A stretch of 64,000 nucleotides of DNA from Limnohabitans sp. Rim8. Lineage in GTDB: Bacteria > Pseudomonadota > Gammaproteobacteria > Burkholderiales > Burkholderiaceae_C. The notes below the pieces were generated by a model. That model ran no database searches. It worked only from the letters and a program-made list of their open reading frames with translations, and had not been told where the DNA came from. The first letter of the stretch is position 1. Each line of letters starts with the position of its first letter. This document shows, one piece after another, positions 1-64,000 of this stretch. Location of the stretch: positions 104,767 through 168,766 of the forward strand of contig CAMDFK010000003.1 in NCBI GenBank assembly GCA_945897465.1, given 5' to 3'. Both the position numbers and the translations under genes were made by a program.

Positions 1-19
1 TGCATTCATGCCGCCATTG

Positions 20-44
20 TAGGAGCCGCACCCTGCGAGCCCTG
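20..44. repeat. Degenerate single REP-like hairpin
   Basis: The sequence begins AGGAGCC and contains a small hairpin CGCA-CCC-TGCG (27-37). It aligns with the REP arms at 21514-21582 (AGGAGCC, CACCCTG, then a G/GC-rich end). It lies in the intergenic region before orn. It looks like a decayed solo copy of the same repeat family. Positions 1-104 hold no recognisable gene. Confidence 0.4.
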
Positions 45-104
45 GGATTCACTTCGATTCAAGCCCACGACCGATGGGTTCATGGCATCGGCGACAATCT
101 TGGC

Positions 105-695
105 ATGTCTGATGCGAACACCCACACCCCCGCCCCCGAGGCCCAAGCGCTGACCAAATCCGATCAGAACCTGGTTTGGATCGATTGTGAAATGACGGGC
201 CTGGACCCCGAAAAAGAGCGTTTGCTCGAGATCGCGGTCATCGTGACCGGACCCCACCTCACGCCCCGCATTGAAGGGCCGGTGCTGGTGATCCACCAAA
301 GCGACGAACTGCTCAACCAAATGGACAAGTGGAACAAAGGCACCCATGGCAAGAGTGGGCTGATTGACAAGGTCAAGGCCTCCTCCACGAGCGAAGCCGA
401 TGCCGAAGCGCAGATCCTGGCCTTCTTGAAAAAATACGTACCCAAAAGCAGCTCGCCCTTGTGTGGCAACACCATCAGCCAAGATCGGCGTTTTTTGGTC
501 AAGTTCATGCCCAAGCTGGAAGCGTTTTTCCACTACCGCAACCTGGACGTGAGCACCCTCAAGGAGTTGTCACGCCGATGGAAGCCCGAGGTGTACGCCA
601 ATTTCAAGAAGCAGCAAAAGCACACCGCCTTGGCAGATGTGCACGAATCCATCGACGAACTGGCGCATTACCGAGAGCATTTCATCCGTTTGTGA
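105..695 (+). CDS. orn: Oligoribonuclease
   Basis: A 196-aa 3'-5' exoribonuclease of the DEDDh family that degrades very short RNAs (including pGpG) to mononucleotides in the cytoplasm. Exonuclease motif I is visible as [10 protein letters not shown] near residues 25-34, and the C-terminal [14 protein letters not shown] carries the catalytic His and Asp. Length is close to the usual ~180 aa, with a short Pro/Thr-rich N-terminal extension. The start is the first ATG in frame that leaves the domain intact. It is a single gene with a REP-like remnant upstream and the helicase 260 bp downstream on the same strand. Confidence 0.95.
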
Positions 696-702
696 TTTTT
701 CA

Positions 703-726
703 GGGAAAACCCTAGCGACTTTTCCC
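703..726. other. Small inverted repeat after orn
   Basis: GGGAAAA (703-709) and TTTTCCC (720-726) form a 7-bp stem with a 10-nt loop just after the orn stop. No U-run follows, so a Rho-independent terminator is doubtful. A CATAAT (736-741) a little downstream could be a -10 element for the helicase leader. The leader, about 215 nt to the helicase ATG, holds no other gene I can see. Confidence 0.3.
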
Positions 727-955
727 GATCCATGCCATAATTGAAAGCTCGTTGCACGATGGTGCAGCGTTTCATACATCTCCCTTCACGCCTTGACCCA
801 ACGATAGGGTCACTCTCAGCGGCCAGGCTCTATGCCATGCGCCCCTCGCGAGCACCGTTTGATGGTTGATGTTTTTTCAACCTTGCGGTGCCTGCGGCCA
901 TCAGCAACAGTTTTCTGTTAGCGGCCGTTGTTCCGTGCGAGTTTTATACACACAC

Positions 956-3031
956 ATGACTGACACTTTGATCGCGGTGCAGGACGACTTGTCGCCTGCC
1001 GAAAATACATCCACCCATACCGAGTCCAAGGCCCACAACGCCCCGACCAACCTGGCCACTGAAATCATGGTCGCTGCGGCGGCTGAGATCACGCCCGAAT
1101 CTGTCATCGAAGCCCCTCTGGAAACCGCCACAGAAGAAGCCATTGACGACGTGCCCAACGGCTTCATCGAACTGGGCCTGGCCCCCGAGCTGGTGCAAGC
1201 CGTGGCCGATCTGGGCTACACCCAGCCCACCGCCGTGCAATTGCGGGCCATTCCTTTGGCCCTGCCCACAGCGGGCGGCTCCAAAGACGGCAAGTCCAAC
1301 GGCTACACCGACCTGATGGTCTCCAGCCAGACCGGCAGCGGCAAAACCGCCGCCTTCTTGCTGCCCGTGCTGCACACCTTGATTCAGCAAATGGCCGAAC
1401 AAGAAGCCGCTGAACGCGCCGAGTTTGAAAAAGCCTGCGCCGACGCGGCCGCCAAGGGCGAGCCTGCCCCCAAACGTGCCAAACGAAAAGACCCCACCAA
1501 CCCACGCAACTTCAAGGCCCCGACACCCGGCGCCCTGATCCTTTGCCCCACACGCGAGCTGGCCCAGCAAGTGGCGCAAGACGCCATTGAGCTGGTCAAG
1601 CACACACGCGGTCTGCGCGTGGCCAACGTGGTCGGCGGCATGCCTTACCAGCTGCAAATCGCCAAGCTACAAAACGCCAACCTGGTCGTGGCCACCCCAG
1701 GCCGCTTGCTCGACCTGCAACGCTCCATGCAAATCAAGCTGGACAAGGTGCAGTTCTTGGTGGTTGACGAAGCCGACCGCATGCTCGACCTGGGTTTCTC
1801 GGATGACCTCGCCGACATCAACGACTTGACCAGCCAGCGCCGCCAGACCATGATGTTCAGCGCCACTTTTGCGCCGCGCATTCAGCAGCTCGCCATGCGC
1901 GTGATGCACGATGGTGGTTCTTCGGTCCAGAAAATCCAAATTGACAATCCGCAAGAAAAGCACAACAACATCAAGCAGGTGCTGTTCTGGGCCGACAACG
2001 CCCAACACAAGCGCCAGATGCTCGACCACTGGTTGCGTGACGCCACGATCGACCAGGCCATCGTGTTCTCCAGCACCCAAATCGAGTGCGACGGCTTGGC
2101 CGCTGACCTGCAGCAAAACGGCTTCTCGGCTGTGGCCCTGCACGGCGCCCTGAGCCAAGGCATGCGCAACCGCCGCCTGATGGCGCTGCGCAATGGCCAA
2201 GTCCAGATTCTGGTTGCCACCGACGTGGCCGCCCGCGGCATTGACGTGCCCACCATCACCCACGTCTTCAACTTCGGCTTGCCCATGAAGGCCGAGGACT
2301 ACACCCACCGCATAGGCCGCACAGGCCGCGCTGGCCGAGATGGTTTGGCCGTGACCTTTGCCGAGATCCGTGACCGCCGCAAGATCGGTGACATCGAGTC
2401 CTACACACGCCAGCCATTCAAGGCCGAAGTGATTCCAGGCCTGGAACCCAAAGTGCGCATGTCCGAAGCCCGCAAGCCCATGGGACGTGGCGGTGACCGC
2501 TTCGGTGGCGAGCGCAATTACGCCAACGCGGGTGGTGGTTTCCGTGGTGGCCGTCCCGCCGCAGGTGGCCGCGACTTCGGTGGCAACCGTGACCGCGACA
2601 ATGGGGGTGGTTTTGACAACCGCGCCCCACGTGGCAACTTCCGCGACGAGCAGCCCCGCGTTGAGCAGCGCAGCGAACCCCGCTTCGATGCCCGCAAAGA
2701 CGGCGGCCGTTTTGAAGCCCCACGCGGCGACAACCGCGGTGGCGACCGCTTTGAGCAGCGCGGTGCACCGGCACACCCTTGGGACAAAGGCGACAGCCGC
2801 CCTGCCCCACGCCAAGACGCTCGCCAGGACGGTCCACGTCAAGGCGGCCGATGGGAAGACCGTGGCGGCGACAACCGCAACGCTGCCCGTCCTGCGCCAC
2901 GTGGTGCAGCCGGTGACAAGTTCGCCCGCGGCCCCAAGCAGTTTGGTGCTGGCAACTTCAAACCCCATGGTGCGGGCGAAGGCCCAGCCAAGCGCGGGGG
3001 CACGCGCGTGCTGAAAATCACGCGCGCTTGA
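956..3031 (+). CDS. DEAD-box ATP-dependent RNA helicase (RhlE-like)
   Basis: A 691-aa SF2 RNA helicase that remodels RNA, probably in ribosome assembly or RNA decay. Motifs in order: Q motif around residues 68-100, Walker A SSQTGSGKT near 123-131, PTRELAQQ, VDEADRMLDLGF (DEAD box), SAT, and HRIGRTGRAG (motif VI). A charged, lysine-rich insertion of about 45 residues lies between motif I and motif Ia. From residue ~490 to the end there is a long Arg/Gly/Asp-rich tail (GGR, RGG, NRGGDR repeats) typical of RNA-binding C-termini. ATG 956 (MTDTL) is preferred over TTG 866 because the extra 30 residues look like leader sequence. No strong Shine-Dalgarno is visible. It shares the bidirectional terminator at 3145-3182 with rplS. 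Confidence 0.9.
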   Translation: MTDTLIAVQDDLSPAENTSTHTESKAHNAPTNLATEIMVAAAAEITPESVIEAPLETATEEAIDDVPNGFIELGLAPELVQAVADLGYTQPTAVQLRAIPLALPTAGGSKDGKSNGYTDLMVSSQTGSGKTAAFLLPVLHTLIQQMAEQEAAERAEFEKACADAAAKGEPAPKRAKRKDPTNPRNFKAPTPGALILCPTRELAQQVAQDAIELVKHTRGLRVANVVGGMPYQLQIAKLQNANLVVATPGRLLDLQRSMQIKLDKVQFLVVDEADRMLDLGFSDDLADINDLTSQRRQTMMFSATFAPRIQQLAMRVMHDGGSSVQKIQIDNPQEKHNNIKQVLFWADNAQHKRQMLDHWLRDATIDQAIVFSSTQIECDGLAADLQQNGFSAVALHGALSQGMRNRRLMALRNGQVQILVATDVAARGIDVPTITHVFNFGLPMKAEDYTHRIGRTGRAGRDGLAVTFAEIRDRRKIGDIESYTRQPFKAEVIPGLEPKVRMSEARKPMGRGGDRFGGERNYANAGGGFRGGRPAAGGRDFGGNRDRDNGGGFDNRAPRGNFRDEQPRVEQRSEPRFDARKDGGRFEAPRGDNRGGDRFEQRGAPAHPWDKGDSRPAPRQDARQDGPRQGGRWEDRGGDNRNAARPAPRGAAGDKFARGPKQFGAGNFKPHGAGEGPAKRGGTRVLKITRA

Positions 3032-3144
3032 TGAATCTCTCCTGGGTCAGTCCCAGGACTTCAACATCCTCCAAGGTCTTGCCCTCACCGGCAAGGCCTT
3101 TTTTCTTGGTTTGATGGATGGCACACGCGTTGTGAATCGCCCAT

Positions 3145-3182
3145 AAAAAAACCGCCCTGGGCGCAAACCCGGGCGGTTTTTT
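3145..3182. terminator. Bidirectional Rho-independent terminator
   Basis: AAAAAACCGCCC (3146-3157) pairs with GGGCGGTTTTTT (3171-3182) around a GC-rich loop. Both ends give a U-run, so it can end the helicase transcript (+) and the rpsP-rimM-trmD-rplS transcript (-). Confidence 0.9.
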
Positions 3183-3200
3183 CGCAGGGCCGAAAAGGCT

Positions 3201-3584
3201 TTACGCTTTGGCAGCAGGTGCTGCTTTGCGCTGTGGCAACTTTTCTTTGATACGTGCCGACTTGCCGCTGCGGTCACGCAGGTAGTACAGCTTGGCGCGG
3301 CGAACATCACCACGGCGCTTGACTTCGATGCTGGCGATCACGGGGCTGTAAGTCTGGAATGTACGTTCCACGCCTTCGCCACTGGAGACCTTGCGCACAG
3401 TGAAGCCACTGTTCAGACCACGGTTACGCTTGGCAATCACAACACCCTCGTAGGCTTGGACACGTTTGCGCGAACCTTCCACCACGTTGACGCTGACGAT
3501 CACGGTGTCGCCGGGGGCAAATTCAGGAATCACTTTGCCCAGTCGGGCAATTTCTTCCTGCTCAAGAGTTTGAATCAAATTCAT
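3201..3584 (-). CDS. rplS: 50S ribosomal protein L19 (bL19)
   Basis: 127 aa, beginning [17 protein letters not shown], the usual L19 start. It sits at the 30S-50S interface of the ribosome. ATG 3584 is preceded by GGAG at a proper distance, so the seven codons open upstream of it are not used. It is the last gene of the rpsP-rimM-trmD-rplS operon and is followed by the shared terminator. The basic C-terminal tail ends KAAPAAKA. Confidence 0.97.
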
Positions 3585-3699
3585 TTTTGAACTCCGTCCG
3601 ATCATGCCTCGCTACACAAGGGGCGTTCTGTGTTGTAAGGGCCATGCATTCGCATGACTGAACCAGATCGCGGCGGGTAGAGGATCGAAAAGCCTTTAA

Positions 3700-4497
3700 T
3701 TATAGCTTTTTCGCAGACGGTGTCTGTGGCTGCTCAGGCTGGCCATTACTCGCCTGTTTCAAAAAGGCTTCGTCCTGGCGATTGAGCCGACCGGCCAGGC
3801 GGGCTTGCTCGAGCAACTCAGGGCGGTGCAAAGCTGTCAAACGCAGACTTTGCTCACGCCGCCAACGCGCGATGAGCGCATGGTGGCCCGACATCAATTC
3901 AGTCGGTACCGCATGGCCCTGCCAGACTTCGGGGCGGGTGTAATGCGGGCTGTCCAGCAACCCATCGAGCGCCGGGTTGAAGCTGTCGAGCTGGTGGCTG
4001 CCTTCGTCGTTCAATACACCCGGCTGCAAGCGGGCCACCGCATCCAGCAAAGCCATGGCGGCGATTTCGCCGCCAGACAGCACAAAGTCGCCCAAACTGA
4101 TTTGCTGATCCACATACTGATCGATGAAACGCTGATCCACCCCTTCATAGCGGCCGCACAGCAGCACAGCGCCCGCACTGGCCGACCATTGGGCCACCGC
4201 GGTGTGGTTCAGGGCCTGGCCTATCGGCGAAAACAAGACCAAAGGTGCCGGTGCTTCTTCTTGCCGCTCGGCACGGATGGCCATCAGGCATTTGAACAAG
4301 GGCTCGGCCAGCATGACCATGCCAGGGCCACCGCCAAAAGACCGGTCGTCCACCCGGCGGTAATTGCCTTCGGCGTGGTCGCGTGGATTCCACAAACGCA
4401 CATCGACCAAACCGATTTCGTAGGCGCGGCGCGTGATGCCACTGGTCAACAGCGGCGCAAACAACTCGGGAAACAGGGTGATGATGTCAAAGCGCAT
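3700..4497 (-). CDS. trmD: tRNA (guanine37-N1)-methyltransferase
   Basis: 265-aa SPOUT-class methyltransferase that makes m1G37 in tRNAs and prevents +1 frameshifting. The start MRFDIITLFPELF is typical. RSFGGGPGMVM and the knot region (LCGRYEGVDQRFID, then SLGDFVLSGGE) bind SAM. It lies 28 bp downstream of rimM in the same operon. An upstream in-frame extension exists but does not resemble the family. Confidence 0.97.
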   Translation of the reverse strand: MRFDIITLFPELFAPLLTSGITRRAYEIGLVDVRLWNPRDHAEGNYRRVDDRSFGGGPGMVMLAEPLFKCLMAIRAERQEEAPAPLVLFSPIGQALNHTAVAQWSASAGAVLLCGRYEGVDQRFIDQYVDQQISLGDFVLSGGEIAAMALLDAVARLQPGVLNDEGSHQLDSFNPALDGLLDSPHYTRPEVWQGHAVPTELMSGHHALIARWRREQSLRLTALHRPELLEQARLAGRLNRQDEAFLKQASNGQPEQPQTPSAKKL

Positions 4498-4525
4498 GGG
4501 GATGGCCCTCCACGGCCGGGGCGGC

Positions 4526-5137
4526 TCAGTAGTCGGGCTGCCAGTCGACGGTGATGCGCTTGGCGGGCAAGTCAACACCGTCGACGAAGGCCGCCACAAA
4601 CGGGATCATGCGCTCAACAGGTTTGCCGCCTTCAGTTTCGGCAGCGGCTTCAATGACCAACACGGTTTGGGGTCCGGTAGACATGAGGTCACGCACCTGG
4701 CCCAGGTCCACACCTTCGCGGTTGAACACTTGCAAGCCGATCAGGTCGACCCAGTAATACTCACCTTCGGCGGCAGCCGGGAAGCTGGAACGCGGCACAA
4801 AAATTCGGCCACCTCGCAAAGATTCAGAGGCGTTGCGATCGTCAATGCCTTGGGCATGCGCTACCACGGTGTCGGAATGGTCTTTGACTTCGAGGATATT
4901 GAGCAGCAAAGGCTCTCGCCAAGCCTCTTGTGCAGAGGCTGAGGCCTCTTGGCCACGCTGGGGTTTCATGGGCCGATCGGGCGGCAACAAAAACCAGTTT
5001 TTGGCAGAAAAAAGCGCCTCGGGCGAGGCGCTGTGGGGCAAGACCTTGAACCAGCCTTTGATGCCCCAGGCATCGGTGATGCGTCCGATTTCGATGGCGT
5101 CAGCCGGCAATGCGGCTGCTTCCAAAGGCGGACGCAT
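4526..5137 (-). CDS. rimM: 16S rRNA processing protein RimM
   Basis: 203-aa 30S maturation factor that binds S19 and helps 3'-domain assembly. The N-terminal beta-barrel begins IEIGRITDAWGIKGWFKV. The PRC-barrel region contains EGEYYWVDLIGLQV, then IPFVAAFVDGVDL and a terminal DW(QPDY). A Pro/Gln/Ala-rich insertion around residues 50-75 is common in betaproteobacteria. It is the second gene of the rpsP operon, 16 bp after rpsP. Confidence 0.96.
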   Translation of the reverse strand: MRPPLEAAALPADAIEIGRITDAWGIKGWFKVLPHSASPEALFSAKNWFLLPPDRPMKPQRGQEASASAQEAWREPLLLNILEVKDHSDTVVAHAQGIDDRNASESLRGGRIFVPRSSFPAAAEGEYYWVDLIGLQVFNREGVDLGQVRDLMSTGPQTVLVIEAAAETEGGKPVERMIPFVAAFVDGVDLPAKRITVDWQPDY

Positions 5138-5153
5138 GACCGTAGCGGACCAA

Positions 5154-5405
5154 TCAGGCAGCGGTTTTGCCGACTTGACGGATCAGACGATCCACAGTGG
5201 GGGAGGGCTGAGCGCCCACACCTTGCCAGTAGGTCAGACGGTCTTGGGCGATGCGCAGACCTTCTTCGCCACCTTTGGCTGTGGGGTTGTAAAAACCGAT
5301 GCGCTCGAGGAAGCGACCATCGCGACGCATGCGCTTGTCAGCCACGACGATGTTGAAAAAAGGACGGGCTTTGGAGCCGCCGCGGTTCAAACGAATAACA
5401 ACCAT
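5154..5405 (-). CDS. rpsP: 30S ribosomal protein S16 (bS16)
   Basis: 83 aa beginning [17 protein letters not shown], a textbook S16 start, with the [14 protein letters not shown] region and the [14 protein letters not shown] motif. It is the first gene of the rpsP-rimM-trmD-rplS operon. A good Shine-Dalgarno (AAGGA) lies just before the ATG. Confidence 0.97.
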
Positions 5406-5520
5406 GATTTATCCTTGGGTGGTTGGGCTTCTTGGGAACAATTGCCCAGATGCCCGTTATCCTTCAGCGTTTGAGACACGCAACTGGCCACCCGGCCAGT
5501 GACACACTGAAAAGCCCATT

Positions 5521-5526
5521 ATTATA
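5521..5526 (-). promoter_or_regulatory. Candidate -10 for the rpsP operon
   Basis: The minus strand carries a perfect TATAAT here, about 115 bp before the rpsP ATG. The matching -35 is poor. The same AT-rich patch could give a plus-strand -10 for the GNAT gene. Read from sequence only. Confidence 0.35.
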
Positions 5527-5542
5527 CATCGGGAGCCTTGCC

Positions 5543-6064
5543 TTGCCTCAGATCCGTCCCAGCCGAGACGAAGATGTCACCGCCATCACCGCCATTTACC
5601 GCCACCACGTCCTGACCGGCACGGGGACTTTCGAGATCGACCCGCCCTCTGAGGCCGACATGGCCAGCCGCCGCGCCGATGTGCTGTCCAAAGGCTTGCC
5701 ATACCTCGTGGTCGAAGACGAAGGGCGCTTGATCGGTTTTGCCTATTGCAACTGGTTCAAGCCCCGCCCCGCCTACCGCTTTTCGGCTGAAGACTCCATT
5801 TACATGTCACCAGACGCCCACCGCAAGGGCATGGGCCGCGCCCTGCTGGCCGAGTTGTGCACCCAGGCCGAACGCGCGGGCGTGCGAAAATTTCTGGCCG
5901 TCATCGGGGACTCGGCCAATGCGGGATCGATTGGCGTGCACAGCGCCGTGGGTTTCAGCCACGTTGGCGTGCTCAAGTCCTGCGGCTGGAAGTTCGACCG
6001 ATGGCTGGATGTCGTGATGATGGAAAAGCCTTTAGGTACAGGTGACACCAGCCCTCCGCAATAA
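5543..6064 (+). CDS. GNAT family N-acetyltransferase
   Basis: 173-aa acetyltransferase resembling phosphinothricin/methionine sulfoximine acetyltransferases (PAT/MddA-like). IRPSRDEDVTAITAIYRHHVLTG is the conserved first strand-helix, and YMSPDAHRKGMGRALLAEL is the acetyl-CoA loop. The true substrate is unknown; amino-acid analogues or a wobble substrate are likely. A TTG start at 5543 is chosen because GGGAG lies 7 nt upstream and PQIRPSRDED matches the family N-terminus. The longer in-frame reading would run back into the rpsP promoter. It is divergent from rpsP. Confidence 0.85.
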   Translation: MPQIRPSRDEDVTAITAIYRHHVLTGTGTFEIDPPSEADMASRRADVLSKGLPYLVVEDEGRLIGFAYCNWFKPRPAYRFSAEDSIYMSPDAHRKGMGRALLAELCTQAERAGVRKFLAVIGDSANAGSIGVHSAVGFSHVGVLKSCGWKFDRWLDVVMMEKPLGTGDTSPPQ

Positions 6065-6071
6065 TCGCTTC

Positions 6072-6518
6072 ATGAAAAACAAAACAATTGCGACCTGGCT
6101 GGCTTTCTGGACAGGCCCTTTGGGGCTGCACCGTTTCTACTTGCACGGGTTCACCGACATGGTGGGCTGGCTACTGCCTATTCCCACGGCGCTCGGTTTT
6201 TATGGCTTGGAGCGTGTGCAGCAATTCGGTCAGGACGACACCCTCAGTTGGATGCTGATTCCTTTGCTCGGCTTCACCATCGCAGGTTGCGCCCTCAATG
6301 CCATTGTTTATGGTCTGACGCCCATCGAAAAATGGAACGCCCGCTTCAACCCCACAGCAGACGCCTTGAGCCCGGCAGGTCGCACGCAATGGGGCACCAT
6401 CATTGGCACCGCCATCGCTTTGTTGTTCGGCACCACGGTGATGATGTCCAGCCTGGTCTTCAGCTTCCAGCGTTATTTCGAGTACCAGATTGAAGCCGCT
6501 CGCTTGATCAGCCAATGA
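6072..6518 (+). CDS. TM2-domain-like small membrane protein
   Basis: 148 aa starting MKNKTIATWLAFWTGPLGLHRFYL, which matches the TM2-domain pattern (short TM hairpin with GxxGxHRFY). Further hydrophobic segments lie around residues 28-45, 60-85 and 108-135, so it is an inner-membrane protein with about four segments. Function is unknown. ATG 6072 is preferred to an upstream start that overlaps the GNAT gene. It is convergent with folK. Confidence 0.75.
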   Translation: MKNKTIATWLAFWTGPLGLHRFYLHGFTDMVGWLLPIPTALGFYGLERVQQFGQDDTLSWMLIPLLGFTIAGCALNAIVYGLTPIEKWNARFNPTADALSPAGRTQWGTIIGTAIALLFGTTVMMSSLVFSFQRYFEYQIEAARLISQ

Positions 6519-6569
6519 CTCGAAAATCTTGACCCGTTCGGACTGGCAAGCGCCAGACCTCTCAAAAAA

Positions 6570-7070
6570 TCATTCACCCTCAGCGTCATCACGCTCAATC
6601 GCTTGACCCGCCACGCGGGCAAGGTCTTCAGGGCCCACACGCTGCGGCCATACATCGGCCAAGGGGTGCAGCACAAAAGCCCGCTCGCGCCAGCGCGGGT
6701 GGGGCAGCGTCAGTCGGGGGCTGTGCATGCAGGCATCGCCATAAAACAGCAGGTCCAGATCTAGGCTGCGCGGTGCATTGACATAAGGGCGCAAACGGCC
6801 AGCACGGTGTTCGATGGCTTGCAAAGCATCGAGCACCTCTGGAGCGGACAAACGCGTTTCAATGCGGACCACCGCATTGATGAAGTCGGGCCCCTGGGCT
6901 TCATGGGGCGCTGAGCGGTAGAGCGCGGAGCGGCCTGTGACCAGAACCTCGGGCCAACAGGCCAATGCCTCAAAGGCCTGCAGCACAGCTGCACGGGCAT
7001 CGCCCAGATTGGCCCCCAAGGCCACATAGGCGGTGACTGGGTCTCGCAAAATCACCCTCTTTCCGATCAT
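6570..7070 (-). CDS. folK: 6-hydroxymethyl-7,8-dihydropterin pyrophosphokinase (HPPK)
   Basis: 166 aa. It transfers pyrophosphate from ATP to hydroxymethyl-dihydropterin in folate synthesis. AYVALGANLGD (residues ~14-24), the FINAVV motif, and RSLDLDLLFYGD with PHPRWRERAFVL are signature HPPK motifs with the metal-binding Asp pair. It lies 12 bp after pcnB on the same strand, the usual pcnB-folK order. Confidence 0.95.
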   Translation of the reverse strand: MIGKRVILRDPVTAYVALGANLGDARAAVLQAFEALACWPEVLVTGRSALYRSAPHEAQGPDFINAVVRIETRLSAPEVLDALQAIEHRAGRLRPYVNAPRSLDLDLLFYGDACMHSPRLTLPHPRWRERAFVLHPLADVWPQRVGPEDLARVAGQAIERDDAEGE

Positions 7071-7082
7071 CAGGTAACCGTT

Positions 7083-8636
7083 TTAAGCGGCACTGCCGCT
7101 GTCGCCCACCTGATCACCGGCAGCACCGGGCTTGCGGCGGCGACGGCGGCGTTTTTTAGCTGCCCCCTCCACGCCGACTTCGGCCTCTGCCGCAGGTTGA
7201 CTCTCGTCAAACGCGGGGCCGCCTTCGGGTCGAGGGGCTCGGCGCACGCGTGGTTTGGCCGCTTGGGTGGCCTGCTGCTCAGTCTTGGCCGCTTGCACCA
7301 AGTCTTCGCGCTCTGAATCACTGGCCATGCTGAACTCTTGCCACCAGTCGGCAAGGCGAATGTCCACCTCGTCGATGTCGGCGCGCAGGCGCAAAAAGTC
7401 AAAGCCCGCACGAAAGCGTGGCTGATCAACCAATCCAAACGGTGTGCTGCCCACACGCTTTTCAAAGCGCGGCTGCATTATCCAGATCTCGCGCATGTCG
7501 GCGGCCAGCTTGCCGCGCCCCGATACATCGCCAATACGGGCATCAAACACCTCGTCGATCGCGTCCTGCAAAGCCGGGTGCGGGTGCTCCTTGCGCGCCA
7601 GGCGTTGGGCCCAGCCTTCGCGCACATCGGCCCACAGCACACAAGCGAGTAAAAAGCTCGGAGCAACGGGCTTGCCCTCGCCCACACGACGGTCGGTGTC
7701 GGCCAAGGCCACTTGCACAAAAGCGCTGTCGGCCCGCTCCACCACCACATCGAGCAAGGGGTAAATGCCGGTGGCCAAGCCCAGATTTTTCAACTGAGCA
7801 ATCGAGGCCAGTGCGTGACCGGTCTGCAGCAGCTTGAGCATCTCGTCAAACAAACGGCTCTGCGGCACATCGGCCAACAAGGCGGCCGACTGCGTCAGGG
7901 GCTTGGCGGTTTTGGCTTCCAGCTTGAAGCCCAGCGGGCTGAGCTTGGCCGCAAAGCGCACGGCGCGGATGATGCGCACCGGGTCTTCACGGTAGCGCGC
8001 CACCGGATCACCAATCATGCGCAGCACGCGCTTTTTCGCATCCTGGATGCCGCCGTGGTAGTCCACCACGATTTGTGACTCGGGGTCGTAATACATGGCG
8101 TTCACGGTGAAGTCGCGGCGCGTGGCGTCTTCGTCTTGTGGACCCCAGACGTTGTCGCGCAGCACTCGGCCCGACGAGTCGACAGCGTGCTGCATGCCTT
8201 CGAGCTGGCGTTTGCTGGTGCGCTCATTGCCCTTGACCTGCTCTGCCGCCACGTTGTCCAGGTGCGCCCGAAAAGTGGACACCTCGATCACCTCGTTGTC
8301 GCGACCCCGGCCGTACACCACGTGCACGATGCGAAAGCGCCGCCCGATGATGAAAGCGCGGCGAAACAGGCCCTTGACCTGCTCAGGCGTGGCGTTGGTG
8401 GCCACATCAAAATCTTTGGGGCGCAGGCCCAGCAGCAGGTCGCGCACCGCACCACCCACCACATACGCCTCAAATCCGGCCTGTTGCAGGGTGCGCGTGA
8501 CGTTGATGGCACGCTCGTCCACCAGGCTCGGGTCGATGCCGTGCACCGATGCGGGCACCTCGGTGCGGCGGCCAAAGTGGGGCTTGCTGCTTTTGGGCGT
8601 TTTGCCCATCAGCTTGTCGATGAATTGTTTGATCAT
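7083..8636 (-). CDS. pcnB: Poly(A) polymerase I
   Basis: 517-aa class II nucleotidyltransferase that adds poly(A) tails to RNAs and targets them for decay. VVGGAVRDLLLG and DFDVATNA (the catalytic DxD) lie around residues 59-82. RRDFTVNAMYY and RYREDPVRIIRAVRFAAKL define the fingers/RNA-binding helices. The C-terminus is an Arg/Lys-rich tail (KKRRRRRRKPG). Its start overlaps the stop of the HAD gene by 4 bp, so the block hda-HAD-pcnB-folK is translationally coupled. Confidence 0.95.
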   Translation of the reverse strand: MIKQFIDKLMGKTPKSSKPHFGRRTEVPASVHGIDPSLVDERAINVTRTLQQAGFEAYVVGGAVRDLLLGLRPKDFDVATNATPEQVKGLFRRAFIIGRRFRIVHVVYGRGRDNEVIEVSTFRAHLDNVAAEQVKGNERTSKRQLEGMQHAVDSSGRVLRDNVWGPQDEDATRRDFTVNAMYYDPESQIVVDYHGGIQDAKKRVLRMIGDPVARYREDPVRIIRAVRFAAKLSPLGFKLEAKTAKPLTQSAALLADVPQSRLFDEMLKLLQTGHALASIAQLKNLGLATGIYPLLDVVVERADSAFVQVALADTDRRVGEGKPVAPSFLLACVLWADVREGWAQRLARKEHPHPALQDAIDEVFDARIGDVSGRGKLAADMREIWIMQPRFEKRVGSTPFGLVDQPRFRAGFDFLRLRADIDEVDIRLADWWQEFSMASDSEREDLVQAAKTEQQATQAAKPRVRRAPRPEGGPAFDESQPAAEAEVGVEGAAKKRRRRRRKPGAAGDQVGDSGSAA

Positions 8637-9301
8637 TCTTGAAAGAGGTCGAGGATGCGCCAGCCACGTTCTGTGGCCAGTTGACGCAACCGAGCGTCAG
8701 GGTTCGTTGCCACCGGATGGTGGGCTTTTTCCAACAGCGGCAAGTCGTTCATGGAGTCCGAATAGAACGTCATCTCCACATCGCCCCAGTCCAGGCCTTT
8801 TTGGCCGAGCCAATGCGCGACCCGGGTGACTTTACCCTCGCGAAACGACGGGGTACCCCGGATCTCGCCCGTGATCCAGCCGCTGGCATCGCGTTCGAGG
8901 TCGACCGCGATCAACTCGCTGACCCCAAAGGCCTGGGCAATCGGTCGGGTCACAAACTCGTTGGTGGCGGTCACGATCATGACCGTATCGCCTGCCCGCT
9001 GGTGTGATCGTACCAGCGCCAGCGCCTCGGGCGTGATGTGCGGGCGGATCACTTCGTCCATGTAACGGGCATGCGCCAGGGCCGCCTCGTCCGCGCCGCG
9101 CTCGCGGGCCGCGCGGGTGGCAAAACGCACGTAGTCATGAATGTCCAGTGTGCCTGCTTGGTAGTGCGCATAAAACTCGTCGTTGCGCTGGCTGAACACT
9201 GCCGGGTCGGTCCAACCCATTTCGGTGGTGAACTCACCCCAGCTGTAGTCCGAGTCCAGCGGCAGCAGGGTGTGGTCGAGGTCAAAAAGGGCAAGTTTCA
9301 T
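8633..9301 (-). CDS. HAD-superfamily phosphatase (subfamily IB, SerB-like)
   Basis: 222 aa. Motif I LFDLDHTLL (residues 5-13), motif II MIVTATN, and motif III/IV with YSDSMNDLPLLE are complete, so it is probably an active phosphatase. The HAD-IB type resembles phosphoserine or histidinol-phosphate phosphatases, but the substrate cannot be read from sequence. The 4-bp overlaps with hda upstream and pcnB downstream indicate one operon. Confidence 0.88.
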   Translation of the reverse strand: MKLALFDLDHTLLPLDSDYSWGEFTTEMGWTDPAVFSQRNDEFYAHYQAGTLDIHDYVRFATRAARERGADEAALAHARYMDEVIRPHITPEALALVRSHQRAGDTVMIVTATNEFVTRPIAQAFGVSELIAVDLERDASGWITGEIRGTPSFREGKVTRVAHWLGQKGLDWGDVEMTFYSDSMNDLPLLEKAHHPVATNPDARLRQLATERGWRILDLFQE

Positions 9302-9984
9302 TCGTTCTCCAGCATCGCCCGCACCAAGGGGATGGTCAGGGTGCGTTGTGTTTGGAGGGCGTAGTGGTCCAGTTGGTCCAACAACTGCATCAGGCTGCCC
9401 AAATCACGCGAAAAGCGATTGAGCATGTACGACATCACCTCATCGCTCAAAAAAAGGCCCCGGGCATCGGCCTCCTGGCGCAGCACGGCGCGGCGCTCGG
9501 TCTCGCCCAGCACCTGCAGCGCGTCGATGTGGCCCCAGCCCAAACGGCTGCGCAAGTCTTCGCGCAGCTTCAGATCGGCCGGGGGCAGAGCCCCTGCGGC
9601 CAACACCCAGCGCGGCTTACCTGTAAGGGGCGTGAGCGCATTGACAAACCAGTTGAAGGCGGTGTGCTGCTGCTCGGCGTTGTACAGGTGCACATCGTCC
9701 ATCAGCACGGCAGTCCAGTCGTCGTTGAAATCTGGCGGGTCCATGCTGTGGGCGTCAAGCCAGCCGACCAGAGCGCCTTGCTCTTGCAGCGCCTGGTGCA
9801 CCGCATGCAACAAATGGGTTTTGCCAGAACCGCTCTCGCCCCACAAATAACTGGGCACGGGCGATCGGCTGGTCGAGGCGGTCCACAAACGCAAGTGGCT
9901 CAAGGCGGCCGCATTGGGCCCGGCAAAAAAATTGTCCAGCGTGGGCGTCGAAGCCAGGCCGATGTCCAAAGCCATTTGCTTCAT
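9298..9984 (-). CDS. hda: DnaA regulatory inactivator Hda
   Basis: 228-aa AAA+ protein that, with the DNA-loaded beta clamp, stimulates DnaA-ATP hydrolysis and so limits re-initiation. [10 protein letters not shown] resembles the clamp-binding N-terminus (QxxLDIG). Walker A is GESGSGKT near residue 50 and Walker B is LMDDVHLY. It has no DnaA DNA-binding domain IV, as expected for Hda. It overlaps both neighbours by 4 bp (the permease before it, the HAD gene after it). Confidence 0.93.
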   Translation of the reverse strand: MKQMALDIGLASTPTLDNFFAGPNAAALSHLRLWTASTSRSPVPSYLWGESGSGKTHLLHAVHQALQEQGALVGWLDAHSMDPPDFNDDWTAVLMDDVHLYNAEQQHTAFNWFVNALTPLTGKPRWVLAAGALPPADLKLREDLRSRLGWGHIDALQVLGETERRAVLRQEADARGLFLSDEVMSYMLNRFSRDLGSLMQLLDQLDHYALQTQRTLTIPLVRAMLENE

Positions 9985-11096
9985 GTCGGATCGGGTCCTT
10001 GTTCCGCCGCACCCGAGCCGCTTTTGCGGTAAAGATCACTTTGCAGGTATTGCGCCCGCAAACGGCGCAAACCCACCAGCAAGACCGCACTGGCGGGCAA
10101 GGCAATGAGCACGCCCACAAAACCCAGCACTTGGCCAAACGCCATCAAGGCCAAAATGACCGCGAGCGGGTGCAAGCCGATGCGCTCGCCCACCAGGCGG
10201 GGCGTCAGCACAAAACTCTCCATCAATTGCCCCAAGCCATAGACCACGGCCACCATGAGCAGGGCTTGTGATGGCGCCAACTGCAGCAAGCCTGCCAGCA
10301 GCGCCAGTACCAAGCCCAGGCCAAAGCCCAAATAAGGGACAAACACGGCCAGTCCGGTGAACACGCCAATGGGCAGGGCCAGATCCAGGCCAAACAAACT
10401 CAGGCCCACCGAATAAAACACAGCCAGCGCCAGCATCACCAGCATTTGTCCGCGCAGGTACTCGCCCAAGACCTCGTCGCAGTCGTGCATGAAGCCGTCG
10501 AATCTTTCGCGCCAGGCCGGTGGCACCAATTCGATCACGCTGCTGACCAAGCGAGTCCAGTCGTACAGCATGTAAAACAAGGCCACGGGCACCAGCACCG
10601 CGTAACCCGCAATAGCCAGCGCCACGCTGCCGCCGAGTTTGAGCGAGGACATGAGCGGAGCCCACCAATCCTCGCGGTTGGCGCTCAGGTAGGTCACCAG
10701 CTGTTGTTTCAGGTCGGCCAGGTCCAGCGAGACATTCAGCCCCAACTGGGCCAAGAAAGGGTTGATGGCATCACTCAGGCGGTCGAACAACAAAGGCAGT
10801 TGCTGCTGCAACAGCGGCCATTCGCGCACCAAAATCGGCACCAACAACAAAAACAAGCCCAGCAAGGCCAGCAAGGCCAGCGCTTCCACCAGCACCACCG
10901 CCAAAGCACGGGGCAAACGCCCCCCGGCCACACCCTCGAGCCTGAGCACCAAGGGGTGTAAGACATAGGCCATGACCGCCGCAATGACAAACGGCGCCAG
11001 CACCGGGGCCAGCAACCAGAAAACCAGCACGGCAACCAGGGCCACGCCCAACCAGGCGGCCAGTCGGGTCATGAAAAAAGGAAGGGGGGCTTGCAT
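9981..11096 (-). CDS. AI-2E/PerM family permease
   Basis: 371-aa inner-membrane protein with about eight hydrophobic segments. Early pairs lie at residues ~10-45 and 60-90, an amphipathic middle follows, and then a cluster from ~205-345. [17 protein letters not shown] and [30 protein letters not shown] are typical of the AI-2E transporter family. The substrate is unknown. It begins the hda operon and diverges from purM, with a shared ~130-bp promoter region. Confidence 0.85.
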
Positions 11097-11225
11097 GCGG
11101 TCTCTCGTTTTGCCGGGGACAGGCCCGTGCGCTGGGGGCTAACCCTTAAAATAAGCCCGATTTTAGTCTGCCAGCCCGTTTATTGGCCCTCCTTCCTGTT
11201 CACACGCCCCATTCGGGCCAACACC

Positions 11226-12278
11226 ATGACTCAAACCCCTCTTTCCTACAAAGACGCTGGCGTTGACATCGTTGCGGGCGATGCGCTGGTCGAGCGCATC
11301 AAGCCCCTGGCCAAGAAAACCATGCGCGAGGGCGTATTGGCTGGCATCGGTGGTTTTGGCGCCTTGTTTGAAGTGCCCAAGCGCTACAAGGAACCCGTGC
11401 TGGTGAGCGGCACTGACGGCGTGGGCACCAAACTCAAACTCGCTTTTGAATGGAACATGCACGACACCGTGGGCATCGACCTGGTGGCCATGAGCGTGAA
11501 CGACGTGCTGGTGCAGGGCGCCGAACCCTTGTTCTTTCTCGATTACTTTGCCTGCGGCAAGCTGGACGTGGACACGGCTGCGGCTGTGGTGGGCGGCATC
11601 GCCAAAGGCTGCGAGTTGTCAGGTTGTGCTTTGATTGGCGGTGAAACGGCCGAGATGCCTGGCATGTACCCCGCAGGCGAATACGACCTGGCCGGTTTTG
11701 CGGTCGGCGCGGTCGAGAAATCCAAAATCCTCACGGGCCAGAACGTCAAAGCCGGTGACGTGGTGCTGGGCTTGGCATCCAGCGGTGTGCACTCCAATGG
11801 CTTTAGCCTGGTGCGCAAGTGCATCGAACGTGCCGGCAGCAACGCCCCCGCCACCCTCGACGGAAAGCCCTTCAAGCAAGCCCTGATGGAGCCCACCCGC
11901 TTGTATGTGCTGAACGTGCTGGCCGCCCTGGCCAAGCATCCGTGCACACCAGAGACTTCAGGCATCAAGGCCTTGGCCCACATCACTGGCGGCGGCTTGC
12001 TCGAAAACATCCCCCGTGTGCTGCCAGACGGCCTGGCCGCGCACCTGCAAAAAGGCAGCTGGCCGCAGACCGAACTGTTTGCCTGGCTGCAAAAAACGGC
12101 CGGCATCGACGACACCGAGATGAACCGCACCTTCAACAACGGCATTGGCATGGTGGTGGTGGTGGACGCCGCTGAAGCCCAGGCCTGTGCCGCCACCTTG
12201 CGCGAGGCGGGCGAGACGGTTTACTCCATCGGCCGCATCGCGCCCCGAGGTGATAGGGCCCAGGTGGTGGTGGCCTGA
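11226..12278 (+). CDS. purM: Phosphoribosylformylglycinamidine cyclo-ligase (AIR synthetase)
   Basis: 350 aa. It closes the imidazole ring of AIR in purine biosynthesis. [46 protein letters not shown] and [16 protein letters not shown] are PurM hallmarks. ATG 11226 gives the standard start [13 protein letters not shown] longer upstream reading is not family-like. It is a single gene in its own transcription unit. Confidence 0.97.
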
Positions 12279-12376
12279 GCTTTCTGGCCCCCAGCCTGAA
12301 GCAGCTACCTCAAGCAGCCAGCCTCTAGCAACCCACCGCAAGAAGTCCGTCTCAAAGGGCCTGCCTGAGCACTCCG

Positions 12377-13237
12377 TCACAGCGCCGAAAGCTCGCTCAC
12401 CCGGTTGCGCAGGGCCACGGTGTCGGGCCCTGCAGGCACGGCCTCTAGGTACTGCCTTAAATCCTGCAGCGCCTCGTGCACATGCCCCAATTCGGCATGC
12501 ACCAAGCCCCGGTCGCGCCGTTCAGACCAAACCTCGGGCAGCAAAATGACCAAGCGGTCCAGCACCTGCAACATGCGCGGCCAATCCTCTTGCGTTCGAA
12601 AAATTTCTTTCAAATTGCGCAGCATGCGGGCCAACATGTCACGGGGTGGGCAGGCTTGCAAATACAAACCCAATGGGGTTTCTCCGTCGTCCAGATCAGG
12701 CGCAGCGCTCTGGTCTGCAGGGTCCCGGAACGGGCTCAGGCGCTCTGACAAACTGTCCAACCCCAAAGACTCGCCCGTGAGTGGATCCAGCACCACCAGT
12801 CCCCCTGGAAGTGCCACTTTGACCAAAAAATGACCAGGAAATGAAATGCCGTGAGCATTCAATTCCAACGCTTGGGCCAGTTCCAGCCAAATGACCGCCA
12901 AAGAAATCGGGATGCCTCGGCGCGTGCGCAGCACCTCAAAGATGTAACTGTTCTCCGGGGCGTAATAGTCGTTGACGTTCACCCCAAAGCCCAGGTCTTT
13001 GTAGAAGACTTGGGTGAGGATGGCCAAGCGGGTCAGGTCATCGGCTTCGTCGGGCATGCGCGCCATGACCCGTTTGAGCAAACGCGCCACATCGTCCAGC
13101 ACTTGCTGAACGTCGAGGGTGGGCTCTTCATCCTGCGCAAGACTGGCCGCCGCCTCCAGCAATGGAAGGTGCTCGTCACTTTGCACCAAGCTGGCAAAGT
13201 AACCCAAAGGGGTCGGGGCAGGAAAATTCAATGGCAT
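12377..13237 (-). CDS. SirB1-type transglutaminase-like protein with TPR tail
   Basis: 286 aa. It contains the SirB1/transglutaminase-like pattern NVNDYYAPENSYIFEVLRTRRGIPISLAVIW and GISFPGHFLVKV (residues ~92-145), followed by TPR-like helices near the C-terminus. The biochemical role is unknown; relatives sit with release-factor methylation or murein genes. It lies 10 bp downstream of murJ and is probably co-transcribed with it. Confidence 0.8.
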   Translation of the reverse strand: MPLNFPAPTPLGYFASLVQSDEHLPLLEAAASLAQDEEPTLDVQQVLDDVARLLKRVMARMPDEADDLTRLAILTQVFYKDLGFGVNVNDYYAPENSYIFEVLRTRRGIPISLAVIWLELAQALELNAHGISFPGHFLVKVALPGGLVVLDPLTGESLGLDSLSERLSPFRDPADQSAAPDLDDGETPLGLYLQACPPRDMLARMLRNLKEIFRTQEDWPRMLQVLDRLVILLPEVWSERRDRGLVHAELGHVHEALQDLRQYLEAVPAGPDTVALRNRVSELSAL

Positions 13238-13247
13238 GAGAAATTCT

Positions 13248-14813
13248 TCAACGCTGGAGGAAGGCCTTGAGCTTCAAACCCGTGGCCCACAACACACCAA
13301 AATAAAGCAAGGCCGAGCCGGCCAAAATGGCCACCATCCAACCCATGCGCAGCCAGGGCTCTTGGCGCATGCTCACCCAAGGCAAATGGTTCGCGGCGAA
13401 CCCCAAAAAACCTGTCAACAAAGCCGTAGCCAGCAGCACCTGCAAGCCAAAGCGCCACCAACCGGGATGCGGCTTGTAACTGCCCCGGCGCAACAGGCCC
13501 ACCAGCAGCCACAAGGCATTGACCAAAGCCCCCAAACCAATGGACAGCGCCAGCCCGGCGTGGGCCAGATAAGGCACCAGCAGCACGTTGAAAATTTGGG
13601 TGAGTACCAACACCACCAACGCGATGCGCACCGGGGTGCGGATGTCCTGACTGGCGTAGTAGCCTGGGGCCAGCACCTTGATGGCCACCAGACCCAGCAA
13701 GCCCACACCGTAGCCGGTCAGGGCCAAGGTGGTTTGCTGCACATCGCGCTCGGTAAAGGCCCCGTAGTGGTAAAGCACCGACACCAACGGCTGCGAAAAC
13801 ACCAGCAAAGCCGCTGCACACGGCAAAGCCAGCAGCAGCACCAGACGCAAGCCCCAGTCGAGCATGGCGGCATAAAGCTCGCTGTCGCCCGTGGCTTTGG
13901 CTGCGGCCAATTGGGGCATCAGTACCACGCCCAGCGCCACGCCCAAAATGGCGGTCGGGAACTCCATCAAACGGTCGGCATAGGTCAACCAACTGACGCT
14001 GCCTGGCGCCATGTGCGAAGCGATCTGCGTGTTGATGAGCAAGGAAATTTGGGCTACGCCTACGCCCAACAAGGCCGGGCCCATCAGGCGCAAGATGTTC
14101 AAAGTGGCGGGGTTGGTCCAGGCCTTTTTGACTGCGCGGGGCCGAACGCCCAACCGTGGCAACAACCCCAGCCGGGCCAAGGCCGGAATCTGCACCGCCA
14201 ACTGCAAGGCGCCGCCCACCATCACCCCCACGGGCAAGGCATAGATGGCCTCCACACCCTGCTTGGCTAACCAGGGCGACAACAACCAAGCTGCGGCGAT
14301 CACGCTCACATTCAGCAACACAGGCGTGGCCGCAGGCACGGCAAAACGCTTCCAGGTGTTCAAAATGCCGGCAGACAAAGCGACCATGGACATGAAGGCG
14401 ATGTAGGGAAACATCCAGCGCGTCATGTGGACAGCCGCTCCATAGCCACGGGTGTCTTGCTGCAAGCCACTGGCCATCAACCAGACCAACCCAGGCGAAA
14501 CCAGAACACCCAAGATGGACAAGACCAGCACCGACCAGGCCAGGGCGGTGGCCACGCTGTCAATCACTTCCTGGGTGGCCTGGTCGCCATGCTGGGCGCG
14601 GCTAGCGGCCAGCACCGGCACAAAAGCCTGGCTGAAGGCACCTTCGGCGAACAAGCGGCGAAACAGGTTGGGTATCCGAAAAGCCACATTGAAGGCGTCG
14701 GTCATGGCGCTGGCACCGAACATCGAGGCGATCAGCAACTCGCGCACCAAACCCGTGACCCGGGAGGCCAGGGTAAAAATCGACACAACAGAGGCAGATT
14801 GGAGGAGGCTCAC
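13248..14813 (-). CDS. murJ: Lipid II flippase MurJ
   Basis: 521-aa MOP-superfamily membrane protein that flips lipid II across the inner membrane for peptidoglycan synthesis. SLLQSASVVSIFTLASRVTG, FRIPNLFRRLFAEGAFSQAFVP and about 14 hydrophobic segments are typical. GTG 14813 gives MSLLQSASVV, the usual N-terminus; the 25 upstream residues look non-native. It diverges from rpsT, a conserved arrangement in betaproteobacteria. Confidence 0.94.
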   Translation of the reverse strand: MSLLQSASVVSIFTLASRVTGLVRELLIASMFGASAMTDAFNVAFRIPNLFRRLFAEGAFSQAFVPVLAASRAQHGDQATQEVIDSVATALAWSVLVLSILGVLVSPGLVWLMASGLQQDTRGYGAAVHMTRWMFPYIAFMSMVALSAGILNTWKRFAVPAATPVLLNVSVIAAAWLLSPWLAKQGVEAIYALPVGVMVGGALQLAVQIPALARLGLLPRLGVRPRAVKKAWTNPATLNILRLMGPALLGVGVAQISLLINTQIASHMAPGSVSWLTYADRLMEFPTAILGVALGVVLMPQLAAAKATGDSELYAAMLDWGLRLVLLLALPCAAALLVFSQPLVSVLYHYGAFTERDVQQTTLALTGYGVGLLGLVAIKVLAPGYYASQDIRTPVRIALVVLVLTQIFNVLLVPYLAHAGLALSIGLGALVNALWLLVGLLRRGSYKPHPGWWRFGLQVLLATALLTGFLGFAANHLPWVSMRQEPWLRMGWMVAILAGSALLYFGVLWATGLKLKAFLQR

Positions 14814-14986
14814 AGGGTTTGAGTGTAGCGGCCACTTTCGAGCATCAGCGCCATGCCATGCTGGCGTGAGGGGTTGGAGCGCAGGCATGGCTTAGCGGTG
14901 CGCCCGCAGTGGCGAACACCATTTGCAGGTCTGCTAGAATGCCGGGTTCGCTGGACATCATCCTCAGACACCGAAAGAACTTACCT

Positions 14987-15289
14987 ATGGCATCCGCTAA
15001 ACCCAAAAAGAAAAACCCCCGTCTTGCTTCGGGCCGCAAACGCGTCCGCCAAGACGTCAAAATCAATGCTGCGAATTCTTCGCTGCGCTCCAAATACCGC
15101 ACTGCCGTGAAAAACGTCGAAAAAGCCGTTTTGTCGGGCGACAAGACCAAAGCCACCGAGTTGTTTGCCAAGATGCAAGCCGTGGTCGACACCATTGCCG
15201 ACAAGGGCATCTTCCACAAGAACAAGGCCGCTCGTGACAAGAGCCGCCTGAGCGCCAAAGTGAAGACTTTGGCTCTTGCCGCAGCCTGA
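14987..15289 (+). CDS. rpsT: 30S ribosomal protein S20 (bS20)
   Basis: 100 aa starting [23 protein letters not shown], rich in Lys/Arg and helical, a standard S20. It binds 16S rRNA early in 30S assembly. ATG 14987 fits the family; the longer frame upstream is leader. It has its own terminator at 15369-15401. Confidence 0.97.
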
Positions 15290-15368
15290 TACGCTCCAAC
15301 AGATCAACAGCCCGGCGAGGCTTAGTCCTCGCTGCCGTTTGAAACGGGTGCGCTGTCCGCGAACACTG

Positions 15369-15401
15369 AACCGCCTTGGTGCAAACCTTGGCGGTTTTTT
15401 C
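15369..15401 (+). terminator. Rho-independent terminator of rpsT
   Basis: AACCGCC pairs with GGCGGTT around a loop containing a further CC/GG pair, followed by TTTTTT. It lies 80 bp after the rpsT stop. Confidence 0.85.
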
Positions 15402-15418
15402 ATGGACGCTCTCAATTC

Positions 15419-15499
15419 GCTGGGAGCAGGGCATTGGCGGCTTCCTCATGACTCGCTTCGCTCGTAGAAATCGTCACCCACCAATGCCCTGCCCCCAGC
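15419..15499. repeat. 19-bp imperfect inverted repeat with 43-nt spacer
   Basis: The left arm (15419-15437) runs GCTGGG, A, GCAGGGCATTGG. The right arm (15481-15499) is its complement except for one A/C mismatch. It lies between the rpsT terminator and the terminator of the opposing DUF3579 gene. As RNA it would form a long hairpin. It could be a dispersed repeat or a small structured RNA. Confidence 0.55.
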
Positions 15500-15511
15500 T
15501 GAGCGAACTGA

Positions 15512-15536
15512 CAACAAAAACCGCCCTAGGGCGGTT
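15512..15536 (-). terminator. Rho-independent terminator of the DUF3579 gene
   Basis: The 18-bp palindrome AACCGCCCTAGGGCGGTT (15519-15536) is followed on the minus strand by a T-rich run (TTTTTGTTG). It lies 13 bp past the DUF3579 stop. Confidence 0.8.
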
Positions 15537-15548
15537 GGTTCTTGGGTC

Positions 15549-15869
15549 TTATTTTGGTGAGGGTGGGTCAGGCAACAAACAGGCCTCAGCCAATTGCAAG
15601 CCGTTGTCACGCGCAAAGTTCATCACGAAATCCCAGGCCATGACGTTGTGATCGCGCAGTTCGTGGTTCACGATCACACACTTGATCCCGGCCAGTGTGG
15701 TGGGAATGCACCAAGGGGAATAGCTCAAGTGGCTGCCGGGAACCGCGCCGCCGGGGCGAAAGGGGCTCATGACGCCCGCCAGGCGTTCGGCCCAGTCGCT
15801 CGGTCTGAAAGGCTTGCCATCCTGGGTGATGCCCTGGATGAAAACTTCTTTGGCGTTGTTGGAAACCAT
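15549..15869 (-). CDS. DUF3579 family protein
   Basis: 106-aa soluble protein of a family common in Burkholderiales next to argD. The sequence contains FRPSDWAERLAGVMSPFRPGG and WDFVMNFARDNGLQLAEACLLPD. Function is unknown. It is divergent from argD, and its promoter carries the TCTTATATAAGA palindrome also found before the TCA regulator gene (see 15934-15957). Confidence 0.85.
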   Translation of the reverse strand: MVSNNAKEVFIQGITQDGKPFRPSDWAERLAGVMSPFRPGGAVPGSHLSYSPWCIPTTLAGIKCVIVNHELRDHNVMAWDFVMNFARDNGLQLAEACLLPDPPSPK

Positions 15870-15933
15870 CGGGTAGTGGTGTGAATCAATCGGCCCCGTA
15901 GCGCGGGATCGCCACCCACGGGTTTACCCAAGT

Positions 15934-15957
15934 ATTGTATCTTATATAAGACTTGTT
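15934..15957. promoter_or_regulatory. Candidate GntR operator in the DUF3579/argD promoter region
   Basis: The perfect palindrome TCTTATATAAGA (15940-15951) lies between the divergent genes. On the minus strand it is in the 16-nt spacer just before TACAAT (-10; the -35 TGGCAA is weak). The 15 nt GTCTTATATAAGATA are identical to the gntR promoter at 37076-37090. On the plus strand it overlaps a possible TTTACC-N16-TATAAG promoter (15923-15950) for argD. Confidence 0.6.
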
Positions 15958-16037
15958 GCCACTGCAAAATCCGCCATTGCATGACTGAAATGGACTGGCA
16001 AAGACCGGCCCGTTCTGCCTCTAAAATCTGCTTTCAG

Positions 16038-16064
16038 CGGCCCTTCTTCGTTGGGCCGATTTTT
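16038..16064 (+). promoter_or_regulatory. Terminator-like hairpin in the argD leader
   Basis: CGGCCC (16038-16043) pairs with GGGCCG (16053-16058) around a 9-nt loop and is followed by ATTTTT. It ends only a few bases before the AGGAG Shine-Dalgarno (16070-16074) of argD. This position fits an attenuator or a translational control hairpin. No leader peptide was identified. Confidence 0.5.
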
Positions 16065-16081
16065 ATTTCAGGAGTTCACGC

Positions 16082-17284
16082 ATGTCCGCTTTCATTGAAG
16101 CCGCCTCACCGCACACCATGAACACCTATGGCCGACTGCCGATCGCACTCAGCCATGGTCTGGGTTGCCGAGTCTGGGACGTCAATGGCAAGCCCTACCT
16201 CGATGCCCTCGCTGGCATTGCGGTGAACACCTTGGGCCACAACCACCCCGATCTGGTGCCCGCGCTGCAAGACCAGTTGGCCAAAATGATCCACAGCTGC
16301 AACTATTTCCATGTGCCCAATGCCGAAGTGCTGGCGGCCAAGCTGGTGGAGTTGTCGGGCATGACAAACGTGTTTTTCTGCTGCACGGGCCTGGAAGCCA
16401 ACGAGGCGGCCATCAAGCTGGCCCGCAAATACGGCCACGACAAGGGCATCGACAAACCCGAAATCGTGGTTTACGAAAAAGCCTTTCATGGCCGCAGCAT
16501 TGCCACCCTGAGCGCCACCGCCAACGAGAAGCTGAAAAAAGGCTTTGGCCCCATGCTCGAAGGTTTTGTGCGGGTGCCGGTCAACGACATCGAAGCCCTG
16601 AAAAAAGCCACCGAGGGCAACCCGAATGTGGTGGCGGTGTTCATGGAAACGATTCAGGGCGAAGGCGGCATCAACCCGATGCGCATCGAGTACCTGCAAC
16701 AGGTTCGCGCCCTGTGCGACCAAAAAGACTGGCTGATGATGATCGACGAGGTGCAGTGCGGCATGGGCCGCACCGGCAAATGGTTCGCACACCAGTGGGC
16801 AGGCATCGTGCCTGACGTGATGCCGCTGGCCAAAGGCCTGGGCTCGGGCGTGCCGATTGGCGCGGTGGTGGCGGGCCCCAAAGCCGCCCACATCTTCCAG
16901 CCTGGTAACCACGGCACCACTTTTGGTGGCAACCCGCTGGCCATGCGCGCCGGGGTTGAGACCATCCGCATCATGGAAAAAGACGGCCTGATGGCCAACG
17001 CCGCCAAAGTCGGTGCGCATTTGCGCTCTGCACTGGAGAAAGCTCTGGCGGGCGTGCAAGGCGTGAAAGAAGTGCGTGGCCAAGGCCTGATGCTGGGCAT
17101 TGAACTCGAGCGCCCCTGCGGCCCCATCTGGAGCCGCGCCGCCGAAGCCGGTTTGCTGCTGAGCGTCACGGCCGACAGCGTGATCCGCTTGGTGCCGCCG
17201 CTCATCATGACTGAGGCCGAGGCCGACGAAGTGGTGGCGATTTTGGTGCCCCTGATCACCACCTTTTTGGCAGAAACCGCATGA
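16082..17284 (+). CDS. argD: Acetylornithine aminotransferase
   Basis: 400-aa PLP-dependent class III aminotransferase acting in arginine biosynthesis (N-acetylglutamate semialdehyde to N-acetylornithine). Motifs include FFCCTGLEANEAAIKLARK, AFHGRS, DEVQCGMGRTG, and the PLP lysine in PLAKGLGSGVPIGA near residue 255. AGGAG precedes the ATG. Its last codons overlap argF by 4 bp, so the two are translationally coupled. Confidence 0.94.
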   Translation: MSAFIEAASPHTMNTYGRLPIALSHGLGCRVWDVNGKPYLDALAGIAVNTLGHNHPDLVPALQDQLAKMIHSCNYFHVPNAEVLAAKLVELSGMTNVFFCCTGLEANEAAIKLARKYGHDKGIDKPEIVVYEKAFHGRSIATLSATANEKLKKGFGPMLEGFVRVPVNDIEALKKATEGNPNVVAVFMETIQGEGGINPMRIEYLQQVRALCDQKDWLMMIDEVQCGMGRTGKWFAHQWAGIVPDVMPLAKGLGSGVPIGAVVAGPKAAHIFQPGNHGTTFGGNPLAMRAGVETIRIMEKDGLMANAAKVGAHLRSALEKALAGVQGVKEVRGQGLMLGIELERPCGPIWSRAAEAGLLLSVTADSVIRLVPPLIMTEAEADEVVAILVPLITTFLAETA

Positions 17285-18219
17285 GCCTCTCAGCCCCCGT
17301 GCCCGTGCGGCATTACCTGCAGTTCACCGACCTGACCGCAGACGAGTACACCCACCTGTTTGCACGCGCCACCGAAATCAAGCGCAAGTTCAAGGCCTAC
17401 GAAAAATACCGGCCGCTGGTCGACCGCACGCTGGCCATGATTTTCGAAAAAGCCAGCACCCGCACCCGCGTGAGCTTTGAAGCGGGCATGTACCAACTGG
17501 GCGGTTCGGTGGTGCACCTGACCACCGGCGACAGCCAGCTGGGCCGCTCCGAGCCCATCGAAGACAGCGCCCGCGTGATCAGCCGCATGACCGACCTCGT
17601 CATGATCCGCACTTACGGTCAAGACAAAATCGTCCGCTTTGCCTCGCACTCACGCGTGCCGGTCATCAACGGCCTGACCAACGAGTTCCACCCCTGCCAG
17701 ATCCTGGCTGACATCTTCACCTACATCGAGCGCCGGGACTCCATTCAGGGGAAAACTGTGGCTTGGGTGGGCGACGGCAACAACATGGCCAACACCTGGC
17801 TGCAAGCGGCCGAGTTGTTGGGTTTTACGGTGCACCTGAGCACGCCCAGCGGCTACGAAGTGGACCAGGCCGTGGCCGGTTTGCGCAGCGCCGACAGCTA
17901 CAAAATCTTCAAAGACCCCGAAGATGCTTGCAGAGGCGCCGACCTGGTCACCACCGATGTGTGGACCAGCATGGGTTATGAGGCCGAAAACGAAGCCCGC
18001 AAGAAAGCCTTTGCCGACTGGTGCGTGGACGAAGCCATGATGCAAGTGGCCAAGCCCGACGCCCTTTTCATGCACTGCCTGCCTGCGCACCGCGGTGAGG
18101 AAGTCAGCGCAGAAGTCATCGACGGCCCCCAATCGGTCGTCTGGGACGAAGCCGAAAACCGCATGCATGTGCAAAAAGCCCTGATGGAGTTTTTGCTTTT
18201 GGGCCGCGTCGAAGCCTGA
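17281..18219 (+). CDS. argF: Ornithine carbamoyltransferase
   Basis: 312 aa. It makes citrulline from ornithine and carbamoyl phosphate. The carbamoyl-phosphate loop FEKASTRTRVSFE, the LGRSEPIEDSARV region, HPCQILAD, and MHCLPAHRGEEV (ornithine-site Cys) are all present. It forms an operon with argD. Confidence 0.97.
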   Translation: MSLSAPVPVRHYLQFTDLTADEYTHLFARATEIKRKFKAYEKYRPLVDRTLAMIFEKASTRTRVSFEAGMYQLGGSVVHLTTGDSQLGRSEPIEDSARVISRMTDLVMIRTYGQDKIVRFASHSRVPVINGLTNEFHPCQILADIFTYIERRDSIQGKTVAWVGDGNNMANTWLQAAELLGFTVHLSTPSGYEVDQAVAGLRSADSYKIFKDPEDACRGADLVTTDVWTSMGYEAENEARKKAFADWCVDEAMMQVAKPDALFMHCLPAHRGEEVSAEVIDGPQSVVWDEAENRMHVQKALMEFLLLGRVEA

Positions 18220-18221
18220 GC

Positions 18222-18530
18222 ATGTCCAACTGCACCACCTGCGGCGCTTGCTGCGTGAGCTTTAGGGTGGACTTTTCCGTGTATGAGTACGAAGAAGGCG
18301 GCGGCGATGTGCCCGCAGGCCTGGCCTCGCCCATCACCGAGCACACCTGCCGCATGCGCGGCACCGACCACAGCCCGCCGCGTTGCGCCGCGCTCTATGG
18401 CAAGACCGGTGAAAAAGCCATTTGTGGCATTTACGAATGGCGCCCCTCGCCCTGCCGTGAATTTGAAGAAGGCAGCCCCGCCTGCGAACAAGCGCGCCGC
18501 CGTCATGGCCTGCCTGCACTGAACCCCTGA
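18222..18530 (+). CDS. YkgJ-type cysteine-cluster protein
   Basis: 102-aa small protein with the CxxCGACC N-terminal motif (residues 4-11) and further cysteines in HTCRMRG, RCAAL, ICGIYEWRPSPCREF and ACEQ. This is the zinc- or iron-binding UPF0153/YkgJ pattern. Function is unknown. It starts 2 bp after argF and is probably co-transcribed. Confidence 0.85.
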   Translation: MSNCTTCGACCVSFRVDFSVYEYEEGGGDVPAGLASPITEHTCRMRGTDHSPPRCAALYGKTGEKAICGIYEWRPSPCREFEEGSPACEQARRRHGLPALNP

Positions 18531-18598
18531 AGTCTTTTTCACGGGTGTTGGAAATAACCGACACCACGGTTTTTGGGGCGGTGCTACCTTCACCCACC

Positions 18599-19225
18599 AT
18601 GAAAAAACTTTGGGACATTTCTCCAACTGTGGATGCACAAAGCCCGGTCTTTCCGGGCGACACGCCCTACAGCCAACAATGGGCCGCCACCCTGTCGGAT
18701 ACATGCCCCGTCAACGTGAGCGCCATCACCCTGTCGCCGCATGTGGGCGCGCATGCCGATGCCCCGCTGCATTACGACCCGCAAGGCGCGGCCGTGGGCG
18801 CTTTGGACCTGCTGCCCTTTCTGGGCCGCTGCCGCGTCATCCATGCCATCGATGTGGGCCCCTTGATCACCATCGCCCACCTAGAACACGCCCTGAACGA
18901 CGTGCCCGAGCGTCTGCTGGTGCGCACCTACCGCCAGTTTCCGCTCGCACACTTCGACACCCAACTCACCGCCTTTGAACCCGCCTGCGTGCAGCACCTG
19001 GCCGACCTGGGCGTGCGGCTGATCGGCACCGACAGCGCCAGCATCGACCCGGCCAACAGCAAGCAACTCCCCAGCCACCAAGTGATCCGCCAGCGCGGCT
19101 TGCGCGTGCTGGAAAACCTGCTGCTCGACGACGTGCCCGAAGGCGATTACGAGCTGATCGCCCTGCCCCTGAAACTCATGACCGCCGATGCCAGCCCCGT
19201 GAGGGCCGTCTTGCGCGAACTTTGA
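18599..19225 (+). CDS. kynB: Kynurenine formamidase (arylformamidase)
   Basis: 208 aa. It hydrolyses N-formylkynurenine to kynurenine. LWDISPTVDAQSPVFPGDTP and SPHVGAHADAPLHYD (metal-binding HxxxHxD) place it in the KynB cyclase-like family; GTDSASIDPANSK is also conserved. ATG 18599 gives the typical MKKLWDIS start. It is the first gene of a kynB-kynU-kynA cluster. Confidence 0.94.
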   Translation: MKKLWDISPTVDAQSPVFPGDTPYSQQWAATLSDTCPVNVSAITLSPHVGAHADAPLHYDPQGAAVGALDLLPFLGRCRVIHAIDVGPLITIAHLEHALNDVPERLLVRTYRQFPLAHFDTQLTAFEPACVQHLADLGVRLIGTDSASIDPANSKQLPSHQVIRQRGLRVLENLLLDDVPEGDYELIALPLKLMTADASPVRAVLREL

Positions 19226-19248
19226 AACACTCTTTGTCAATCACACCC

Positions 19249-20535
19249 ATGATGAACCTCACCCCCACCTTGCAAGACTGCGAACTGCTGGACACGCAAG
19301 ACCCGCTGCGCGCGTTGCGAGAACAATTTGACCTGCCCGCTGGTGTGATTTACCTGGACGGCAACTCGCTGGGTGTGCTGCCCAAAACCGTCCCAGCCCG
19401 CGTGGCCCATGCCGTGACGCACGAATGGGGCACCGACCTGATCAAAAGCTGGAACACCGCAGGCTGGTTCACCCTGCCCCAGCGTGTGGGCGACAAAATC
19501 GCACGCGTCATCGGTGCCCAAGCAGGTGAAGTGATCGCCGCCGACAGCACCTCGATCAACCTGTTCAAAGTCCTGGCCGCCGCGCTGCACATCGCCAAGG
19601 CCGACCACCCCCACAAAACCAAAATCCTCAGCGAGCGCAGTAACTTCCCGACTGACCTGTACATCGCAGAGGCCTTGTGCAAAGAACGCGGTTACACCCT
19701 GCAGCTGGTCGAAGCCGATGAGATCGCAGCCGCCTTGCAAGCCGATGTGGCGGTGCTGATGCTCACCCATGTGAACTACCGCACCGGCGCCATGCACAAC
19801 ATGCAGGCGGTCACCGCGCAAGCCCATGCCCATGGCATCCTGACCGTGTGGGACCTGGCGCACAGCGCGGGGGCCGTGCCGGTCGACCTGAACGGCTCAG
19901 GGGCCGACTTTGCCGTGGGTTGCGGCTACAAGTACCTCAACGGCGGCCCCGGTGCGCCTGCATTTGTGTGGGTGCACCCCCAGCACACCGACCGCTTTTG
20001 GCAGCCGCTGGCCGGTTGGTGGGGCCATGCCGCGCCCTTTGCCTTCACACCCGACTACCAACCCGCCCCAGGCATCACCCGCTACCAATGCGGCACCCAA
20101 CCCATCTTGAGCCTCACGGCACTCGACTGCGGGCTCGACGCTTTTTTGGCTGCCGAAGCGTTGGGCGGCATGGCCGCTCTGCGCAAAAAGTCGCTGGCAC
20201 TCACGGGCCTGTTCATGCAGCTGGTACGCACGCGCCTGCACGGGCACGGCTTTGGCATCGCCACACCGGCCGAAGAAGCCCTGCGCGGCTCGCAAGTGAG
20301 CCTGACCCGCACCGAAGGCGCTTACGCCATCGTGCAAGCCCTGATCGCGCGCGGCGTGATTGGCGACTTCAGGGCGGGCGATGGTGGCCTGCACCCCGAC
20401 ATCCTGCGCTTTGGTTTCACGCCGCTGTATGTGGGCTATACCGACGTGTGGCAGGCCGCAGAGCACCTGTGCCAAGTCATGCAAAGCGGCGAGTGGCAAG
20501 ACGCCCGCTTTGCGCAGAAGAATGCCGTGACCTGA
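19249..20535 (+). CDS. kynU: Kynureninase
   Basis: 428-aa PLP enzyme that splits kynurenine to anthranilate and alanine. [42 protein letters not shown] and the PLP lysine in [16 protein letters not shown] are diagnostic. ATG 19249 is taken; a TTG at 19222 overlapping the kynB stop is open but less likely. It follows kynB closely and precedes kynA by 10 bp. Confidence 0.96.
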
Positions 20536-20545
20536 AAGGCACCTC

Positions 20546-21433
20546 ATGAGCTCATGTCCTTTCCACACCCCGAACACCGACACCGCAGGGGGCGATTCAG
20601 CGGGTGAACGCATCGTGCACGATGAAAAAGCCCAGCTCGACTTTGACGGTCGCATGAGCTACGGCGACTACCTGCAACTGGACGCCATCCTGAACGCACA
20701 AATACCGCTCTCGCCCGACCACAACGAGATGCTGTTCATCGTGCAGCACCAGACCAGCGAGCTGTGGATGAAGCTGATGCTGCACGAGCTGCAGGCCGCC
20801 ATGGCGGGCATCGCCCAAGACCAATTGCCCGACGCCTTCAAAAAGCTCGCCCGCGTCAGCCGCATCATGGAGCAGCTGGTCCACGCCTGGGACGTGCTGG
20901 CCACCATGACGCCGCCCGAGTACAGCGCCATTCGGCCTTATCTGGCGCAGTCGAGTGGTTTCCAAAGCTGGCAATACCGCTGCATCGAGTTTGCAATGGG
21001 CAACAAAAACGCGGCCATGCTGCAGCCCCACGCGCACCGCCCCGACCTGTCGGCCACCGTGCAAGCGGCCTACGAAGCACCTTCGCTGTACGACGAATGC
21101 CTGCGCCTGTTGCAGCGCCGTGGCCTGGATGTACCGGACACCCACACCCAACGCGATTGGCGACAGCCCTACCCGGCAAGCGTTGCAGTCGAAAACGCTT
21201 GGCTGGTGGTCTACCGCAACCCGCAGCAACACTGGGACCTGTACCAGCTGGGCGAGGAGTTGACCGACCTGGAGGACGCCTTCCGCCTGTGGCGCTTTCG
21301 GCATGTGACCACGGTGGAACGCGTGATTGGCTTCAAGCGCGGCACTGGGGGCACCGGCGGCGTGAGCTATTTGCGCAAGATGCTGGACACCGTGCTCTTC
21401 CCGGAAATCTGGACGCTGCGCACGCAGCTGTGA
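20546..21433 (+). CDS. kynA: Tryptophan 2,3-dioxygenase
   Basis: 295-aa heme dioxygenase that opens the indole ring of tryptophan and starts the kynurenine pathway. [35 protein letters not shown] (heme/substrate contacts), SGFQSWQYR, and the C-terminal [20 protein letters not shown] are all present. With kynB and kynU it completes tryptophan to anthranilate. Confidence 0.97.
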
Positions 21434-21511
21434 ACACCTGAGAGCAGCGAAGATGTCGCTCCACAGGTCTGCGAATTGACACAAACCAACTCGCTGGCAT
21501 CGGTTTTTTTG

Positions 21512-21584
21512 CAGGAGCCCACCCTGTGGGCGATCGGGCGTGGCACACGCCCTCACATGCCATCGCCCACAGGGTGGGCTCCTT
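21512..21584. repeat. REPIN-like element: two inverted REP hairpins
   Basis: Two 21-bp arms, GGAGCCCACC...GCGAT (21514-21534) and its exact reverse complement (21562-21582), face each other. Each arm holds its own hairpin GCCCAC-CCT-GTGGGC after a GGAG foot. Between them is a third hairpin, GGGCGTG-GCA-CACGCCC (21536-21552). The layout matches REPINs mobilised by RAYT transposases. It lies between kynA and the oxidoreductase genes and may act as a transcript-end barrier. Confidence 0.7.
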
Positions 21585-21664
21585 CAGGGTCAAATTCCTT
21601 GCCCCTCTGAACACAAAGCTCAGGCCGTTAACATCACGCATTCTTATCAATCACCAAAAATACT

Positions 21665-22132
21665 GTGCAACTGAACATCAACGGCCAAAGCCGCACCGCC
21701 ACCGCTGACCCCAGTACGCCCCTGTTGTGGGTGCTGCGCGATGAACTGAACCTCACCGGCACCAAATTCGGCTGCGGCATCGCCGCTTGCGGGGCCTGCA
21801 CCGTGAATGTGGACGGGCAGCCCGTGCGCTCTTGTGTGACACCCACATCCACCGTGGCCAATCGTCCAATCAAAACCATCGAATCCTTGGGCACGGCAGA
21901 AAAGCCCCACCCCCTGCAAAGCGCGTGGATCGCCGAGCAGGTGCCGCAATGTGGTTACTGCCAAAGCGGCATGTTGATGGCCGCTGCCGCCTTGCTGGAC
22001 AAAAACCCCCACCCCAGCGACGCCGACATCGACGCTGCCATGACCAACCTGTGCCGCTGCGGCACTTACCAGCGTGTGCGGGCGGCCATCCACCGAGCGG
22101 CGGCGGCCATGAAGAAAGGCGGTGCCGCATGA
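21665..22132 (+). CDS. (2Fe-2S) small subunit, isoquinoline 1-oxidoreductase type
   Basis: 155-aa iron-sulfur subunit of a molybdenum hydroxylase. The plant-ferredoxin cluster [12 protein letters not shown] and the second cluster QCGYCQSGM...LCRCGTY are both complete. Closest in design to the IorA/XdhC-like small subunits lacking an FAD subunit. The GTG start at 21665 gives MQLNINGQ. It overlaps the large subunit by 4 bp (ATGA). The natural substrate (an N-heterocycle or aldehyde) is not visible. Confidence 0.88.
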
Positions 22133-24402
22133 AGCGCCGCACCTGGATTTTGAGCGCCCTGGGCGCTACCGGCGCACTGGTCGTGGGCTGGGGCGCGATG
22201 CCCGCCCGCTCGCGTTTGGGCTCGCCCGAATGGATGCTGCCCACACAAGGCGATGTGGCGCTGAACGGCTGGATCAAGATCGCCGCCAATGGTGCGGTGG
22301 TGCTGGCCATGCCGCGCAGCGAAATGGGCCAAGGTGTGCGCACCGCGCTGGCCATGCTGGTGGCCGAAGAGCTGGACGTGCCGCTCGCCCGCGTGCGCTT
22401 GGAGCAAGCTGGGGCCGACAGCATTTACGGCAACGTGGCCATGCTGGTGGCCAGCCTGCCCTTTCACCCGCTGGACAGCGAAGGGGGAAAACCCGCCAAG
22501 ATCAAACTGGCCGAGTGGATGGTCGGCAAGATCGCCCGCGAACTGGGCCTCAACGCCACGGGCGGATCGTCTTCGGTGGCCGACCTGTGGGAGCCGCTGC
22601 GCATGGCCGCCGCCACCGCACGCGCCAGCCTGGTGCAAGCCGCAGCCGCCGCCTGGAAGGTGCCCGCCAGAGAGATCACCGTGCGCGACGGCGTGATGCA
22701 ACACCCCTCGGGCCAAAAGGCGCATTACGGCCAAATGGGTGCAGCCGCTGCAGGCAGCACCCCGGCGAACATCGCCCCCAAAGCCCGCGCGGACTGGAAG
22801 CTGATCGGCCAAAGCGCCGCACGCAGCGACATCCCCGCCAAAGTCATGGGCCAAGCGCAGTTCGGCATGGACATCCGCTTGCCCGGCCTGCTGTTTGCAG
22901 CCGTGCGCATGAACCCGGTGCTGGGTGGCGCAGCCGCTCCCATGGACACCCAGGCCGCACTGGCCCTGCCGGGCGTGAGCCAGGTGGTGGCGCTGGACGC
23001 TTGGGGCGGCGGCACAGGCGGTTTGGCCGTGGTGGCCAGCAACACCTGGCAGGCCCGCCAAGGCGCACAAGCCGTGAAGGTGCAGTGGCCCGAAGCTGCT
23101 GCAGGGGCATCAGGTGCAGCAGACACCACCCGCATCCAAGCCAACCTGCTCAATGCCCTGAACACCGAAAGCGGCTTCACCTTCCACGAGCAAGGCCTGC
23201 CACTCAAAGCCGAGCAAACGGCCGCCAGCCGCATCGACGCGCTGTACCAAGCGCCCTATCTGGCCCACGCCACCATGGAGCCGATGAACTGCACCGCGCG
23301 GGTGTTGGACGGCAAAGTCGAAGTTTGGGTGCCCACGCAGGTGCCGCAAATGGCGCGTGCCATAGCCGCCAAAGTGGCGGGCGTCAAAGAAGACCAAGTC
23401 ACCGTGCATGTGACGCTGCTGGGCGGCGGCTTTGGCCGCAGGCTGGAGGTCGACTTTGTCGGCCAGGCGGTGCAAGTGGCCATGGCCTGCAAGGGCGCAC
23501 CGGTGCAGTTGGTCTGGTCGCGCGAAGAAGACATGACCCACGACTTTTACCGCCCGATGCACTTGGCCAAGTTCCAGGCGTCCATCGACGCACAAGGCGA
23601 AGTCAGCAGCTTGCGCATCAAGTCGGCGGGCGACGCCATCACACCGCGCTGGATGGCACGGGCCGCGCCGCACCTGTCGGGCCCCATCGACATGCCGGAC
23701 AAAACCACATCCGAAGGCCTGTTCGATTTGCCATACGGCTTTTTGAACCAACACATGAGCCATGTGGCCACCCAATCCGGCGTGCCCGTGGGTTTTTGGC
23801 GATCGGTGGGACATTCACACAACGCTTTTTTCTCGGAAAGCTTCATCGACGAGTTGGCTGTGGCCACCAAGCAAGACCCGCTGGACTTTCGCCTGAAATT
23901 ATTGAAAGACGCCCCGCGTTATGCGGCCGTGCTGCAGCTGGCCGCCAAACAAGCAGGCTGGGGCCAACCCTTGCCCGCAGGCCGTGCGCGGGGCATCTCG
24001 CTGCACAAGTCGTTCGGCTCCATCGTGGCGCAAGTCGCGGAGGTCTCGGTTGAGCAAGGCCAGATCCGTGTGCACCGCGTGGTCTGTACCATTGACTGTG
24101 GCACCGTGGTCAACCCGGACACTGTCGCCCAGCAAATGCAAAGCAGCGTGGTCTATGCGCTGAGCGCTGCGCTGTATGGGCAAATCGACATCGTGGGTGG
24201 CGTGGTGCAGCAAAGCAATTTTCCGAGCTACCCCATGGTCACGCTCAGCCAGGCACCGGTTGTGGAAACCCACATCGTGCCCAGCACCGGCCACCCGGCG
24301 GGCGTGGGCGAACCGGCCGTGCCGCCGCTGGCCCCGGCGGTGGGCAATGCGCTGTTCGCTTTGACGGGCAAAAGGCTGAGGGCTCTGCCGCTCAAGGTGT
24401 GA
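22129..24402 (+). CDS. Molybdopterin-binding large subunit, isoquinoline 1-oxidoreductase type
   Basis: 757-aa Mo-cofactor subunit. The N-terminus [22 protein letters not shown] is a twin-arginine-like signal, so the pair is probably exported folded. Domain signs include [46 protein letters not shown] and the C-terminal [22 protein letters not shown] with the catalytic-type Glu. Electrons are expected to pass via the Fe-S subunit to a cytochrome not encoded here. Location after kynA suggests N-heteroaromatic catabolism, but this is inference. Confidence 0.87.
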
Positions 24403-24420
24403 GTCCAGCTGTCGGGTGAA

Positions 24421-25659
24421 TTACCCGCCGCGCAAAGCCTTGAGGATTTTCTGGCCGCCTCGGCCATTGGTCTCTACCCCTAAGCGCTGTTGTTCGGCGC
24501 GGATCGCCTCGCGCGATTTGTCGCCGAGCATGCCGTCAATAGGGCCGATGTCATGACCGCGCATCACCAGCAGGCCTTGCAACTCGCGCCGCTCGGCGCG
24601 GGACAGGCCTGCGTCATCGGTGGGCCAGGGCGTGGCGAAGGGACCAGCGCCGCGCAGGCGGTCGCTCAGGTGAGCAATGGCCAGGCCATAGCTCTCGGCC
24701 GCGTTGTAGCTGTAGAGCGCGTCAAAGTTGCGCGTGACCAAAAAGGCAGGGCCGTTAGCCCCCGCCAGCGTCAGCAAACCGACCGAGCCCAAATTGGCGG
24801 GCAAGGCCGAGCCGTCCACCCGGCGCACGCCCCGCGCGGTCCAATCGGCCACCGAGCGTTTGCTGCGGCGGCCCTCGCCTGCCAAGGACATGCCTGCAGG
24901 CAGCTTCACCTCGATGCCCCAGGGCAAGCCACTTTGCCAACCCGCACGGGCCAAAAAGTTGGCGGTCGAACCCAGCGCGTCCACGCTGCTGTCCATCAAG
25001 TCTGCGCGGCCGTCGCCATCAAAGTCCACCGCCAGGCGCTCGAAAGTGCTGGGCATGAACTGGGTGTGGCCAAAGGCCCCCGCCCACGAACCCACAAAAC
25101 GCTCGGGCGTGATGTGACCAGCCTGCAAAATGCGCAGCGCCGAGAAAAACTCGCCCCGGAAATAACTTTGCCGCCGCCCGTGACACGCCAGCGTGCCCAG
25201 CGCCTGCACCAACGGGTATTTGCCAAAGGTCTGACCAAAATTGCTCTCCACACCCCAGACCGCAACCACTGTGGCCGCATCCACACCAAAGCGTTGCTCG
25301 GCACGTTCGAGCGCCTGACGGTGTTCGGTCAGACGGGCCTGGCCATCGGCCACACGCTCATCGTCCACCAGGGCTGACATGTAGTCCCAAATAGCGGTGC
25401 GAAATTCGGGCTGAAAGTTCAGCTTGTCTATAACGCTGAAGTCGGCCTGCAGCCCTGCCGTGTGGCGCGCCCAAGTGGCGTCGCTCACTTTGCCGTTGCG
25501 TGCTGCCGGGCGCAGCTCGGCCATGCAGGCCGACAAATCGGTGCTTTGCGCCCACGCGCTGGGTGCAGCGCCCAGCGTGCCCAGGGCAAGGACCAGCGCG
25601 GCGGCGGTCCAGGGCTTCAAACGTGTTGCAAAGCGAAGGATGGGATGAACAAATGACAT
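24421..25659 (-). CDS. Lytic murein transglycosylase (MltB-like) with peptidoglycan-binding domain
   Basis: 412 aa. It cleaves peptidoglycan to 1,6-anhydro products in the periplasm. A signal peptide with hydrophobic core TAAALVLALGTLGAAPSAWA lies near residues 15-38, with no lipobox. The catalytic Glu is in VVAVWGVESNFGQ, followed by GSWAGAFGHTQFMPSTF. A PG_binding_1 domain (LQGLLVMRGHDIGPIDGMLG) lies at the end. ATG 25659 is used; upstream in-frame residues do not resemble a signal peptide. Confidence 0.9.
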   Translation of the reverse strand: MSFVHPILRFATRLKPWTAAALVLALGTLGAAPSAWAQSTDLSACMAELRPAARNGKVSDATWARHTAGLQADFSVIDKLNFQPEFRTAIWDYMSALVDDERVADGQARLTEHRQALERAEQRFGVDAATVVAVWGVESNFGQTFGKYPLVQALGTLACHGRRQSYFRGEFFSALRILQAGHITPERFVGSWAGAFGHTQFMPSTFERLAVDFDGDGRADLMDSSVDALGSTANFLARAGWQSGLPWGIEVKLPAGMSLAGEGRRSKRSVADWTARGVRRVDGSALPANLGSVGLLTLAGANGPAFLVTRNFDALYSYNAAESYGLAIAHLSDRLRGAGPFATPWPTDDAGLSRAERRELQGLLVMRGHDIGPIDGMLGDKSREAIRAEQQRLGVETNGRGGQKILKALRGG

Positions 25660-25694
25660 GAACAAGTTTGAGAGAAGTTTTGAAGCCGCTGAAT

Positions 25695-26903
25695 TCAGCC
25701 GAGCGAATGTACATGGGATGGCCCACCACCGTACAACCAAGGCACGTCCATCACCCGCTGGCCCATGAGCCGCATCGACAGGTTGCGCCCCAGTGCCACA
25801 GCGCCTTGGGCGTGAAAGATACGCCCGTTCCGGATGGCCCGCGCTTGCACGCGGGCGTTGCGCACCCAGCGCTGCTCGGCATAGGCCTGCAGCTGCTCGG
25901 GCACCGTCGCGTTATCAATGCAAAAGCATTGCGCCAATACCTGTGCATCTTCAATGGCCATGCCAGCGCCCTGCGCCAAATACGGCCGTATGGGGTGCGC
26001 CGCATCCCCCAGCAAAGCCACTCGGCCTTGGGCCATTTGCTTGGCCCCATTCAAGGGCTCTCGGTCGTGGAGGGCCCACTGCCGCCAGGCGGGCACCGAG
26101 GCCAAACGCTCGTGCAAATCTTGGCCCACCGCGCCCATGGCCTGCATCAGCGCCTGGGTCTGACCGACCTGGTCCCAATCTTGAGATGGCTCGGGTTTGG
26201 CACCGTGCACGATGGCCACCAGATTGAGCCACTGCCCGCTGCGCACCGGGTAATGCACCACATGCAGTCGCGGCCCCATCCACACGGTGACCTGCTCGCT
26301 GCGCAAGTGCGCAGGCAAATCGGCCTGCGCCACCAGCGCCCGGTAAGCCAAGTGCCCGGTAAAGCGTGCCGGGGCATCGCCCAGCAGTTGTTGGCGCACC
26401 GCGCTCCACATGCCATCGGCCCCAATCAAGGCACCGGCTTGCACGCTGGCGCCATCGGCCGTGGTGACTCCCAAACCATCAGAGGTGTCCTGCCAGCCCT
26501 GCACTGTTTGACCAAGCCTTATGTCCACTCCCGCGCTTTGGGCTGCGCTGTGCAGCAAGCCCTGCAAATCGGCGCGGTGGATGGTGGCGTACGGCGCACC
26601 ATAAAGCGACTGCGCCCGCTCGCCCAAGGTCAAGGTGCCCAGCACCTGCCCGGTTTGGGCATCACGCGCCTGCAAGCGCGGGGGAAAAGCCGCTACCTGC
26701 GCCAGCGCGTCGCCCAGCCCCCAGGCCTGCAAGATGCGCGTCACGTTCGGCCCAATCTGGATGCCCGCGCCCACCTCGCTGAGCTGCGCTGCGCGTTCAA
26801 GCAACTGCACTGGTACGCCGCGCTGCGTACACGACACAGCAGCGGCCAGCCCGCCAATGCCGCCGCCTGCGATCAACATCTGTTGGGGGGCCATGTTTGT
26901 CAT
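25695..26903 (-). CDS. FAD-dependent aromatic-ring monooxygenase (PHBH family)
   Basis: 402 aa. The dinucleotide-binding GGGIGGLAAA lies at residues 12-21, the DG motif in IGADGMWSAVR, and the second FAD motif VALLGDAAHPIRPYLAQGAGMAIEDA near 280-305. It resembles 3-hydroxybenzoate 6-hydroxylase and salicylate hydroxylase. The substrate cannot be fixed from sequence; proximity to tryptophan/anthranilate genes makes an aromatic acid plausible. Confidence 0.85.
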   Translation of the reverse strand: MTNMAPQQMLIAGGGIGGLAAAVSCTQRGVPVQLLERAAQLSEVGAGIQIGPNVTRILQAWGLGDALAQVAAFPPRLQARDAQTGQVLGTLTLGERAQSLYGAPYATIHRADLQGLLHSAAQSAGVDIRLGQTVQGWQDTSDGLGVTTADGASVQAGALIGADGMWSAVRQQLLGDAPARFTGHLAYRALVAQADLPAHLRSEQVTVWMGPRLHVVHYPVRSGQWLNLVAIVHGAKPEPSQDWDQVGQTQALMQAMGAVGQDLHERLASVPAWRQWALHDREPLNGAKQMAQGRVALLGDAAHPIRPYLAQGAGMAIEDAQVLAQCFCIDNATVPEQLQAYAEQRWVRNARVQARAIRNGRIFHAQGAVALGRNLSMRLMGQRVMDVPWLYGGGPSHVHSLG

Positions 26904-26939
26904 GCTTGGATTGTGCGCGAAGCCGCACCAGTTCGGATC

Positions 26940-27425
26940 TCAGCCAATGCTAGTCATGAACGTGTTTGAAGGGCCCATCAATACAGGCAAGCCCTGTACC
27001 ACCGAAAAGTCCCGGTCATGCGTGACCAATGCAGCCGCTCCAATGTCTAAGGCCGCGGCCAATTGAACCGCATCGGGCAACTTGAGGCGGTATTGCACCC
27101 GCAGCTGGGCCGCTAAGCTGGCCACCGCCGCGGACAAGGGCACCACTTGGTAAGCGCCCAAAGCCATCTCGTAGCGTTTGGCCAAAGCCGTTTGGCCCGC
27201 TCTTAAAGGCCCGGTCAGCACTTCGGCCAAGGTGACTGTGCTCAAGGCCAGCAGAATTTGGCCCCGCTCAGCGGCTTCAAACAGGCCCACAAAACGGGGC
27301 GCCAATTCGGCATGGTCTTCGAGCAGGTAAATCCAGGGCGCGGTGTCCACGAGCACCTTGGCCCCCTCACTCAGGCCGCCCCACAACGTGCCAGAGGCTC
27401 GGACTCGGGCACGGGTCACCACCAC
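26940..27425 (-). CDS. PIN-domain toxin (VapC-like)
   Basis: 161 aa with the PIN-domain acids: KVLVDTAPWIYLLED (Asp, residues ~25-35), TLAEVLTGP (Glu), LKLPDAVQLAAAL (Asp) and LVTHDRDF. Such proteins are Mg-dependent RNases held in check by a partner antitoxin. The start is a run of GTG codons directly abutting the antitoxin stop, so translation is probably coupled and the true start may be any of the three, or a later codon near KVLVDT. Confidence 0.8.
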   Translation of the reverse strand: MVVTRARVRASGTLWGGLSEGAKVLVDTAPWIYLLEDHAELAPRFVGLFEAAERGQILLALSTVTLAEVLTGPLRAGQTALAKRYEMALGAYQVVPLSAAVASLAAQLRVQYRLKLPDAVQLAAALDIGAAALVTHDRDFSVVQGLPVLMGPSNTFMTSIG

Positions 27426-27689
27426 TCAAACCCACTCATCGCGCAGATGCGCCACAGCCGGGGCCGCGCCCTCTGGCCACAGGCCACGACCCGAGCCACG
27501 CAAGGCCAGAACACCGCATTGCTTCAATGAGCGGGCTTGTTCTTCACGCCACTGCTCAACCGGGACCACCACCGCCACCGGTTTGCCGTGGCGCGTGATC
27601 ACACTGCTGTAGCCCGCCACCGCCTCAGAGGCGATGAGCGGCAACTGCGCCCGGGCTTGTTCGAGTCCGTATTGCGGGGTGTCTGACAT
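27426..27689 (-). CDS. Phd/YefM-type antitoxin
   Basis: 87 aa. The N-terminus YGLEQARAQLPLIASEA...SSVITRHGKPVAVVVPVEQW is the Phd/YefM DNA-binding fold. The C-terminal part would wrap the PIN toxin. AAGGAG precedes the ATG. It lies directly upstream of the toxin, with palindromes in its promoter (27710-27733). Confidence 0.8.
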   Translation of the reverse strand: MSDTPQYGLEQARAQLPLIASEAVAGYSSVITRHGKPVAVVVPVEQWREEQARSLKQCGVLALRGSGRGLWPEGAAPAVAHLRDEWV

Positions 27690-27709
27690 GGTCAACTCCT
27701 TGATTTACG

Positions 27710-27733
27710 TACAGACTGTACAGAAATTTCTGC
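27710..27733. promoter_or_regulatory. Two palindromes before the antitoxin gene
   Basis: GTACAGACTGTAC (27710-27722, 13 bp, odd centre) and CAGAAATTTCTG (27722-27733, perfect 12 bp) sit side by side, about 20-40 bp upstream of the antitoxin ATG. Tandem palindromes here fit autoregulation by a Phd/VapB antitoxin-toxin complex. Confidence 0.5.
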
Positions 27734-27793
27734 ACCCTTGCCAGCGGAGCAAGAAGCCCCCAGCGAAGCTCAATGGGAAAAATGGTATTGATT

Positions 27794-28789
27794 TCAGCGC
27801 CCGTTCAAAGGATAAGACGGATCGTTGTAACCCGGTGTGGACGGGTGCCCAGTGGCCACCAGGCTGTTGACCAGGGCCTCGTCTTCTGCGGTGATGCTCA
27901 CCTCCAAAGCGCCTGCGTAGTCTTGCCACTGCGCCAGGGTGCGCGGCCCGGCAATGACCGCGCTGACATGGCGGTTGGCCAGCACCCAGGCGGTGGCAAA
28001 GTGCGCCAGCGAAACGCCTTTGGCCTCGCAATGCTGGCGCAGTGTTTGCGCAATCTGCAGCGACTCTTGGCGAAACTCCGTCTCCAAAATGCGCTTGTCA
28101 CCCCGCGCTGCTCGGCTGCCCTCGGCAGGCGTCTGACCGGGTGCATATTTGCCCGTGAGTACGCCGCGGGCTATGGGGCTGTAGGGCACCACACCCAGGC
28201 CGTAATGTCCACAGGCCTCGAGAACCTCCACTTCGGGCAATCGGTTGAGCAGGTTGTAATACGGCTGGCACACCACAGGACCAGGCATGTTCATCTGGCG
28301 GGCCATGTTGACCATCTCGGCAATGCGCCAACCCCGGAAATTGGACACGCCCCAATAACGAATTTTGCCGTCACGCAGCAAGGCCTCCATGCCCCGTAAG
28401 GGCTCTTCCAAGCTCATGCCGTTGTAGTCTCGGTGCAAGTAATAAATGTCCAAGTGGTCGGTGTCCAGCCGGCGCAAGCTGTCTTCGCAGGCCCGCAGCA
28501 TCCAACTGCGCGAATAGCCCTGGCAGTTGGGCTGGGACGCCATGGGATTGCCCACCTTGCTGGCCAGCACCCAGTGATGGCGATGCCCCTTGAGCGCCTG
28601 ACCGACGATCTCTTCGGATTTTCCAAGGGTGTACACGTCGGCGGTGTCGATGAAGTTGCAGCCCTTTTCTTGTGCATCGGTCACGATGGAGCGTGCATCT
28701 TCCAGCGGCGTCTGATCGCCAAACATCATGGTGCCGAGGCACAAGCGCGACACCTTCAGGGGGCTTTTGCCCAAGGCAATGGTTTTCAT
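27794..28789 (-). CDS. Aldo/keto reductase
   Basis: 331-aa NADPH-dependent oxidoreductase with a TIM-barrel fold. FIDTADVYTLGKSEEIVGQAL carries the catalytic Asp and Tyr, VLASKVGNP the Lys, and DIYYLHRDYNG the His region. VIAGPRTLAQWQDYAGALEV is the NADPH-binding end. It resembles the YajO/Tas group acting on aldehydes or sugars; the substrate is unknown. Confidence 0.88.
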   Translation of the reverse strand: MKTIALGKSPLKVSRLCLGTMMFGDQTPLEDARSIVTDAQEKGCNFIDTADVYTLGKSEEIVGQALKGHRHHWVLASKVGNPMASQPNCQGYSRSWMLRACEDSLRRLDTDHLDIYYLHRDYNGMSLEEPLRGMEALLRDGKIRYWGVSNFRGWRIAEMVNMARQMNMPGPVVCQPYYNLLNRLPEVEVLEACGHYGLGVVPYSPIARGVLTGKYAPGQTPAEGSRAARGDKRILETEFRQESLQIAQTLRQHCEAKGVSLAHFATAWVLANRHVSAVIAGPRTLAQWQDYAGALEVSITAEDEALVNSLVATGHPSTPGYNDPSYPLNGR

Positions 28790-28891
28790 GGCGGAATCCT
28801 TCGTTTTGGAAAATGACCTTGAAAGGCTAAACCCAACACCCGACTTCGGCTGTCACCCGTGTGGCCCACGGTGGGTCCTGACAATTGAGCA

Positions 28892-29773
28892 TCAGCTAGG
28901 CCAAAGTTGTGTCTCGCCACAAATCGCTGGGTCATTGACACCCACCGCTTCAGGGTCTCGGTGGGCATAGTCCACTTGGGCCAATACGTGGCGCACCACA
29001 GCCAAGCGGGCCCTGTATTTGTCATCGGCAAGCACGATGGTCCAAGGGGCAGTCGGGGTATGGGTCTTTGTCAGGGTTTCCTGAATGGCCTGGGTGTAAG
29101 CATCCCAGCGGTTCAGTCCCTCGACATCGATCCAGCTGAGTTTCCAATGTTTCAAGGGGTCACTTTCTCGGGCCATCAGGCGGCGCAGCTGCTCCGCCCG
29201 ACCCACTTCGAGCCAGAACTTGACCAGCACGATCCCTTCGTCCACCAAGGTATTTTCAAAGTGGGGCAATTGTCTGAAAAAAGCAGCGCGCTGGTCTGGG
29301 GTGCAAAAGTCAAACACCGGCTCGACAACGCCCCGGTTGTACCAACTGCGGTCAAAAATCGTCATCTCGCCAGCCGCAGGCAAGCACTCCACATAGCGCT
29401 GGAAATACCACTGCGTGGCTTGGCGGTCGGATGGTTTGGGCAAGGCAATAACTCGGGCACTGCGCGGGTTGAGGTTTTGTGTCAGCCACGAAATTGCGCC
29501 GCCCTTGCCCGCCGCATCACGCCCCTCAAACACCAAACACAGACGCTGACCCGAGTTGCGAAGGTGACTTTGCAGCTTGACGAGTTCAATCTGCAATGGC
29601 GCCATCTGTGCCAGAAAGTCGTCCTTGTCCATCCAAGTCCGATAGGGATATTCCTGGGTCAAAATGTCGCGCTTTTTACCGTTGCGAATCGCGGCACGAA
29701 TATTCGCCGGAGCGGTCTCCTCGCAGAAGCGACTGATGGCGCCGTCAAATGGCAAGTCAAAGGGGGTGGACAT
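28892..29773 (-). CDS. ppk2: Polyphosphate kinase 2 (class I type)
   Basis: 293 aa. It transfers phosphate between polyphosphate and nucleotides (NDP to NTP or the reverse). Walker [16 protein letters not shown] lies near residues 83-97, Walker B and lid-region [16 protein letters not shown] follow, and [14 protein letters not shown] is conserved. ATG 29773 ([11 protein letters not shown]) is preceded by AAAGG. It is one gene upstream of the aldo/keto reductase on the same strand. Confidence 0.92.
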
Positions 29774-29893
29774 GAAGGGGCCTTTCTGACCAATTGCCTG
29801 CTGTACAGCGCAGAGCATTCCAAGCGTCGATGTTAAATGCCAATTTGCCCAAACCGGTCCATAAAAACGACCTGAGGATCGCATCTTGGGCCT

Positions 29894-30105
29894 TTGGTCA
29901 TGGCTTCGTGGTACAGCGCCACCGTGAGGATGTGAAACAGTTTGGACGCCATCGCCGGCTATTCGGTACCGGACAAAAACACCTTGGTGCTTTTGTCCAA
30001 GCGGTTGGGGAGGCTGCGGGTCCTGGTGGACAACAAAATCGCGACTTCACGTACCTGGGCTTGGCTGCCCATTCAAAGCGAGCAGCCGGGCATTGCAGAG
30101 TTGCT
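29894..30105 (-). pseudogene. Degraded copy of the acnB 3' end
   Basis: The plus-strand sequence from CATGGCTTCGTGGT to GAGCAGCCGGGCATTG aligns along its length with 31457-31660 inside acnB, in the same orientation relative to that gene. Long blocks such as CAAGCGGTTGGGGA are identical. The acnB reading frame is broken by substitutions. The surrounding 29774-30164 holds no other gene. It looks like a partial duplication of acnB left 1.5 kb away. Confidence 0.75.
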
Positions 30106-30164
30106 GGTGTCAAAACTTTGCCACAACGCATGCTTACACTCTTTGATTAATCACAGGAGAGGCG

Positions 30165-30989
30165 ATGCGCCATTTGACCGATACCCACGCCCACACGGTT
30201 GCCAGCACACATGCGTTTTCGACGGTCGATGAGTATTTCAAAGAGGCCGCAGCCAAAGGGCTTCAGCTGTTCAGCATCACAGACCATGGCCCCGAGATGC
30301 CCGACTCGCCCCACCCGTGGCACTTCGGCAATATGCGTGTGCTGCCCAGGGTCAAGTACGGTGTGGCGATGTTGCGGGGCATCGAAGCGAACATCTTGCC
30401 AAGCGCCCGCGTTCTCGATGTGAACGCGACCCTGATGGGCTTTATGGATTTTGGGATCGCGAGTTTCCATGAGCCTGTGTATCCCCCCAGCGACCGAAAC
30501 ACCCACACCGCCGCCATGATCGCCGCCATGGAATCCGGTTTGATTCAGATCTTGGGGCACACGGGCAACCCCAACTTCCCGATTCACATCGAAGAGGTGG
30601 TTCGCGCTGCACGGGACAACAACGTGCTCATCGAGATCAACAATTCATCGTTCGTCAGTTCGCGTCTGGGCAGTGAGCCGCATTGCGTTGAAATTCTTGA
30701 GACGGTGATGCGCCTGGACTGGAAAGTGGTACTGTCGAGCGATTCACACGTGCACGACACCGTCGGTGATGTGGATGTGGCGCTCAGCAAAATCGATGCC
30801 CTGGGATTTCCTGAGGAGCAGGTGGTGTCGATGACCCCAGAGCGACTCCTCGCGTTTCTGGCCGAGCATGGCAAACCAGTCGCGACCGTGCTGGCTGGCT
30901 GGGCGAACTCAAGACGCCATACAGGATCGAATCCTGACATTGCCCCCAACACGCCAAAGTGCTTTAGGCCAACAGATTCAAGTCGTTAA
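30165..30989 (+). CDS. PHP-domain metal-dependent phosphatase (YcdX-like)
   Basis: 274 aa. The PHP metal ligands are visible as DTHAHTVAS (residues 6-14), ITDHG (residues ~38-42), IEANI, HTGNPNF and SDSHVHD. The family includes YcdX-type phosphatases with trinuclear zinc. The family core ends near residue 245. The last ~30 residues (SRRHTGSNPDIAPNTPKCF...) do not resemble it and may be added by loss of the original stop. Confidence 0.82.
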   Translation: MRHLTDTHAHTVASTHAFSTVDEYFKEAAAKGLQLFSITDHGPEMPDSPHPWHFGNMRVLPRVKYGVAMLRGIEANILPSARVLDVNATLMGFMDFGIASFHEPVYPPSDRNTHTAAMIAAMESGLIQILGHTGNPNFPIHIEEVVRAARDNNVLIEINNSSFVSSRLGSEPHCVEILETVMRLDWKVVLSSDSHVHDTVGDVDVALSKIDALGFPEEQVVSMTPERLLAFLAEHGKPVATVLAGWANSRRHTGSNPDIAPNTPKCFRPTDSSR

Positions 30990-31304
30990 GATTTTGGCGT
31001 TTTCAACCCAACATCGGCCAGCAAATTGCTGTTGTCCACTTCGCGAAACGTGGCGAGTGAGCCCACGAACTTCAGCCTGGTGCCCTGTCAGCACACCAGC
31101 GCAACCGCCGCCCACCAATTGGTCTGCGGCAACGCTTTGAAATCCACGATGGGGTCAGCAGCTTGGGGTGATTTGCCAGCGACCGCCGTGTTGGGGCCAC
31201 GACCTGCGCCACCCAAAATGAAAAGTTGTTTGATTATCCATGCTGAGTGTGCTGCATTGGGGTAAACCTTATGCCTATCTGGCCGAAGCTTTTAAGCGAT
31301 TCCA
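30990..31304 (-). pseudogene. Unclassified gene remnant between the PHP gene and acnB
   Basis: One minus-strand frame from about 31226 down to 30988 reads IKQLFILGGAGRGPNTA, then DFKALPQTNWWAAVALVC, an in-frame TGA, and LKFVGSLATFREVDNSN up to LLADVGLKTPKS and a stop. Codon usage looks genuine on both sides of the TGA. I do not recognise the family. It may be the C-terminal part of a dead gene. Confidence 0.3.
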
Positions 31305-31340
31305 TACAAAACGGCCCAGAGATCACTCCCTGGGCCGTTT
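31305..31340 (-). terminator. Rho-independent terminator of acnB
   Basis: AAACGGCCCAG (31309-31319) pairs with CTGGGCCGTTT (31330-31340). On the minus strand it is followed by TTTTGTATGG. It lies about 25 bp past the acnB stop. Confidence 0.85.
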
Positions 31341-31362
31341 CTCATGAGGTCAGCGCCGAAGC

Positions 31363-33954
31363 TCAGGCCGTTACGCCCTTAGCGTTGTCCACGTACTCTT
31401 CAATTTGGTTGAAGTTCAGGTACTTGTAGATCGCCGCGCCGTCTTTGTTCACGATGCCCATGGCTTCGTGGTATTCGGCGACGGTGGGGATGTGGCCCAG
31501 CTTGGACGCAATCGCCGCCAATTCGGCCGAGGCCAAGAACACGTTGGTGTTCTTGCCCAAGCGGTTGGGGAAGTTGCGCGTCGAGGTGGACACGACCGTG
31601 GCGCCTTCGCGCACTTGGGCTTGGTTGCCCATGCACAGCGAGCAACCGGGCATCTCAGTGCGGGCACCGGCGGCGCCGAAGTTGGCGTAGTGGCCTTCCT
31701 TGATCAGCTCGCTCTCGTCCATCTTGGTCGGTGGGGCGACCCACAGCTTGACGGGGATGTCGCGGCTGCCGCCGAGCAGCTTGGCCGCGGCGCGAAAGTG
31801 ACCGATGTTGGTCATGCACGAACCGATGAACGCTTCGTCGATCTTGGTGCCGGCCACGTCGGACAAGAACTTGGCGTCGTCCGGGTCGTTGGGGCAGCAC
31901 AGGATCGGCTCTTTGATCTCGTTCATGTCGATCTCGATGACGTGTGCGTACTCGGCATCTTTGTCGGCTTCGAGCAGCTCGGGCTTGGCCAACCAGGCTT
32001 CGACTTTCTCGATGCGGCGGGCCAAGGTTCGGGCGTCGGCGTAACCGTCGGCGATCATGTTCTTCATCAGCACGATGTTGGACTTCAAGTACTCCTCGAC
32101 CGGCTCAATGCCCAGTTTGATCGTGCAACCGGCAGCCGAACGCTCAGCAGATGCGTCGGACAATTCAAACGCTTGCTCTACCTTCAGGTTAGGCAGGCCT
32201 TCGATTTCCAAGATGCGGCCGGAAAACTCGTTGATCTTGCCGGACTTGGCCACGGTCAAGAGACCCTGCTTGATGGCGTACAGCGGAATGGCGTGCACCA
32301 AGTCGCGCAGGGTCACGCCGGGCTGCATTTCGCCTTTGAAGCGAACCAACACCGATTCGGGCATGTCCAGGGGCATGACGCCGGTGGCGGCACCGAAGGC
32401 CACCAAACCGGAGCCTGCGGGAAAGCTGATGCCGATGGGGAAGCGGGTATGCGAGTCGCCGCCGGTGCCGACGGTATCAGGCAACAACAGACGGTTGAGC
32501 CAGCTGTGGATCACACCGTCACCAGGGCGCAAGGACACGCCACCCCGGTTGGTCATGAAGGCGGGCAATTCGCGGTGGGTTTTGACGTCCACGGCCTTGG
32601 GGTAAGCAGCGGTGTGGCAGAAGGATTGCATCACCATGTCGGCACTGAAGCCCAAGCAAGCCAAATCTTTCAACTCATCGCGGGTCATCGTACCTGTGGT
32701 GTCTTGTGAACCCACGGTGGTCATCTTGGGTTCGCAGTAAGTGCCTGGGCGCACGCCCTGGCCTTCTGGCAAACCCACCGCACGGCCGACCATCTTCTGG
32801 GCCAGCGTGAAGCCGGCCTTGGTCGAAGCGGGCACGGTGGGCAAGCGGAACACGGTGGACGCGGGCAGGCCCAGGAACTCACGCGCCTTGGCGGTGAGCG
32901 AGCGGCCGATGATCAGGTTGATGCGGCCGCCGGCGCGCACTTCGTCAAACAGCACATCGCTCTTGAGTTTGAACTCAGCCACAGTCTCGCCGTTTTTGAC
33001 CAACTTGCCGTCATAGGGCAACACGTCGATAACGTCGCCCATTTCCAGCTTGGACACGTCCACTTCGATGGGCAGCGAGCCCGAATCTTCTTGGGTGTTG
33101 AAGAAGATGGGGGCAATCTTGCCGCCCAAGGTCACGCCACCAAAGCGCTTGTTGGGCACAAACGGGATGTCTTGGCCGGTGGCCCAGATCACGCTGTTCG
33201 TGGCCGACTTACGGCTGGAGCCAGTGCCGACCACGTCGCCCACGTAGGCCACCAAATGGCCTTTTTTCTTCAGGTCGTCGATGAACTGCATCGGGCCGCG
33301 CTTGCCGTCTTCTTCAGGCTTGAACGCCGCGCCGGGGCGGGTGTTCTTGAGCATGGCCAGGTAGTGAAGTGGAATGTCGGGGCGGCTCCAGGCGTCGGGC
33401 GCGGGCGACAGGTCGTCGGTGTTGGTCTCACCGGGCACTTTGAAGACGGTGACGGTGATTTTTTTCTCGACTTCGGGGCGAGTGGTGAACCACTCGGCCT
33501 CGGCCCAGCTTTGCATGACTTCTTTGGCATTGGCATTGCCAGCCTTGGCTTTTTCGGCGACGTCGTTGAAGAAGTCGAACATCAACAAGGTTTTCTTCAG
33601 GCCTTCAGCGGCCACGGCGGCCACTTCGGCGCTGTCGAGCAACTCGATCAGGGGGTGCACGTTGTAGCCGCCGACCATGGTGCCGAGCAGTTCGGTGGCC
33701 TTGGCTTTGGAGACCAAACCGACGCTCAGTTCACCGTGCGCCACGGCGGCCAAGAAGGAAGCTTTGACCTTGGCCGCATCGTCCACGCCAGGCGGCACAC
33801 GGTAAGTGAGCAGGTCCATCAAAAAGGCGTCTTCGCCTGCAGGTGGGTTCTTGATCAGCTCGATCAATTCAGCCACCTGTTTGGCATCCAAAGGCAGGGG
33901 CGGGATGCCCAATGCAGCGCGTTCGGCTGCGTGTTCACGGTACGCTTTCAACAT
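31363..33954 (-). CDS. acnB: Aconitate hydratase B
   Basis: 863-aa bifunctional aconitase / 2-methylisocitrate dehydratase of the TCA cycle. The N-terminal HEAT-like domain begins [22 protein letters not shown]. The swivel domain with [20 protein letters not shown] follows, and the catalytic 4Fe-4S cysteines are in [15 protein letters not shown] and [13 protein letters not shown] near the C-terminus. Also present are [14 protein letters not shown] and [28 protein letters not shown]. It is the last gene of a probable mdh-citE-like-secreted-acnB operon (gap 24 bp). Confidence 0.97.
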
Positions 33955-33978
33955 GGTTTTTTCTCCGTTCAGTCAAAG

Positions 33979-34845
33979 TCAATCGTTGGATTTACCTGTG
34001 CCTGTTTTGTCAAACAGGCCCGGCGGTGGGTTGGTTTTCATGTCTTGGCCAAAGGCCACTTGTTCGGGGTGTGCACAGTCGTCGGCCAAGCGTCGTCCTT
34101 TTTTCTGGTCCATCAGCATGGACTTGTTGGCCAGTTGCAGCCACACGGCACCGCCTTTTTTATCTTCAAGACGCAAGGCACCGGTATTGGTGCGTACAGG
34201 GTACATGCGGTAGCGGAAGCCTTTGCCCTGCACGTGGAAGAAACCTGGCGCTGCCGCATCGGCTTGGACGCGCACACTGGCCCCCATCTCACAGGGCATG
34301 AGGCCTTGGTGAATCTGCTGGGCGATGGCCAGGTCTTGCGACACCGGATCTGAGGCGCTCGGGGGCAAGGGTGCAGGCACCGCCAAGCCGGTTGCTGAAG
34401 GTGTCAGCGGTTGCGCAGCGGACATGGCAGGGGCGGTGGGCATGACGGGCTCCGCGGCCATCGGCGATGCAGCAGGCGCATCGCTGCGCTGGGGAGCCGC
34501 CTCAGTCAGGGCGGGCAAAGCCTGAATCGGTGCAGAGGTCTGAGCCTGACTGGGCTGAGGCGCCAGCGAGGAGCTGGGGACGCCCCTCTCAGAGGCCGCA
34601 TCGTTTGAGAGCGGCGCGCTCGGCGACCCAAAGGCTTGATTCAAGACAGCCTCTTGCGCAGCGGCCTGTGCAGCCGCCTCGGCAATGGCGCGGGCCTGCA
34701 GGCGGGCCGTGAGGTCAGCGCTTGCTCGGGCCTTGACCTGAGCTGATGTTGGGGAGAGCTTCGCTTTGGCGCCGGAATGTCCCTGGCTTTGAGCCCAGGC
34801 AGGCAACAGCAGGGTGCAGACCAAAACCACCAGGCGCTTGAACAT
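33979..34845 (-). CDS. Unknown secreted Ala/Pro-rich protein
   Basis: 288 aa. A signal peptide (MFKRLVVLVCTLLLPAWAQSQG) is followed by an Ala/Gln helix-prone stretch (ARAIAEAAAQAAAQEAV) and a low-complexity Pro/Ala/Ser linker to residue ~180. A folded C-terminal region with two Cys follows (GLMPCEMGASVRVQADAAAPGFFHVQGKGFRYRMYP ... ADDCAHPEQVAFGQ is split here for clarity). It is probably periplasmic. Function is not recognised. AAAGGGG precedes ATG 34845. Gaps of 26 and 24 bp place it in the mdh-acnB operon. Confidence 0.8.
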   Translation of the reverse strand: MFKRLVVLVCTLLLPAWAQSQGHSGAKAKLSPTSAQVKARASADLTARLQARAIAEAAAQAAAQEAVLNQAFGSPSAPLSNDAASERGVPSSSLAPQPSQAQTSAPIQALPALTEAAPQRSDAPAASPMAAEPVMPTAPAMSAAQPLTPSATGLAVPAPLPPSASDPVSQDLAIAQQIHQGLMPCEMGASVRVQADAAAPGFFHVQGKGFRYRMYPVRTNTGALRLEDKKGGAVWLQLANKSMLMDQKKGRRLADDCAHPEQVAFGQDMKTNPPPGLFDKTGTGKSND

Positions 34846-34871
34846 GGACACCCCTTTGAAGACTGCGAACA

Positions 34872-35891
34872 TCATGACAGGCTGCGCTGCGCGCTCATGG
34901 GGGCCAGATCCAACAAAGCCTGCATCGGGGCAGGTAAATGGCAGCCAGTCTGGTGGGCGCGCTCGATCAATTGCCAGAAAAAACGGTAACTGGCGCGGTC
35001 ATGCAATTGACCCGCATGGCTGATGGGTGCCCAGTCAACGGCTTGGGCGGCCAGGATGATTTGGCTGGCCTGGTCTATTTGCGCTTCGCTGGGGGCCATG
35101 GCCTGCAAGATGGGGCGAATCTGGTCGGGGTGGATGCTCCACATGCGGGTATAACCCAGCTCACGGGCGGCCTTTTGGGCTGCCAAGCGAATGGCGTCGG
35201 CGTTCTTGAATTCGGTGACCACGCAGTGCGAGGGCACCTTGCCGTGGGCGTGGCAGGCGCTCGCAATCTCGAGCTTGGCGCGCATCACCAAGGGGTGTGT
35301 GAATTGCCCCTGAATGCCCATGCCCTCAGAGGGAATGGCTCCCGCATGGGCCGACACAAAGTCCATCAGGCCAAAACTGATCGACTGCACGCTTGGATGG
35401 GCCGCGATGTCAAAGACCCGGTGCACTGCAGCCGGCGACTCGATCAACACATGCAGCGGCAAATGCGCCGCTCCGGCTGCGGCCAAGGCGGCCTCAGCGC
35501 GGTTCACATTGGCCACGCTCTCGACTTTGGGCACCATGATGTGGGTCAAGGCATGACCCGCACGGCCCGCGATGTGGCTGATATCGGCTTCAAAACTGGG
35601 GTGGTCCACCGGATGGACCCGCACCGCAATCCGCGCGTCGGCGCGAGCGGCTTTGGTAGACAGCGCCAATTCGGTCACCAATGCCGCGTGTTCGGCTTCT
35701 CCCCCAACGGGCGCACCATCTTCACAGTCCAGGGTGACATCAAAGACACAGGTGCCAAACTCCTGTGTCATGTCGGCCTGCAACTGCAGGCTTTTGCGCA
35801 TCCGCGCCTCCACCCCGCTGTAATGGTCACAGACCGGCAGCTGCACGCTCCCGGCTTGTGCCCCAAGCAAAATGTGGCGCGGATGACTCAC
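34872..35891 (-). CDS. HpcH/HpaI aldolase / CitE-like lyase family protein
   Basis: 339 aa. [47 protein letters not shown] (metal Glu/Asp), [20 protein letters not shown] and [10 protein letters not shown] follow the CitE/malyl-CoA lyase TIM-barrel pattern. It may cleave or form malyl-CoA or citramalyl-CoA type thioesters; the reaction is not proven. The GTG start at 35891 gives the family N-terminus. It lies 20 bp downstream of mdh. Confidence 0.8.
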
Positions 35892-35911
35892 TTTAACGAC
35901 TCGGCCCTGAA

Positions 35912-36898
35912 TCAGATCAGGTGCGCCACGCCCGCTTGCTCGTCCGTCAACTCTTTCAGGGTCTTGTCGATGCAGCCTTGGCTGAAGGCGTCGATGTCCA
36001 GGCCCTCCACGACTTTGTACTCGCCGTTTTCGCAGGTCACGGGGAAGCCGAACATGACGTCTTTGGGTATGCCGTACCAGCCTTGTGATGGGATGCCCAT
36101 GGTGACCCACTTGCCGTTGGTGCCCAAGGCCCAATCGCGCATGTGGTCGATGGCTGCGTTGGCCGCCGAAGCAGCCGAGGACAGGCCACGGGCTTCGATG
36201 ATGGCCGCGCCGCGCTTGCCCACGGTGGGCAAGAACACGTTGGCGTTCCATTCCTGGTCGTTGATCATGGCCTTGACCGACTCGCCCTGGATGGTGGCGA
36301 AACGGTAGTCGGCATACATGGTGGGCGAGTGGTTGCCCCAGACGCACAGTTTTTCGATGTCGGCCACGGCTTTGCCTGTCTTGGCAGCGATTTGCGACAG
36401 CGCGCGGTTGTGGTCCAAACGCAGCATGGCGGTGAAGTTGCTGGGCTTCAAGTCCGGCGCGGACTTCATGGCGATGTAGGCGTTGGTGTTGGCGGGGTTG
36501 CCCACGACCAGCACTTTCACGTCACGCGAAGCCACAGCGTTCAGGGCCTTGCCTTGTGCTGTGAAAATGGCCCCGTTGATGGCGAGCAATTCAGCACGCT
36601 CCATGCCCGGGCCGCGCGGGCGCGAACCCACAAGCAATGCGTAATCCACGTCCTTGAAGGCGGTCATGGGGTCGCCATGGGCTTCCATGCCCACCAGCAA
36701 TGGGAAAGCGCAGTCTTCCAATTCCATCATCACGCCCTTGAGCGCTTTTTGTGGACCTTCGACGGGCACTTCGAGCAATTGCAGGATGACAGGCTGGTCT
36801 TTGCCCAGCATTTCGCCAGAGGCGATGCGGAACAACAATGCGTAACCGATTTGACCTGCTGCGCCGGTAACGGCAACGCGGACGGGCTTTTTGCTCAT
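35912..36898 (-). CDS. mdh: Malate dehydrogenase
   Basis: 328-aa NAD-dependent MDH of the LDH-like family found in betaproteobacteria. The NAD motif [21 protein letters not shown] is at residues 9-29, [18 protein letters not shown] is the mobile active-site loop, [10 protein letters not shown] binds cofactor, and [11 protein letters not shown] holds the catalytic His. It is the first gene of the mdh-CitE-like-secreted-acnB operon, with a promoter at 37036-37065. Confidence 0.97.
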
Positions 36899-37035
36899 GG
36901 TGGAAAACTCCGAAGTGTTGAAAACATGCGTTGCAGACCGTTGCCAACATCCATGTCAGCAAGGCCGTCCGGCAAACCGGACACGCGCTGGCTGACTTTC
37001 TCCTAAAAGCCGCTAACGCAAGCAAACTACTCTGG

Positions 37036-37065
37036 AGTGTACTCGCGAAAACCCTGATTCGTCAA
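37036..37065 (-). promoter_or_regulatory. Candidate mdh promoter
   Basis: On the minus strand TTGACG (37065-37060) and TACACT (37041-37036) are separated by 18 nt. The predicted start is about 130 nt before the mdh ATG. The GntR palindrome (37077-37088) lies just upstream of the -35, around position -53. Confidence 0.55.
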
Positions 37066-37066
37066 T

Positions 37067-37094
37067 TTGTCTTATGTCTTATATAAGATATGAT
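37067..37094 (+). promoter_or_regulatory. gntR promoter with operator in the spacer
   Basis: TTGTCT (37067-37072) and TATGAT (37089-37094) are 16 nt apart. The palindrome TCTTATATAAGA (37077-37088) fills most of the spacer and abuts the -10. Binding here would block RNA polymerase, so the regulator probably represses itself. Confidence 0.7.
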
Positions 37095-37137
37095 GATGCG
37101 GCTGGTATGCACCTGAACCGCATGACCTGAAAGCCCC

Positions 37138-37923
37138 ATGAACCACCCATTGCCACCCAACGAAGCCCTCGCTACCGCTGCTGAATCGGCAGTTTCCACC
37201 CCTGCATTCAGCCCGCTTTACCAGCAAATCAAAGGCTTGATTTTGCAAAGCCTGCAAACCAGCGAGTGGAAGCCTGGCGAATCCATTCCCAGCGAAATGG
37301 AGCTGGCGGCCCGCTACCGGGTGAGCCAAGGCACGGTGCGCAAAGCCATCGACGAACTGGCGAGCGGGCACTTGCTGATTCGCAAACAAGGCAAAGGCAC
37401 CTTTGTGGCCACCCATGCGGAGCACCAGGTGCAGTACCGGTTTTTGAAATTGGTGCCCGATCAGGGCGACCTGAACACCGAAGGCCCTGCCCAGCGCGAA
37501 ATCGTGGACTGCAAACGCCTGCGCGCAACGGCTGAAATCGCCCGCGCCTTGGCTTTGCGCAGTGGCGATACCGTGCTACAGGTTAAAAGAGTTCTTTCTT
37601 TTTCAAATATACCCACCATACTGGAAGACCTGTGGTTGCCCGGCACACCTTTCAAGGGCATGACGGCCGAGCGACTGGCCGACTACCACGGCCCCATGTA
37701 CGCCCTGTTTGAGACCGAGTTCGGTGTGCGCATGGTGCGTGCGCAAGAGAAGATACGAGCCGTGTTACCCGACAAGGCCCAAAGGGAATTGCTGAAACTG
37801 CCGCCCCACACACCTTTGCTCAGCGTGGAGCGTATTGCTTACACCTACAACGACACCCCCATGGAGCTGCGGCGCGGCTTCTACCGCACCGACACCCACC
37901 ATTACCGCAACGATATGAACTGA
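37138..37923 (+). CDS. GntR-family (HutC subfamily) transcriptional regulator
   Basis: 261 aa. The N-terminal winged helix includes PLYQQIKGLILQSL, PGESIPSEMELAARYRVSQGTVRKAIDELASGHLLIRKQGKGTFV (split: recognition helix near residues 62-75). A UTRA effector domain follows (VLQVKRVLSFSNIPTILEDL, then LLSVERIAYTYNDTPMELRRGFYRTD). It sits between mdh and sdhC, so TCA-cycle control is the likely job. The effector is unknown. Confidence 0.88.
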   Translation: MNHPLPPNEALATAAESAVSTPAFSPLYQQIKGLILQSLQTSEWKPGESIPSEMELAARYRVSQGTVRKAIDELASGHLLIRKQGKGTFVATHAEHQVQYRFLKLVPDQGDLNTEGPAQREIVDCKRLRATAEIARALALRSGDTVLQVKRVLSFSNIPTILEDLWLPGTPFKGMTAERLADYHGPMYALFETEFGVRMVRAQEKIRAVLPDKAQRELLKLPPHTPLLSVERIAYTYNDTPMELRRGFYRTDTHHYRNDMN

Positions 37924-37941
37924 CCCTGCCCCGGCTTGAAT

Positions 37942-37955
37942 GTCTTGTAGAAGAC
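37942..37955. promoter_or_regulatory. Degenerate GntR-type operator upstream of sdhC
   Basis: GTCTTGTAGAAGAC keeps the GTCTT...AAGAC arms of the extended palindrome and differs from GTCTTATATAAGAC at two central positions. It is about 100 bp before the sdhC ATG. A TAGAAT (about 37996-38001) further down could be a -10. Confidence 0.5.
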
Positions 37956-38051
37956 TGTCGCCGAAATGCTCACGTCAGTTTGCTGCGTTGCAATAGAATC
38001 CAAATATTAGCCACACGTGTCAAGAACGCGTTACACCCTGAAAGTACCCAC

Positions 38052-38483
38052 ATGACTGAACTCGTCCGCAAGCGGCCTGAATTCCGCAACATCAACGCCC
38101 TGAAAGACTTGCCCTCTTACCGCCTGCCAGCCGCAGGCATCGTCTCCATCTTGCACCGCATCAGCGGTTTCCTGATGTTTTTGCTCATGCCGCTGTTCAT
38201 TTGGATGTTTGACAGCTCCATCACGTCCGAAATTTCTTTTGCCAAGCTCTCAGCGGCTTTCGGCATTGGCATCGGTTTTGTGCCCGGCTGGTTCTTCAAG
38301 TTGTTGGTCCTGGCCTTGATCTGGGCTTATTTGCACCACTTCATCGCGGGCATTCGCCACATCTACATGGATGCGTTCCATGCCGTGACCCAAGAATTCG
38401 GCAAGTCCTCTGCCGTGGCCACTTTGGTGCTGAGCCTGGGCTTGACCGCCGTGTTGGCTGCCAAGCTGTTTGGCTTGTACTGA
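38052..38483 (+). CDS. sdhC: Succinate dehydrogenase cytochrome b556 subunit
   Basis: 143 aa with three transmembrane segments. RPEFRNINALKDLPSYRLPAAGIVS and SILHRISGFLMFLL hold the heme/quinone-side motifs; HHFIAGIRHIYMD carries the heme-ligand His. ATG 38052 gives the family start. It is the first gene of sdhCDAB-sdhE-gltA. Confidence 0.95.
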   Translation: MTELVRKRPEFRNINALKDLPSYRLPAAGIVSILHRISGFLMFLLMPLFIWMFDSSITSEISFAKLSAAFGIGIGFVPGWFFKLLVLALIWAYLHHFIAGIRHIYMDAFHAVTQEFGKSSAVATLVLSLGLTAVLAAKLFGLY

Positions 38484-38523
38484 TTTCTCTGCCTCTCACC
38501 CAAAACAACAAGGAAACAAACCT

Positions 38524-38892
38524 ATGTCGTCCGTGAATTACGGCTCCAAACGCATCGTGACCGGTGCTGGCTACGGCTTTCGTGACTGGTTGGCCCAACG
38601 TGTGACCGCTGTCCTGATGGCCCTGTTTACCGTGGTCTTGCTGGCCCAGGTGATCTTCACCTCAGGCTCCATCGGCTACGAAGAGTGGGCAGGTATTTTT
38701 GCCCCGCAATGGATGAAGGTTTTGACCTTCTCCGTCATCATCGCCTTGCTCTACCACGTGTGGGTGGGCATGCGTGACATCTGGATGGACTACATCAAGC
38801 CCTTGGCCTTGCGCCTGACTTTGCACGTGTTCACCCTCGTCTGGCTGGTCGCTTGTGCCGGCTGGGCTGTACAAGCCCTGTGGCGCCTGTGA
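38524..38892 (+). CDS. sdhD: Succinate dehydrogenase membrane anchor subunit
   Basis: 122 aa with three transmembrane segments. YGSKRIVTGAGYGFRDWLAQRVTAV and LLYHVWVGMRDIWMDYIKP (heme/quinone His-Asp region) match SdhD. It lies 40 bp after sdhC with a purine-rich site (AAGGAAA) before the ATG. Confidence 0.94.
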   Translation: MSSVNYGSKRIVTGAGYGFRDWLAQRVTAVLMALFTVVLLAQVIFTSGSIGYEEWAGIFAPQWMKVLTFSVIIALLYHVWVGMRDIWMDYIKPLALRLTLHVFTLVWLVACAGWAVQALWRL

Positions 38893-38945
38893 TGCGTCAG
38901 CCCTCGCCTGTCATTGCGCTGAAACCACACCAAACCAAATAAACC

Positions 38946-40751
38946 ATGAGCTATACCAAAGACAAAATCACCACCCGCAAGTTTGACGTTGTCATCGTCG
39001 GCGCCGGTGGTTCGGGCATGCGTGCCTCGCTGCAGCTGGCCCGTGCTGGCCTCAATGTCGCCGTGCTGTCCAAAGTGTTCCCCACCCGTTCGCACACTGT
39101 GGCGGCCCAAGGGGGCATCGGCGCTTCGCTCGGCAACATGTCCGACGACAACTGGCACTACCACTTCTACGACACCATCAAGGGCTCCGACTGGCTCGGC
39201 GACCAAGATGCGATCGAATTCATGTGCCGTGAAGCGCCCAAGGTCGTGTACGACTTGGAGCACATGGGCATGCCTTTTGACCGCAACCCCGATGGCACGA
39301 TTTACCAGCGTCCATTTGGCGGCCACACCGCCAACTACGGCGAAAAGCCCGTGCAACGCGCTTGCGCTGCCGCTGACCGCACCGGTCACGCCATGTTGCA
39401 CACCCTGTACCAGCAAAACGTCGCCGCCAAAACCAGCTTCTTTGTGGAGTGGATGGCCCTTGACCTGATCCGCGACGCCGAAGGCGACGTGGTTGGTGTG
39501 ACGGCCCTCGAGATGGAAACCGGCGACCTGCACGTTTTGCACGCCAAGACCGTGCTGATGGCCACCGGTGGCGCAGGCCGCATTTATGCCGCCTCCACCA
39601 ACGCCTTCATCAACACCGGTGACGGCTTGGGCATGGCCGCTCGCGCCGGCATTCCTTTGGAAGACATGGAGTTCTGGCAATTCCACCCCACCGGCGTGGC
39701 CGGTGCTGGCGTGTTGCTGACCGAGGGCTGCCGTGGCGAAGGCGCGATCTTGCTCAACAGCAATGGCGAGCGCTTCATGGAGCGTTATGCGCCCACCTTG
39801 AAAGACCTGGCACCACGTGACTTCGTGTCCCGCTGCATGGACCAGGAAATCAAGGAAGGCCGTGGCTGCGGTCCCAACAAGGATTACGTGCTGCTCAAAT
39901 TGGACCACCTCGGTTCCGAGACCATCCACAAACGCCTGCCCTCGGTGTACGAAATCGGTGTCAACTTCGCCAACGTCGACATCACCAAAGAGCCGATCCC
40001 CGTGGTGCCCACCATCCACTACCAAATGGGCGGCATCCCCACCAACATCAACGGCCAGGTCGTGGTGCAAAACGCCACCGACCACAACGCCGTGGTCAAT
40101 GGCTTGTATGCCGTGGGCGAATGCTCTTGCGTGTCGGTGCACGGCGCCAACCGCTTGGGCACCAATTCCCTTCTTGACTTGCTGGTGTTTGGCCGCGCAG
40201 CGGGCAACCACATTGTCGACTTCGCTTCCAAAACCAAGTCGCACAAGCCTATGCCCGCCGACGCCGCAGACTTCACCTTGAGCCGCTTGAACAAGCTCGA
40301 AGGCCGTGGCGGTGAATACGCCCAGGACGTGGCCAATGACATGCGTGCCGCCATGCAACAGCACGCGGGAGTATTCCGCACCCAAGCCTCCATGGACGAG
40401 GGCGTGCAAAAGATCGCTGACATTCGAGAGCGCGTCAATGCCATCGGCCTGAAGGACACCTCCAAAGTGTTCAACACCGCCCGCATCGAAGCCCTGGAAG
40501 TCGACAACCTGATCGAGAGCGCACAAGCCACCATGGTGTCTGCCGCTGCGCGTCACGAGTGCCGTGGTGCCCACACCGTGAGCGACTACGAGCGCCCCGT
40601 GGACGATGCCGTGGCCCCATTGGGCCGCGACGATGCCAACTGGATGAAGCACTCCCTGTGGCACAGCGCCGACAACAGCCTGACCTACAAGCCTGTGCAG
40701 CTCAAGCCCCTGACTGTGGACTCCGTGCCACCCAAGGTTCGTACCTTTTAA
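38946..40751 (+). CDS. sdhA: Succinate dehydrogenase flavoprotein subunit
   Basis: 601-aa covalent-FAD subunit that oxidises succinate to fumarate. VVIVGAGGSGMRASLQLARAG is the FAD fold, SHTVAAQGGIGASLGN holds the flavinylated His, and the active-site parts include QFHPTGVAGAGVLLTEGCRGEG, TIHYQMGGIPTN and ANRLGTNSLLDLLVFGRAAG. SdhE, made just downstream, is needed for flavinylation. Confidence 0.98.
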   Translation: MSYTKDKITTRKFDVVIVGAGGSGMRASLQLARAGLNVAVLSKVFPTRSHTVAAQGGIGASLGNMSDDNWHYHFYDTIKGSDWLGDQDAIEFMCREAPKVVYDLEHMGMPFDRNPDGTIYQRPFGGHTANYGEKPVQRACAAADRTGHAMLHTLYQQNVAAKTSFFVEWMALDLIRDAEGDVVGVTALEMETGDLHVLHAKTVLMATGGAGRIYAASTNAFINTGDGLGMAARAGIPLEDMEFWQFHPTGVAGAGVLLTEGCRGEGAILLNSNGERFMERYAPTLKDLAPRDFVSRCMDQEIKEGRGCGPNKDYVLLKLDHLGSETIHKRLPSVYEIGVNFANVDITKEPIPVVPTIHYQMGGIPTNINGQVVVQNATDHNAVVNGLYAVGECSCVSVHGANRLGTNSLLDLLVFGRAAGNHIVDFASKTKSHKPMPADAADFTLSRLNKLEGRGGEYAQDVANDMRAAMQQHAGVFRTQASMDEGVQKIADIRERVNAIGLKDTSKVFNTARIEALEVDNLIESAQATMVSAAARHECRGAHTVSDYERPVDDAVAPLGRDDANWMKHSLWHSADNSLTYKPVQLKPLTVDSVPPKVRTF

Positions 40752-40815
40752 AGACTGTCTGGACCGCGCACCCGAGGTGGCGGTCCAACCCCCCGAATAC
40801 ACCAGGAGTTATTTC

Positions 40816-41520
40816 ATGACCCTACGCACTTTTCAGATCTACCGCTACGACCCCGACAAGGACGCCAAGCCTTACATGCAAACCATCCAAGTCGAGCTGG
40901 ACGGCAACGAGCGCATGCTGCTCGATGCCCTGATGAAGCTCAAGGCGGTGGACCCCAGCATCTCCTTCCGCCGCTCTTGCCGCGAAGGCGTTTGTGGCTC
41001 GGACGCGATGAACATCAACGGCAAAAACGGTTTGGCATGTTTGACCAACATGAACACCCTGCCCGGCACCATCACTTTGAAACCTCTGCCCGGCCTGCCC
41101 GTGATCCGCGACGTGATCGTGGACATGACCCAGTTCTTCAAGCAGTACCACTCGATCAAACCCTATTTGATCAACAGCACCATCCCGCCAGAAACCGAGC
41201 GCTTGCAAAGCCCGGAAGAGCGTGATGAGCTCAACGGCTTGTACGAGTGCATCTTGTGCGCCAGCTGCTCGACCAGCTGCCCCAGCTTCTGGTGGAACCC
41301 CGACAAGTTCGTGGGCCCCGCTGGTTTGCTGCAGGCCTACCGCTTCATCGCCGACAGCCGCGATGAGGCCACTGCCGAGCGCCTGGACAACCTGGAAGAC
41401 CCCTACCGTTTGTTCCGTTGCCACACCATCATGAACTGCGTCGATGTCTGCCCCAAGGGTCTGAACCCCACCAAGGCCATCGGCAAGATCAAAGAAATGA
41501 TGGTTCGCCGCGCTGTCTGA
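40816..41520 (+). CDS. sdhB: Succinate dehydrogenase iron-sulfur subunit
   Basis: 234 aa. The 2Fe-2S cluster is in SCREGVCGSDAM...LAC, the 4Fe-4S in CILCASCSTSCPSFWW, and the 3Fe-4S/4Fe region in CHTIMNCVDVCPKGLNPTKAIG. It passes electrons from SdhA to quinone. Its stop overlaps the sdhE start (TGATG). Confidence 0.98.
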   Translation: MTLRTFQIYRYDPDKDAKPYMQTIQVELDGNERMLLDALMKLKAVDPSISFRRSCREGVCGSDAMNINGKNGLACLTNMNTLPGTITLKPLPGLPVIRDVIVDMTQFFKQYHSIKPYLINSTIPPETERLQSPEERDELNGLYECILCASCSTSCPSFWWNPDKFVGPAGLLQAYRFIADSRDEATAERLDNLEDPYRLFRCHTIMNCVDVCPKGLNPTKAIGKIKEMMVRRAV

Positions 41521-41828
41521 TGACCGTCAACCCCATCCTGGAAGACGCGTCACTGGTCGGTGCTGACCGCCTCGCCCCTTTGAGCGAGCGGTCACTGAGC
41601 AAGCTGCGCTGGCGCAGCCGACGCGGGCTGCTGGAGAACGATTTGTTCATCGAGCGCTTTTTCAACCGCCACGCCCCTGCGCTGACGGTTGGTCAAGCCC
41701 GGGGCATGTACGTGCTGATGGACCTGTCAGACAACGATCTCATGGACTTGCTGCTGCGCCGCACGGAACTGCAGACCGAGGTCAGCACCGAAGAGGTGCG
41801 CGAAGTCCTGAACATGCTGAGAGCCTGA
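41520..41828 (+). CDS. sdhE: FAD assembly factor SdhE
   Basis: 102 aa with the SdhE/YgfY signature SKLRWRSRRGLLENDLFIERFF (RGxxExD) followed by MDLSDNDLMDLLLRRTEL. It promotes covalent FAD attachment to SdhA. The ATG overlaps the sdhB stop by one base, so the two are translationally coupled. Confidence 0.93.
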   Translation: MTVNPILEDASLVGADRLAPLSERSLSKLRWRSRRGLLENDLFIERFFNRHAPALTVGQARGMYVLMDLSDNDLMDLLLRRTELQTEVSTEEVREVLNMLRA

Positions 41829-41870
41829 GCCTACCAAGGCTCAAACCTGGAAACCAAGAGGAAACCCACC

Positions 41871-43169
41871 ATGAAACTCGCCGATAACAAAGCCACCCTG
41901 TCGTTCTCCAATGGCAGCCCCAGCATCGACATGCCCGTGTACTCGGGCAACATCGGACCGGACGTCATCGACATCCGCAAGCTCTACGCACAAAGCGGCA
42001 TGTTCACCTACGACCCAGGTTTCCTGTCCACGGCGTCTTGCCAATCGGCCATTACCTACATCGACGGTGACAAGGGCGAGTTGTTGTACCGCGGCTACCC
42101 CATCGAGCAGCTGGCCAATAAAGCCGACTACCTCGACACCTGCTACCTGTTGCTCAACGGCGAGTTGCCTGTGGGTCAACAAAGCAAGGACTTTCACAAG
42201 TTGGTGAACAACCACACCATGGTCAACGAGCAGATGCAATTTTTTCTGCGCGGTTTCCGTCGTGACGCACACCCCATGGCTGTGTTGACCGGTCTGATTG
42301 GCGCTTTGTCGGCCTTCTACCACGACAGCACCGACATCAATAACCCGGATCACCGCCACATTTCCGCCATCCGCTTGATCGCCAAGATGCCCACCTTGGT
42401 GGCCATGGCTTACAAATACGGTGTGGGCCAACCCTACATGTACCCCCGCAACGAACTGTCTTACGCTGGCAACTTCCTGCGCATGATGTTTGGCACCCCT
42501 TGCGAAGACTATGTGGTCAACCCCGTGCTCGAACGCGCGATGGACCGCATCTTCACACTGCATGCAGACCACGAACAAAATGCCTCGACTTCTACTGTGC
42601 GATTGTGCGGTTCATCAGGCACCAACCCGTTTGCTGCCATCGCAGCCGGCGTGGCCTGCCTGTGGGGCCCTGCTCACGGCGGCGCCAACGAAGCCTGCCT
42701 GACCATGCTCGAAGACATCCAGAAAATGGGTGGCGTGTCCAAAGTTGGCGAGTTCATGAACCAGGTTAAGGACAAGAACTCCGGCGTCAAGCTGATGGGC
42801 TTCGGTCACCGCGTTTACAAAAACTATGACCCCCGCGCCAAATTGATGCAAGAGACTTGCGACGAGGTGCTGAAAGAATTGGGCCTGGAAAATGACCCCC
42901 TGTTCAAGCTGGCCAAAGAACTGGAAAAAATCGCCCTGGAAGACGAATACTTTGTCAGCCGCAAGCTCTACCCCAACGTGGACTTCTACTCCGGAATCGT
43001 GCAACGCGCCATCGGCATTCCAGTGAACCTGTTCACCGGGGTGTTCGCCCTGGCCCGCACCGTCGGCTGGATTGCCCAACTCAACGAAATGATCAGCGAC
43101 CCCGAGTACAAAATTGGCCGCCCACGTCAGCTGTTCACCGGCTCTGTGCGCCGCGACGTGCAGCGTTGA
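41871..43169 (+). CDS. gltA: Citrate synthase
   Basis: 432-aa hexameric type citrate synthase. Active-site parts are [20 protein letters not shown] (first His), [12 protein letters not shown] (second His), [15 protein letters not shown], and the Asp in [21 protein letters not shown] (written partly). It closes the sdh operon and is followed by a strong terminator. Together with mdh and acnB it covers three adjacent TCA steps. Confidence 0.98.
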
Positions 43170-43192
43170 TCGGTTTGCTACCGATTGCCCAC

Positions 43193-43217
43193 AGCCCGCC
43201 TTGTGCGGGCTTTTTTT
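43193..43217 (+). terminator. Rho-independent terminator of sdh-gltA
   Basis: AGCCCGC (43193-43199) pairs with GCGGGCT (43205-43211) and is followed by a run of seven T. It lies 24 bp past the gltA stop. Confidence 0.9.
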
Positions 43218-43329
43218 ATCTGTCAATTCCAGCACGCGGTGCAACAAACAGGAGCCATTTGAGGGGTGGCTAAAGATGTCAGGGCACAAAGTGGCCTAGC
43301 GCGCCTGTTCAAGCGCATGGCCGATGCGC

Positions 43330-43968
43330 TCACAATGATCTGGGCGCGGCCATGGCCACCAAATCCGGCATGTGCGCCCACGTCATCAACTGAGCGGCGA
43401 CAGTCGCATCGGCTGAAAGCCACTGATCGTGTAAGTGCGGGGCAATGATGACGGGAGTGCGCTTTTCATCGCCGGGCTTGTGGAATTGGCGCATCACGGG
43501 GTGCTCGTCGGCGTTCACGGTGAGCATGGAAAAGCTGACCACCCACTCGCCTGTAGCGGGGTTCTTCCATCGATCCCAAAGACACGCTATGCCAAATGGA
43601 TCACCACAGGCCAATTGGATCTTCCAGCGCACAGCCTTGCCCGTTCCGTAGCTGGGTTCATAAAAATCATCGACCAACACCAAGCCAAATTGCTTCTGCC
43701 GCCATGCGGTGCGATAACTGGGTTTGTCTGCAACCGTTTCACTGCGGGCGTTGTAGGTGTAGCGGCTGATTTTGTCGTCTTTGCCCCATCCGGGAATCAA
43801 ACCGAATCTGGCCAAACCACAGGCCACACGTCCAGACTGGTGGCTTTGAACAACCAAAGGTGCAGGGTAGCCCGGATAGGCTTCATCAGGATAGCCCGAG
43901 GGCAAATCGACCCCCAGTTTTTCCTTGACCCATGGGGCACGTTGGGTAGGCGTGAAATTGGTGCACAC
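43330..43968 (-). CDS. SOS response-associated peptidase (YedK/HMCES family)
   Basis: 212 aa. The family crosslinks abasic sites in single-stranded DNA through its N-terminal Cys2, exposed after Met removal. Here the start is MCTNFTP rather than the usual MCGRF. Other conserved parts are FGLIPGW, YNARSETVADKPSYR, DDFYEPSYG (Glu) and NADEHPVMRQFHKPGDEKRTPVI (His; written partly). The key Cys, Asn, Glu and His are kept, so activity is likely. It is convergent with gltA. Confidence 0.87.
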   Translation of the reverse strand: MCTNFTPTQRAPWVKEKLGVDLPSGYPDEAYPGYPAPLVVQSHQSGRVACGLARFGLIPGWGKDDKISRYTYNARSETVADKPSYRTAWRQKQFGLVLVDDFYEPSYGTGKAVRWKIQLACGDPFGIACLWDRWKNPATGEWVVSFSMLTVNADEHPVMRQFHKPGDEKRTPVIIAPHLHDQWLSADATVAAQLMTWAHMPDLVAMAAPRSL

Positions 43969-43977
43969 ACCCCCAAC

Positions 43978-44697
43978 TCAACCGATCGTCCGACGCAGGC
44001 TGGCGAAAAAGAGCTCTGACTGAAGCCGCTCGCCGTTGGTCTGTTCCGCCACACGCGCAGCCAGCGCTGGGTCCACGGGCGTCAAAGCCACACCTGTTGA
44101 AGCCGCCAGCACCTGCGCCTGGCAGGCACGCTCCAGGTAATACAGGTCGTCGTAGGCATAGTCCACGCGTTCACCGCAGACGATGACGCCATGGTTGCCC
44201 AGGAACACCACATCGGCCCCTTGCATGGCATGGGCGATGCGTTCACCCTCGGTCATGTCCAAGGCCAATCCGTTGTAGTGCGCGTCCACCGCCAGGCGAC
44301 CATGAAAGCGCATGGCGGTCTGCGAGAGGGTGGTGTCCAAGGCACGCGCCGCTGTCAAGGTGAGCGCGGTGGCATAGGGCATGTGGGTGTGCAGCACCAC
44401 CGATTTGCGCGCGATGCGGTGCACCGCCGCATGGATAAACATGGCCGTGGGCTCCACCGGGTGTAGGCCCGCCAGTTGCTCGCCCGCTGCGTTGCACATC
44501 ACGATGTCGGCCGCTTGCACCTCACTCCAATGCAGGCCGCGCGGGTTGAGCAAAAACCAGTCGTCCCGGCCGGGCACCGCCACGCTGAAGTGGTTGCACA
44601 CGCCCTCGCTCAGCCCCTGATGGGCTGCGGCACGCAAGGCCAACGCCAGATCTGCGCGCAGCGGCAAAAGGGCTTCAAAAGTTTCATGGGCTTGCAT
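43978..44697 (-). CDS. Class II aldolase/adducin family protein
   Basis: 239 aa. The zinc-binding histidines are in VVLHTHMPYATALT, with the first part NHFSVAVPG and the later GNHGVIVCGERVDYAYDDLYYLERAC. Members cleave sugar phosphates or act on aromatic/keto acids. The substrate is unknown. It lies 9 bp upstream of the YedK gene on the same strand. Confidence 0.86.
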   Translation of the reverse strand: MQAHETFEALLPLRADLALALRAAAHQGLSEGVCNHFSVAVPGRDDWFLLNPRGLHWSEVQAADIVMCNAAGEQLAGLHPVEPTAMFIHAAVHRIARKSVVLHTHMPYATALTLTAARALDTTLSQTAMRFHGRLAVDAHYNGLALDMTEGERIAHAMQGADVVFLGNHGVIVCGERVDYAYDDLYYLERACQAQVLAASTGVALTPVDPALAARVAEQTNGERLQSELFFASLRRTIG

Positions 44698-45041
44698 GGG
44701 TCACTCCTTGACACAAAAGGGTTGATGGCAACTTATCGCGATGGCGGCCTGTTTTCGATTTTTTTGCTTGAGAATACTGCAAGAGTTCTTCACCCGAAAA
44801 GTGCCGTCAACGATCCCCCAAAGCCGGTGACACGGTGGGTGATGCAGCTTGCCAAAGGCTTGGGTTTGAGCATCAAGCAACTGTTCACCACGGAACCTCT
44901 GGCGGATCAGCACACACGCCCAAGTCATTAGGATAAACTGATTTCTCACTGTGTAACCAAACTGCAACGCATGCCCTATCCTGCCTTGTCCCATCGACTG
45001 GGTGTCTTTTGTCGTGATCGCGGCAGTCTGGCGCGGTCTCG
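44698..45041 (+). other. Intergenic region with an XRE-like HTH remnant
   Basis: In the plus frame ending at the stop near 44931 the sequence reads PKPVTRWVMQLAKGLGLSIK, then QLFTTEPLADQ, resembling the last helices of an XRE/Cro domain (LAKGLGxSxxxLF). No start with the first helices is visible. The rest shows no gene. Promoters for the class II aldolase (-) and MFS gene (+) should lie here. Confidence 0.3.
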
Positions 45042-46271
45042 ATGATCGATTCAACGACCTCATCAGGCATCAACCGAGGGGCACTCGTTGTGATCGCGGC
45101 CACCTTGGTGAACCTGCCATTTGGCACCGTCTATGCGTTTTCAGTTTTTCTCCAACCCATGGAGGCGCTGCTCGGTGTTGGTCGGACCGAGATGGCCATT
45201 GTGTTCTCCATGGCGTCGATCTTTCTCACCATCGGCATGCTCATCGGGCCAGCCCTTTACCGTCGCTTCCCGCCCGTTCCTCTGCTGTTGGTTTGCGGCG
45301 TACTCAGCGCTTCTGGCCTGCTGATCTGCGCCGCGGCTCAGGGTATCGAGCAGTTGCTGCTGGGCTACGGCGTTCTGTTTGGACTGGGCGGCGGGGTGGC
45401 TTTCATCATGATGCAGCAAGGTCTGAATCAGACCATCACGCCGATGAGCGGGCTGGCCAACGGCTACGTGGTGAGTCTGTACCCCATGGGGGCGATGTTG
45501 GGCGCACCGGTCTTTGGCTGGGCCATCGATGCGTTTGGTCTGCGCGCCACCCTGGTGGGCCTGGCAATCACGGTGCTGACCAGCTGCGCCATCGCCGCCA
45601 TGCTCTGGCATCGGGCGCAGGTTCGCATGCAAGACCCTGGCGCGAGCGCCGCCGAAAGTCAGGCGCGTCACTGGGGCTTGTTTGCCAGCTTGTTTGCTGT
45701 TTTCTTTCTCGCAGCCGCTGCAGGTCTGATGGTGATGAGCCAGGCCGCTGGCATTTTGCAGGCCTATGGTGCAAAAAGCCTGTTTGCACTGGGGGGCACC
45801 ACTTTCATCACTGGTGCGATTGCGGCGGCACGGATAGGTGGAGGCTGGCTGATAGATCGATTCGCGGTCCCTCGGGTGGCTTGCGTGGCCCACTTGATCG
45901 CCCTCAGTGGTTCGTGCTTGCTGTTGACATGGCCCGGACCGGGCATGGCGGTTATGTCCATGACGCTGATCGGCTGCGGCTATGGATTCATTTCGGGTCT
46001 GACGGCTGGAGCCATTGCGCGATACTGGCACCCCAATGTCTTTGGCCGGGTGGCTGGTCAGATGTATATCGCTTGGTGTATTGCAGCCATCAGTCTGCCA
46101 GTGCTGGCGGGGTGGCTGTTCGACCAGACCCAAGGCTATGACCCGGCCATGCGCATTGCCGCGGGTGTGAATCTGCTGGGCGCACTGATGGCCTTGAGCT
46201 TGCCTGCCACGGCGCTGGCAAAGGTTCAAGTGCAAGTTCAAATTCAATCCCAACCCCAGCCTCGAGCCTGA
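45042..46271 (+). CDS. MFS transporter (oxalate/formate-antiporter-like)
   Basis: 409 aa with 12 hydrophobic segments. VIAATLVNLPFGTVYAFSVFLQP and GVGRTEMAIVFSMASIF resemble the OFA group, and GGGWLIDRFAVPRVACVAHL is the loop motif of the second half. It probably moves a small carboxylate. The C-terminus is a Gln/Val repeat tail (KVQVQVQIQSQPQPRA). It is followed by the SDR/dehydrogenase pair. Confidence 0.85.
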   Translation: MIDSTTSSGINRGALVVIAATLVNLPFGTVYAFSVFLQPMEALLGVGRTEMAIVFSMASIFLTIGMLIGPALYRRFPPVPLLLVCGVLSASGLLICAAAQGIEQLLLGYGVLFGLGGGVAFIMMQQGLNQTITPMSGLANGYVVSLYPMGAMLGAPVFGWAIDAFGLRATLVGLAITVLTSCAIAAMLWHRAQVRMQDPGASAAESQARHWGLFASLFAVFFLAAAAGLMVMSQAAGILQAYGAKSLFALGGTTFITGAIAAARIGGGWLIDRFAVPRVACVAHLIALSGSCLLLTWPGPGMAVMSMTLIGCGYGFISGLTAGAIARYWHPNVFGRVAGQMYIAWCIAAISLPVLAGWLFDQTQGYDPAMRIAAGVNLLGALMALSLPATALAKVQVQVQIQSQPQPRA

Positions 46272-46467
46272 GGCGGATAAGGCCGCCCAAGTGGATGCAG
46301 GCCCTCAAAGTCCGTGAGTGACTGACCATGCAATTCAATTAAGATGCATTTTTTTGATCCTGTCCCGTTGGCGAGTATCTCCGTCTTCAACATCGAAATT
46401 CAGATACTGCCGACTTTGGATCCGATCCTTCCTTTGCATTCATTCCTTTGAGACCCGACAAAAAGCC

Positions 46468-47250
46468 ATGAACAATCAAACCTCCACCACAGCCCTCAAA
46501 GTTTTGATAACCGCTGGTGCAAGCGGTATCGGTTTGGTGACCGCTCAGGAATTTTTGAAATCCGGCGCACAGGTCTATATCTGCGATGTCAATCAAAAGG
46601 CTTTATCGAATGCAATAGCCACCAACCCCGGCCTGCAAGGATGCGTGGCCGATGTCTCTGTTGAAGCGCAAGTCAAGGACCTGATCGAAGCCGCTCAGAA
46701 GGCGTTGAACGGTTTGGATGTTTTGGTCAATAACGCTGGCATTGCAGGCCCTACTGCGCGAATTGAAGAAATCGACTTGGATGAGCTGGAAAGCACCCTC
46801 AAAATCAACGTCGTAGGTCAATTTCTTTGTACAAAGTACGCTGTCCCTTATTTGCGCCGGTCCACTCAAGCCTCCATTGTCAACATGTCTTCGGCTGCTG
46901 GGCATCTGGGCATGCCGGGTCGGTCAGCCTATTCCGCATCGAAATGGGCTGTGATTGGGTTCACCAAATCACTCGCGATTGAACTCGGCAAGGAAGGCAT
47001 TCGCTGCAATGCGGTCTTACCGGGTGCAGTGGATGGACCCCGGATACGCGCAGTCATCGCCGCAAAAGCCCAAATCATGAATAAGCCCTTGGCCGAAGTC
47101 ACTCGCGACTACGAAAACCAGTCTGCACTTGGACGAATGGTTTCCGCTGAAGATGTGGCGAACACCATCTTATTTGCAACAAGTCAGGCTGCACGCAGCA
47201 TCAATGGGCAAGCACTGGCTGTTGACGGCCACACCCAAGCACTCAGCTGA
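46468..47250 (+). CDS. Short-chain dehydrogenase/reductase
   Basis: 260-aa NAD(P)-dependent SDR. The cofactor loop reads ITAGASGIGLVTA, with NNAGIAGP, and the catalytic NMSSAAGHLGMPGRSAYSASK has the Ser, Tyr and Lys. The end AVDGHTQALS is normal. ATG 46468 is used. It forms a pair with the next dehydrogenase (9-bp gap), so both probably serve one hydroxy-acid or sugar-acid route. Confidence 0.9.
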   Translation: MNNQTSTTALKVLITAGASGIGLVTAQEFLKSGAQVYICDVNQKALSNAIATNPGLQGCVADVSVEAQVKDLIEAAQKALNGLDVLVNNAGIAGPTARIEEIDLDELESTLKINVVGQFLCTKYAVPYLRRSTQASIVNMSSAAGHLGMPGRSAYSASKWAVIGFTKSLAIELGKEGIRCNAVLPGAVDGPRIRAVIAAKAQIMNKPLAEVTRDYENQSALGRMVSAEDVANTILFATSQAARSINGQALAVDGHTQALS

Positions 47251-47259
47251 GACAACGAT

Positions 47260-48204
47260 ATGCAAAAAATAACTTCTGTCGCTGTGGTCGGTACCGGCTT
47301 GATTGGTCAAGCTTGGGCCTTGGTGTTTGCAAGGGCGGGATGTGACGTGCGCATTTGGGATGGCAATTCAGAGGCCTTGAAGAAGGCGCGTGAGTTCATC
47401 GCAGCATTAGCCCAAGAGCTGCAAGAAAGCAGCCTGGTTGAAAATGCAGCGGATCTTATGTCGAACATACGCGTGTGCGAGCAGCTCAGTCATGCGCTGG
47501 CCAACGTGGACTACGTGCAGGAAAGTATCCCCGAAGTGTTATCTGTCAAGCAGCATCTTTATGCTCAATTGGATACGCTGACTCCACCCGATGCCGTCAT
47601 TGGGAGTTCAACGTCAAGTATTCCAGCGTCTGAATTCTCTGAAAACCTCGTGCATCGCCAGCGATGTCTGGTCGCTCACCCTGTCAATCCCCCCTATCTG
47701 ATTCCCGTTGTGGAAATTTGCGGTGCACCCTGGACAGCGCCCGAAGCGATCCAAATTTGCATCGACTTGATGACCCGCGTCAAACAAAAACCAGTCCATG
47801 TTCGCCGTGAACTGGATGGCTTTATTCTCAACCGCTTGCAAGGAGCCCTGCTCCGAGAAGCTTTCCGATTGGTCGAGCAAGGGTTTGTTGACGTTGACGG
47901 TTTGGACCTCACCATACGCGAGGGTTTGGGTCTTCGGTGGTCCTTCATGGGGCCTTTCGAAACGATTGACTTGAATGCACCGGGTGGCTTGGAGGATTAT
48001 TGCCAACGTTATGGCGAGATGTACCGATCCATTGCTGAAGATCAGGTTTCTGCCGAACCGTGGTCACCCGAGCTGGTAGAGCAATTGCACAAAGCACGTC
48101 GCGCCTTGGCGCCCGCCGAGTCTATGGCCGACCGTCGCCACTGGCGCGATCGTCGACTCATGGCGCTTGCATTGCACAAAAAAACCCTCGAAGCCCAAGG
48201 ATAA
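47260..48204 (+). CDS. 3-hydroxyacyl-CoA dehydrogenase family protein (lambda-crystallin/carnitine dehydrogenase-like)
   Basis: 314 aa. The NAD fold begins SVAVVGTGLIGQAWALVFARAG. GSSTSSIPASEF and LVAHPVNPPYLIPVVEI (catalytic His) and RELDGFILNRLQGALLREAF match the HCDH family, in the branch of lambda-crystallin/L-gulonate dehydrogenase and carnitine dehydrogenase. The exact substrate is not fixed. It is the second gene of the SDR pair. Confidence 0.88.
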   Translation: MQKITSVAVVGTGLIGQAWALVFARAGCDVRIWDGNSEALKKAREFIAALAQELQESSLVENAADLMSNIRVCEQLSHALANVDYVQESIPEVLSVKQHLYAQLDTLTPPDAVIGSSTSSIPASEFSENLVHRQRCLVAHPVNPPYLIPVVEICGAPWTAPEAIQICIDLMTRVKQKPVHVRRELDGFILNRLQGALLREAFRLVEQGFVDVDGLDLTIREGLGLRWSFMGPFETIDLNAPGGLEDYCQRYGEMYRSIAEDQVSAEPWSPELVEQLHKARRALAPAESMADRRHWRDRRLMALALHKKTLEAQG

Positions 48205-48403
48205 GCGTGGCGCGAGTCAAAACTTGTTGACACCAAGAACCATTTGACCCAGTGAGACAAGCCCCAATGTCCAGTTGTCGCATTGCCGATGTTCATCTGG
48301 CGAGGACATCACAGGTTTCTTCAGGTGTTGCACTTCGCTCATGACTTGGTCTGAATTTGAGTGGCATCCATCTGCAAGTAAATCAAAAAATTCATGGTCG
48401 ATG

Positions 48404-48847
48404 TCAGGCGATCTGAAGTTGTTTTAAAAACATCAAGAGCATTTGTTTCTGTTTTTCATCAGACGCTTCCTTGAGCGCGTTTTTCAGAACATCCCCAATC
48501 TCAGCGGCCTCCACAAGTTCCATGTCCCAGTTGGGGAACAATCGCTCGCGAACCTCATCCTCTTCGCTCAAAATAACCAAGTTCAAATGCCGCGAATCTT
48601 CGCCAATGCGCTTCATCAGGCCAATCACATTGTCCTTTGGCCCTTCTAGCCATTGAAAGAAAATGCCACTGCCGTAAACCAGTAAACCCGTGATGCCGTA
48701 GCGAGGGTTGTATCGCTTGGCGGTTGTGATGATCTGATCAATCTCAGCTGGGTCCAGGTTCGGAGTCGCCAAACTGCAGTAGATGAGGTTGTGCAAAGAA
48801 CGCTCAGGCAAACCTTCATCGTGTTGTGCGTTGTTCGAGTGATCCAT
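48404..48847 (-). CDS. BLUF-domain blue-light photoreceptor
   Basis: 147 aa. A flavin-binding BLUF domain spans residues ~17-110. LHNLIYCSLAT holds the key Tyr, NPRYGITGLLVYGSGIFFQWLEG holds the flavin-contacting Asn and the switch Gln, and FPNWDM matches the SxWxM-like strand. A helical tail (DVLKNALKEASDEKQKQMLLMFLKQ) follows, with no fused output domain, so it should signal through a partner protein. AAAGG precedes the ATG. Confidence 0.93.
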   Translation of the reverse strand: MDHSNNAQHDEGLPERSLHNLIYCSLATPNLDPAEIDQIITTAKRYNPRYGITGLLVYGSGIFFQWLEGPKDNVIGLMKRIGEDSRHLNLVILSEEDEVRERLFPNWDMELVEAAEIGDVLKNALKEASDEKQKQMLLMFLKQLQIA

Positions 48848-49281
48848 AGTGGCCTTTAAAAAATTAGCTTCGAATAAACTGTAAAAAAACTGACGCGATT
48901 CAACACCAAGATCAAAACAGCCGTCGTGTAAATGATCAGGCCCGAAAGATTATGGGCCCAGCTCAGGGCATCTGGCGATCACTCGCATGAAATAGACTTA
49001 TCCCAGACTCACCATAACACCCTCAGATGGTCACACTCTTCCAATCACCACCCTGCCTTGAACAGCCTTGACCTCCGCCTCCACTGTCCACTGCTCGGCC
49101 AGACCCGAAATGATTGACAAATTCTTTGTTGCACCACTCCAGGGCGAAGTGAAAGTGGATGAACTGCAGACCAAGTGACACCCATAGCAATGCAAATGAG
49201 GGAAATGTAGCCATCATCAGGTCACATTGGTGTAATCCAATAACCCATTCCTACAACATTTTCACCTTGCCAAACAAGATC
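48848..49281. other. Long intergenic region
   Basis: 434 bp without a convincing gene. It should hold the BLUF promoter (-) and that of the small secreted protein (+). A short sequence TGGATGAACTG with flanking similarity occurs at about 49156 and again at about 49567; the significance is unclear. Open frames are short and unlike known proteins. Confidence 0.4.
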
Positions 49282-49512
49282 ATGAAAACCCGTTTTTTGA
49301 CCGCATCCGCGCTGTTGTCATTGGCTTTGGCAACTGTCTGTTCGTCCGCTCTGGCTCAAAAAAAAGAAGTGTCTTGCAAACTCAAAAGCGAGAGGATCAT
49401 TCAAGGTCGTGAAAAGCAGTGTCTTTATGTCTGCCCTGACCAAAGCCTTGAAGGCCGAACACGTAAAACTGATCAGGCCTGTCCTTCTTTCATCACCACC
49501 AAGCTGGAGTGA
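49282..49512 (+). CDS. Small secreted Cys-containing protein
   Basis: 76 aa. A signal peptide (KTRFLTASALLSLALATVC, cleavage after SSALA) precedes a mature part of about 50 residues with four Cys (SCKLKSERII, QCLYVCPDQ, QACPSF), which could form two disulfides. Family not recognised. ATG 49282 is favoured because it gives a clean signal peptide; an upstream in-frame extension does not. Confidence 0.65.
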   Translation: MKTRFLTASALLSLALATVCSSALAQKKEVSCKLKSERIIQGREKQCLYVCPDQSLEGRTRKTDQACPSFITTKLE

Positions 49513-49565
49513 AATCCTTTCCGTGAGGCTCAACTGAAGGTCCATCAGTCAAATGGGCCATGAAA

Positions 49566-49715
49566 ATGGATGAACTGAACAGGGGCCGTGAACCTGCTCC
49601 TGTTGAAATGAACGCTGGTTCATTCCACCACGCGGCCATCCATGGCTGTACTTTGGCCCAGCGCTTTTCAAACGGCATCGGACGTGCGCTGGGTGCGACC
49701 TGCTGCCATCTGTGA
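49566..49715 (+). pseudogene. Possible remnant of a PhyH-type dioxygenase C-terminus
   Basis: A 49-codon plus frame reads EPAPVEMNAGSFHHAAIHGC, then FSNGIGRALGA. The spacing of AG-S-F-HH-IHG and (N)RSNGxGR resembles the C-terminal His/Arg region of PhyH dioxygenases. The N-terminal part is absent. It lies just before an intact PhyH gene. The rest of 49513-49837 shows no gene. Confidence 0.3.
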
Positions 49716-49837
49716 TTTGGGCTCAGCATTTATGACCTCAAGCGCTTCAGCGGCGAAAGCAGTGCTCCTTTGTTTGGACAATTTTTTGCATTACCGGCAG
49801 GGCTGTGATTGAATACATCCAAGTATTTGGAGACACC

Positions 49838-50674
49838 ATGCCAGGATCCATCCTCACCCCCGATCAACGCGCCCGTTTCGAACAAGACGGCTACATCTTA
49901 GTCCGAAAACTTTTTGATGACGAAGAGATTGAGATCCTTCGCACGGCAATTGAAAACGATGAGTCGATGCGAAGCCGCCTGTATGATCGAAACGATGCAT
50001 CGGGAAAATCCACCCGAATGGCCACTTGGAACCATCCTGGCGACAGCGTCTACGGGCTGGCAGCGCGGTCTCATCGGGTGGTTGACACCATGGAGGATTT
50101 GCTAGGCGGCGAGGTCTATCACTACCACTCCAAGCTGACTGCCAAAGAGCCCTTTGAAGGCGGCGCATGGGAATGGCACCAAGATTACGGTTACTGGTAC
50201 CACAACGGCTGCGTGTTCCCCTACATGGCCAGTGTGATGGTCGCGCTCGACCGCAGCACCCGTGAGAACGGTTGTTTGCAAGTGGTGAAAGGATCCCACC
50301 ACTGTGGGCGCATCGAGCATGGCGTGCTCCCTGGCGAACAAGTAGGCGCTGATCCCAAACGGGTCGCGGAGATGTTGAAGTTGATGCCCATTGAATATGC
50401 CGAGATGGAGCCCGGAGACGGTCTGTTTTTTCACAGCAACGTGCTGCACCGCTCCGACCAAAACCGCTCAGAAAATCGCCGCTGGACTGTGCTGCACTGC
50501 TACAACGCGGCACGCAACAACCCCTACCTCGAGCATCACCACCCCTTCTACACACCGATCAACAAAGTTGACGATGGCGCCATCAAACGAGCAGGTGTGA
50601 TATTTGCCAGTGGAATTGATGAGTTTCGGGAAAGGTCAACCAATCCGCCTGAATTACAACGGCGTATTCGCTAG
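49838..50674 (+). CDS. Phytanoyl-CoA dioxygenase (PhyH) family protein
   Basis: 278-aa Fe(II)/2-oxoglutarate-dependent oxygenase. LTPDQRARFEQDGYILVRKLF is the family start. The iron-binding HxD is in EWHQDYGYWYHNG, and the distal His with the 2OG-binding Arg region is in FFHSNVLHRSDQNRSENRRW. GGAGA precedes ATG 49838. The substrate is unknown; PhnY of the PhnY/PhnZ route is also a PhyH protein, but neighbours here are an enolase-superfamily enzyme and a cupin. Confidence 0.9.
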   Translation: MPGSILTPDQRARFEQDGYILVRKLFDDEEIEILRTAIENDESMRSRLYDRNDASGKSTRMATWNHPGDSVYGLAARSHRVVDTMEDLLGGEVYHYHSKLTAKEPFEGGAWEWHQDYGYWYHNGCVFPYMASVMVALDRSTRENGCLQVVKGSHHCGRIEHGVLPGEQVGADPKRVAEMLKLMPIEYAEMEPGDGLFFHSNVLHRSDQNRSENRRWTVLHCYNAARNNPYLEHHHPFYTPINKVDDGAIKRAGVIFASGIDEFRERSTNPPELQRRIR

Positions 50675-50706
50675 CCATTACACCAAGCCTTTCCAAAATT
50701 CCCGTT

Positions 50707-51858
50707 ATGAAGATCATCGACATCAAAATTCACGTTTTAAAAAGTCCGCTTGCAGAACCTTTTGCGTTTTCACAGGGCTGGGTTCGCCAGCGCAGCGCAA
50801 CCCTGGTGGAGGTGCTCACTGAAGAGGGCATAACTGGTTGGGGTGAGGCGTTTGCACAGGGCTTGGAGCCGCCAGAAATCGCGGCAGCAGCTGTTCAATA
50901 CGCTCTGAAACCACTCATTCTTGGCGCCAATGCGTTGGACACCGAAGTGCTTTGGCACAAGATGTATCACGCCACACGTGACTTCGGTCGTAAAGGCTCG
51001 GTGATTGCTGCCATCAGCGCAGTCGACATTGCACTGTGGGACATCGCAGGAAAGACGCATCACGTTCCGATTCACGTCCTGTTGGGTGGTGCATTCAGGC
51101 ATCGTGTTCAACCCTATGCAACTGGTTTTTACCGCGTCAATGGTCAAGGTGAATCGGCACGGCTGGCCGACGAAGCGATTCGACACCTCGATGCGGGCTT
51201 CACGGCAATGAAAGTCAAGCTCGGTTATGGCGTTGAGGACGACATCCAGTGCATGAAAGCCATCGCTGAAGCCGTTGAAGGACGCGGCATCACGCTGATG
51301 GTAGACACCAACCATGCCTATGGTCGCGCGCAGGCGCTGCGGCTCGGCCGTGCACTCGATGGCTACAACTTACGCTGGTACGAGGAACCCGTGGTGCCCG
51401 AGGATTTGCATGGGTATGCAGAGATGCGCAACAAGCTAACGATGCCAATCGCAGGCGGTGAAAATGAGCATACGTTGTTTGGCTATCGCGACCTGTTTGC
51501 TGCAAACGCCGTTGACATTGCCCAGCCGGACCTTTGTTCTTGTGGTGGCATCAGCGCTGCGCGCCATATTGTGACGCTTGCGCAAGCACATGGCGTTGCG
51601 GTCAATCCGCATGTGTGGGGATCGGCTGTTGCCCAGGCGGCTTCGCTACAACTCATTGCAGCGCTGCCAGTTGCGCACCATTCACTGTTTGCTCAGGAGC
51701 CTTTACTGGAATACGACTGCTCATCCCATCCGTTCAGGCAGCATTTGATCACTCAACCCATTCAGCAAAGCGGCGGTTGGGTGCCGATACCGGAGGGACC
51801 TGGGCTTGGTATTGAAATCGATCGCAGCATCGTCGAGCGTTACCGTGTGGCTGGATAG
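50707..51858 (+). CDS. Mandelate racemase/muconate lactonizing enzyme family protein
   Basis: 383-aa enolase-superfamily enzyme. The N-terminal capping domain begins MKIIDIKIHVLKSPLAEPF. The barrel shows FTAMKVKLG (KxK base), MVDTNHAY (Asp), RWYEEP (Glu), GGENEH (Glu) and NPHVWGSAV (His base), so metal ligands and both bases are present. It is probably an acid-sugar dehydratase or racemase. It follows the PhyH gene by 32 bp and is likely co-transcribed. Confidence 0.9.
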   Translation: MKIIDIKIHVLKSPLAEPFAFSQGWVRQRSATLVEVLTEEGITGWGEAFAQGLEPPEIAAAAVQYALKPLILGANALDTEVLWHKMYHATRDFGRKGSVIAAISAVDIALWDIAGKTHHVPIHVLLGGAFRHRVQPYATGFYRVNGQGESARLADEAIRHLDAGFTAMKVKLGYGVEDDIQCMKAIAEAVEGRGITLMVDTNHAYGRAQALRLGRALDGYNLRWYEEPVVPEDLHGYAEMRNKLTMPIAGGENEHTLFGYRDLFAANAVDIAQPDLCSCGGISAARHIVTLAQAHGVAVNPHVWGSAVAQAASLQLIAALPVAHHSLFAQEPLLEYDCSSHPFRQHLITQPIQQSGGWVPIPEGPGLGIEIDRSIVERYRVAG

Positions 51859-51962
51859 CGTTGACAAAAAAGAAATTTATCGACACCGGAGCTTTTTGCA
51901 TCGGTCAATGTGACGTGGGCCCCAAGGTCAGGACAGTCTTGATGGCCAAGAAGAGTCTGACA

Positions 51963-52250
51963 TCACCTGAACTCGACCTCGATGAAAACAATTTCCTGAT
52001 CGCTGTCGTTGATGACGTTGTGCTCTACGCCCATCAACCGGGTGTAAGAAACACCAGCCGTTAAATTGCTGTTGATCATTCCTTCCGGTGTCTCGAGGAG
52101 CAGCGTTCCAGAGGTCATTGGCACCACAACATAATCCATCGCGTGTCGATGCCAACCCGTTTCACTGCCAGGCGGAAAGCGCCACTCGGTGACCCTGACA
52201 CGCTTGTTGTCAATTTGAAGGGTTGACGATGCAGGAAGTCTTTTCATCAT
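51963..52250 (-). CDS. Small single-domain cupin
   Basis: 95 aa. The cupin metal motif is GWHRHAMDYVVVP followed by the second motif GVEHNVIND. It resembles small cupins thought to act on or sense sugar acids; the role is unproven. ATG 52250 is chosen; an upstream TTG (52274) is open. It is convergent with the enolase-superfamily gene. Confidence 0.82.
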   Translation of the reverse strand: MMKRLPASSTLQIDNKRVRVTEWRFPPGSETGWHRHAMDYVVVPMTSGTLLLETPEGMINSNLTAGVSYTRLMGVEHNVINDSDQEIVFIEVEFR

Positions 52251-52352
52251 TGGTGCTTTCAATCGATTAATCAACCGCAGTTCAATCCAATAAATGCTTC
52301 TATTTTTGTGACACTGCTTGGCCTGAGTTGACTGATAACCCGTTCTCAGCCA

Positions 52353-52469
52353 TCAATTCAGTTTAACTGCTTTCACAGCAAGCTCAATCTCTGATGGTGC
52401 GCCTTTGGGGTTGGATTGGCTGCGTATGAACACAAGATCAACGCTTTGGTGCCTTGCTTTTGGAAGACT
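52353..52469 (-). pseudogene. Possible C-terminal gene remnant
   Basis: A minus frame reads ARHQSVDLVFIRSQSNPKGA, then PSEIELAVKAVKLN and a stop, bounded upstream by a stop near 52470. It looks protein-like but has no start. The family is not recognised. It lies in the 285-bp region before fhs. Confidence 0.25.
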
Positions 52470-52535
52470 AAATTAAACTTCGATCCAGAACTGACCTATT
52501 TATCACTCCACCCCCATTGACCAAAAGGATACGCT

Positions 52536-54203
52536 GTGAAATCTGATATTGAAATAGCACAAGCAGCAACGCCTCACCTCATTTCCAAGGTTGCAGCGGG
52601 CCTGGGTATCCCGGACACTGCGTTGGAACCCTTTGGTCGGACCAAAGCCAAGATTTCGCTGAGCTACATTGATTCTTTGGCAAACCGCCCCGATGGCAAA
52701 TTGATCTTGGTCACAGCGATCAGTCCAACACCCGCCGGCGAGGGTAAAACCACCACCACCGTGGGCTTGGGCGACGCGCTGAACCACATCGGCAAGCGAG
52801 CCGTGATTTGCTTGCGCGAGCCCTCATTAGGGCCTGTTTTTGGCATGAAGGGCGGCGCCGCTGGCGGCGGCCATGCCCAGGTCATCCCGATGGAAGACAT
52901 CAACCTGCACTTCACGGGAGACTTCAACGCCATCGCGCTGGCCAACAACTTGCTCGCGGCCATGATTGACAACCACATTCACCATGGCAATGAGCTCGGC
53001 TTTGATGTGCGCCGAATCACGTGGAAGCGTGTGATAGACATGAATGATCGCGCATTGAGAGAAATCACCGCCTCGTTGGGGGGCCCGGGAAACGGCTTTC
53101 CGCGTGAAGATGGCTTTGACATTGTGGTGGCCTCAGAGGTCATGGCGATCTTTTGCTTGGCAACCTCCATCAATGACTTGAAAGATCGTTTGGGTAATAT
53201 TGTTTGCGGCTATTCAAGGGATCAAGCGCCTATCCTTGCAAGGCAATTGCGCACGCATGGCGCCATGGCAGCCTTGCTCAAAGATGCCCTAGCGCCAAAT
53301 TTGGTACAGACACTGGAGCATTCTCCAGCCCTCATCCATGGTGGCCCCTTTGCCAATATCGCCCACGGATGCAACTCTGTCTTGGCTACTAAGACGGCGT
53401 TGAAGATGGCCGATTATGTTGTCACTGAAGCCGGGTTTGGTGCCGACTTGGGCGCTGAGAAGTTTGTAGACATCAAATGTCGTAAAGCTGGCCTGAAGCC
53501 AGCCGCAGCTGTCCTGGTGGCCACCATTCGTGCTTTGAAATTCCATGGAGGTGCTGATGTGAAAGCATTGGGCCAAGAGGACTTGCACGCGCTTGAAAAG
53601 GGCATTGCCAACATCGAGAGGCATGTCGACAATATCAAAAACCATTATGGTTTGCCCTGCGTGGTGGCCATCAATCACCGCACGGAAGACACGGCTGCCG
53701 AGGTCAATTCTTTGATGGGCAAACTGGCCCACATGGGTGTAAAAGTTATCCTGGCAAGACATTGGGCTGAGGGTGGCAAAGGTGCAGAAGACCTGGCCCA
53801 TGAAGTGGTTCGTCTCTGCGAGGAGCCCAGCACCTTCAAGTTTGTCTACCAGGACAGCGATACCTTGTGGGACAAGATGAAAGCCATTGCGACAAAGATC
53901 TATGGTGCATCAGACATTTCGGCCGATGCCAAAGTGCGCGGACAAATCAAGACGTTGCAAGAGTCTTACGGACACTACCCGGTGTGTGTTGCAAAGACCC
54001 AATACTCGTTTTCGACAGACCCCACTTTGCGGGGAGCGCCATCGGGCCATGTGGTCAACATTCGCGAAGTTCGATTGGCCGCTGGGGCACAGTTCATTGT
54101 GATGATTTGCGGCGACATCATGACCATGCCTGGCTTACCTAAAGTGCCATCTGCATGCGCCATTGATGTCGGACACGATGGGAAAATTGTTGGCCTTTTT
54201 TGA
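52536..54203 (+). CDS. fhs: Formate-tetrahydrofolate ligase
   Basis: 555 aa. It activates formate to 10-formyl-THF with ATP. The P-loop [18 protein letters not shown] (residues ~65-82), [19 protein letters not shown], and [15 protein letters not shown] match the family; length is normal. A single gene, not next to folD. An adjacent formate-like MFS transporter (45042) is 6 kb away, so a link is only suggestive. Confidence 0.96.
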
Positions 54204-54404
54204 TCTTGTTAACACTGATCTGAAATTAATCCTATCAAGCTGGCACCGACACAGATTTGACCCAGGCGCCAAGTTCTGACTGACCATGTAAAACACCAAG
54301 ATACCCGCACAGCTGCTGGTATTTTCTGCTTCTAGGCTGGTGCTTGAATATCCTTACACTGGGTCAAAACAGCGGCGGCGGCTACAGCCAATATTTAAAG
54401 CGGG

Positions 54405-54962
54405 CTAGTAACGGTAGGTCCTGCCGCTCGCAAGTGCCTCTCTCAATGACACTTCAGCCCAGGTTCCCCAACCATTTCTTGTGATGATTTCCTCATGCTG
54501 TTGCTTGGCAGCAGCAAGGTCCCCCGATTCAATGAAGCCTTGGCCCATGTAGGATCGCACCAGAAGATTATTGGGGTTCTTTTCAACAGCCGATCGGTAA
54601 TAGCCAAGGGCCTGTACGAGTCGCCCAGTTTTCCGCAACAAGAAGCCGCGATAGGTCAGAACTCGATCGTCAAGTTGATCCGTCATGGCGTCCAGCACCA
54701 AAGTCGCGGCGGCGTATCGCTCTGCATAGGCCAGTTCGCGTACCGCTTGAAAGCGTTCCCTGTCACCCAGCGAACTTGACTTCGCCGGGACACATTTGCC
54801 TGTCCTTTTATCGTGAATTTGCCCTTCAGGACAGCGCAAGGTGGGTGTCGGCGCAGGGGGAGAAGTCTCATCATCGCCTGCGGCAAAAGCCAAAGGAACA
54901 GTGAGTGCAAACAACGTGATGGCAAGCGCACGACTCCTGATGAAAAAAGTAGAAGAAAACAT
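54405..54962 (-). CDS. Secreted TPR-repeat protein
   Basis: 185 aa. A signal peptide (residues ~1-28, ending LAFAAG) is followed by a Pro-rich linker, a Cys pair (LRCPEGQIHDKRTGKCVP), and TPR-like helices (YRGFLLRKTGRLVQALGYYR, NNLLVRSYMGQGFIESGDL). It is probably periplasmic. Function is unknown. GGGGGG precedes ATG 54962. Confidence 0.75.
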   Translation of the reverse strand: MFSSTFFIRSRALAITLFALTVPLAFAAGDDETSPPAPTPTLRCPEGQIHDKRTGKCVPAKSSSLGDRERFQAVRELAYAERYAAATLVLDAMTDQLDDRVLTYRGFLLRKTGRLVQALGYYRSAVEKNPNNLLVRSYMGQGFIESGDLAAAKQQHEEIITRNGWGTWAEVSLREALASGRTYRY

Positions 54963-55055
54963 GGAACAACCCCCCTGAAAATTTTCGACTGTAGCACTCA
55001 ATTCAATTGCTATACACGCAGCAATGATTCGCCATCTGCTTGGAGCTAATTTAGA

Positions 55056-56051
55056 TCAAAAGAGTCCTGAGTCTTTGCGAACAATCAGCACACTTCGATC
55101 GTCCCAATGCTCTTGGGGTGTGCTGCACTTGATGTGAGGATATGAACCTATTTTGTAAGGGTCTTGTGCCTCAACAAATGCCCACTGTGCCTCCCAACTT
55201 CTGATGGTTGGATCGGCTCCTGGCTCCATGTAACCGTCCGTGAAAAATTCTAAAGACTGAATCGAGGACTTGGGTCTTGAGAATAAAAGCATGTCAGGCC
55301 CTTGAACTGTGTGTCCGTTCATGACGGCATAGCCAAGGCTGTGACCGCATTGGTTCATGAACGCTGGCTGACCGGTGCTGATGCCCTTGGACAAAAGCGC
55401 TGGAAGGGCTTGGTAAGCGTCTTCAAGTAATTGCTCGCGCAAGCTTGTTTGTATGTCAAGGGCCAATTGATCCATGTCCTTGGGCTCCACCTTTCCAAAC
55501 AGACCGTGCGCAATCGCTTGTCTCGTTTTCAGTTCAAGAGCCGTCATTTCTGCTTCGGTGAGGCTGTTTTTGCCAGCCAGCGCTTTCTTGATCATTGCAA
55601 CGCGAGCCGATGTGAAAATCAGATCGATGGGCTTGTGTATTTGTACGATCTCGCGCCCATTGATCCTGACGCCAGAGTCGCCCACGATTAAAAAGTGTAA
55701 GGTTTGTCCATCATCGATGGCCAGAGAAATGGTGGTTGCAGCACGGCAGTGCTTTAAGGCCCTGACACTTAAACTTTCAGAAAGTTGGTGTGTCATTCGA
55801 TGCAGCAAATGCTCCGCCGAGAAGCTGGATGGTTGGGTGCTTTGAACATAGCTCTGTGCCACTTGAGCACAAGACAATGCGGCAAAGCGACCCGTGCTCA
55901 CACCATCGATGAGCAGGTCTGAAAACGATGTTGCGCCGTCAAATACACCATACAAAAGCTGATCTTGGAACACCACCACGTCGTCAGGCGGTGCAATTTC
56001 CAATTTGTCTTTGCTCACCGATAGGGCTTGAACACTGGTGAATCTTTTCAT
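55056..56051 (-). CDS. PP2C-like protein phosphatase
   Basis: 331 aa. Signs of the PPM/PP2C fold are YGVFDGATSFSDL (metal Asp), LHFLIVGDSGVRING (GD motif), LEFFTDGY (Asp) and HWDDRSVLIV (the terminal DDxS). An insertion of mostly helical sequence lies in the middle (residues ~150-215). It is the last gene of the phosphonate-type ABC operon, 21 bp after the permease. Its target is unknown. Confidence 0.78.
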   Translation of the reverse strand: MKRFTSVQALSVSKDKLEIAPPDDVVVFQDQLLYGVFDGATSFSDLLIDGVSTGRFAALSCAQVAQSYVQSTQPSSFSAEHLLHRMTHQLSESLSVRALKHCRAATTISLAIDDGQTLHFLIVGDSGVRINGREIVQIHKPIDLIFTSARVAMIKKALAGKNSLTEAEMTALELKTRQAIAHGLFGKVEPKDMDQLALDIQTSLREQLLEDAYQALPALLSKGISTGQPAFMNQCGHSLGYAVMNGHTVQGPDMLLFSRPKSSIQSLEFFTDGYMEPGADPTIRSWEAQWAFVEAQDPYKIGSYPHIKCSTPQEHWDDRSVLIVRKDSGLF

Positions 56052-56072
56052 CACGTTTTTTTGTTGTGCAAA

Positions 56073-57749
56073 TCAGGCCGCAGGGACCGGTTTGTTGCGC
56101 GTGGGATCGATGTCACCAAAGAGCATTGAAAGCCCAATGCTGATAGAGGTGACGGCAATGAGCAAGCCCGAATAAGCCGCTGCGACGCCAAAGTCGCCAC
56201 CCAAAGCCTGTTGGTAGGCCGCAATCGGGAGTGTTTTTGTGGCGCCTGTGTACAAAACAATGGAAGCTGAGAGTTCATTAAAAATTTCAAGCCAAGCCAA
56301 AATCATTCCGGCAAAAATACCTGGCTTCATGAGCGGCAGCATGATTCTCTTGAAAGTGCCCAAGGGTCGAGCTCCCAGGCTAGCAGAGGCATCCTCCAAT
56401 GAAATGTCAATTTGGTGGACGATGCTTGCAGCAGACCGACTCACATAGGGTAGGCGTCGAACAACGTAGATGATGACGATGATGGAGGCGGTACCCGTCA
56501 ACAGCAAGGGAGGGGTGTTGAAGACTTGCACGAAGCCAATGCCCAGAACCGTACCCGGGACAATGAAAGGAACCATGAGCAAAAAGTCCAAGGCTCGGCT
56601 CAGAGGGTTCTTTTGTCTTGTGAGTACATACCCAAAGATCGCACCGAAGACAGTGGCCACCAGCAAGGCCAATCCTGCAAAAATCAAACTGTTGCTCAGC
56701 GCGTTGCCCATGAGTGCAAAGGCTTTGATGTAATTGTCGAGAGTGAAGTTGGGCTGAAATACAGCCCCGCGAATTTCCAGAAACGATGATGCAAGCACCA
56801 CCAGTATGGGGGCGTTCGCCAAGATGACAACACCCAAGGCTGCACCTGCCAACGCAAATTGAATCCCTTTCCCAGGTGTTTTTTGTTCAATGGGCTGGGA
56901 TCCATCGTTAGAAACGCGGGTGGAGCGGTTAAGCCATTGTCCGAGGCCCACCACCAAGCCAGCCATCAAAACCAAAACGACCGACGTGACCGCAGCCATG
57001 CCGGGCTCTTCACCGATTTCGCTGAGAAAGAGGTTGTACGCGAGCGTGGCCAAAACTTGGAAACGCTCACCTTCTCCCAATAAATTGGGCAATCCAAAGT
57101 CCGCCAAGACAGCTAGGAAAACCAACATGGCCGATGTGATCAGCGCAGGTCGAAGAAGCGGTAATGTGATCGTCATGAAAACGCTCAATGGCCGTCTTCC
57201 AAGCAGACTGGCGGCTTCTTCAACACTTTGATCCAGTTGTTTCATGGCTCCACCCACGATCCAAAAGACAATTGGGTAGAGGCTCAAGGTGCTGGCAATG
57301 ATGATGCCGGTTGGTCCATAGATGGTGGGTAGCTCAATGCCATAGCCCAATGCCCATTGGGTGATGATGCCCCCTCTACCCAGCAAGATGATCCATGCAT
57401 AAGCCCCAATAAAAGGGGGAGACATCATGGACAACAAAACCATGATTTTTAAGAAGGGCTTGCCGGGGAATGTGTATCGAGAAAAAATATAAGCCAGAGG
57501 AACACCCATCAGCAGGGTCATCAACGTTGTTCCAGTTGCGATCCACAGACTGTTGTGTGTGGCTCGCATGAAGTAGGAAGAAGAAAAGAACGTGATGTAG
57601 TTTTCCAGCCCAATGGCTTGGCTGTTTTGACCAATAAAACTTTGTCTGGCCAACTCAAACAGTGGCCAAATAACAAACACAGAGCACATCACCAGCCCTG
57701 CAATGACGGCCCAGCGCCAGACATCTATCGAATATTGATTCAACGACAT
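56073..57749 (-). CDS. ABC transporter permease, double-length (2-aminoethylphosphonate PhnU2-like)
   Basis: 558 aa with two permease halves of about six segments each; each half has an EAA-like loop (VEEAASLLGRRPLSVFMTITLPLLRPAL and LEDASASLGARPLGTFKRIMLPLMKPG, written partly). The fused permease matches the putative 2-aminoethylphosphonate transporters rather than split iron systems, though Fe3+ permeases share this fold. ATG 57749 lies 2 bp after the ATPase stop. Confidence 0.86.
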   Translation of the reverse strand: MSLNQYSIDVWRWAVIAGLVMCSVFVIWPLFELARQSFIGQNSQAIGLENYITFFSSSYFMRATHNSLWIATGTTLMTLLMGVPLAYIFSRYTFPGKPFLKIMVLLSMMSPPFIGAYAWIILLGRGGIITQWALGYGIELPTIYGPTGIIIASTLSLYPIVFWIVGGAMKQLDQSVEEAASLLGRRPLSVFMTITLPLLRPALITSAMLVFLAVLADFGLPNLLGEGERFQVLATLAYNLFLSEIGEEPGMAAVTSVVLVLMAGLVVGLGQWLNRSTRVSNDGSQPIEQKTPGKGIQFALAGAALGVVILANAPILVVLASSFLEIRGAVFQPNFTLDNYIKAFALMGNALSNSLIFAGLALLVATVFGAIFGYVLTRQKNPLSRALDFLLMVPFIVPGTVLGIGFVQVFNTPPLLLTGTASIIVIIYVVRRLPYVSRSAASIVHQIDISLEDASASLGARPLGTFKRIMLPLMKPGIFAGMILAWLEIFNELSASIVLYTGATKTLPIAAYQQALGGDFGVAAAYSGLLIAVTSISIGLSMLFGDIDPTRNKPVPAA

Positions 57750-57751
57750 CT

Positions 57752-58852
57752 TCAAATCAGTCGCTCGCCCGATTCGGCGTCAAACAGATAAGTTCCAGTT
57801 GGGCTGATCTGCAGTGAAACTGTGGTGCCTTCAGCCATTGGGGGCAAACTTCTCGGGGTATTGAAAAACAAATCAAGACCATCCAGGGTTTGGACTTGGT
57901 ATTGAAGATGAGAGCCCAAATAGGTGACGAGTTTTATATCTACGCCATTCCACCCATGTGGTGTATTGGTGTCGCTGAAAGTGATCGCATCCGTGCGGAT
58001 GCCCAGCCTCACCTGTTTGCCCACACAAAACTCGGCCAAATGCGTGGGGATGAGATGGTCCATGGGTACAAAAAAACCTGGATGGGTCTGTAATTGAAGC
58101 CCTTTGGAATCTTGGCCCACAGCACCCTCTACCCAGTTGCAACCACCGACAAAATCCATTACAAAGGGGTGTTGTGGATCGGTATAAATGTTTTCGGGTG
58201 AACCCAGCTGGACGATGTTGCCGGAATTCATGACAGCGATTCGGTCGGATACGGCCAGAGCTTCTTCTTGGTCGTGGGTCACGTAAAGTGTCGTGATGCC
58301 CAGTTCGCGCTGCAGCAGTCGGATTTCTTGCCGCATTTCGATGCGCAATTTGGCATCTAAGTTGGACAAGGGTTCGTCCATGAGCAACAGGGTTGGTTCG
58401 ATCACCAGCGCTCTGGCCAAGCCGACCCGTTGCTTTTGGCCACCAGAAAGCTCCGAGGGATATCGCTGCGGCAAATGCTCCAATTTGACTTTGCGCAAAG
58501 CCTCATGAACGCGCGACTGAATTTCTTTATCGCGACATCCCCTGGTTTTGAGCCCGTATGCAACGTTCTCAAATACATTCAGGTGAGGGAAAACAGCGTA
58601 GTTTTGAAACACCATCCCCATGTCCCGGAGATGGGTCGCTTTTCCCGTGATGTCTTGTCCATTGACGTGAATGCTCCCAGCATCGGGACGATAAAAACCG
58701 GCGATGGCGCGCAGCAAGGTTGTCTTGCCGCACCCCGACGGACCCAGAAGGGTCAGCAGTTCACCGGCTTGTATCTCTAGATCCACCGAATTGAGAACGG
58801 TGTGCGATCCAAACCGTTTGCTCAATCCTTTTAAAGAAATGCTGTGGGACAT
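57752..58852 (-). CDS. ABC transporter ATP-binding protein (PhnT-like)
   Basis: 366 aa. Walker A is GPSGCGKTT, the Q-loop FQNYAVFPHLNV, signature LSGGQKQRVGLARALVIEP, Walker B LLMDEPLSNLD, H-loop VTHDQEEAL. A C-terminal TOBE regulatory domain follows (residues ~270-366). It powers uptake by the permease and binding protein of the same operon. Confidence 0.9.
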   Translation of the reverse strand: MSHSISLKGLSKRFGSHTVLNSVDLEIQAGELLTLLGPSGCGKTTLLRAIAGFYRPDAGSIHVNGQDITGKATHLRDMGMVFQNYAVFPHLNVFENVAYGLKTRGCRDKEIQSRVHEALRKVKLEHLPQRYPSELSGGQKQRVGLARALVIEPTLLLMDEPLSNLDAKLRIEMRQEIRLLQRELGITTLYVTHDQEEALAVSDRIAVMNSGNIVQLGSPENIYTDPQHPFVMDFVGGCNWVEGAVGQDSKGLQLQTHPGFFVPMDHLIPTHLAEFCVGKQVRLGIRTDAITFSDTNTPHGWNGVDIKLVTYLGSHLQYQVQTLDGLDLFFNTPRSLPPMAEGTTVSLQISPTGTYLFDAESGERLI

Positions 58853-58890
58853 GTCAAATTGACTTCTTATCGATGCCCACGGGCGAACTA

Positions 58891-59901
58891 TCAACGACGC
58901 AGCAGTTGCTGGTAACGGGCCATGTAATCTTTGCTGTTGGCATTCGACCACTCGCGAGAGTAGTTGTTGACTGGCAGGCGAGCCGCAGCTGGGCTGTTTC
59001 CAGGCGCAGCCACATCGCCTCGAACTGGACGACGGCCCGATGCTTTGACCAGCATGGCCTGTCCTTCGGCCGAGGACAGATAGTCCAACACGGCTTTGCC
59101 ACCGGCTGGATTGGGGCCTTTTGCAACCAGTGCCATTGCGTCTGCGGATGAGTTGATGCCTTCTTTAGGGTAAACGATGCGAATGGGTGCGCCGCCATCG
59201 ATGAAGCGTTGGGCATTGTCTTCCAAGGTCAACGACATCGCGTATTCGCCTTGAGCAGTGCCACGAATGACGGCTGTTGAGCTGCCTGTGATCACGAAGT
59301 TTTTCATCATTTCAGAAAACAGCGGCCATCCTTTGGCATCGCCTTCGTTGTGCACGATTTGAAGCATTTGGGTCAAAGCGGAGCTGGATTTATCAGCACC
59401 AGCAAATGCGATCTTGCCTTTCCACTTTGGATTGGCCAACTCTGCCCAAGTGCTGGGAATCTCAGCGGCAGGGACCAATTTGGTGTTCACAGCCAAGACC
59501 GTCGGGATCGTTTCTGCAAACGGGGTCCACAAAGGGTTTTTTGTGTAATGGGGATAAAGCTTGGCCAAGTCCTTGACCTTGTAGGCTTCAAACAAGTCGG
59601 CATTGGCCTCAATCACATCAACGCCGGTGGAGACCACCACATCGGCCATAGGACGTGCGCTTTCGGCTTTGAGCCGCTTCATCAACTCACCACCACCAGC
59701 AGAAACCACTTGGATGTCAACACCCAGCTTGGCTTTTAAGGCTGGCACCATGGCATTTTGAATTTCAGCGGGTGCGGAGGTGTAAACCACCACAGTGCCT
59801 TGAGCAAAAGCAAAAAGTGGCATCAATGTTGCCAGCAGGAGAGACTTTTTGAAAAGCGACTTGGACAGCAAGGGCTTAAAAATACCTTCTAATTTATTCA
59901 T
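58891..59901 (-). CDS. Substrate-binding protein (putative 2-aminoethylphosphonate, PhnS2-like)
   Basis: 336 aa. A signal peptide ending FAFAQG is followed by TVVVYTSAPAEIQNAMVPAL and the type-2 periplasmic binding fold (AESARPMADVVVSTGVD, AYKVKDLAKLYPHYTKNP). The family also contains Fe3+ and polyamine binders, but no iron-type Tyr pair is obvious, and the PhnZ-like gene upstream favours a phosphonate ligand. It is the first gene of the operon. Confidence 0.82.
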   Translation of the reverse strand: MNKLEGIFKPLLSKSLFKKSLLLATLMPLFAFAQGTVVVYTSAPAEIQNAMVPALKAKLGVDIQVVSAGGGELMKRLKAESARPMADVVVSTGVDVIEANADLFEAYKVKDLAKLYPHYTKNPLWTPFAETIPTVLAVNTKLVPAAEIPSTWAELANPKWKGKIAFAGADKSSSALTQMLQIVHNEGDAKGWPLFSEMMKNFVITGSSTAVIRGTAQGEYAMSLTLEDNAQRFIDGGAPIRIVYPKEGINSSADAMALVAKGPNPAGGKAVLDYLSSAEGQAMLVKASGRRPVRGDVAAPGNSPAAARLPVNNYSREWSNANSKDYMARYQQLLRR

Positions 59902-60005
59902 TTGTAAACCTTCAAAGTAGGTGGTTAATCAGAATCCAAATATTGCGCTCACTGTGTGAATAATCCGTGACACTTGGTTTTTACCGATTACCTTTGTAGT
60001 TTGAC

Positions 60006-60188
60006 TTAGCGGGAACGAAGCTTCATCCACAAAATCATCAGCGCAAGGGTAAAGGTAACTGCATTAGCAATGATGATGGGCGATTCACACCCTCTGTGCA
60101 GTGCTGCGCTCAGAGAGGTTAAATGGTATTTGGAGGCACAAACAGCTTTCATTGAGCTTGTCACATCGAAGTCTTTTGCAGGGTTCAT
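60006..60188 (-). CDS. Small single-TM protein
   Basis: 60 aa. AAGGAG precedes the ATG, and the C-terminal half has one hydrophobic segment (IIIANAVTFTLALMILWM) ending in basic residues KLRSR. It is divergent from the acidic protein gene and lies just before the phosphonate operon. No family is recognised, and it may be spurious. Confidence 0.4.
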   Translation of the reverse strand: MNPAKDFDVTSSMKAVCASKYHLTSLSAALHRGCESPIIIANAVTFTLALMILWMKLRSR

Positions 60189-60233
60189 GCTACTCCTTGG
60201 CAACCGCCAAACCACCCCAACTGGAGAATTCGC

Positions 60234-60677
60234 ATGACCCAAGATACGCCCCAAGACTCGGTTCAAGAATTGGCCCAAGAGTCGGTCAATAATTCATCTC
60301 TCGATCTGCCCACTGACACGCTGAACGAGAACGACAACGAAGAATTTCTGGACGATGACTTCGTCAGCATCACCCACTGCCATACTTTGGCGGCGCAGCA
60401 TTTTCAAGCGGCAGCTCGCCAGCACTTGCAAGCGGCCGATGCGCACGATGCAGGCAACCTTTACGAAACGCACCGCCGCGCTTACCTCGCCTATCGCCAC
60501 CAGCTGCTGGCCACCCAGTACGCAGAAATGGCCGCGATCGAGGACGACGAGATCGAGCTGGATGACGACGACATGCTCACCGGTAGCAACGACGACGATA
60601 CCCTCAACGATGGAAATGACATCGACGCCATCGTAGGCGGTGATGGCGAAGAATCGCCGGACGGTCAATCAGCCTGA
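60234..60677 (+). CDS. Small highly acidic protein
   Basis: 147 aa. Two acidic tracts (ENDNEEFLDDDF and ...EDDEIELDDDDM...SNDDDT) flank a central helix-rich, His/Ala/Gln segment (HTLAAQHFQAAARQHLQAAD). It may bind metal or nucleic-acid proteins, but no family is recognised. Part of its gene (60302-60324) recurs at 63189-63211. Confidence 0.6.
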   Translation: MTQDTPQDSVQELAQESVNNSSLDLPTDTLNENDNEEFLDDDFVSITHCHTLAAQHFQAAARQHLQAADAHDAGNLYETHRRAYLAYRHQLLATQYAEMAAIEDDEIELDDDDMLTGSNDDDTLNDGNDIDAIVGGDGEESPDGQSA

Positions 60678-60847
60678 TGCCCCTTTGGCACGGACTACAG
60701 CCCTTTGGGGTGGGTCCGTGTTTTCAAAAACCACCCCAGTCTTTAGCTACTTTTTGCGCTCATAGTCTGCATAAGGCAGTGCTCTGTTGCACCTGGCACC
60801 CGCGCGGCACTCTAAAAAGCCCTAAAGGGACTCACCGATTAAGTGGT
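60678..60847. other. Intergenic with weak hairpin
   Basis: GGGGTGG (60707-60713) and CCACCCC (60731-60737) could form a hairpin after the acidic-protein gene, but only a weak T-rich run follows. No gene is seen. Confidence 0.3.
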
Positions 60848-61075
60848 TCACGTTTCGGGTGATTCAGCTATCGCTCGCTGGCGCCACTCGCGCGGGGGAT
60901 AACCATAGCGTTCGCGGAATGCGCGACTGAATTGAGCTGCATCAATAAAGCCCCAGCGGAAGCTGATGTCTGAGACTGGTCGTGTCGCAAGTCGGTGATC
61001 TAGCTGGTCCCTCGCGCAGCGCTCAAGCCTACGGTTCCAGAGGTACTGCGCCGGAGAGTGGGACTCGCTTGTTGA
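60848..61075 (-). pseudogene. C-terminal fragment of an AraC-family regulator
   Basis: The minus frame ends in the AraC DNA-binding domain: SPAQYLWNRRLERCARDQL, then VSDISFRWGFIDAAQFSRAF, RERYGYPPREWR. A TAA lies directly upstream of codon 61075-61073 and the N-terminal part is missing. It is probably a remnant of the regulator of the phosphonate genes or of a moved gene. Confidence 0.8.
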
Positions 61076-61189
61076 TTAGCCAGACAAACTGAACCAGTGT
61101 TTGCCATGTTGCACCTTTGCTAAAGACCACCAAGATGAGAACTTTTCTGGAGAGATGAAAGTGGAAAATTGAGCAGACTCAGAATTTTT

Positions 61190-61756
61190 CTATTCAAGAA
61201 CGCAATTGGCGTTTACCTTTGCCATAAGGTGCGCATAGTGTTCAAGATCAGGCGTAATTTGGTTGGGCACTTTGGCCCTGTCGTCGTAGCGTCTTAAGCG
61301 GATAGATTCTTCAGCAAAAGGTAAAGCAAGGAATGCTTGTGCTTGCTCATCATTGAAAACACCACCCTGCTGCTACAAACTGATTTGAGATGCAGGTGAC
61401 AAGCCCTCCCAATAACTGGGCTCAGCCCAACACAAATAACGTTTGGCATCCACATGTAAACGAATCGGCTCAAGTACAGCTGATGGAAACAAGCTTCGCA
61501 AAAAGGGCAAAGCAATGTACTGGTGTAAATCGTCAACACTGGTGTCGTGATCGATCAAGTGATCCCGTTCGGCGGCAATCAAATGCCCCAGGTCGTGCAA
61601 AAGACAAGCCACAACCGTCTCGTCGGTCTCTCCGGATTTTTCAGCCCACTGTGCGCATTGCAACGCATGCTCCAGCTGACTGACCGCTTCCATACCGTAT
61701 TGGGTTTGTCCAGGTCGCTTCAGAACATCGATGAGATCAGACATCGTTAAAGACAT
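61190..61756 (-). pseudogene. PhnZ-like HD-domain oxygenase gene with in-frame amber stop
   Basis: Starting at ATG 61756 (AAGGA upstream), the frame reads 127 codons with the HD motif (LEHALQCAQWAE, CLLHDLGHLIAAERD), LRLHVDAKRYLC-type region and SPASQISL, then TAG (61373-61375). The same frame continues without any other break for 61 codons (QQGGVFNDEQAQAFLALPFA, AEESIRLRRYDDRAKVPN, then to ...NCVLE and TAG at 61190). The extension matches the expected C-terminus of phosphonate-associated HD proteins (PhnZ-like, ~190 aa). So only one codon (likely CAG) is lost. PhnZ cleaves hydroxylated aminoethylphosphonate to glycine and phosphate. Confidence 0.8.
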
Positions 61757-62001
61757 AAAAAGTTTTCCTTGATTGATCAAAAAATCGAAAACAAAGGCAG
61801 TGGCAACTGACTGGAATGGAGCATCATTTGATAGGCGCCCACCGATTCAATTTAGAAAAAGCCATATTTCAACATAAGGTTCAAATATGACAAATTGATG
61901 AACCTTGCCTGAGCCAACCCAAGTCTGTTCGTGGATGTCAGATGCATCTTTCACGGCATGCACAGTCATCAAAAAATTGCACATTTAGGCTAACGTAATC
62001 A
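61757..62001. other. Intergenic between phnZ-like gene and apaH
   Basis: AT-rich stretch of about 245 bp. The promoters of the HD-protein gene (-) and apaH (+) should lie here. No gene is seen. Confidence 0.5.
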
Positions 62002-62844
62002 ATTTCAATCTATTTAATCGGTGATGTACAAGGCTGCCACGCGGCCTTGAAACGCTTGCTCCACACCATCGACTTTTCACCCAGCCGAGATACGCTCTAC
62101 TTTTTGGGTGACTTGGTCAACCGTGGCCCTGACTCGCTCGGGGTGTTGCGACAGCTGCGCCAATGGTCGGGCAGCGCACACGCCCTCTTGGGTAACCACG
62201 ACATCCATTTACTTGCAGTGCACGCCGGTATCCTGCCCTTGCACGCCAGCGACACCGTGCAAGACGTGCTGAATGCGCCCGACGCAGCCGATTTGATGGA
62301 CTGGCTTCGCGATCGCCCCTTTGCTTTTCACGAACACGGCTGGCTGATGGTTCACGCGGGTGTATTGCCCAGCTGGGACATGGCTCAAACCTTGGATTTA
62401 TCCCAAGAGCTGCACATGGCCCTTACGGATGCTAACTGGGTAGAACAATTGCGTGCCTTGTTTGGCAGCCAGCCTGCGCACTGGCGCGATGACTGGCCGC
62501 GCACCGAGCGCTTGCGCGTGGCGGTGAATGCCCTGACTCGCATGCGCCTGTGTTCAGCCGATGGTGAGATGGAATTCAAAACCAAAGACAATATCGAGGC
62601 AGCGCCCCCAGGCTTCATGCCCTGGTTTGATGTGCCGAACCGGCGCACGGCAAACGTACCGGTGGCTTTTGGTCATTGGTCAACTCTGGCTGGTTTGCAA
62701 CGCCCGGATCTATTGGCCTTGGACACTGGCTGTGTTTGGGGTGGCAGTTTGAGTGCTGCTGAGATCAACCCGCAAGGTGATGTAAGTCGGGTGGTGCATT
62801 CCGATTGTTCTCAAACGATTTTGGGCTCATCCAAGGACAACTGA
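62002..62844 (+). CDS. apaH: Bis(5'-nucleosyl)-tetraphosphatase, symmetrical, with non-canonical start
   Basis: 280 aa if begun at ATT 62002. It hydrolyses Ap4A to two ADP. The first metal motif, IYLIGDVQGCHAALKRLLH, is encoded from 62008, yet no ATG, GTG or TTG occurs in frame between the upstream TAA (61996) and TTG 62047. A start at TTG 62047 would remove GDVQGC, essential for metal binding. Later motifs (FLGDLVNRGPDS, LLGNHDIHLLAVHAG, LMVHAGVLPSWD, AFGHWSTLAGLQ, ALDTGCVWGG) are intact. A start at ATT, or an error or mutation in a former ATG, is the best reading. Confidence 0.85.
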   Translation: MSIYLIGDVQGCHAALKRLLHTIDFSPSRDTLYFLGDLVNRGPDSLGVLRQLRQWSGSAHALLGNHDIHLLAVHAGILPLHASDTVQDVLNAPDAADLMDWLRDRPFAFHEHGWLMVHAGVLPSWDMAQTLDLSQELHMALTDANWVEQLRALFGSQPAHWRDDWPRTERLRVAVNALTRMRLCSADGEMEFKTKDNIEAAPPGFMPWFDVPNRRTANVPVAFGHWSTLAGLQRPDLLALDTGCVWGGSLSAAEINPQGDVSRVVHSDCSQTILGSSKDN

Positions 62845-63394
62845 AAAGGCTCTCCGACCATAAATCATTACTTTTTCAGGTAGCTTGTTGATTTCATGCC
62901 GCGCTCACACGGGTAGCTGAACACCGCGAAAACAATCGTAGCGTTTTTTTCAAGCCGATTACAGCGCTAGCTGCGTCTGAGCAGAGACAAAAAGCAATGC
63001 CGCATTGACACGATTCGATTGACATTGAAAGTAGATTGAATTGGGGGTGTTTAGCTGTTCCGAAATCTATGAAAAGACTTCGAAAAATCTATGACAAGTA
63101 GTAAACCCGGACCATACTACTTTGAACTAAAGAAAAAGCACCTAGAGTTTCCTCTAAATGCTTGATTTCATTAGGAAATTTTGGTGTGCGATCTGCCCAC
63201 TGACACGCTGACCGCGATTTGAACAGCTTGTGGGCGTAGTGCCGATCTTGCTGTGACCAGACCGTTCATTGGGCACGCGCTGATCAAACTGAAATCGGCG
63301 ACCTTGATCAAATGGTCATCAGCGTCAACACGCAAGTCGCCTCTTTTTTCAGGCGATTCACTTCAGGGCAAGCCGTATGCCCGTGGTCGCCATT
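62845..63394. other. Long gene-free region with direct repeat
   Basis: 550 bp without a convincing gene, of low GC at its start. A 23-bp sequence identical to 60302-60324 lies at 63189-63211. An imperfect hairpin around AGCACCTAGAG-TTTC-CTCTAAATGCT (about 63140) could end apaH transcription. Codon-like patterns are absent. Confidence 0.45.
63189..63211. repeat. Copy of a 23-bp direct repeat
   Basis: The run starting CGATCTGCCC and ending ACGCTGA is identical to 60302-60324 inside the acidic-protein gene, in the same orientation. Similarity fades within about ten bases beyond. The copies are 2.9 kb apart and flank the AraC fragment, the PhnZ-like gene and apaH. Confidence 0.7.
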
Positions 63395-64000
63395 TCAAGG
63401 TTGCTCTGCAGCTTGACCCCGAGTTGTGACCTGCTCGCGCATGAATATATAGAGACCTGAGGCCACGATGATGGTCGAGCCCATAACCACACTCCAAGCC
63501 GGAACATCTCCAAAAAACAAGAAGCCCAGCAACACGGCCCAAACGATCAGTGTGTATTGATAGGGCACAACAACGGCTGCAGGCGCGTAGCGCAAAGCCC
63601 GATTGACGCCCATGTGGGCCAGTGCCGAGACTATTCCCAGCAAACTAAGACATAGAAAATCGAACAGGCTCGGTTGTACCCAGAAAAAAGGCGCAATCAC
63701 CAGGCCGAACAAAAACGCACTCGCGACTTGCCACGTGACCAGTGCAACCTCATCAGTTCCTGCGAGTCTGCGGGTGAAGATATTTAGACCAGCAAAAAGA
63801 AGGGTTCCACCAATTGGAATGAGCACAGCCCAGCCATAACCCTCACCAGTTGGGCCGACTGCAATCAGAACACCCACAAACCCGATGACAATGGCCAACC
63901 AACGTCGCCAGCTGACGTGCTCCTTGAGAAAGACAATTGCAAAAAATGTGACAAAAATCGGCCCAGCCAAGTAGAAGGCCACGGTATCGGCCAGCGGCAA
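63395..64000 (-). CDS. EamA/DMT-family transporter, partial (C-terminal part)
   Basis: The last 201 codons of a drug/metabolite transporter; its 5' part lies beyond the window. About seven hydrophobic segments are visible. [39 protein letters not shown] (given in parts) is the end of the first EamA half, and SALAHMGVNRALRYAPAAVVVPYQYTLIVWAVLLGFLFFGDVP the second. The substrate is unknown. The leftmost apparent Met is only a codon at the window edge. Confidence 0.88.
   Translation of the reverse strand: MPLADTVAFYLAGPIFVTFFAIVFLKEHVSWRRWLAIVIGFVGVLIAVGPTGEGYGWAVLIPIGGTLLFAGLNIFTRRLAGTDEVALVTWQVASAFLFGLVIAPFFWVQPSLFDFLCLSLLGIVSALAHMGVNRALRYAPAAVVVPYQYTLIVWAVLLGFLFFGDVPAWSVVMGSTIIVASGLYIFMREQVTTRGQAAEQP

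Follow-up and report, generated by a model that had tools for sequence, protein, structure and literature searches.

A predicted palindromic operator before an SdhR-like regulator gene, mdh and a distant DUF3579 gene in a Limnohabitans-like bacterium

Introduction

What would a transcriptional regulator encoded among genes of the tricarboxylic acid (TCA) cycle have to do with a small protein of unassigned function encoded some 21 kb away? The question is raised by a 64-kb stretch of Limnohabitans DNA (64,000 nucleotides, hereafter the window), in which one perfect palindrome stands both in the promoter of a gntR-type gene and in that of a DUF3579 gene. The initial annotation proposed that a single HutC-type regulator controls itself, an mdh-acnB arm, an sdh-gltA arm, and DUF3579 together with its neighbour argD. 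Here we follow the palindrome through the host genome, its family and its order, and ask which of these targets it accompanies.

Results

Copies of the palindrome

The features of the window on which the argument turns are as follows (promoters by consensus match only).

15549-15869, minus strand: DUF3579 protein, 106 aa (Pfam PF12112, 130.2 bits against a cut-off of 25)
15934-15962, minus strand: predicted DUF3579 promoter, GTGGCA-N17-TACAAT, with the operator abutting the -10
15940-15951, no strand: operator core TCTTATATAAGA before DUF3579, exact match
31363-33954, minus strand: acnB, aconitase B (Pfam), behind mdh with two genes between
35912-36898, minus strand: mdh, malate dehydrogenase (Pfam Ldh_1_N and Ldh_1_C)
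37036-37065, minus strand: predicted mdh promoter, TTGACG-N18-TACACT, with the operator upstream of its -35
37067-37094, plus strand: predicted gntR (sdhR) promoter, TTGTCT-N16-TATGAT, with the operator inside the spacer
37077-37088, no strand: operator core TCTTATATAAGA, with the left outer half TCTTATG at 37070-37076, common to the gntR and mdh promoters
37138-37923, plus strand: SdhR-like regulator, GntR and UTRA domains (HutC type), Pfam PF00392 and PF07702 above cut-off
37942-37955, no strand: weak site GTCTTGTAGAAGAC upstream of sdhC, two mismatches, confined to close kin
38052-43169, plus strand: sdhC, sdhD, sdhA, sdhB and gltA (Pfam, Sdh subunits and citrate synthase)

The exact 12-mer TCTTATATAAGA occurs at 15940-15951 and 37077-37088, and TCTTGTAGAAGA at 37943-37954 differs from it at two positions, so that the two perfect palindromes and the weaker third copy of the initial annotation are all in place. 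No further match with up to two mismatches was found in the 64 kb. Shuffling the window 100 times gave a mean of 0.10 such matches and never more than one, against the three found. The 15 identical bases said to be common to the DUF3579 and gntR sites, placed alike relative to the -10, are also there. Across the 3.02-Mb genome the 13-mer GTCTTATATAAGA is found with at most one mismatch in four places only: before DUF3579, between gntR and mdh, and twice, at a spacing of 29 bp, upstream of an isocitrate lyase gene. When two mismatches are allowed, the sdhC copy and three more places emerge; at this level the whole-genome counts are 6 and 8 for the motif against 3 per strand for the reversed control. 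The exact 12-mer is present in 81 of 90 genomes of the family (89 genera), the reversed control in 3 of 90. The core is rich in A and T and its surroundings are promoter-like, as might be the case for palindromes arising by chance or from promoter composition; the window shuffles and reversed-pattern controls, together with the shuffled upstream regions and conservation counts given below, contradict such an origin, which we rejected as hardly credible.

Identity of the regulator

The gntR product has the make-up of the HutC subfamily, a GntR DNA-binding domain and a UTRA ligand domain, both passing their Pfam cut-offs. It scored 114 with the HutC model (TIGR02018, cut-off 220) and 110.4 with the PhnF model (TIGR02325, cut-off 156.8), and stayed under the NCBIfam cut-off for every family among the matches listed (25 of 27). 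PMC4494728 (2015) describes SdhR as a HutC-subfamily GntR protein with the palindrome TCTTATGTCTTATATAAGACATAAGA and refers it to Suvorova et al. 2012 (J Bacteriol 194:3234). Among the papers listed in literature searches on the motif and on SdhR, this one alone looked relevant. The gntR/mdh site reads TCTTATG-TCTTATATAAGA-TATGATG. Compared with the published palindrome, the core and the left outer half are identical at 37070-37088, but the right outer half differs, its position being taken by the -10 of gntR; the regulator's own gene therefore carries the palindrome with its right half altered. Because the core, the left half and the HutC-type domain composition agree, we call the window's regulator SdhR, an assignment by motif and domain type. 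Neither the regulator nor its predicted regulon is new, both being already in print.

Limnohabitans MAGs supply the nearest named loci, with 94% regulator identity. The closest solved relative by sequence is a putative GntR-family regulator (PDB 3cnv, residues 98-261, E 1.6e-54), the match being limited to the ligand-binding part. Searching plasmids for the regulator gene gave no match.

In the promoter TTGTCT / TATGAT with its 16-nt spacer, for which a consensus scanner made the same call as the initial annotation, the core occupies the spacer and touches the -10. This own-gene site is present with at most one mismatch in all 109 loci with upstream DNA (94 exact; 110 loci in total, from partly overlapping species) and in every one of the 70 family orthologs compared (63 exact), one per genome. 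The comparison thus supports a HutC-type GntR regulator whose own promoter, next to mdh, contains an operator. Regulator and site also occur together: among 90 family genomes, 80 have an ortholog and a site, five the ortholog only, one the site only and four neither (p 2e-4); in a set of 80 genomes spread over the order, where E 1e-30 served as the threshold for the regulator, the corresponding numbers are 38, 12, 6 and 24 (p 2e-6). Both tests treat genomes as independent, and relatedness inflates their outcome. One order genome (G145:C1) has three exact palindromes and no regulator match at E 1e-30.

The DUF3579 site

The consensus scanner confirmed the DUF3579 promoter, with the palindrome right before TACAAT. 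In the window's genus the site is found in 16 of 16 loci with upstream DNA, 14 times exactly and twice with one mismatch; a seventeenth locus starts at a contig end (the set includes the window's own). DUF3579 was detected in 83 of 90 family genomes, with 84 matches, and 80 of the 84 upstream regions were compared (two others belong to the genus set; genome G034 and the second copy in G061 were omitted). Judged by their best match, 28 regions are exact, nine have one mismatch, one has two, none has three and 42 have four to six; the site is thus present with up to two mismatches in 38 of 80 regions, the other 42 resembling background. With the reversed pattern, the same regions gave one match with two mismatches and three with three. 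Mononucleotide-shuffled upstream regions reached two mismatches in a mean of 0.2 of 80 (maximum 2), far below the 38 found when the motif was scanned through genome and relatives as the initial annotation had suggested. Among 29 alternative palindromes built from the same letters, the most successful matched 11 of 80 regions, which may overlap the true sites, and the runner-up matched two.

Beyond the family, 40 of 59 DUF3579 matches were fetched, one of which proved to lie inside the family and has an exact site. Among the 39 outside regions one has a single mismatch, none has two and six have three, against two with three for the reversed control. Another genome from the family of that single match (f8) likewise has the site with one mismatch, and there an inverted-repeat stretch separates promoter and gene.

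Mapped onto a 70-row tree of the regulator, the presence of the DUF3579 site requires 15 changes, a number as low in 2 of 500 shuffles; one branch of 14 rows (support 100/99) wholly lacks the site, and support is weak at many forks. We read this as an old link between DUF3579 and SdhR that would have been lost many times, although the site may instead have been gained repeatedly.

In the 37 sites with at most one mismatch, TANAAT follows directly in 22 and after two or three bases in nine, while other sequence follows in six. No clear -35 was found in the 22; this box is not conserved. In one locus (L287, about 2585-2848; G024) a stretch of about 260 bp bounded by inverted repeats separates the operator-bearing promoter from the DUF3579 gene. 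Two DUF3579 frames have one internal stop each, one without the operator (G041:C50) and one with it (G068:C27).

Might a different regulator, perhaps a paralog, act at DUF3579, leaving SdhR its own neighbourhood and aceA? Many family genomes have additional, weaker GntR matches, and a few have exact sites with no SdhR ortholog detected, which speaks in its favour. In the window, however, gntR and DUF3579 have the same core, placed alike relative to the -10, and the DUF3579 site is absent in three of three family genomes that have a DUF3579 region and no SdhR ortholog, a small number. We regard a second regulator as very unlikely. The proposal that DUF3579 is a target holds: judged by its sites, the gene is a well-supported but often-absent predicted member of the SdhR regulon. 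It may or may not be among the SdhR targets of Suvorova et al. 2012.

The DUF3579 protein

The window's protein belongs to PF12112 by a score far above the Pfam cut-off. Its AlphaFold model (mean pLDDT 83.5, from 18 sequences) has the order strand-helix-strand-strand-helix-strand and matches PDB 2l9d, a structure of the same family (Foldseek, TM 0.72, E 1.8e-08). Foldseek returned no other solved fold below E 0.2; several of those listed above it are ACT or PII-like domains, weak and non-significant matches. Because the predicted strand/helix order and these weak matches would fit, DUF3579 could conceivably be a small protein that senses metabolites or modulates enzymes where the glyoxylate and TCA routes branch, induced with isocitrate lyase by SdhR, though we hold this role to be distinctly doubtful. 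A literature search under the name DUF3579 found nothing.

We also asked whether DUF3579 might substitute for AceK, the kinase of isocitrate dehydrogenase, which has no match in the window's genome. In 82 family genomes there is no clear mutual exclusion: where AceK is absent, 12 have the DUF3579 site and six do not; where it is present, 28 have it and 36 do not (p 0.11). The idea was not supported.

Isocitrate lyase and other neighbours

The two operators before isocitrate lyase (Pfam) in the window's own genome lie outside the window (G000:C12:47142-47183; L005, 1501-1542). Among the sites listed we sampled 36 further loci, mostly chosen as neither gntR nor DUF3579, and in 24 of them an aceA match neighbours the site; in L291 the gene starts about 630 bp from it. 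The rest comprise three with acnB directly downstream, five gntR and one DUF3579, and the last three are the gap between isocitrate dehydrogenase and pseudouridine synthase genes, the start of an atp-like operon and an acyl-CoA dehydrogenase region. Paired sites were seen in 18 of 31 aceA loci, with a spacing of 30 bp in 15 of them and of 29 bp in three, and a -10-like stretch often follows the second. Apart from gntR and DUF3579, aceA, absent from the initial annotation, is the gene most often found beside the site in the loci sampled. In L288 (position 2502, G019) an exact palindrome lies upstream of an apparent atp operon, with the ATP synthase A chain downstream.

The mdh-acnB arm

The scanner called the same mdh promoter, TTGACG-N18-TACACT, as had been noted beside the gntR site. 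Seen from mdh, the shared operator is placed farther upstream than the -35, so that its effect could be of either sign; this geometry is at odds with simple repression. At DUF3579 the operator mostly abuts the -10, which suggests repression, an operator at or near the -10 being the usual place of a repressor. SdhR might also activate some of its targets, and mdh, with its operator (37077-37088) beyond the -35 at 37065-37060, would be the clearest candidate. At gntR, at DUF3579 and at the second aceA site, however, operator and -10 are in contact or almost so, and we consider activation rather unlikely next to repression.

Of the proposed mdh-acnB arm, the operator beside mdh stands, whereas acnB lacks a separate operator in the window and is placed in the arm only by the run of genes behind mdh. 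Because just two genes lie between and the gaps in this tight same-strand run are short or overlapping, read-through from mdh into acnB is likely, as judged from gene spacing. The intervening genes are a 298-aa frame without a Pfam match (33979-34875, minus strand) and an HpcH/HpaI-type gene (34872-35861, minus strand). In three relatives an operator lies directly before acnB.

The sdhC site and argD

The weak site before sdhC was found, with two mismatches, in 12 of 108 loci (two loci were skipped). Besides the window's genome, the twelve comprise 11 named loci with regulator identities of at least 86%, and the site is absent in several equally close kin at 86-88% identity (for example L021, L022, L024, L025 and L027). 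An sdh-gltA arm controlled through this site, as had been proposed, is therefore not supported as a general feature. Since the arms of the site are kept while the sequence to its left varies, a role inside this small group of kin is possible.

The gene beside DUF3579 is a class-III aminotransferase by Pfam (argD). Nothing ties it to the operator beyond the gap that it shares with DUF3579, its start lying about 130 bp away, and the suggested control of argD finds no support.

Discussion

The sites, their conservation, their promoter-like placement and their tie to the regulator gene are matters of observation. Taking them together, we think it probable that the window holds the core of the SdhR regulon in a Limnohabitans-like bacterium, working in the following way.

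Binding, repression, the effector and operon structure are steps that we infer. SdhR would bind GTCTTATATAAGAC, most likely as a dimer. Sitting next to the -10, it would repress its own promoter and that of DUF3579; repression of isocitrate lyase, encoded outside the window, would run through the operator pair there. A metabolite at the UTRA domain would release SdhR, and these genes would come on together; as to its nature, a TCA intermediate, acetyl-CoA or acyl-CoA would be our guess. Under this scheme mdh, which shares the gntR operator, may be activated or unaffected, and acnB would follow by read-through from mdh.

DUF3579 thereby gains a physiological context that can be tested: its expression should rise and fall with that of isocitrate lyase and the regulator. 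In the Burkholderiales, SdhR would be a predicted TCA regulator with an almost invariant operator at its own gene and a distant target that varies between genera, and the regulon may therefore be used for studying how targets are gained and lost.
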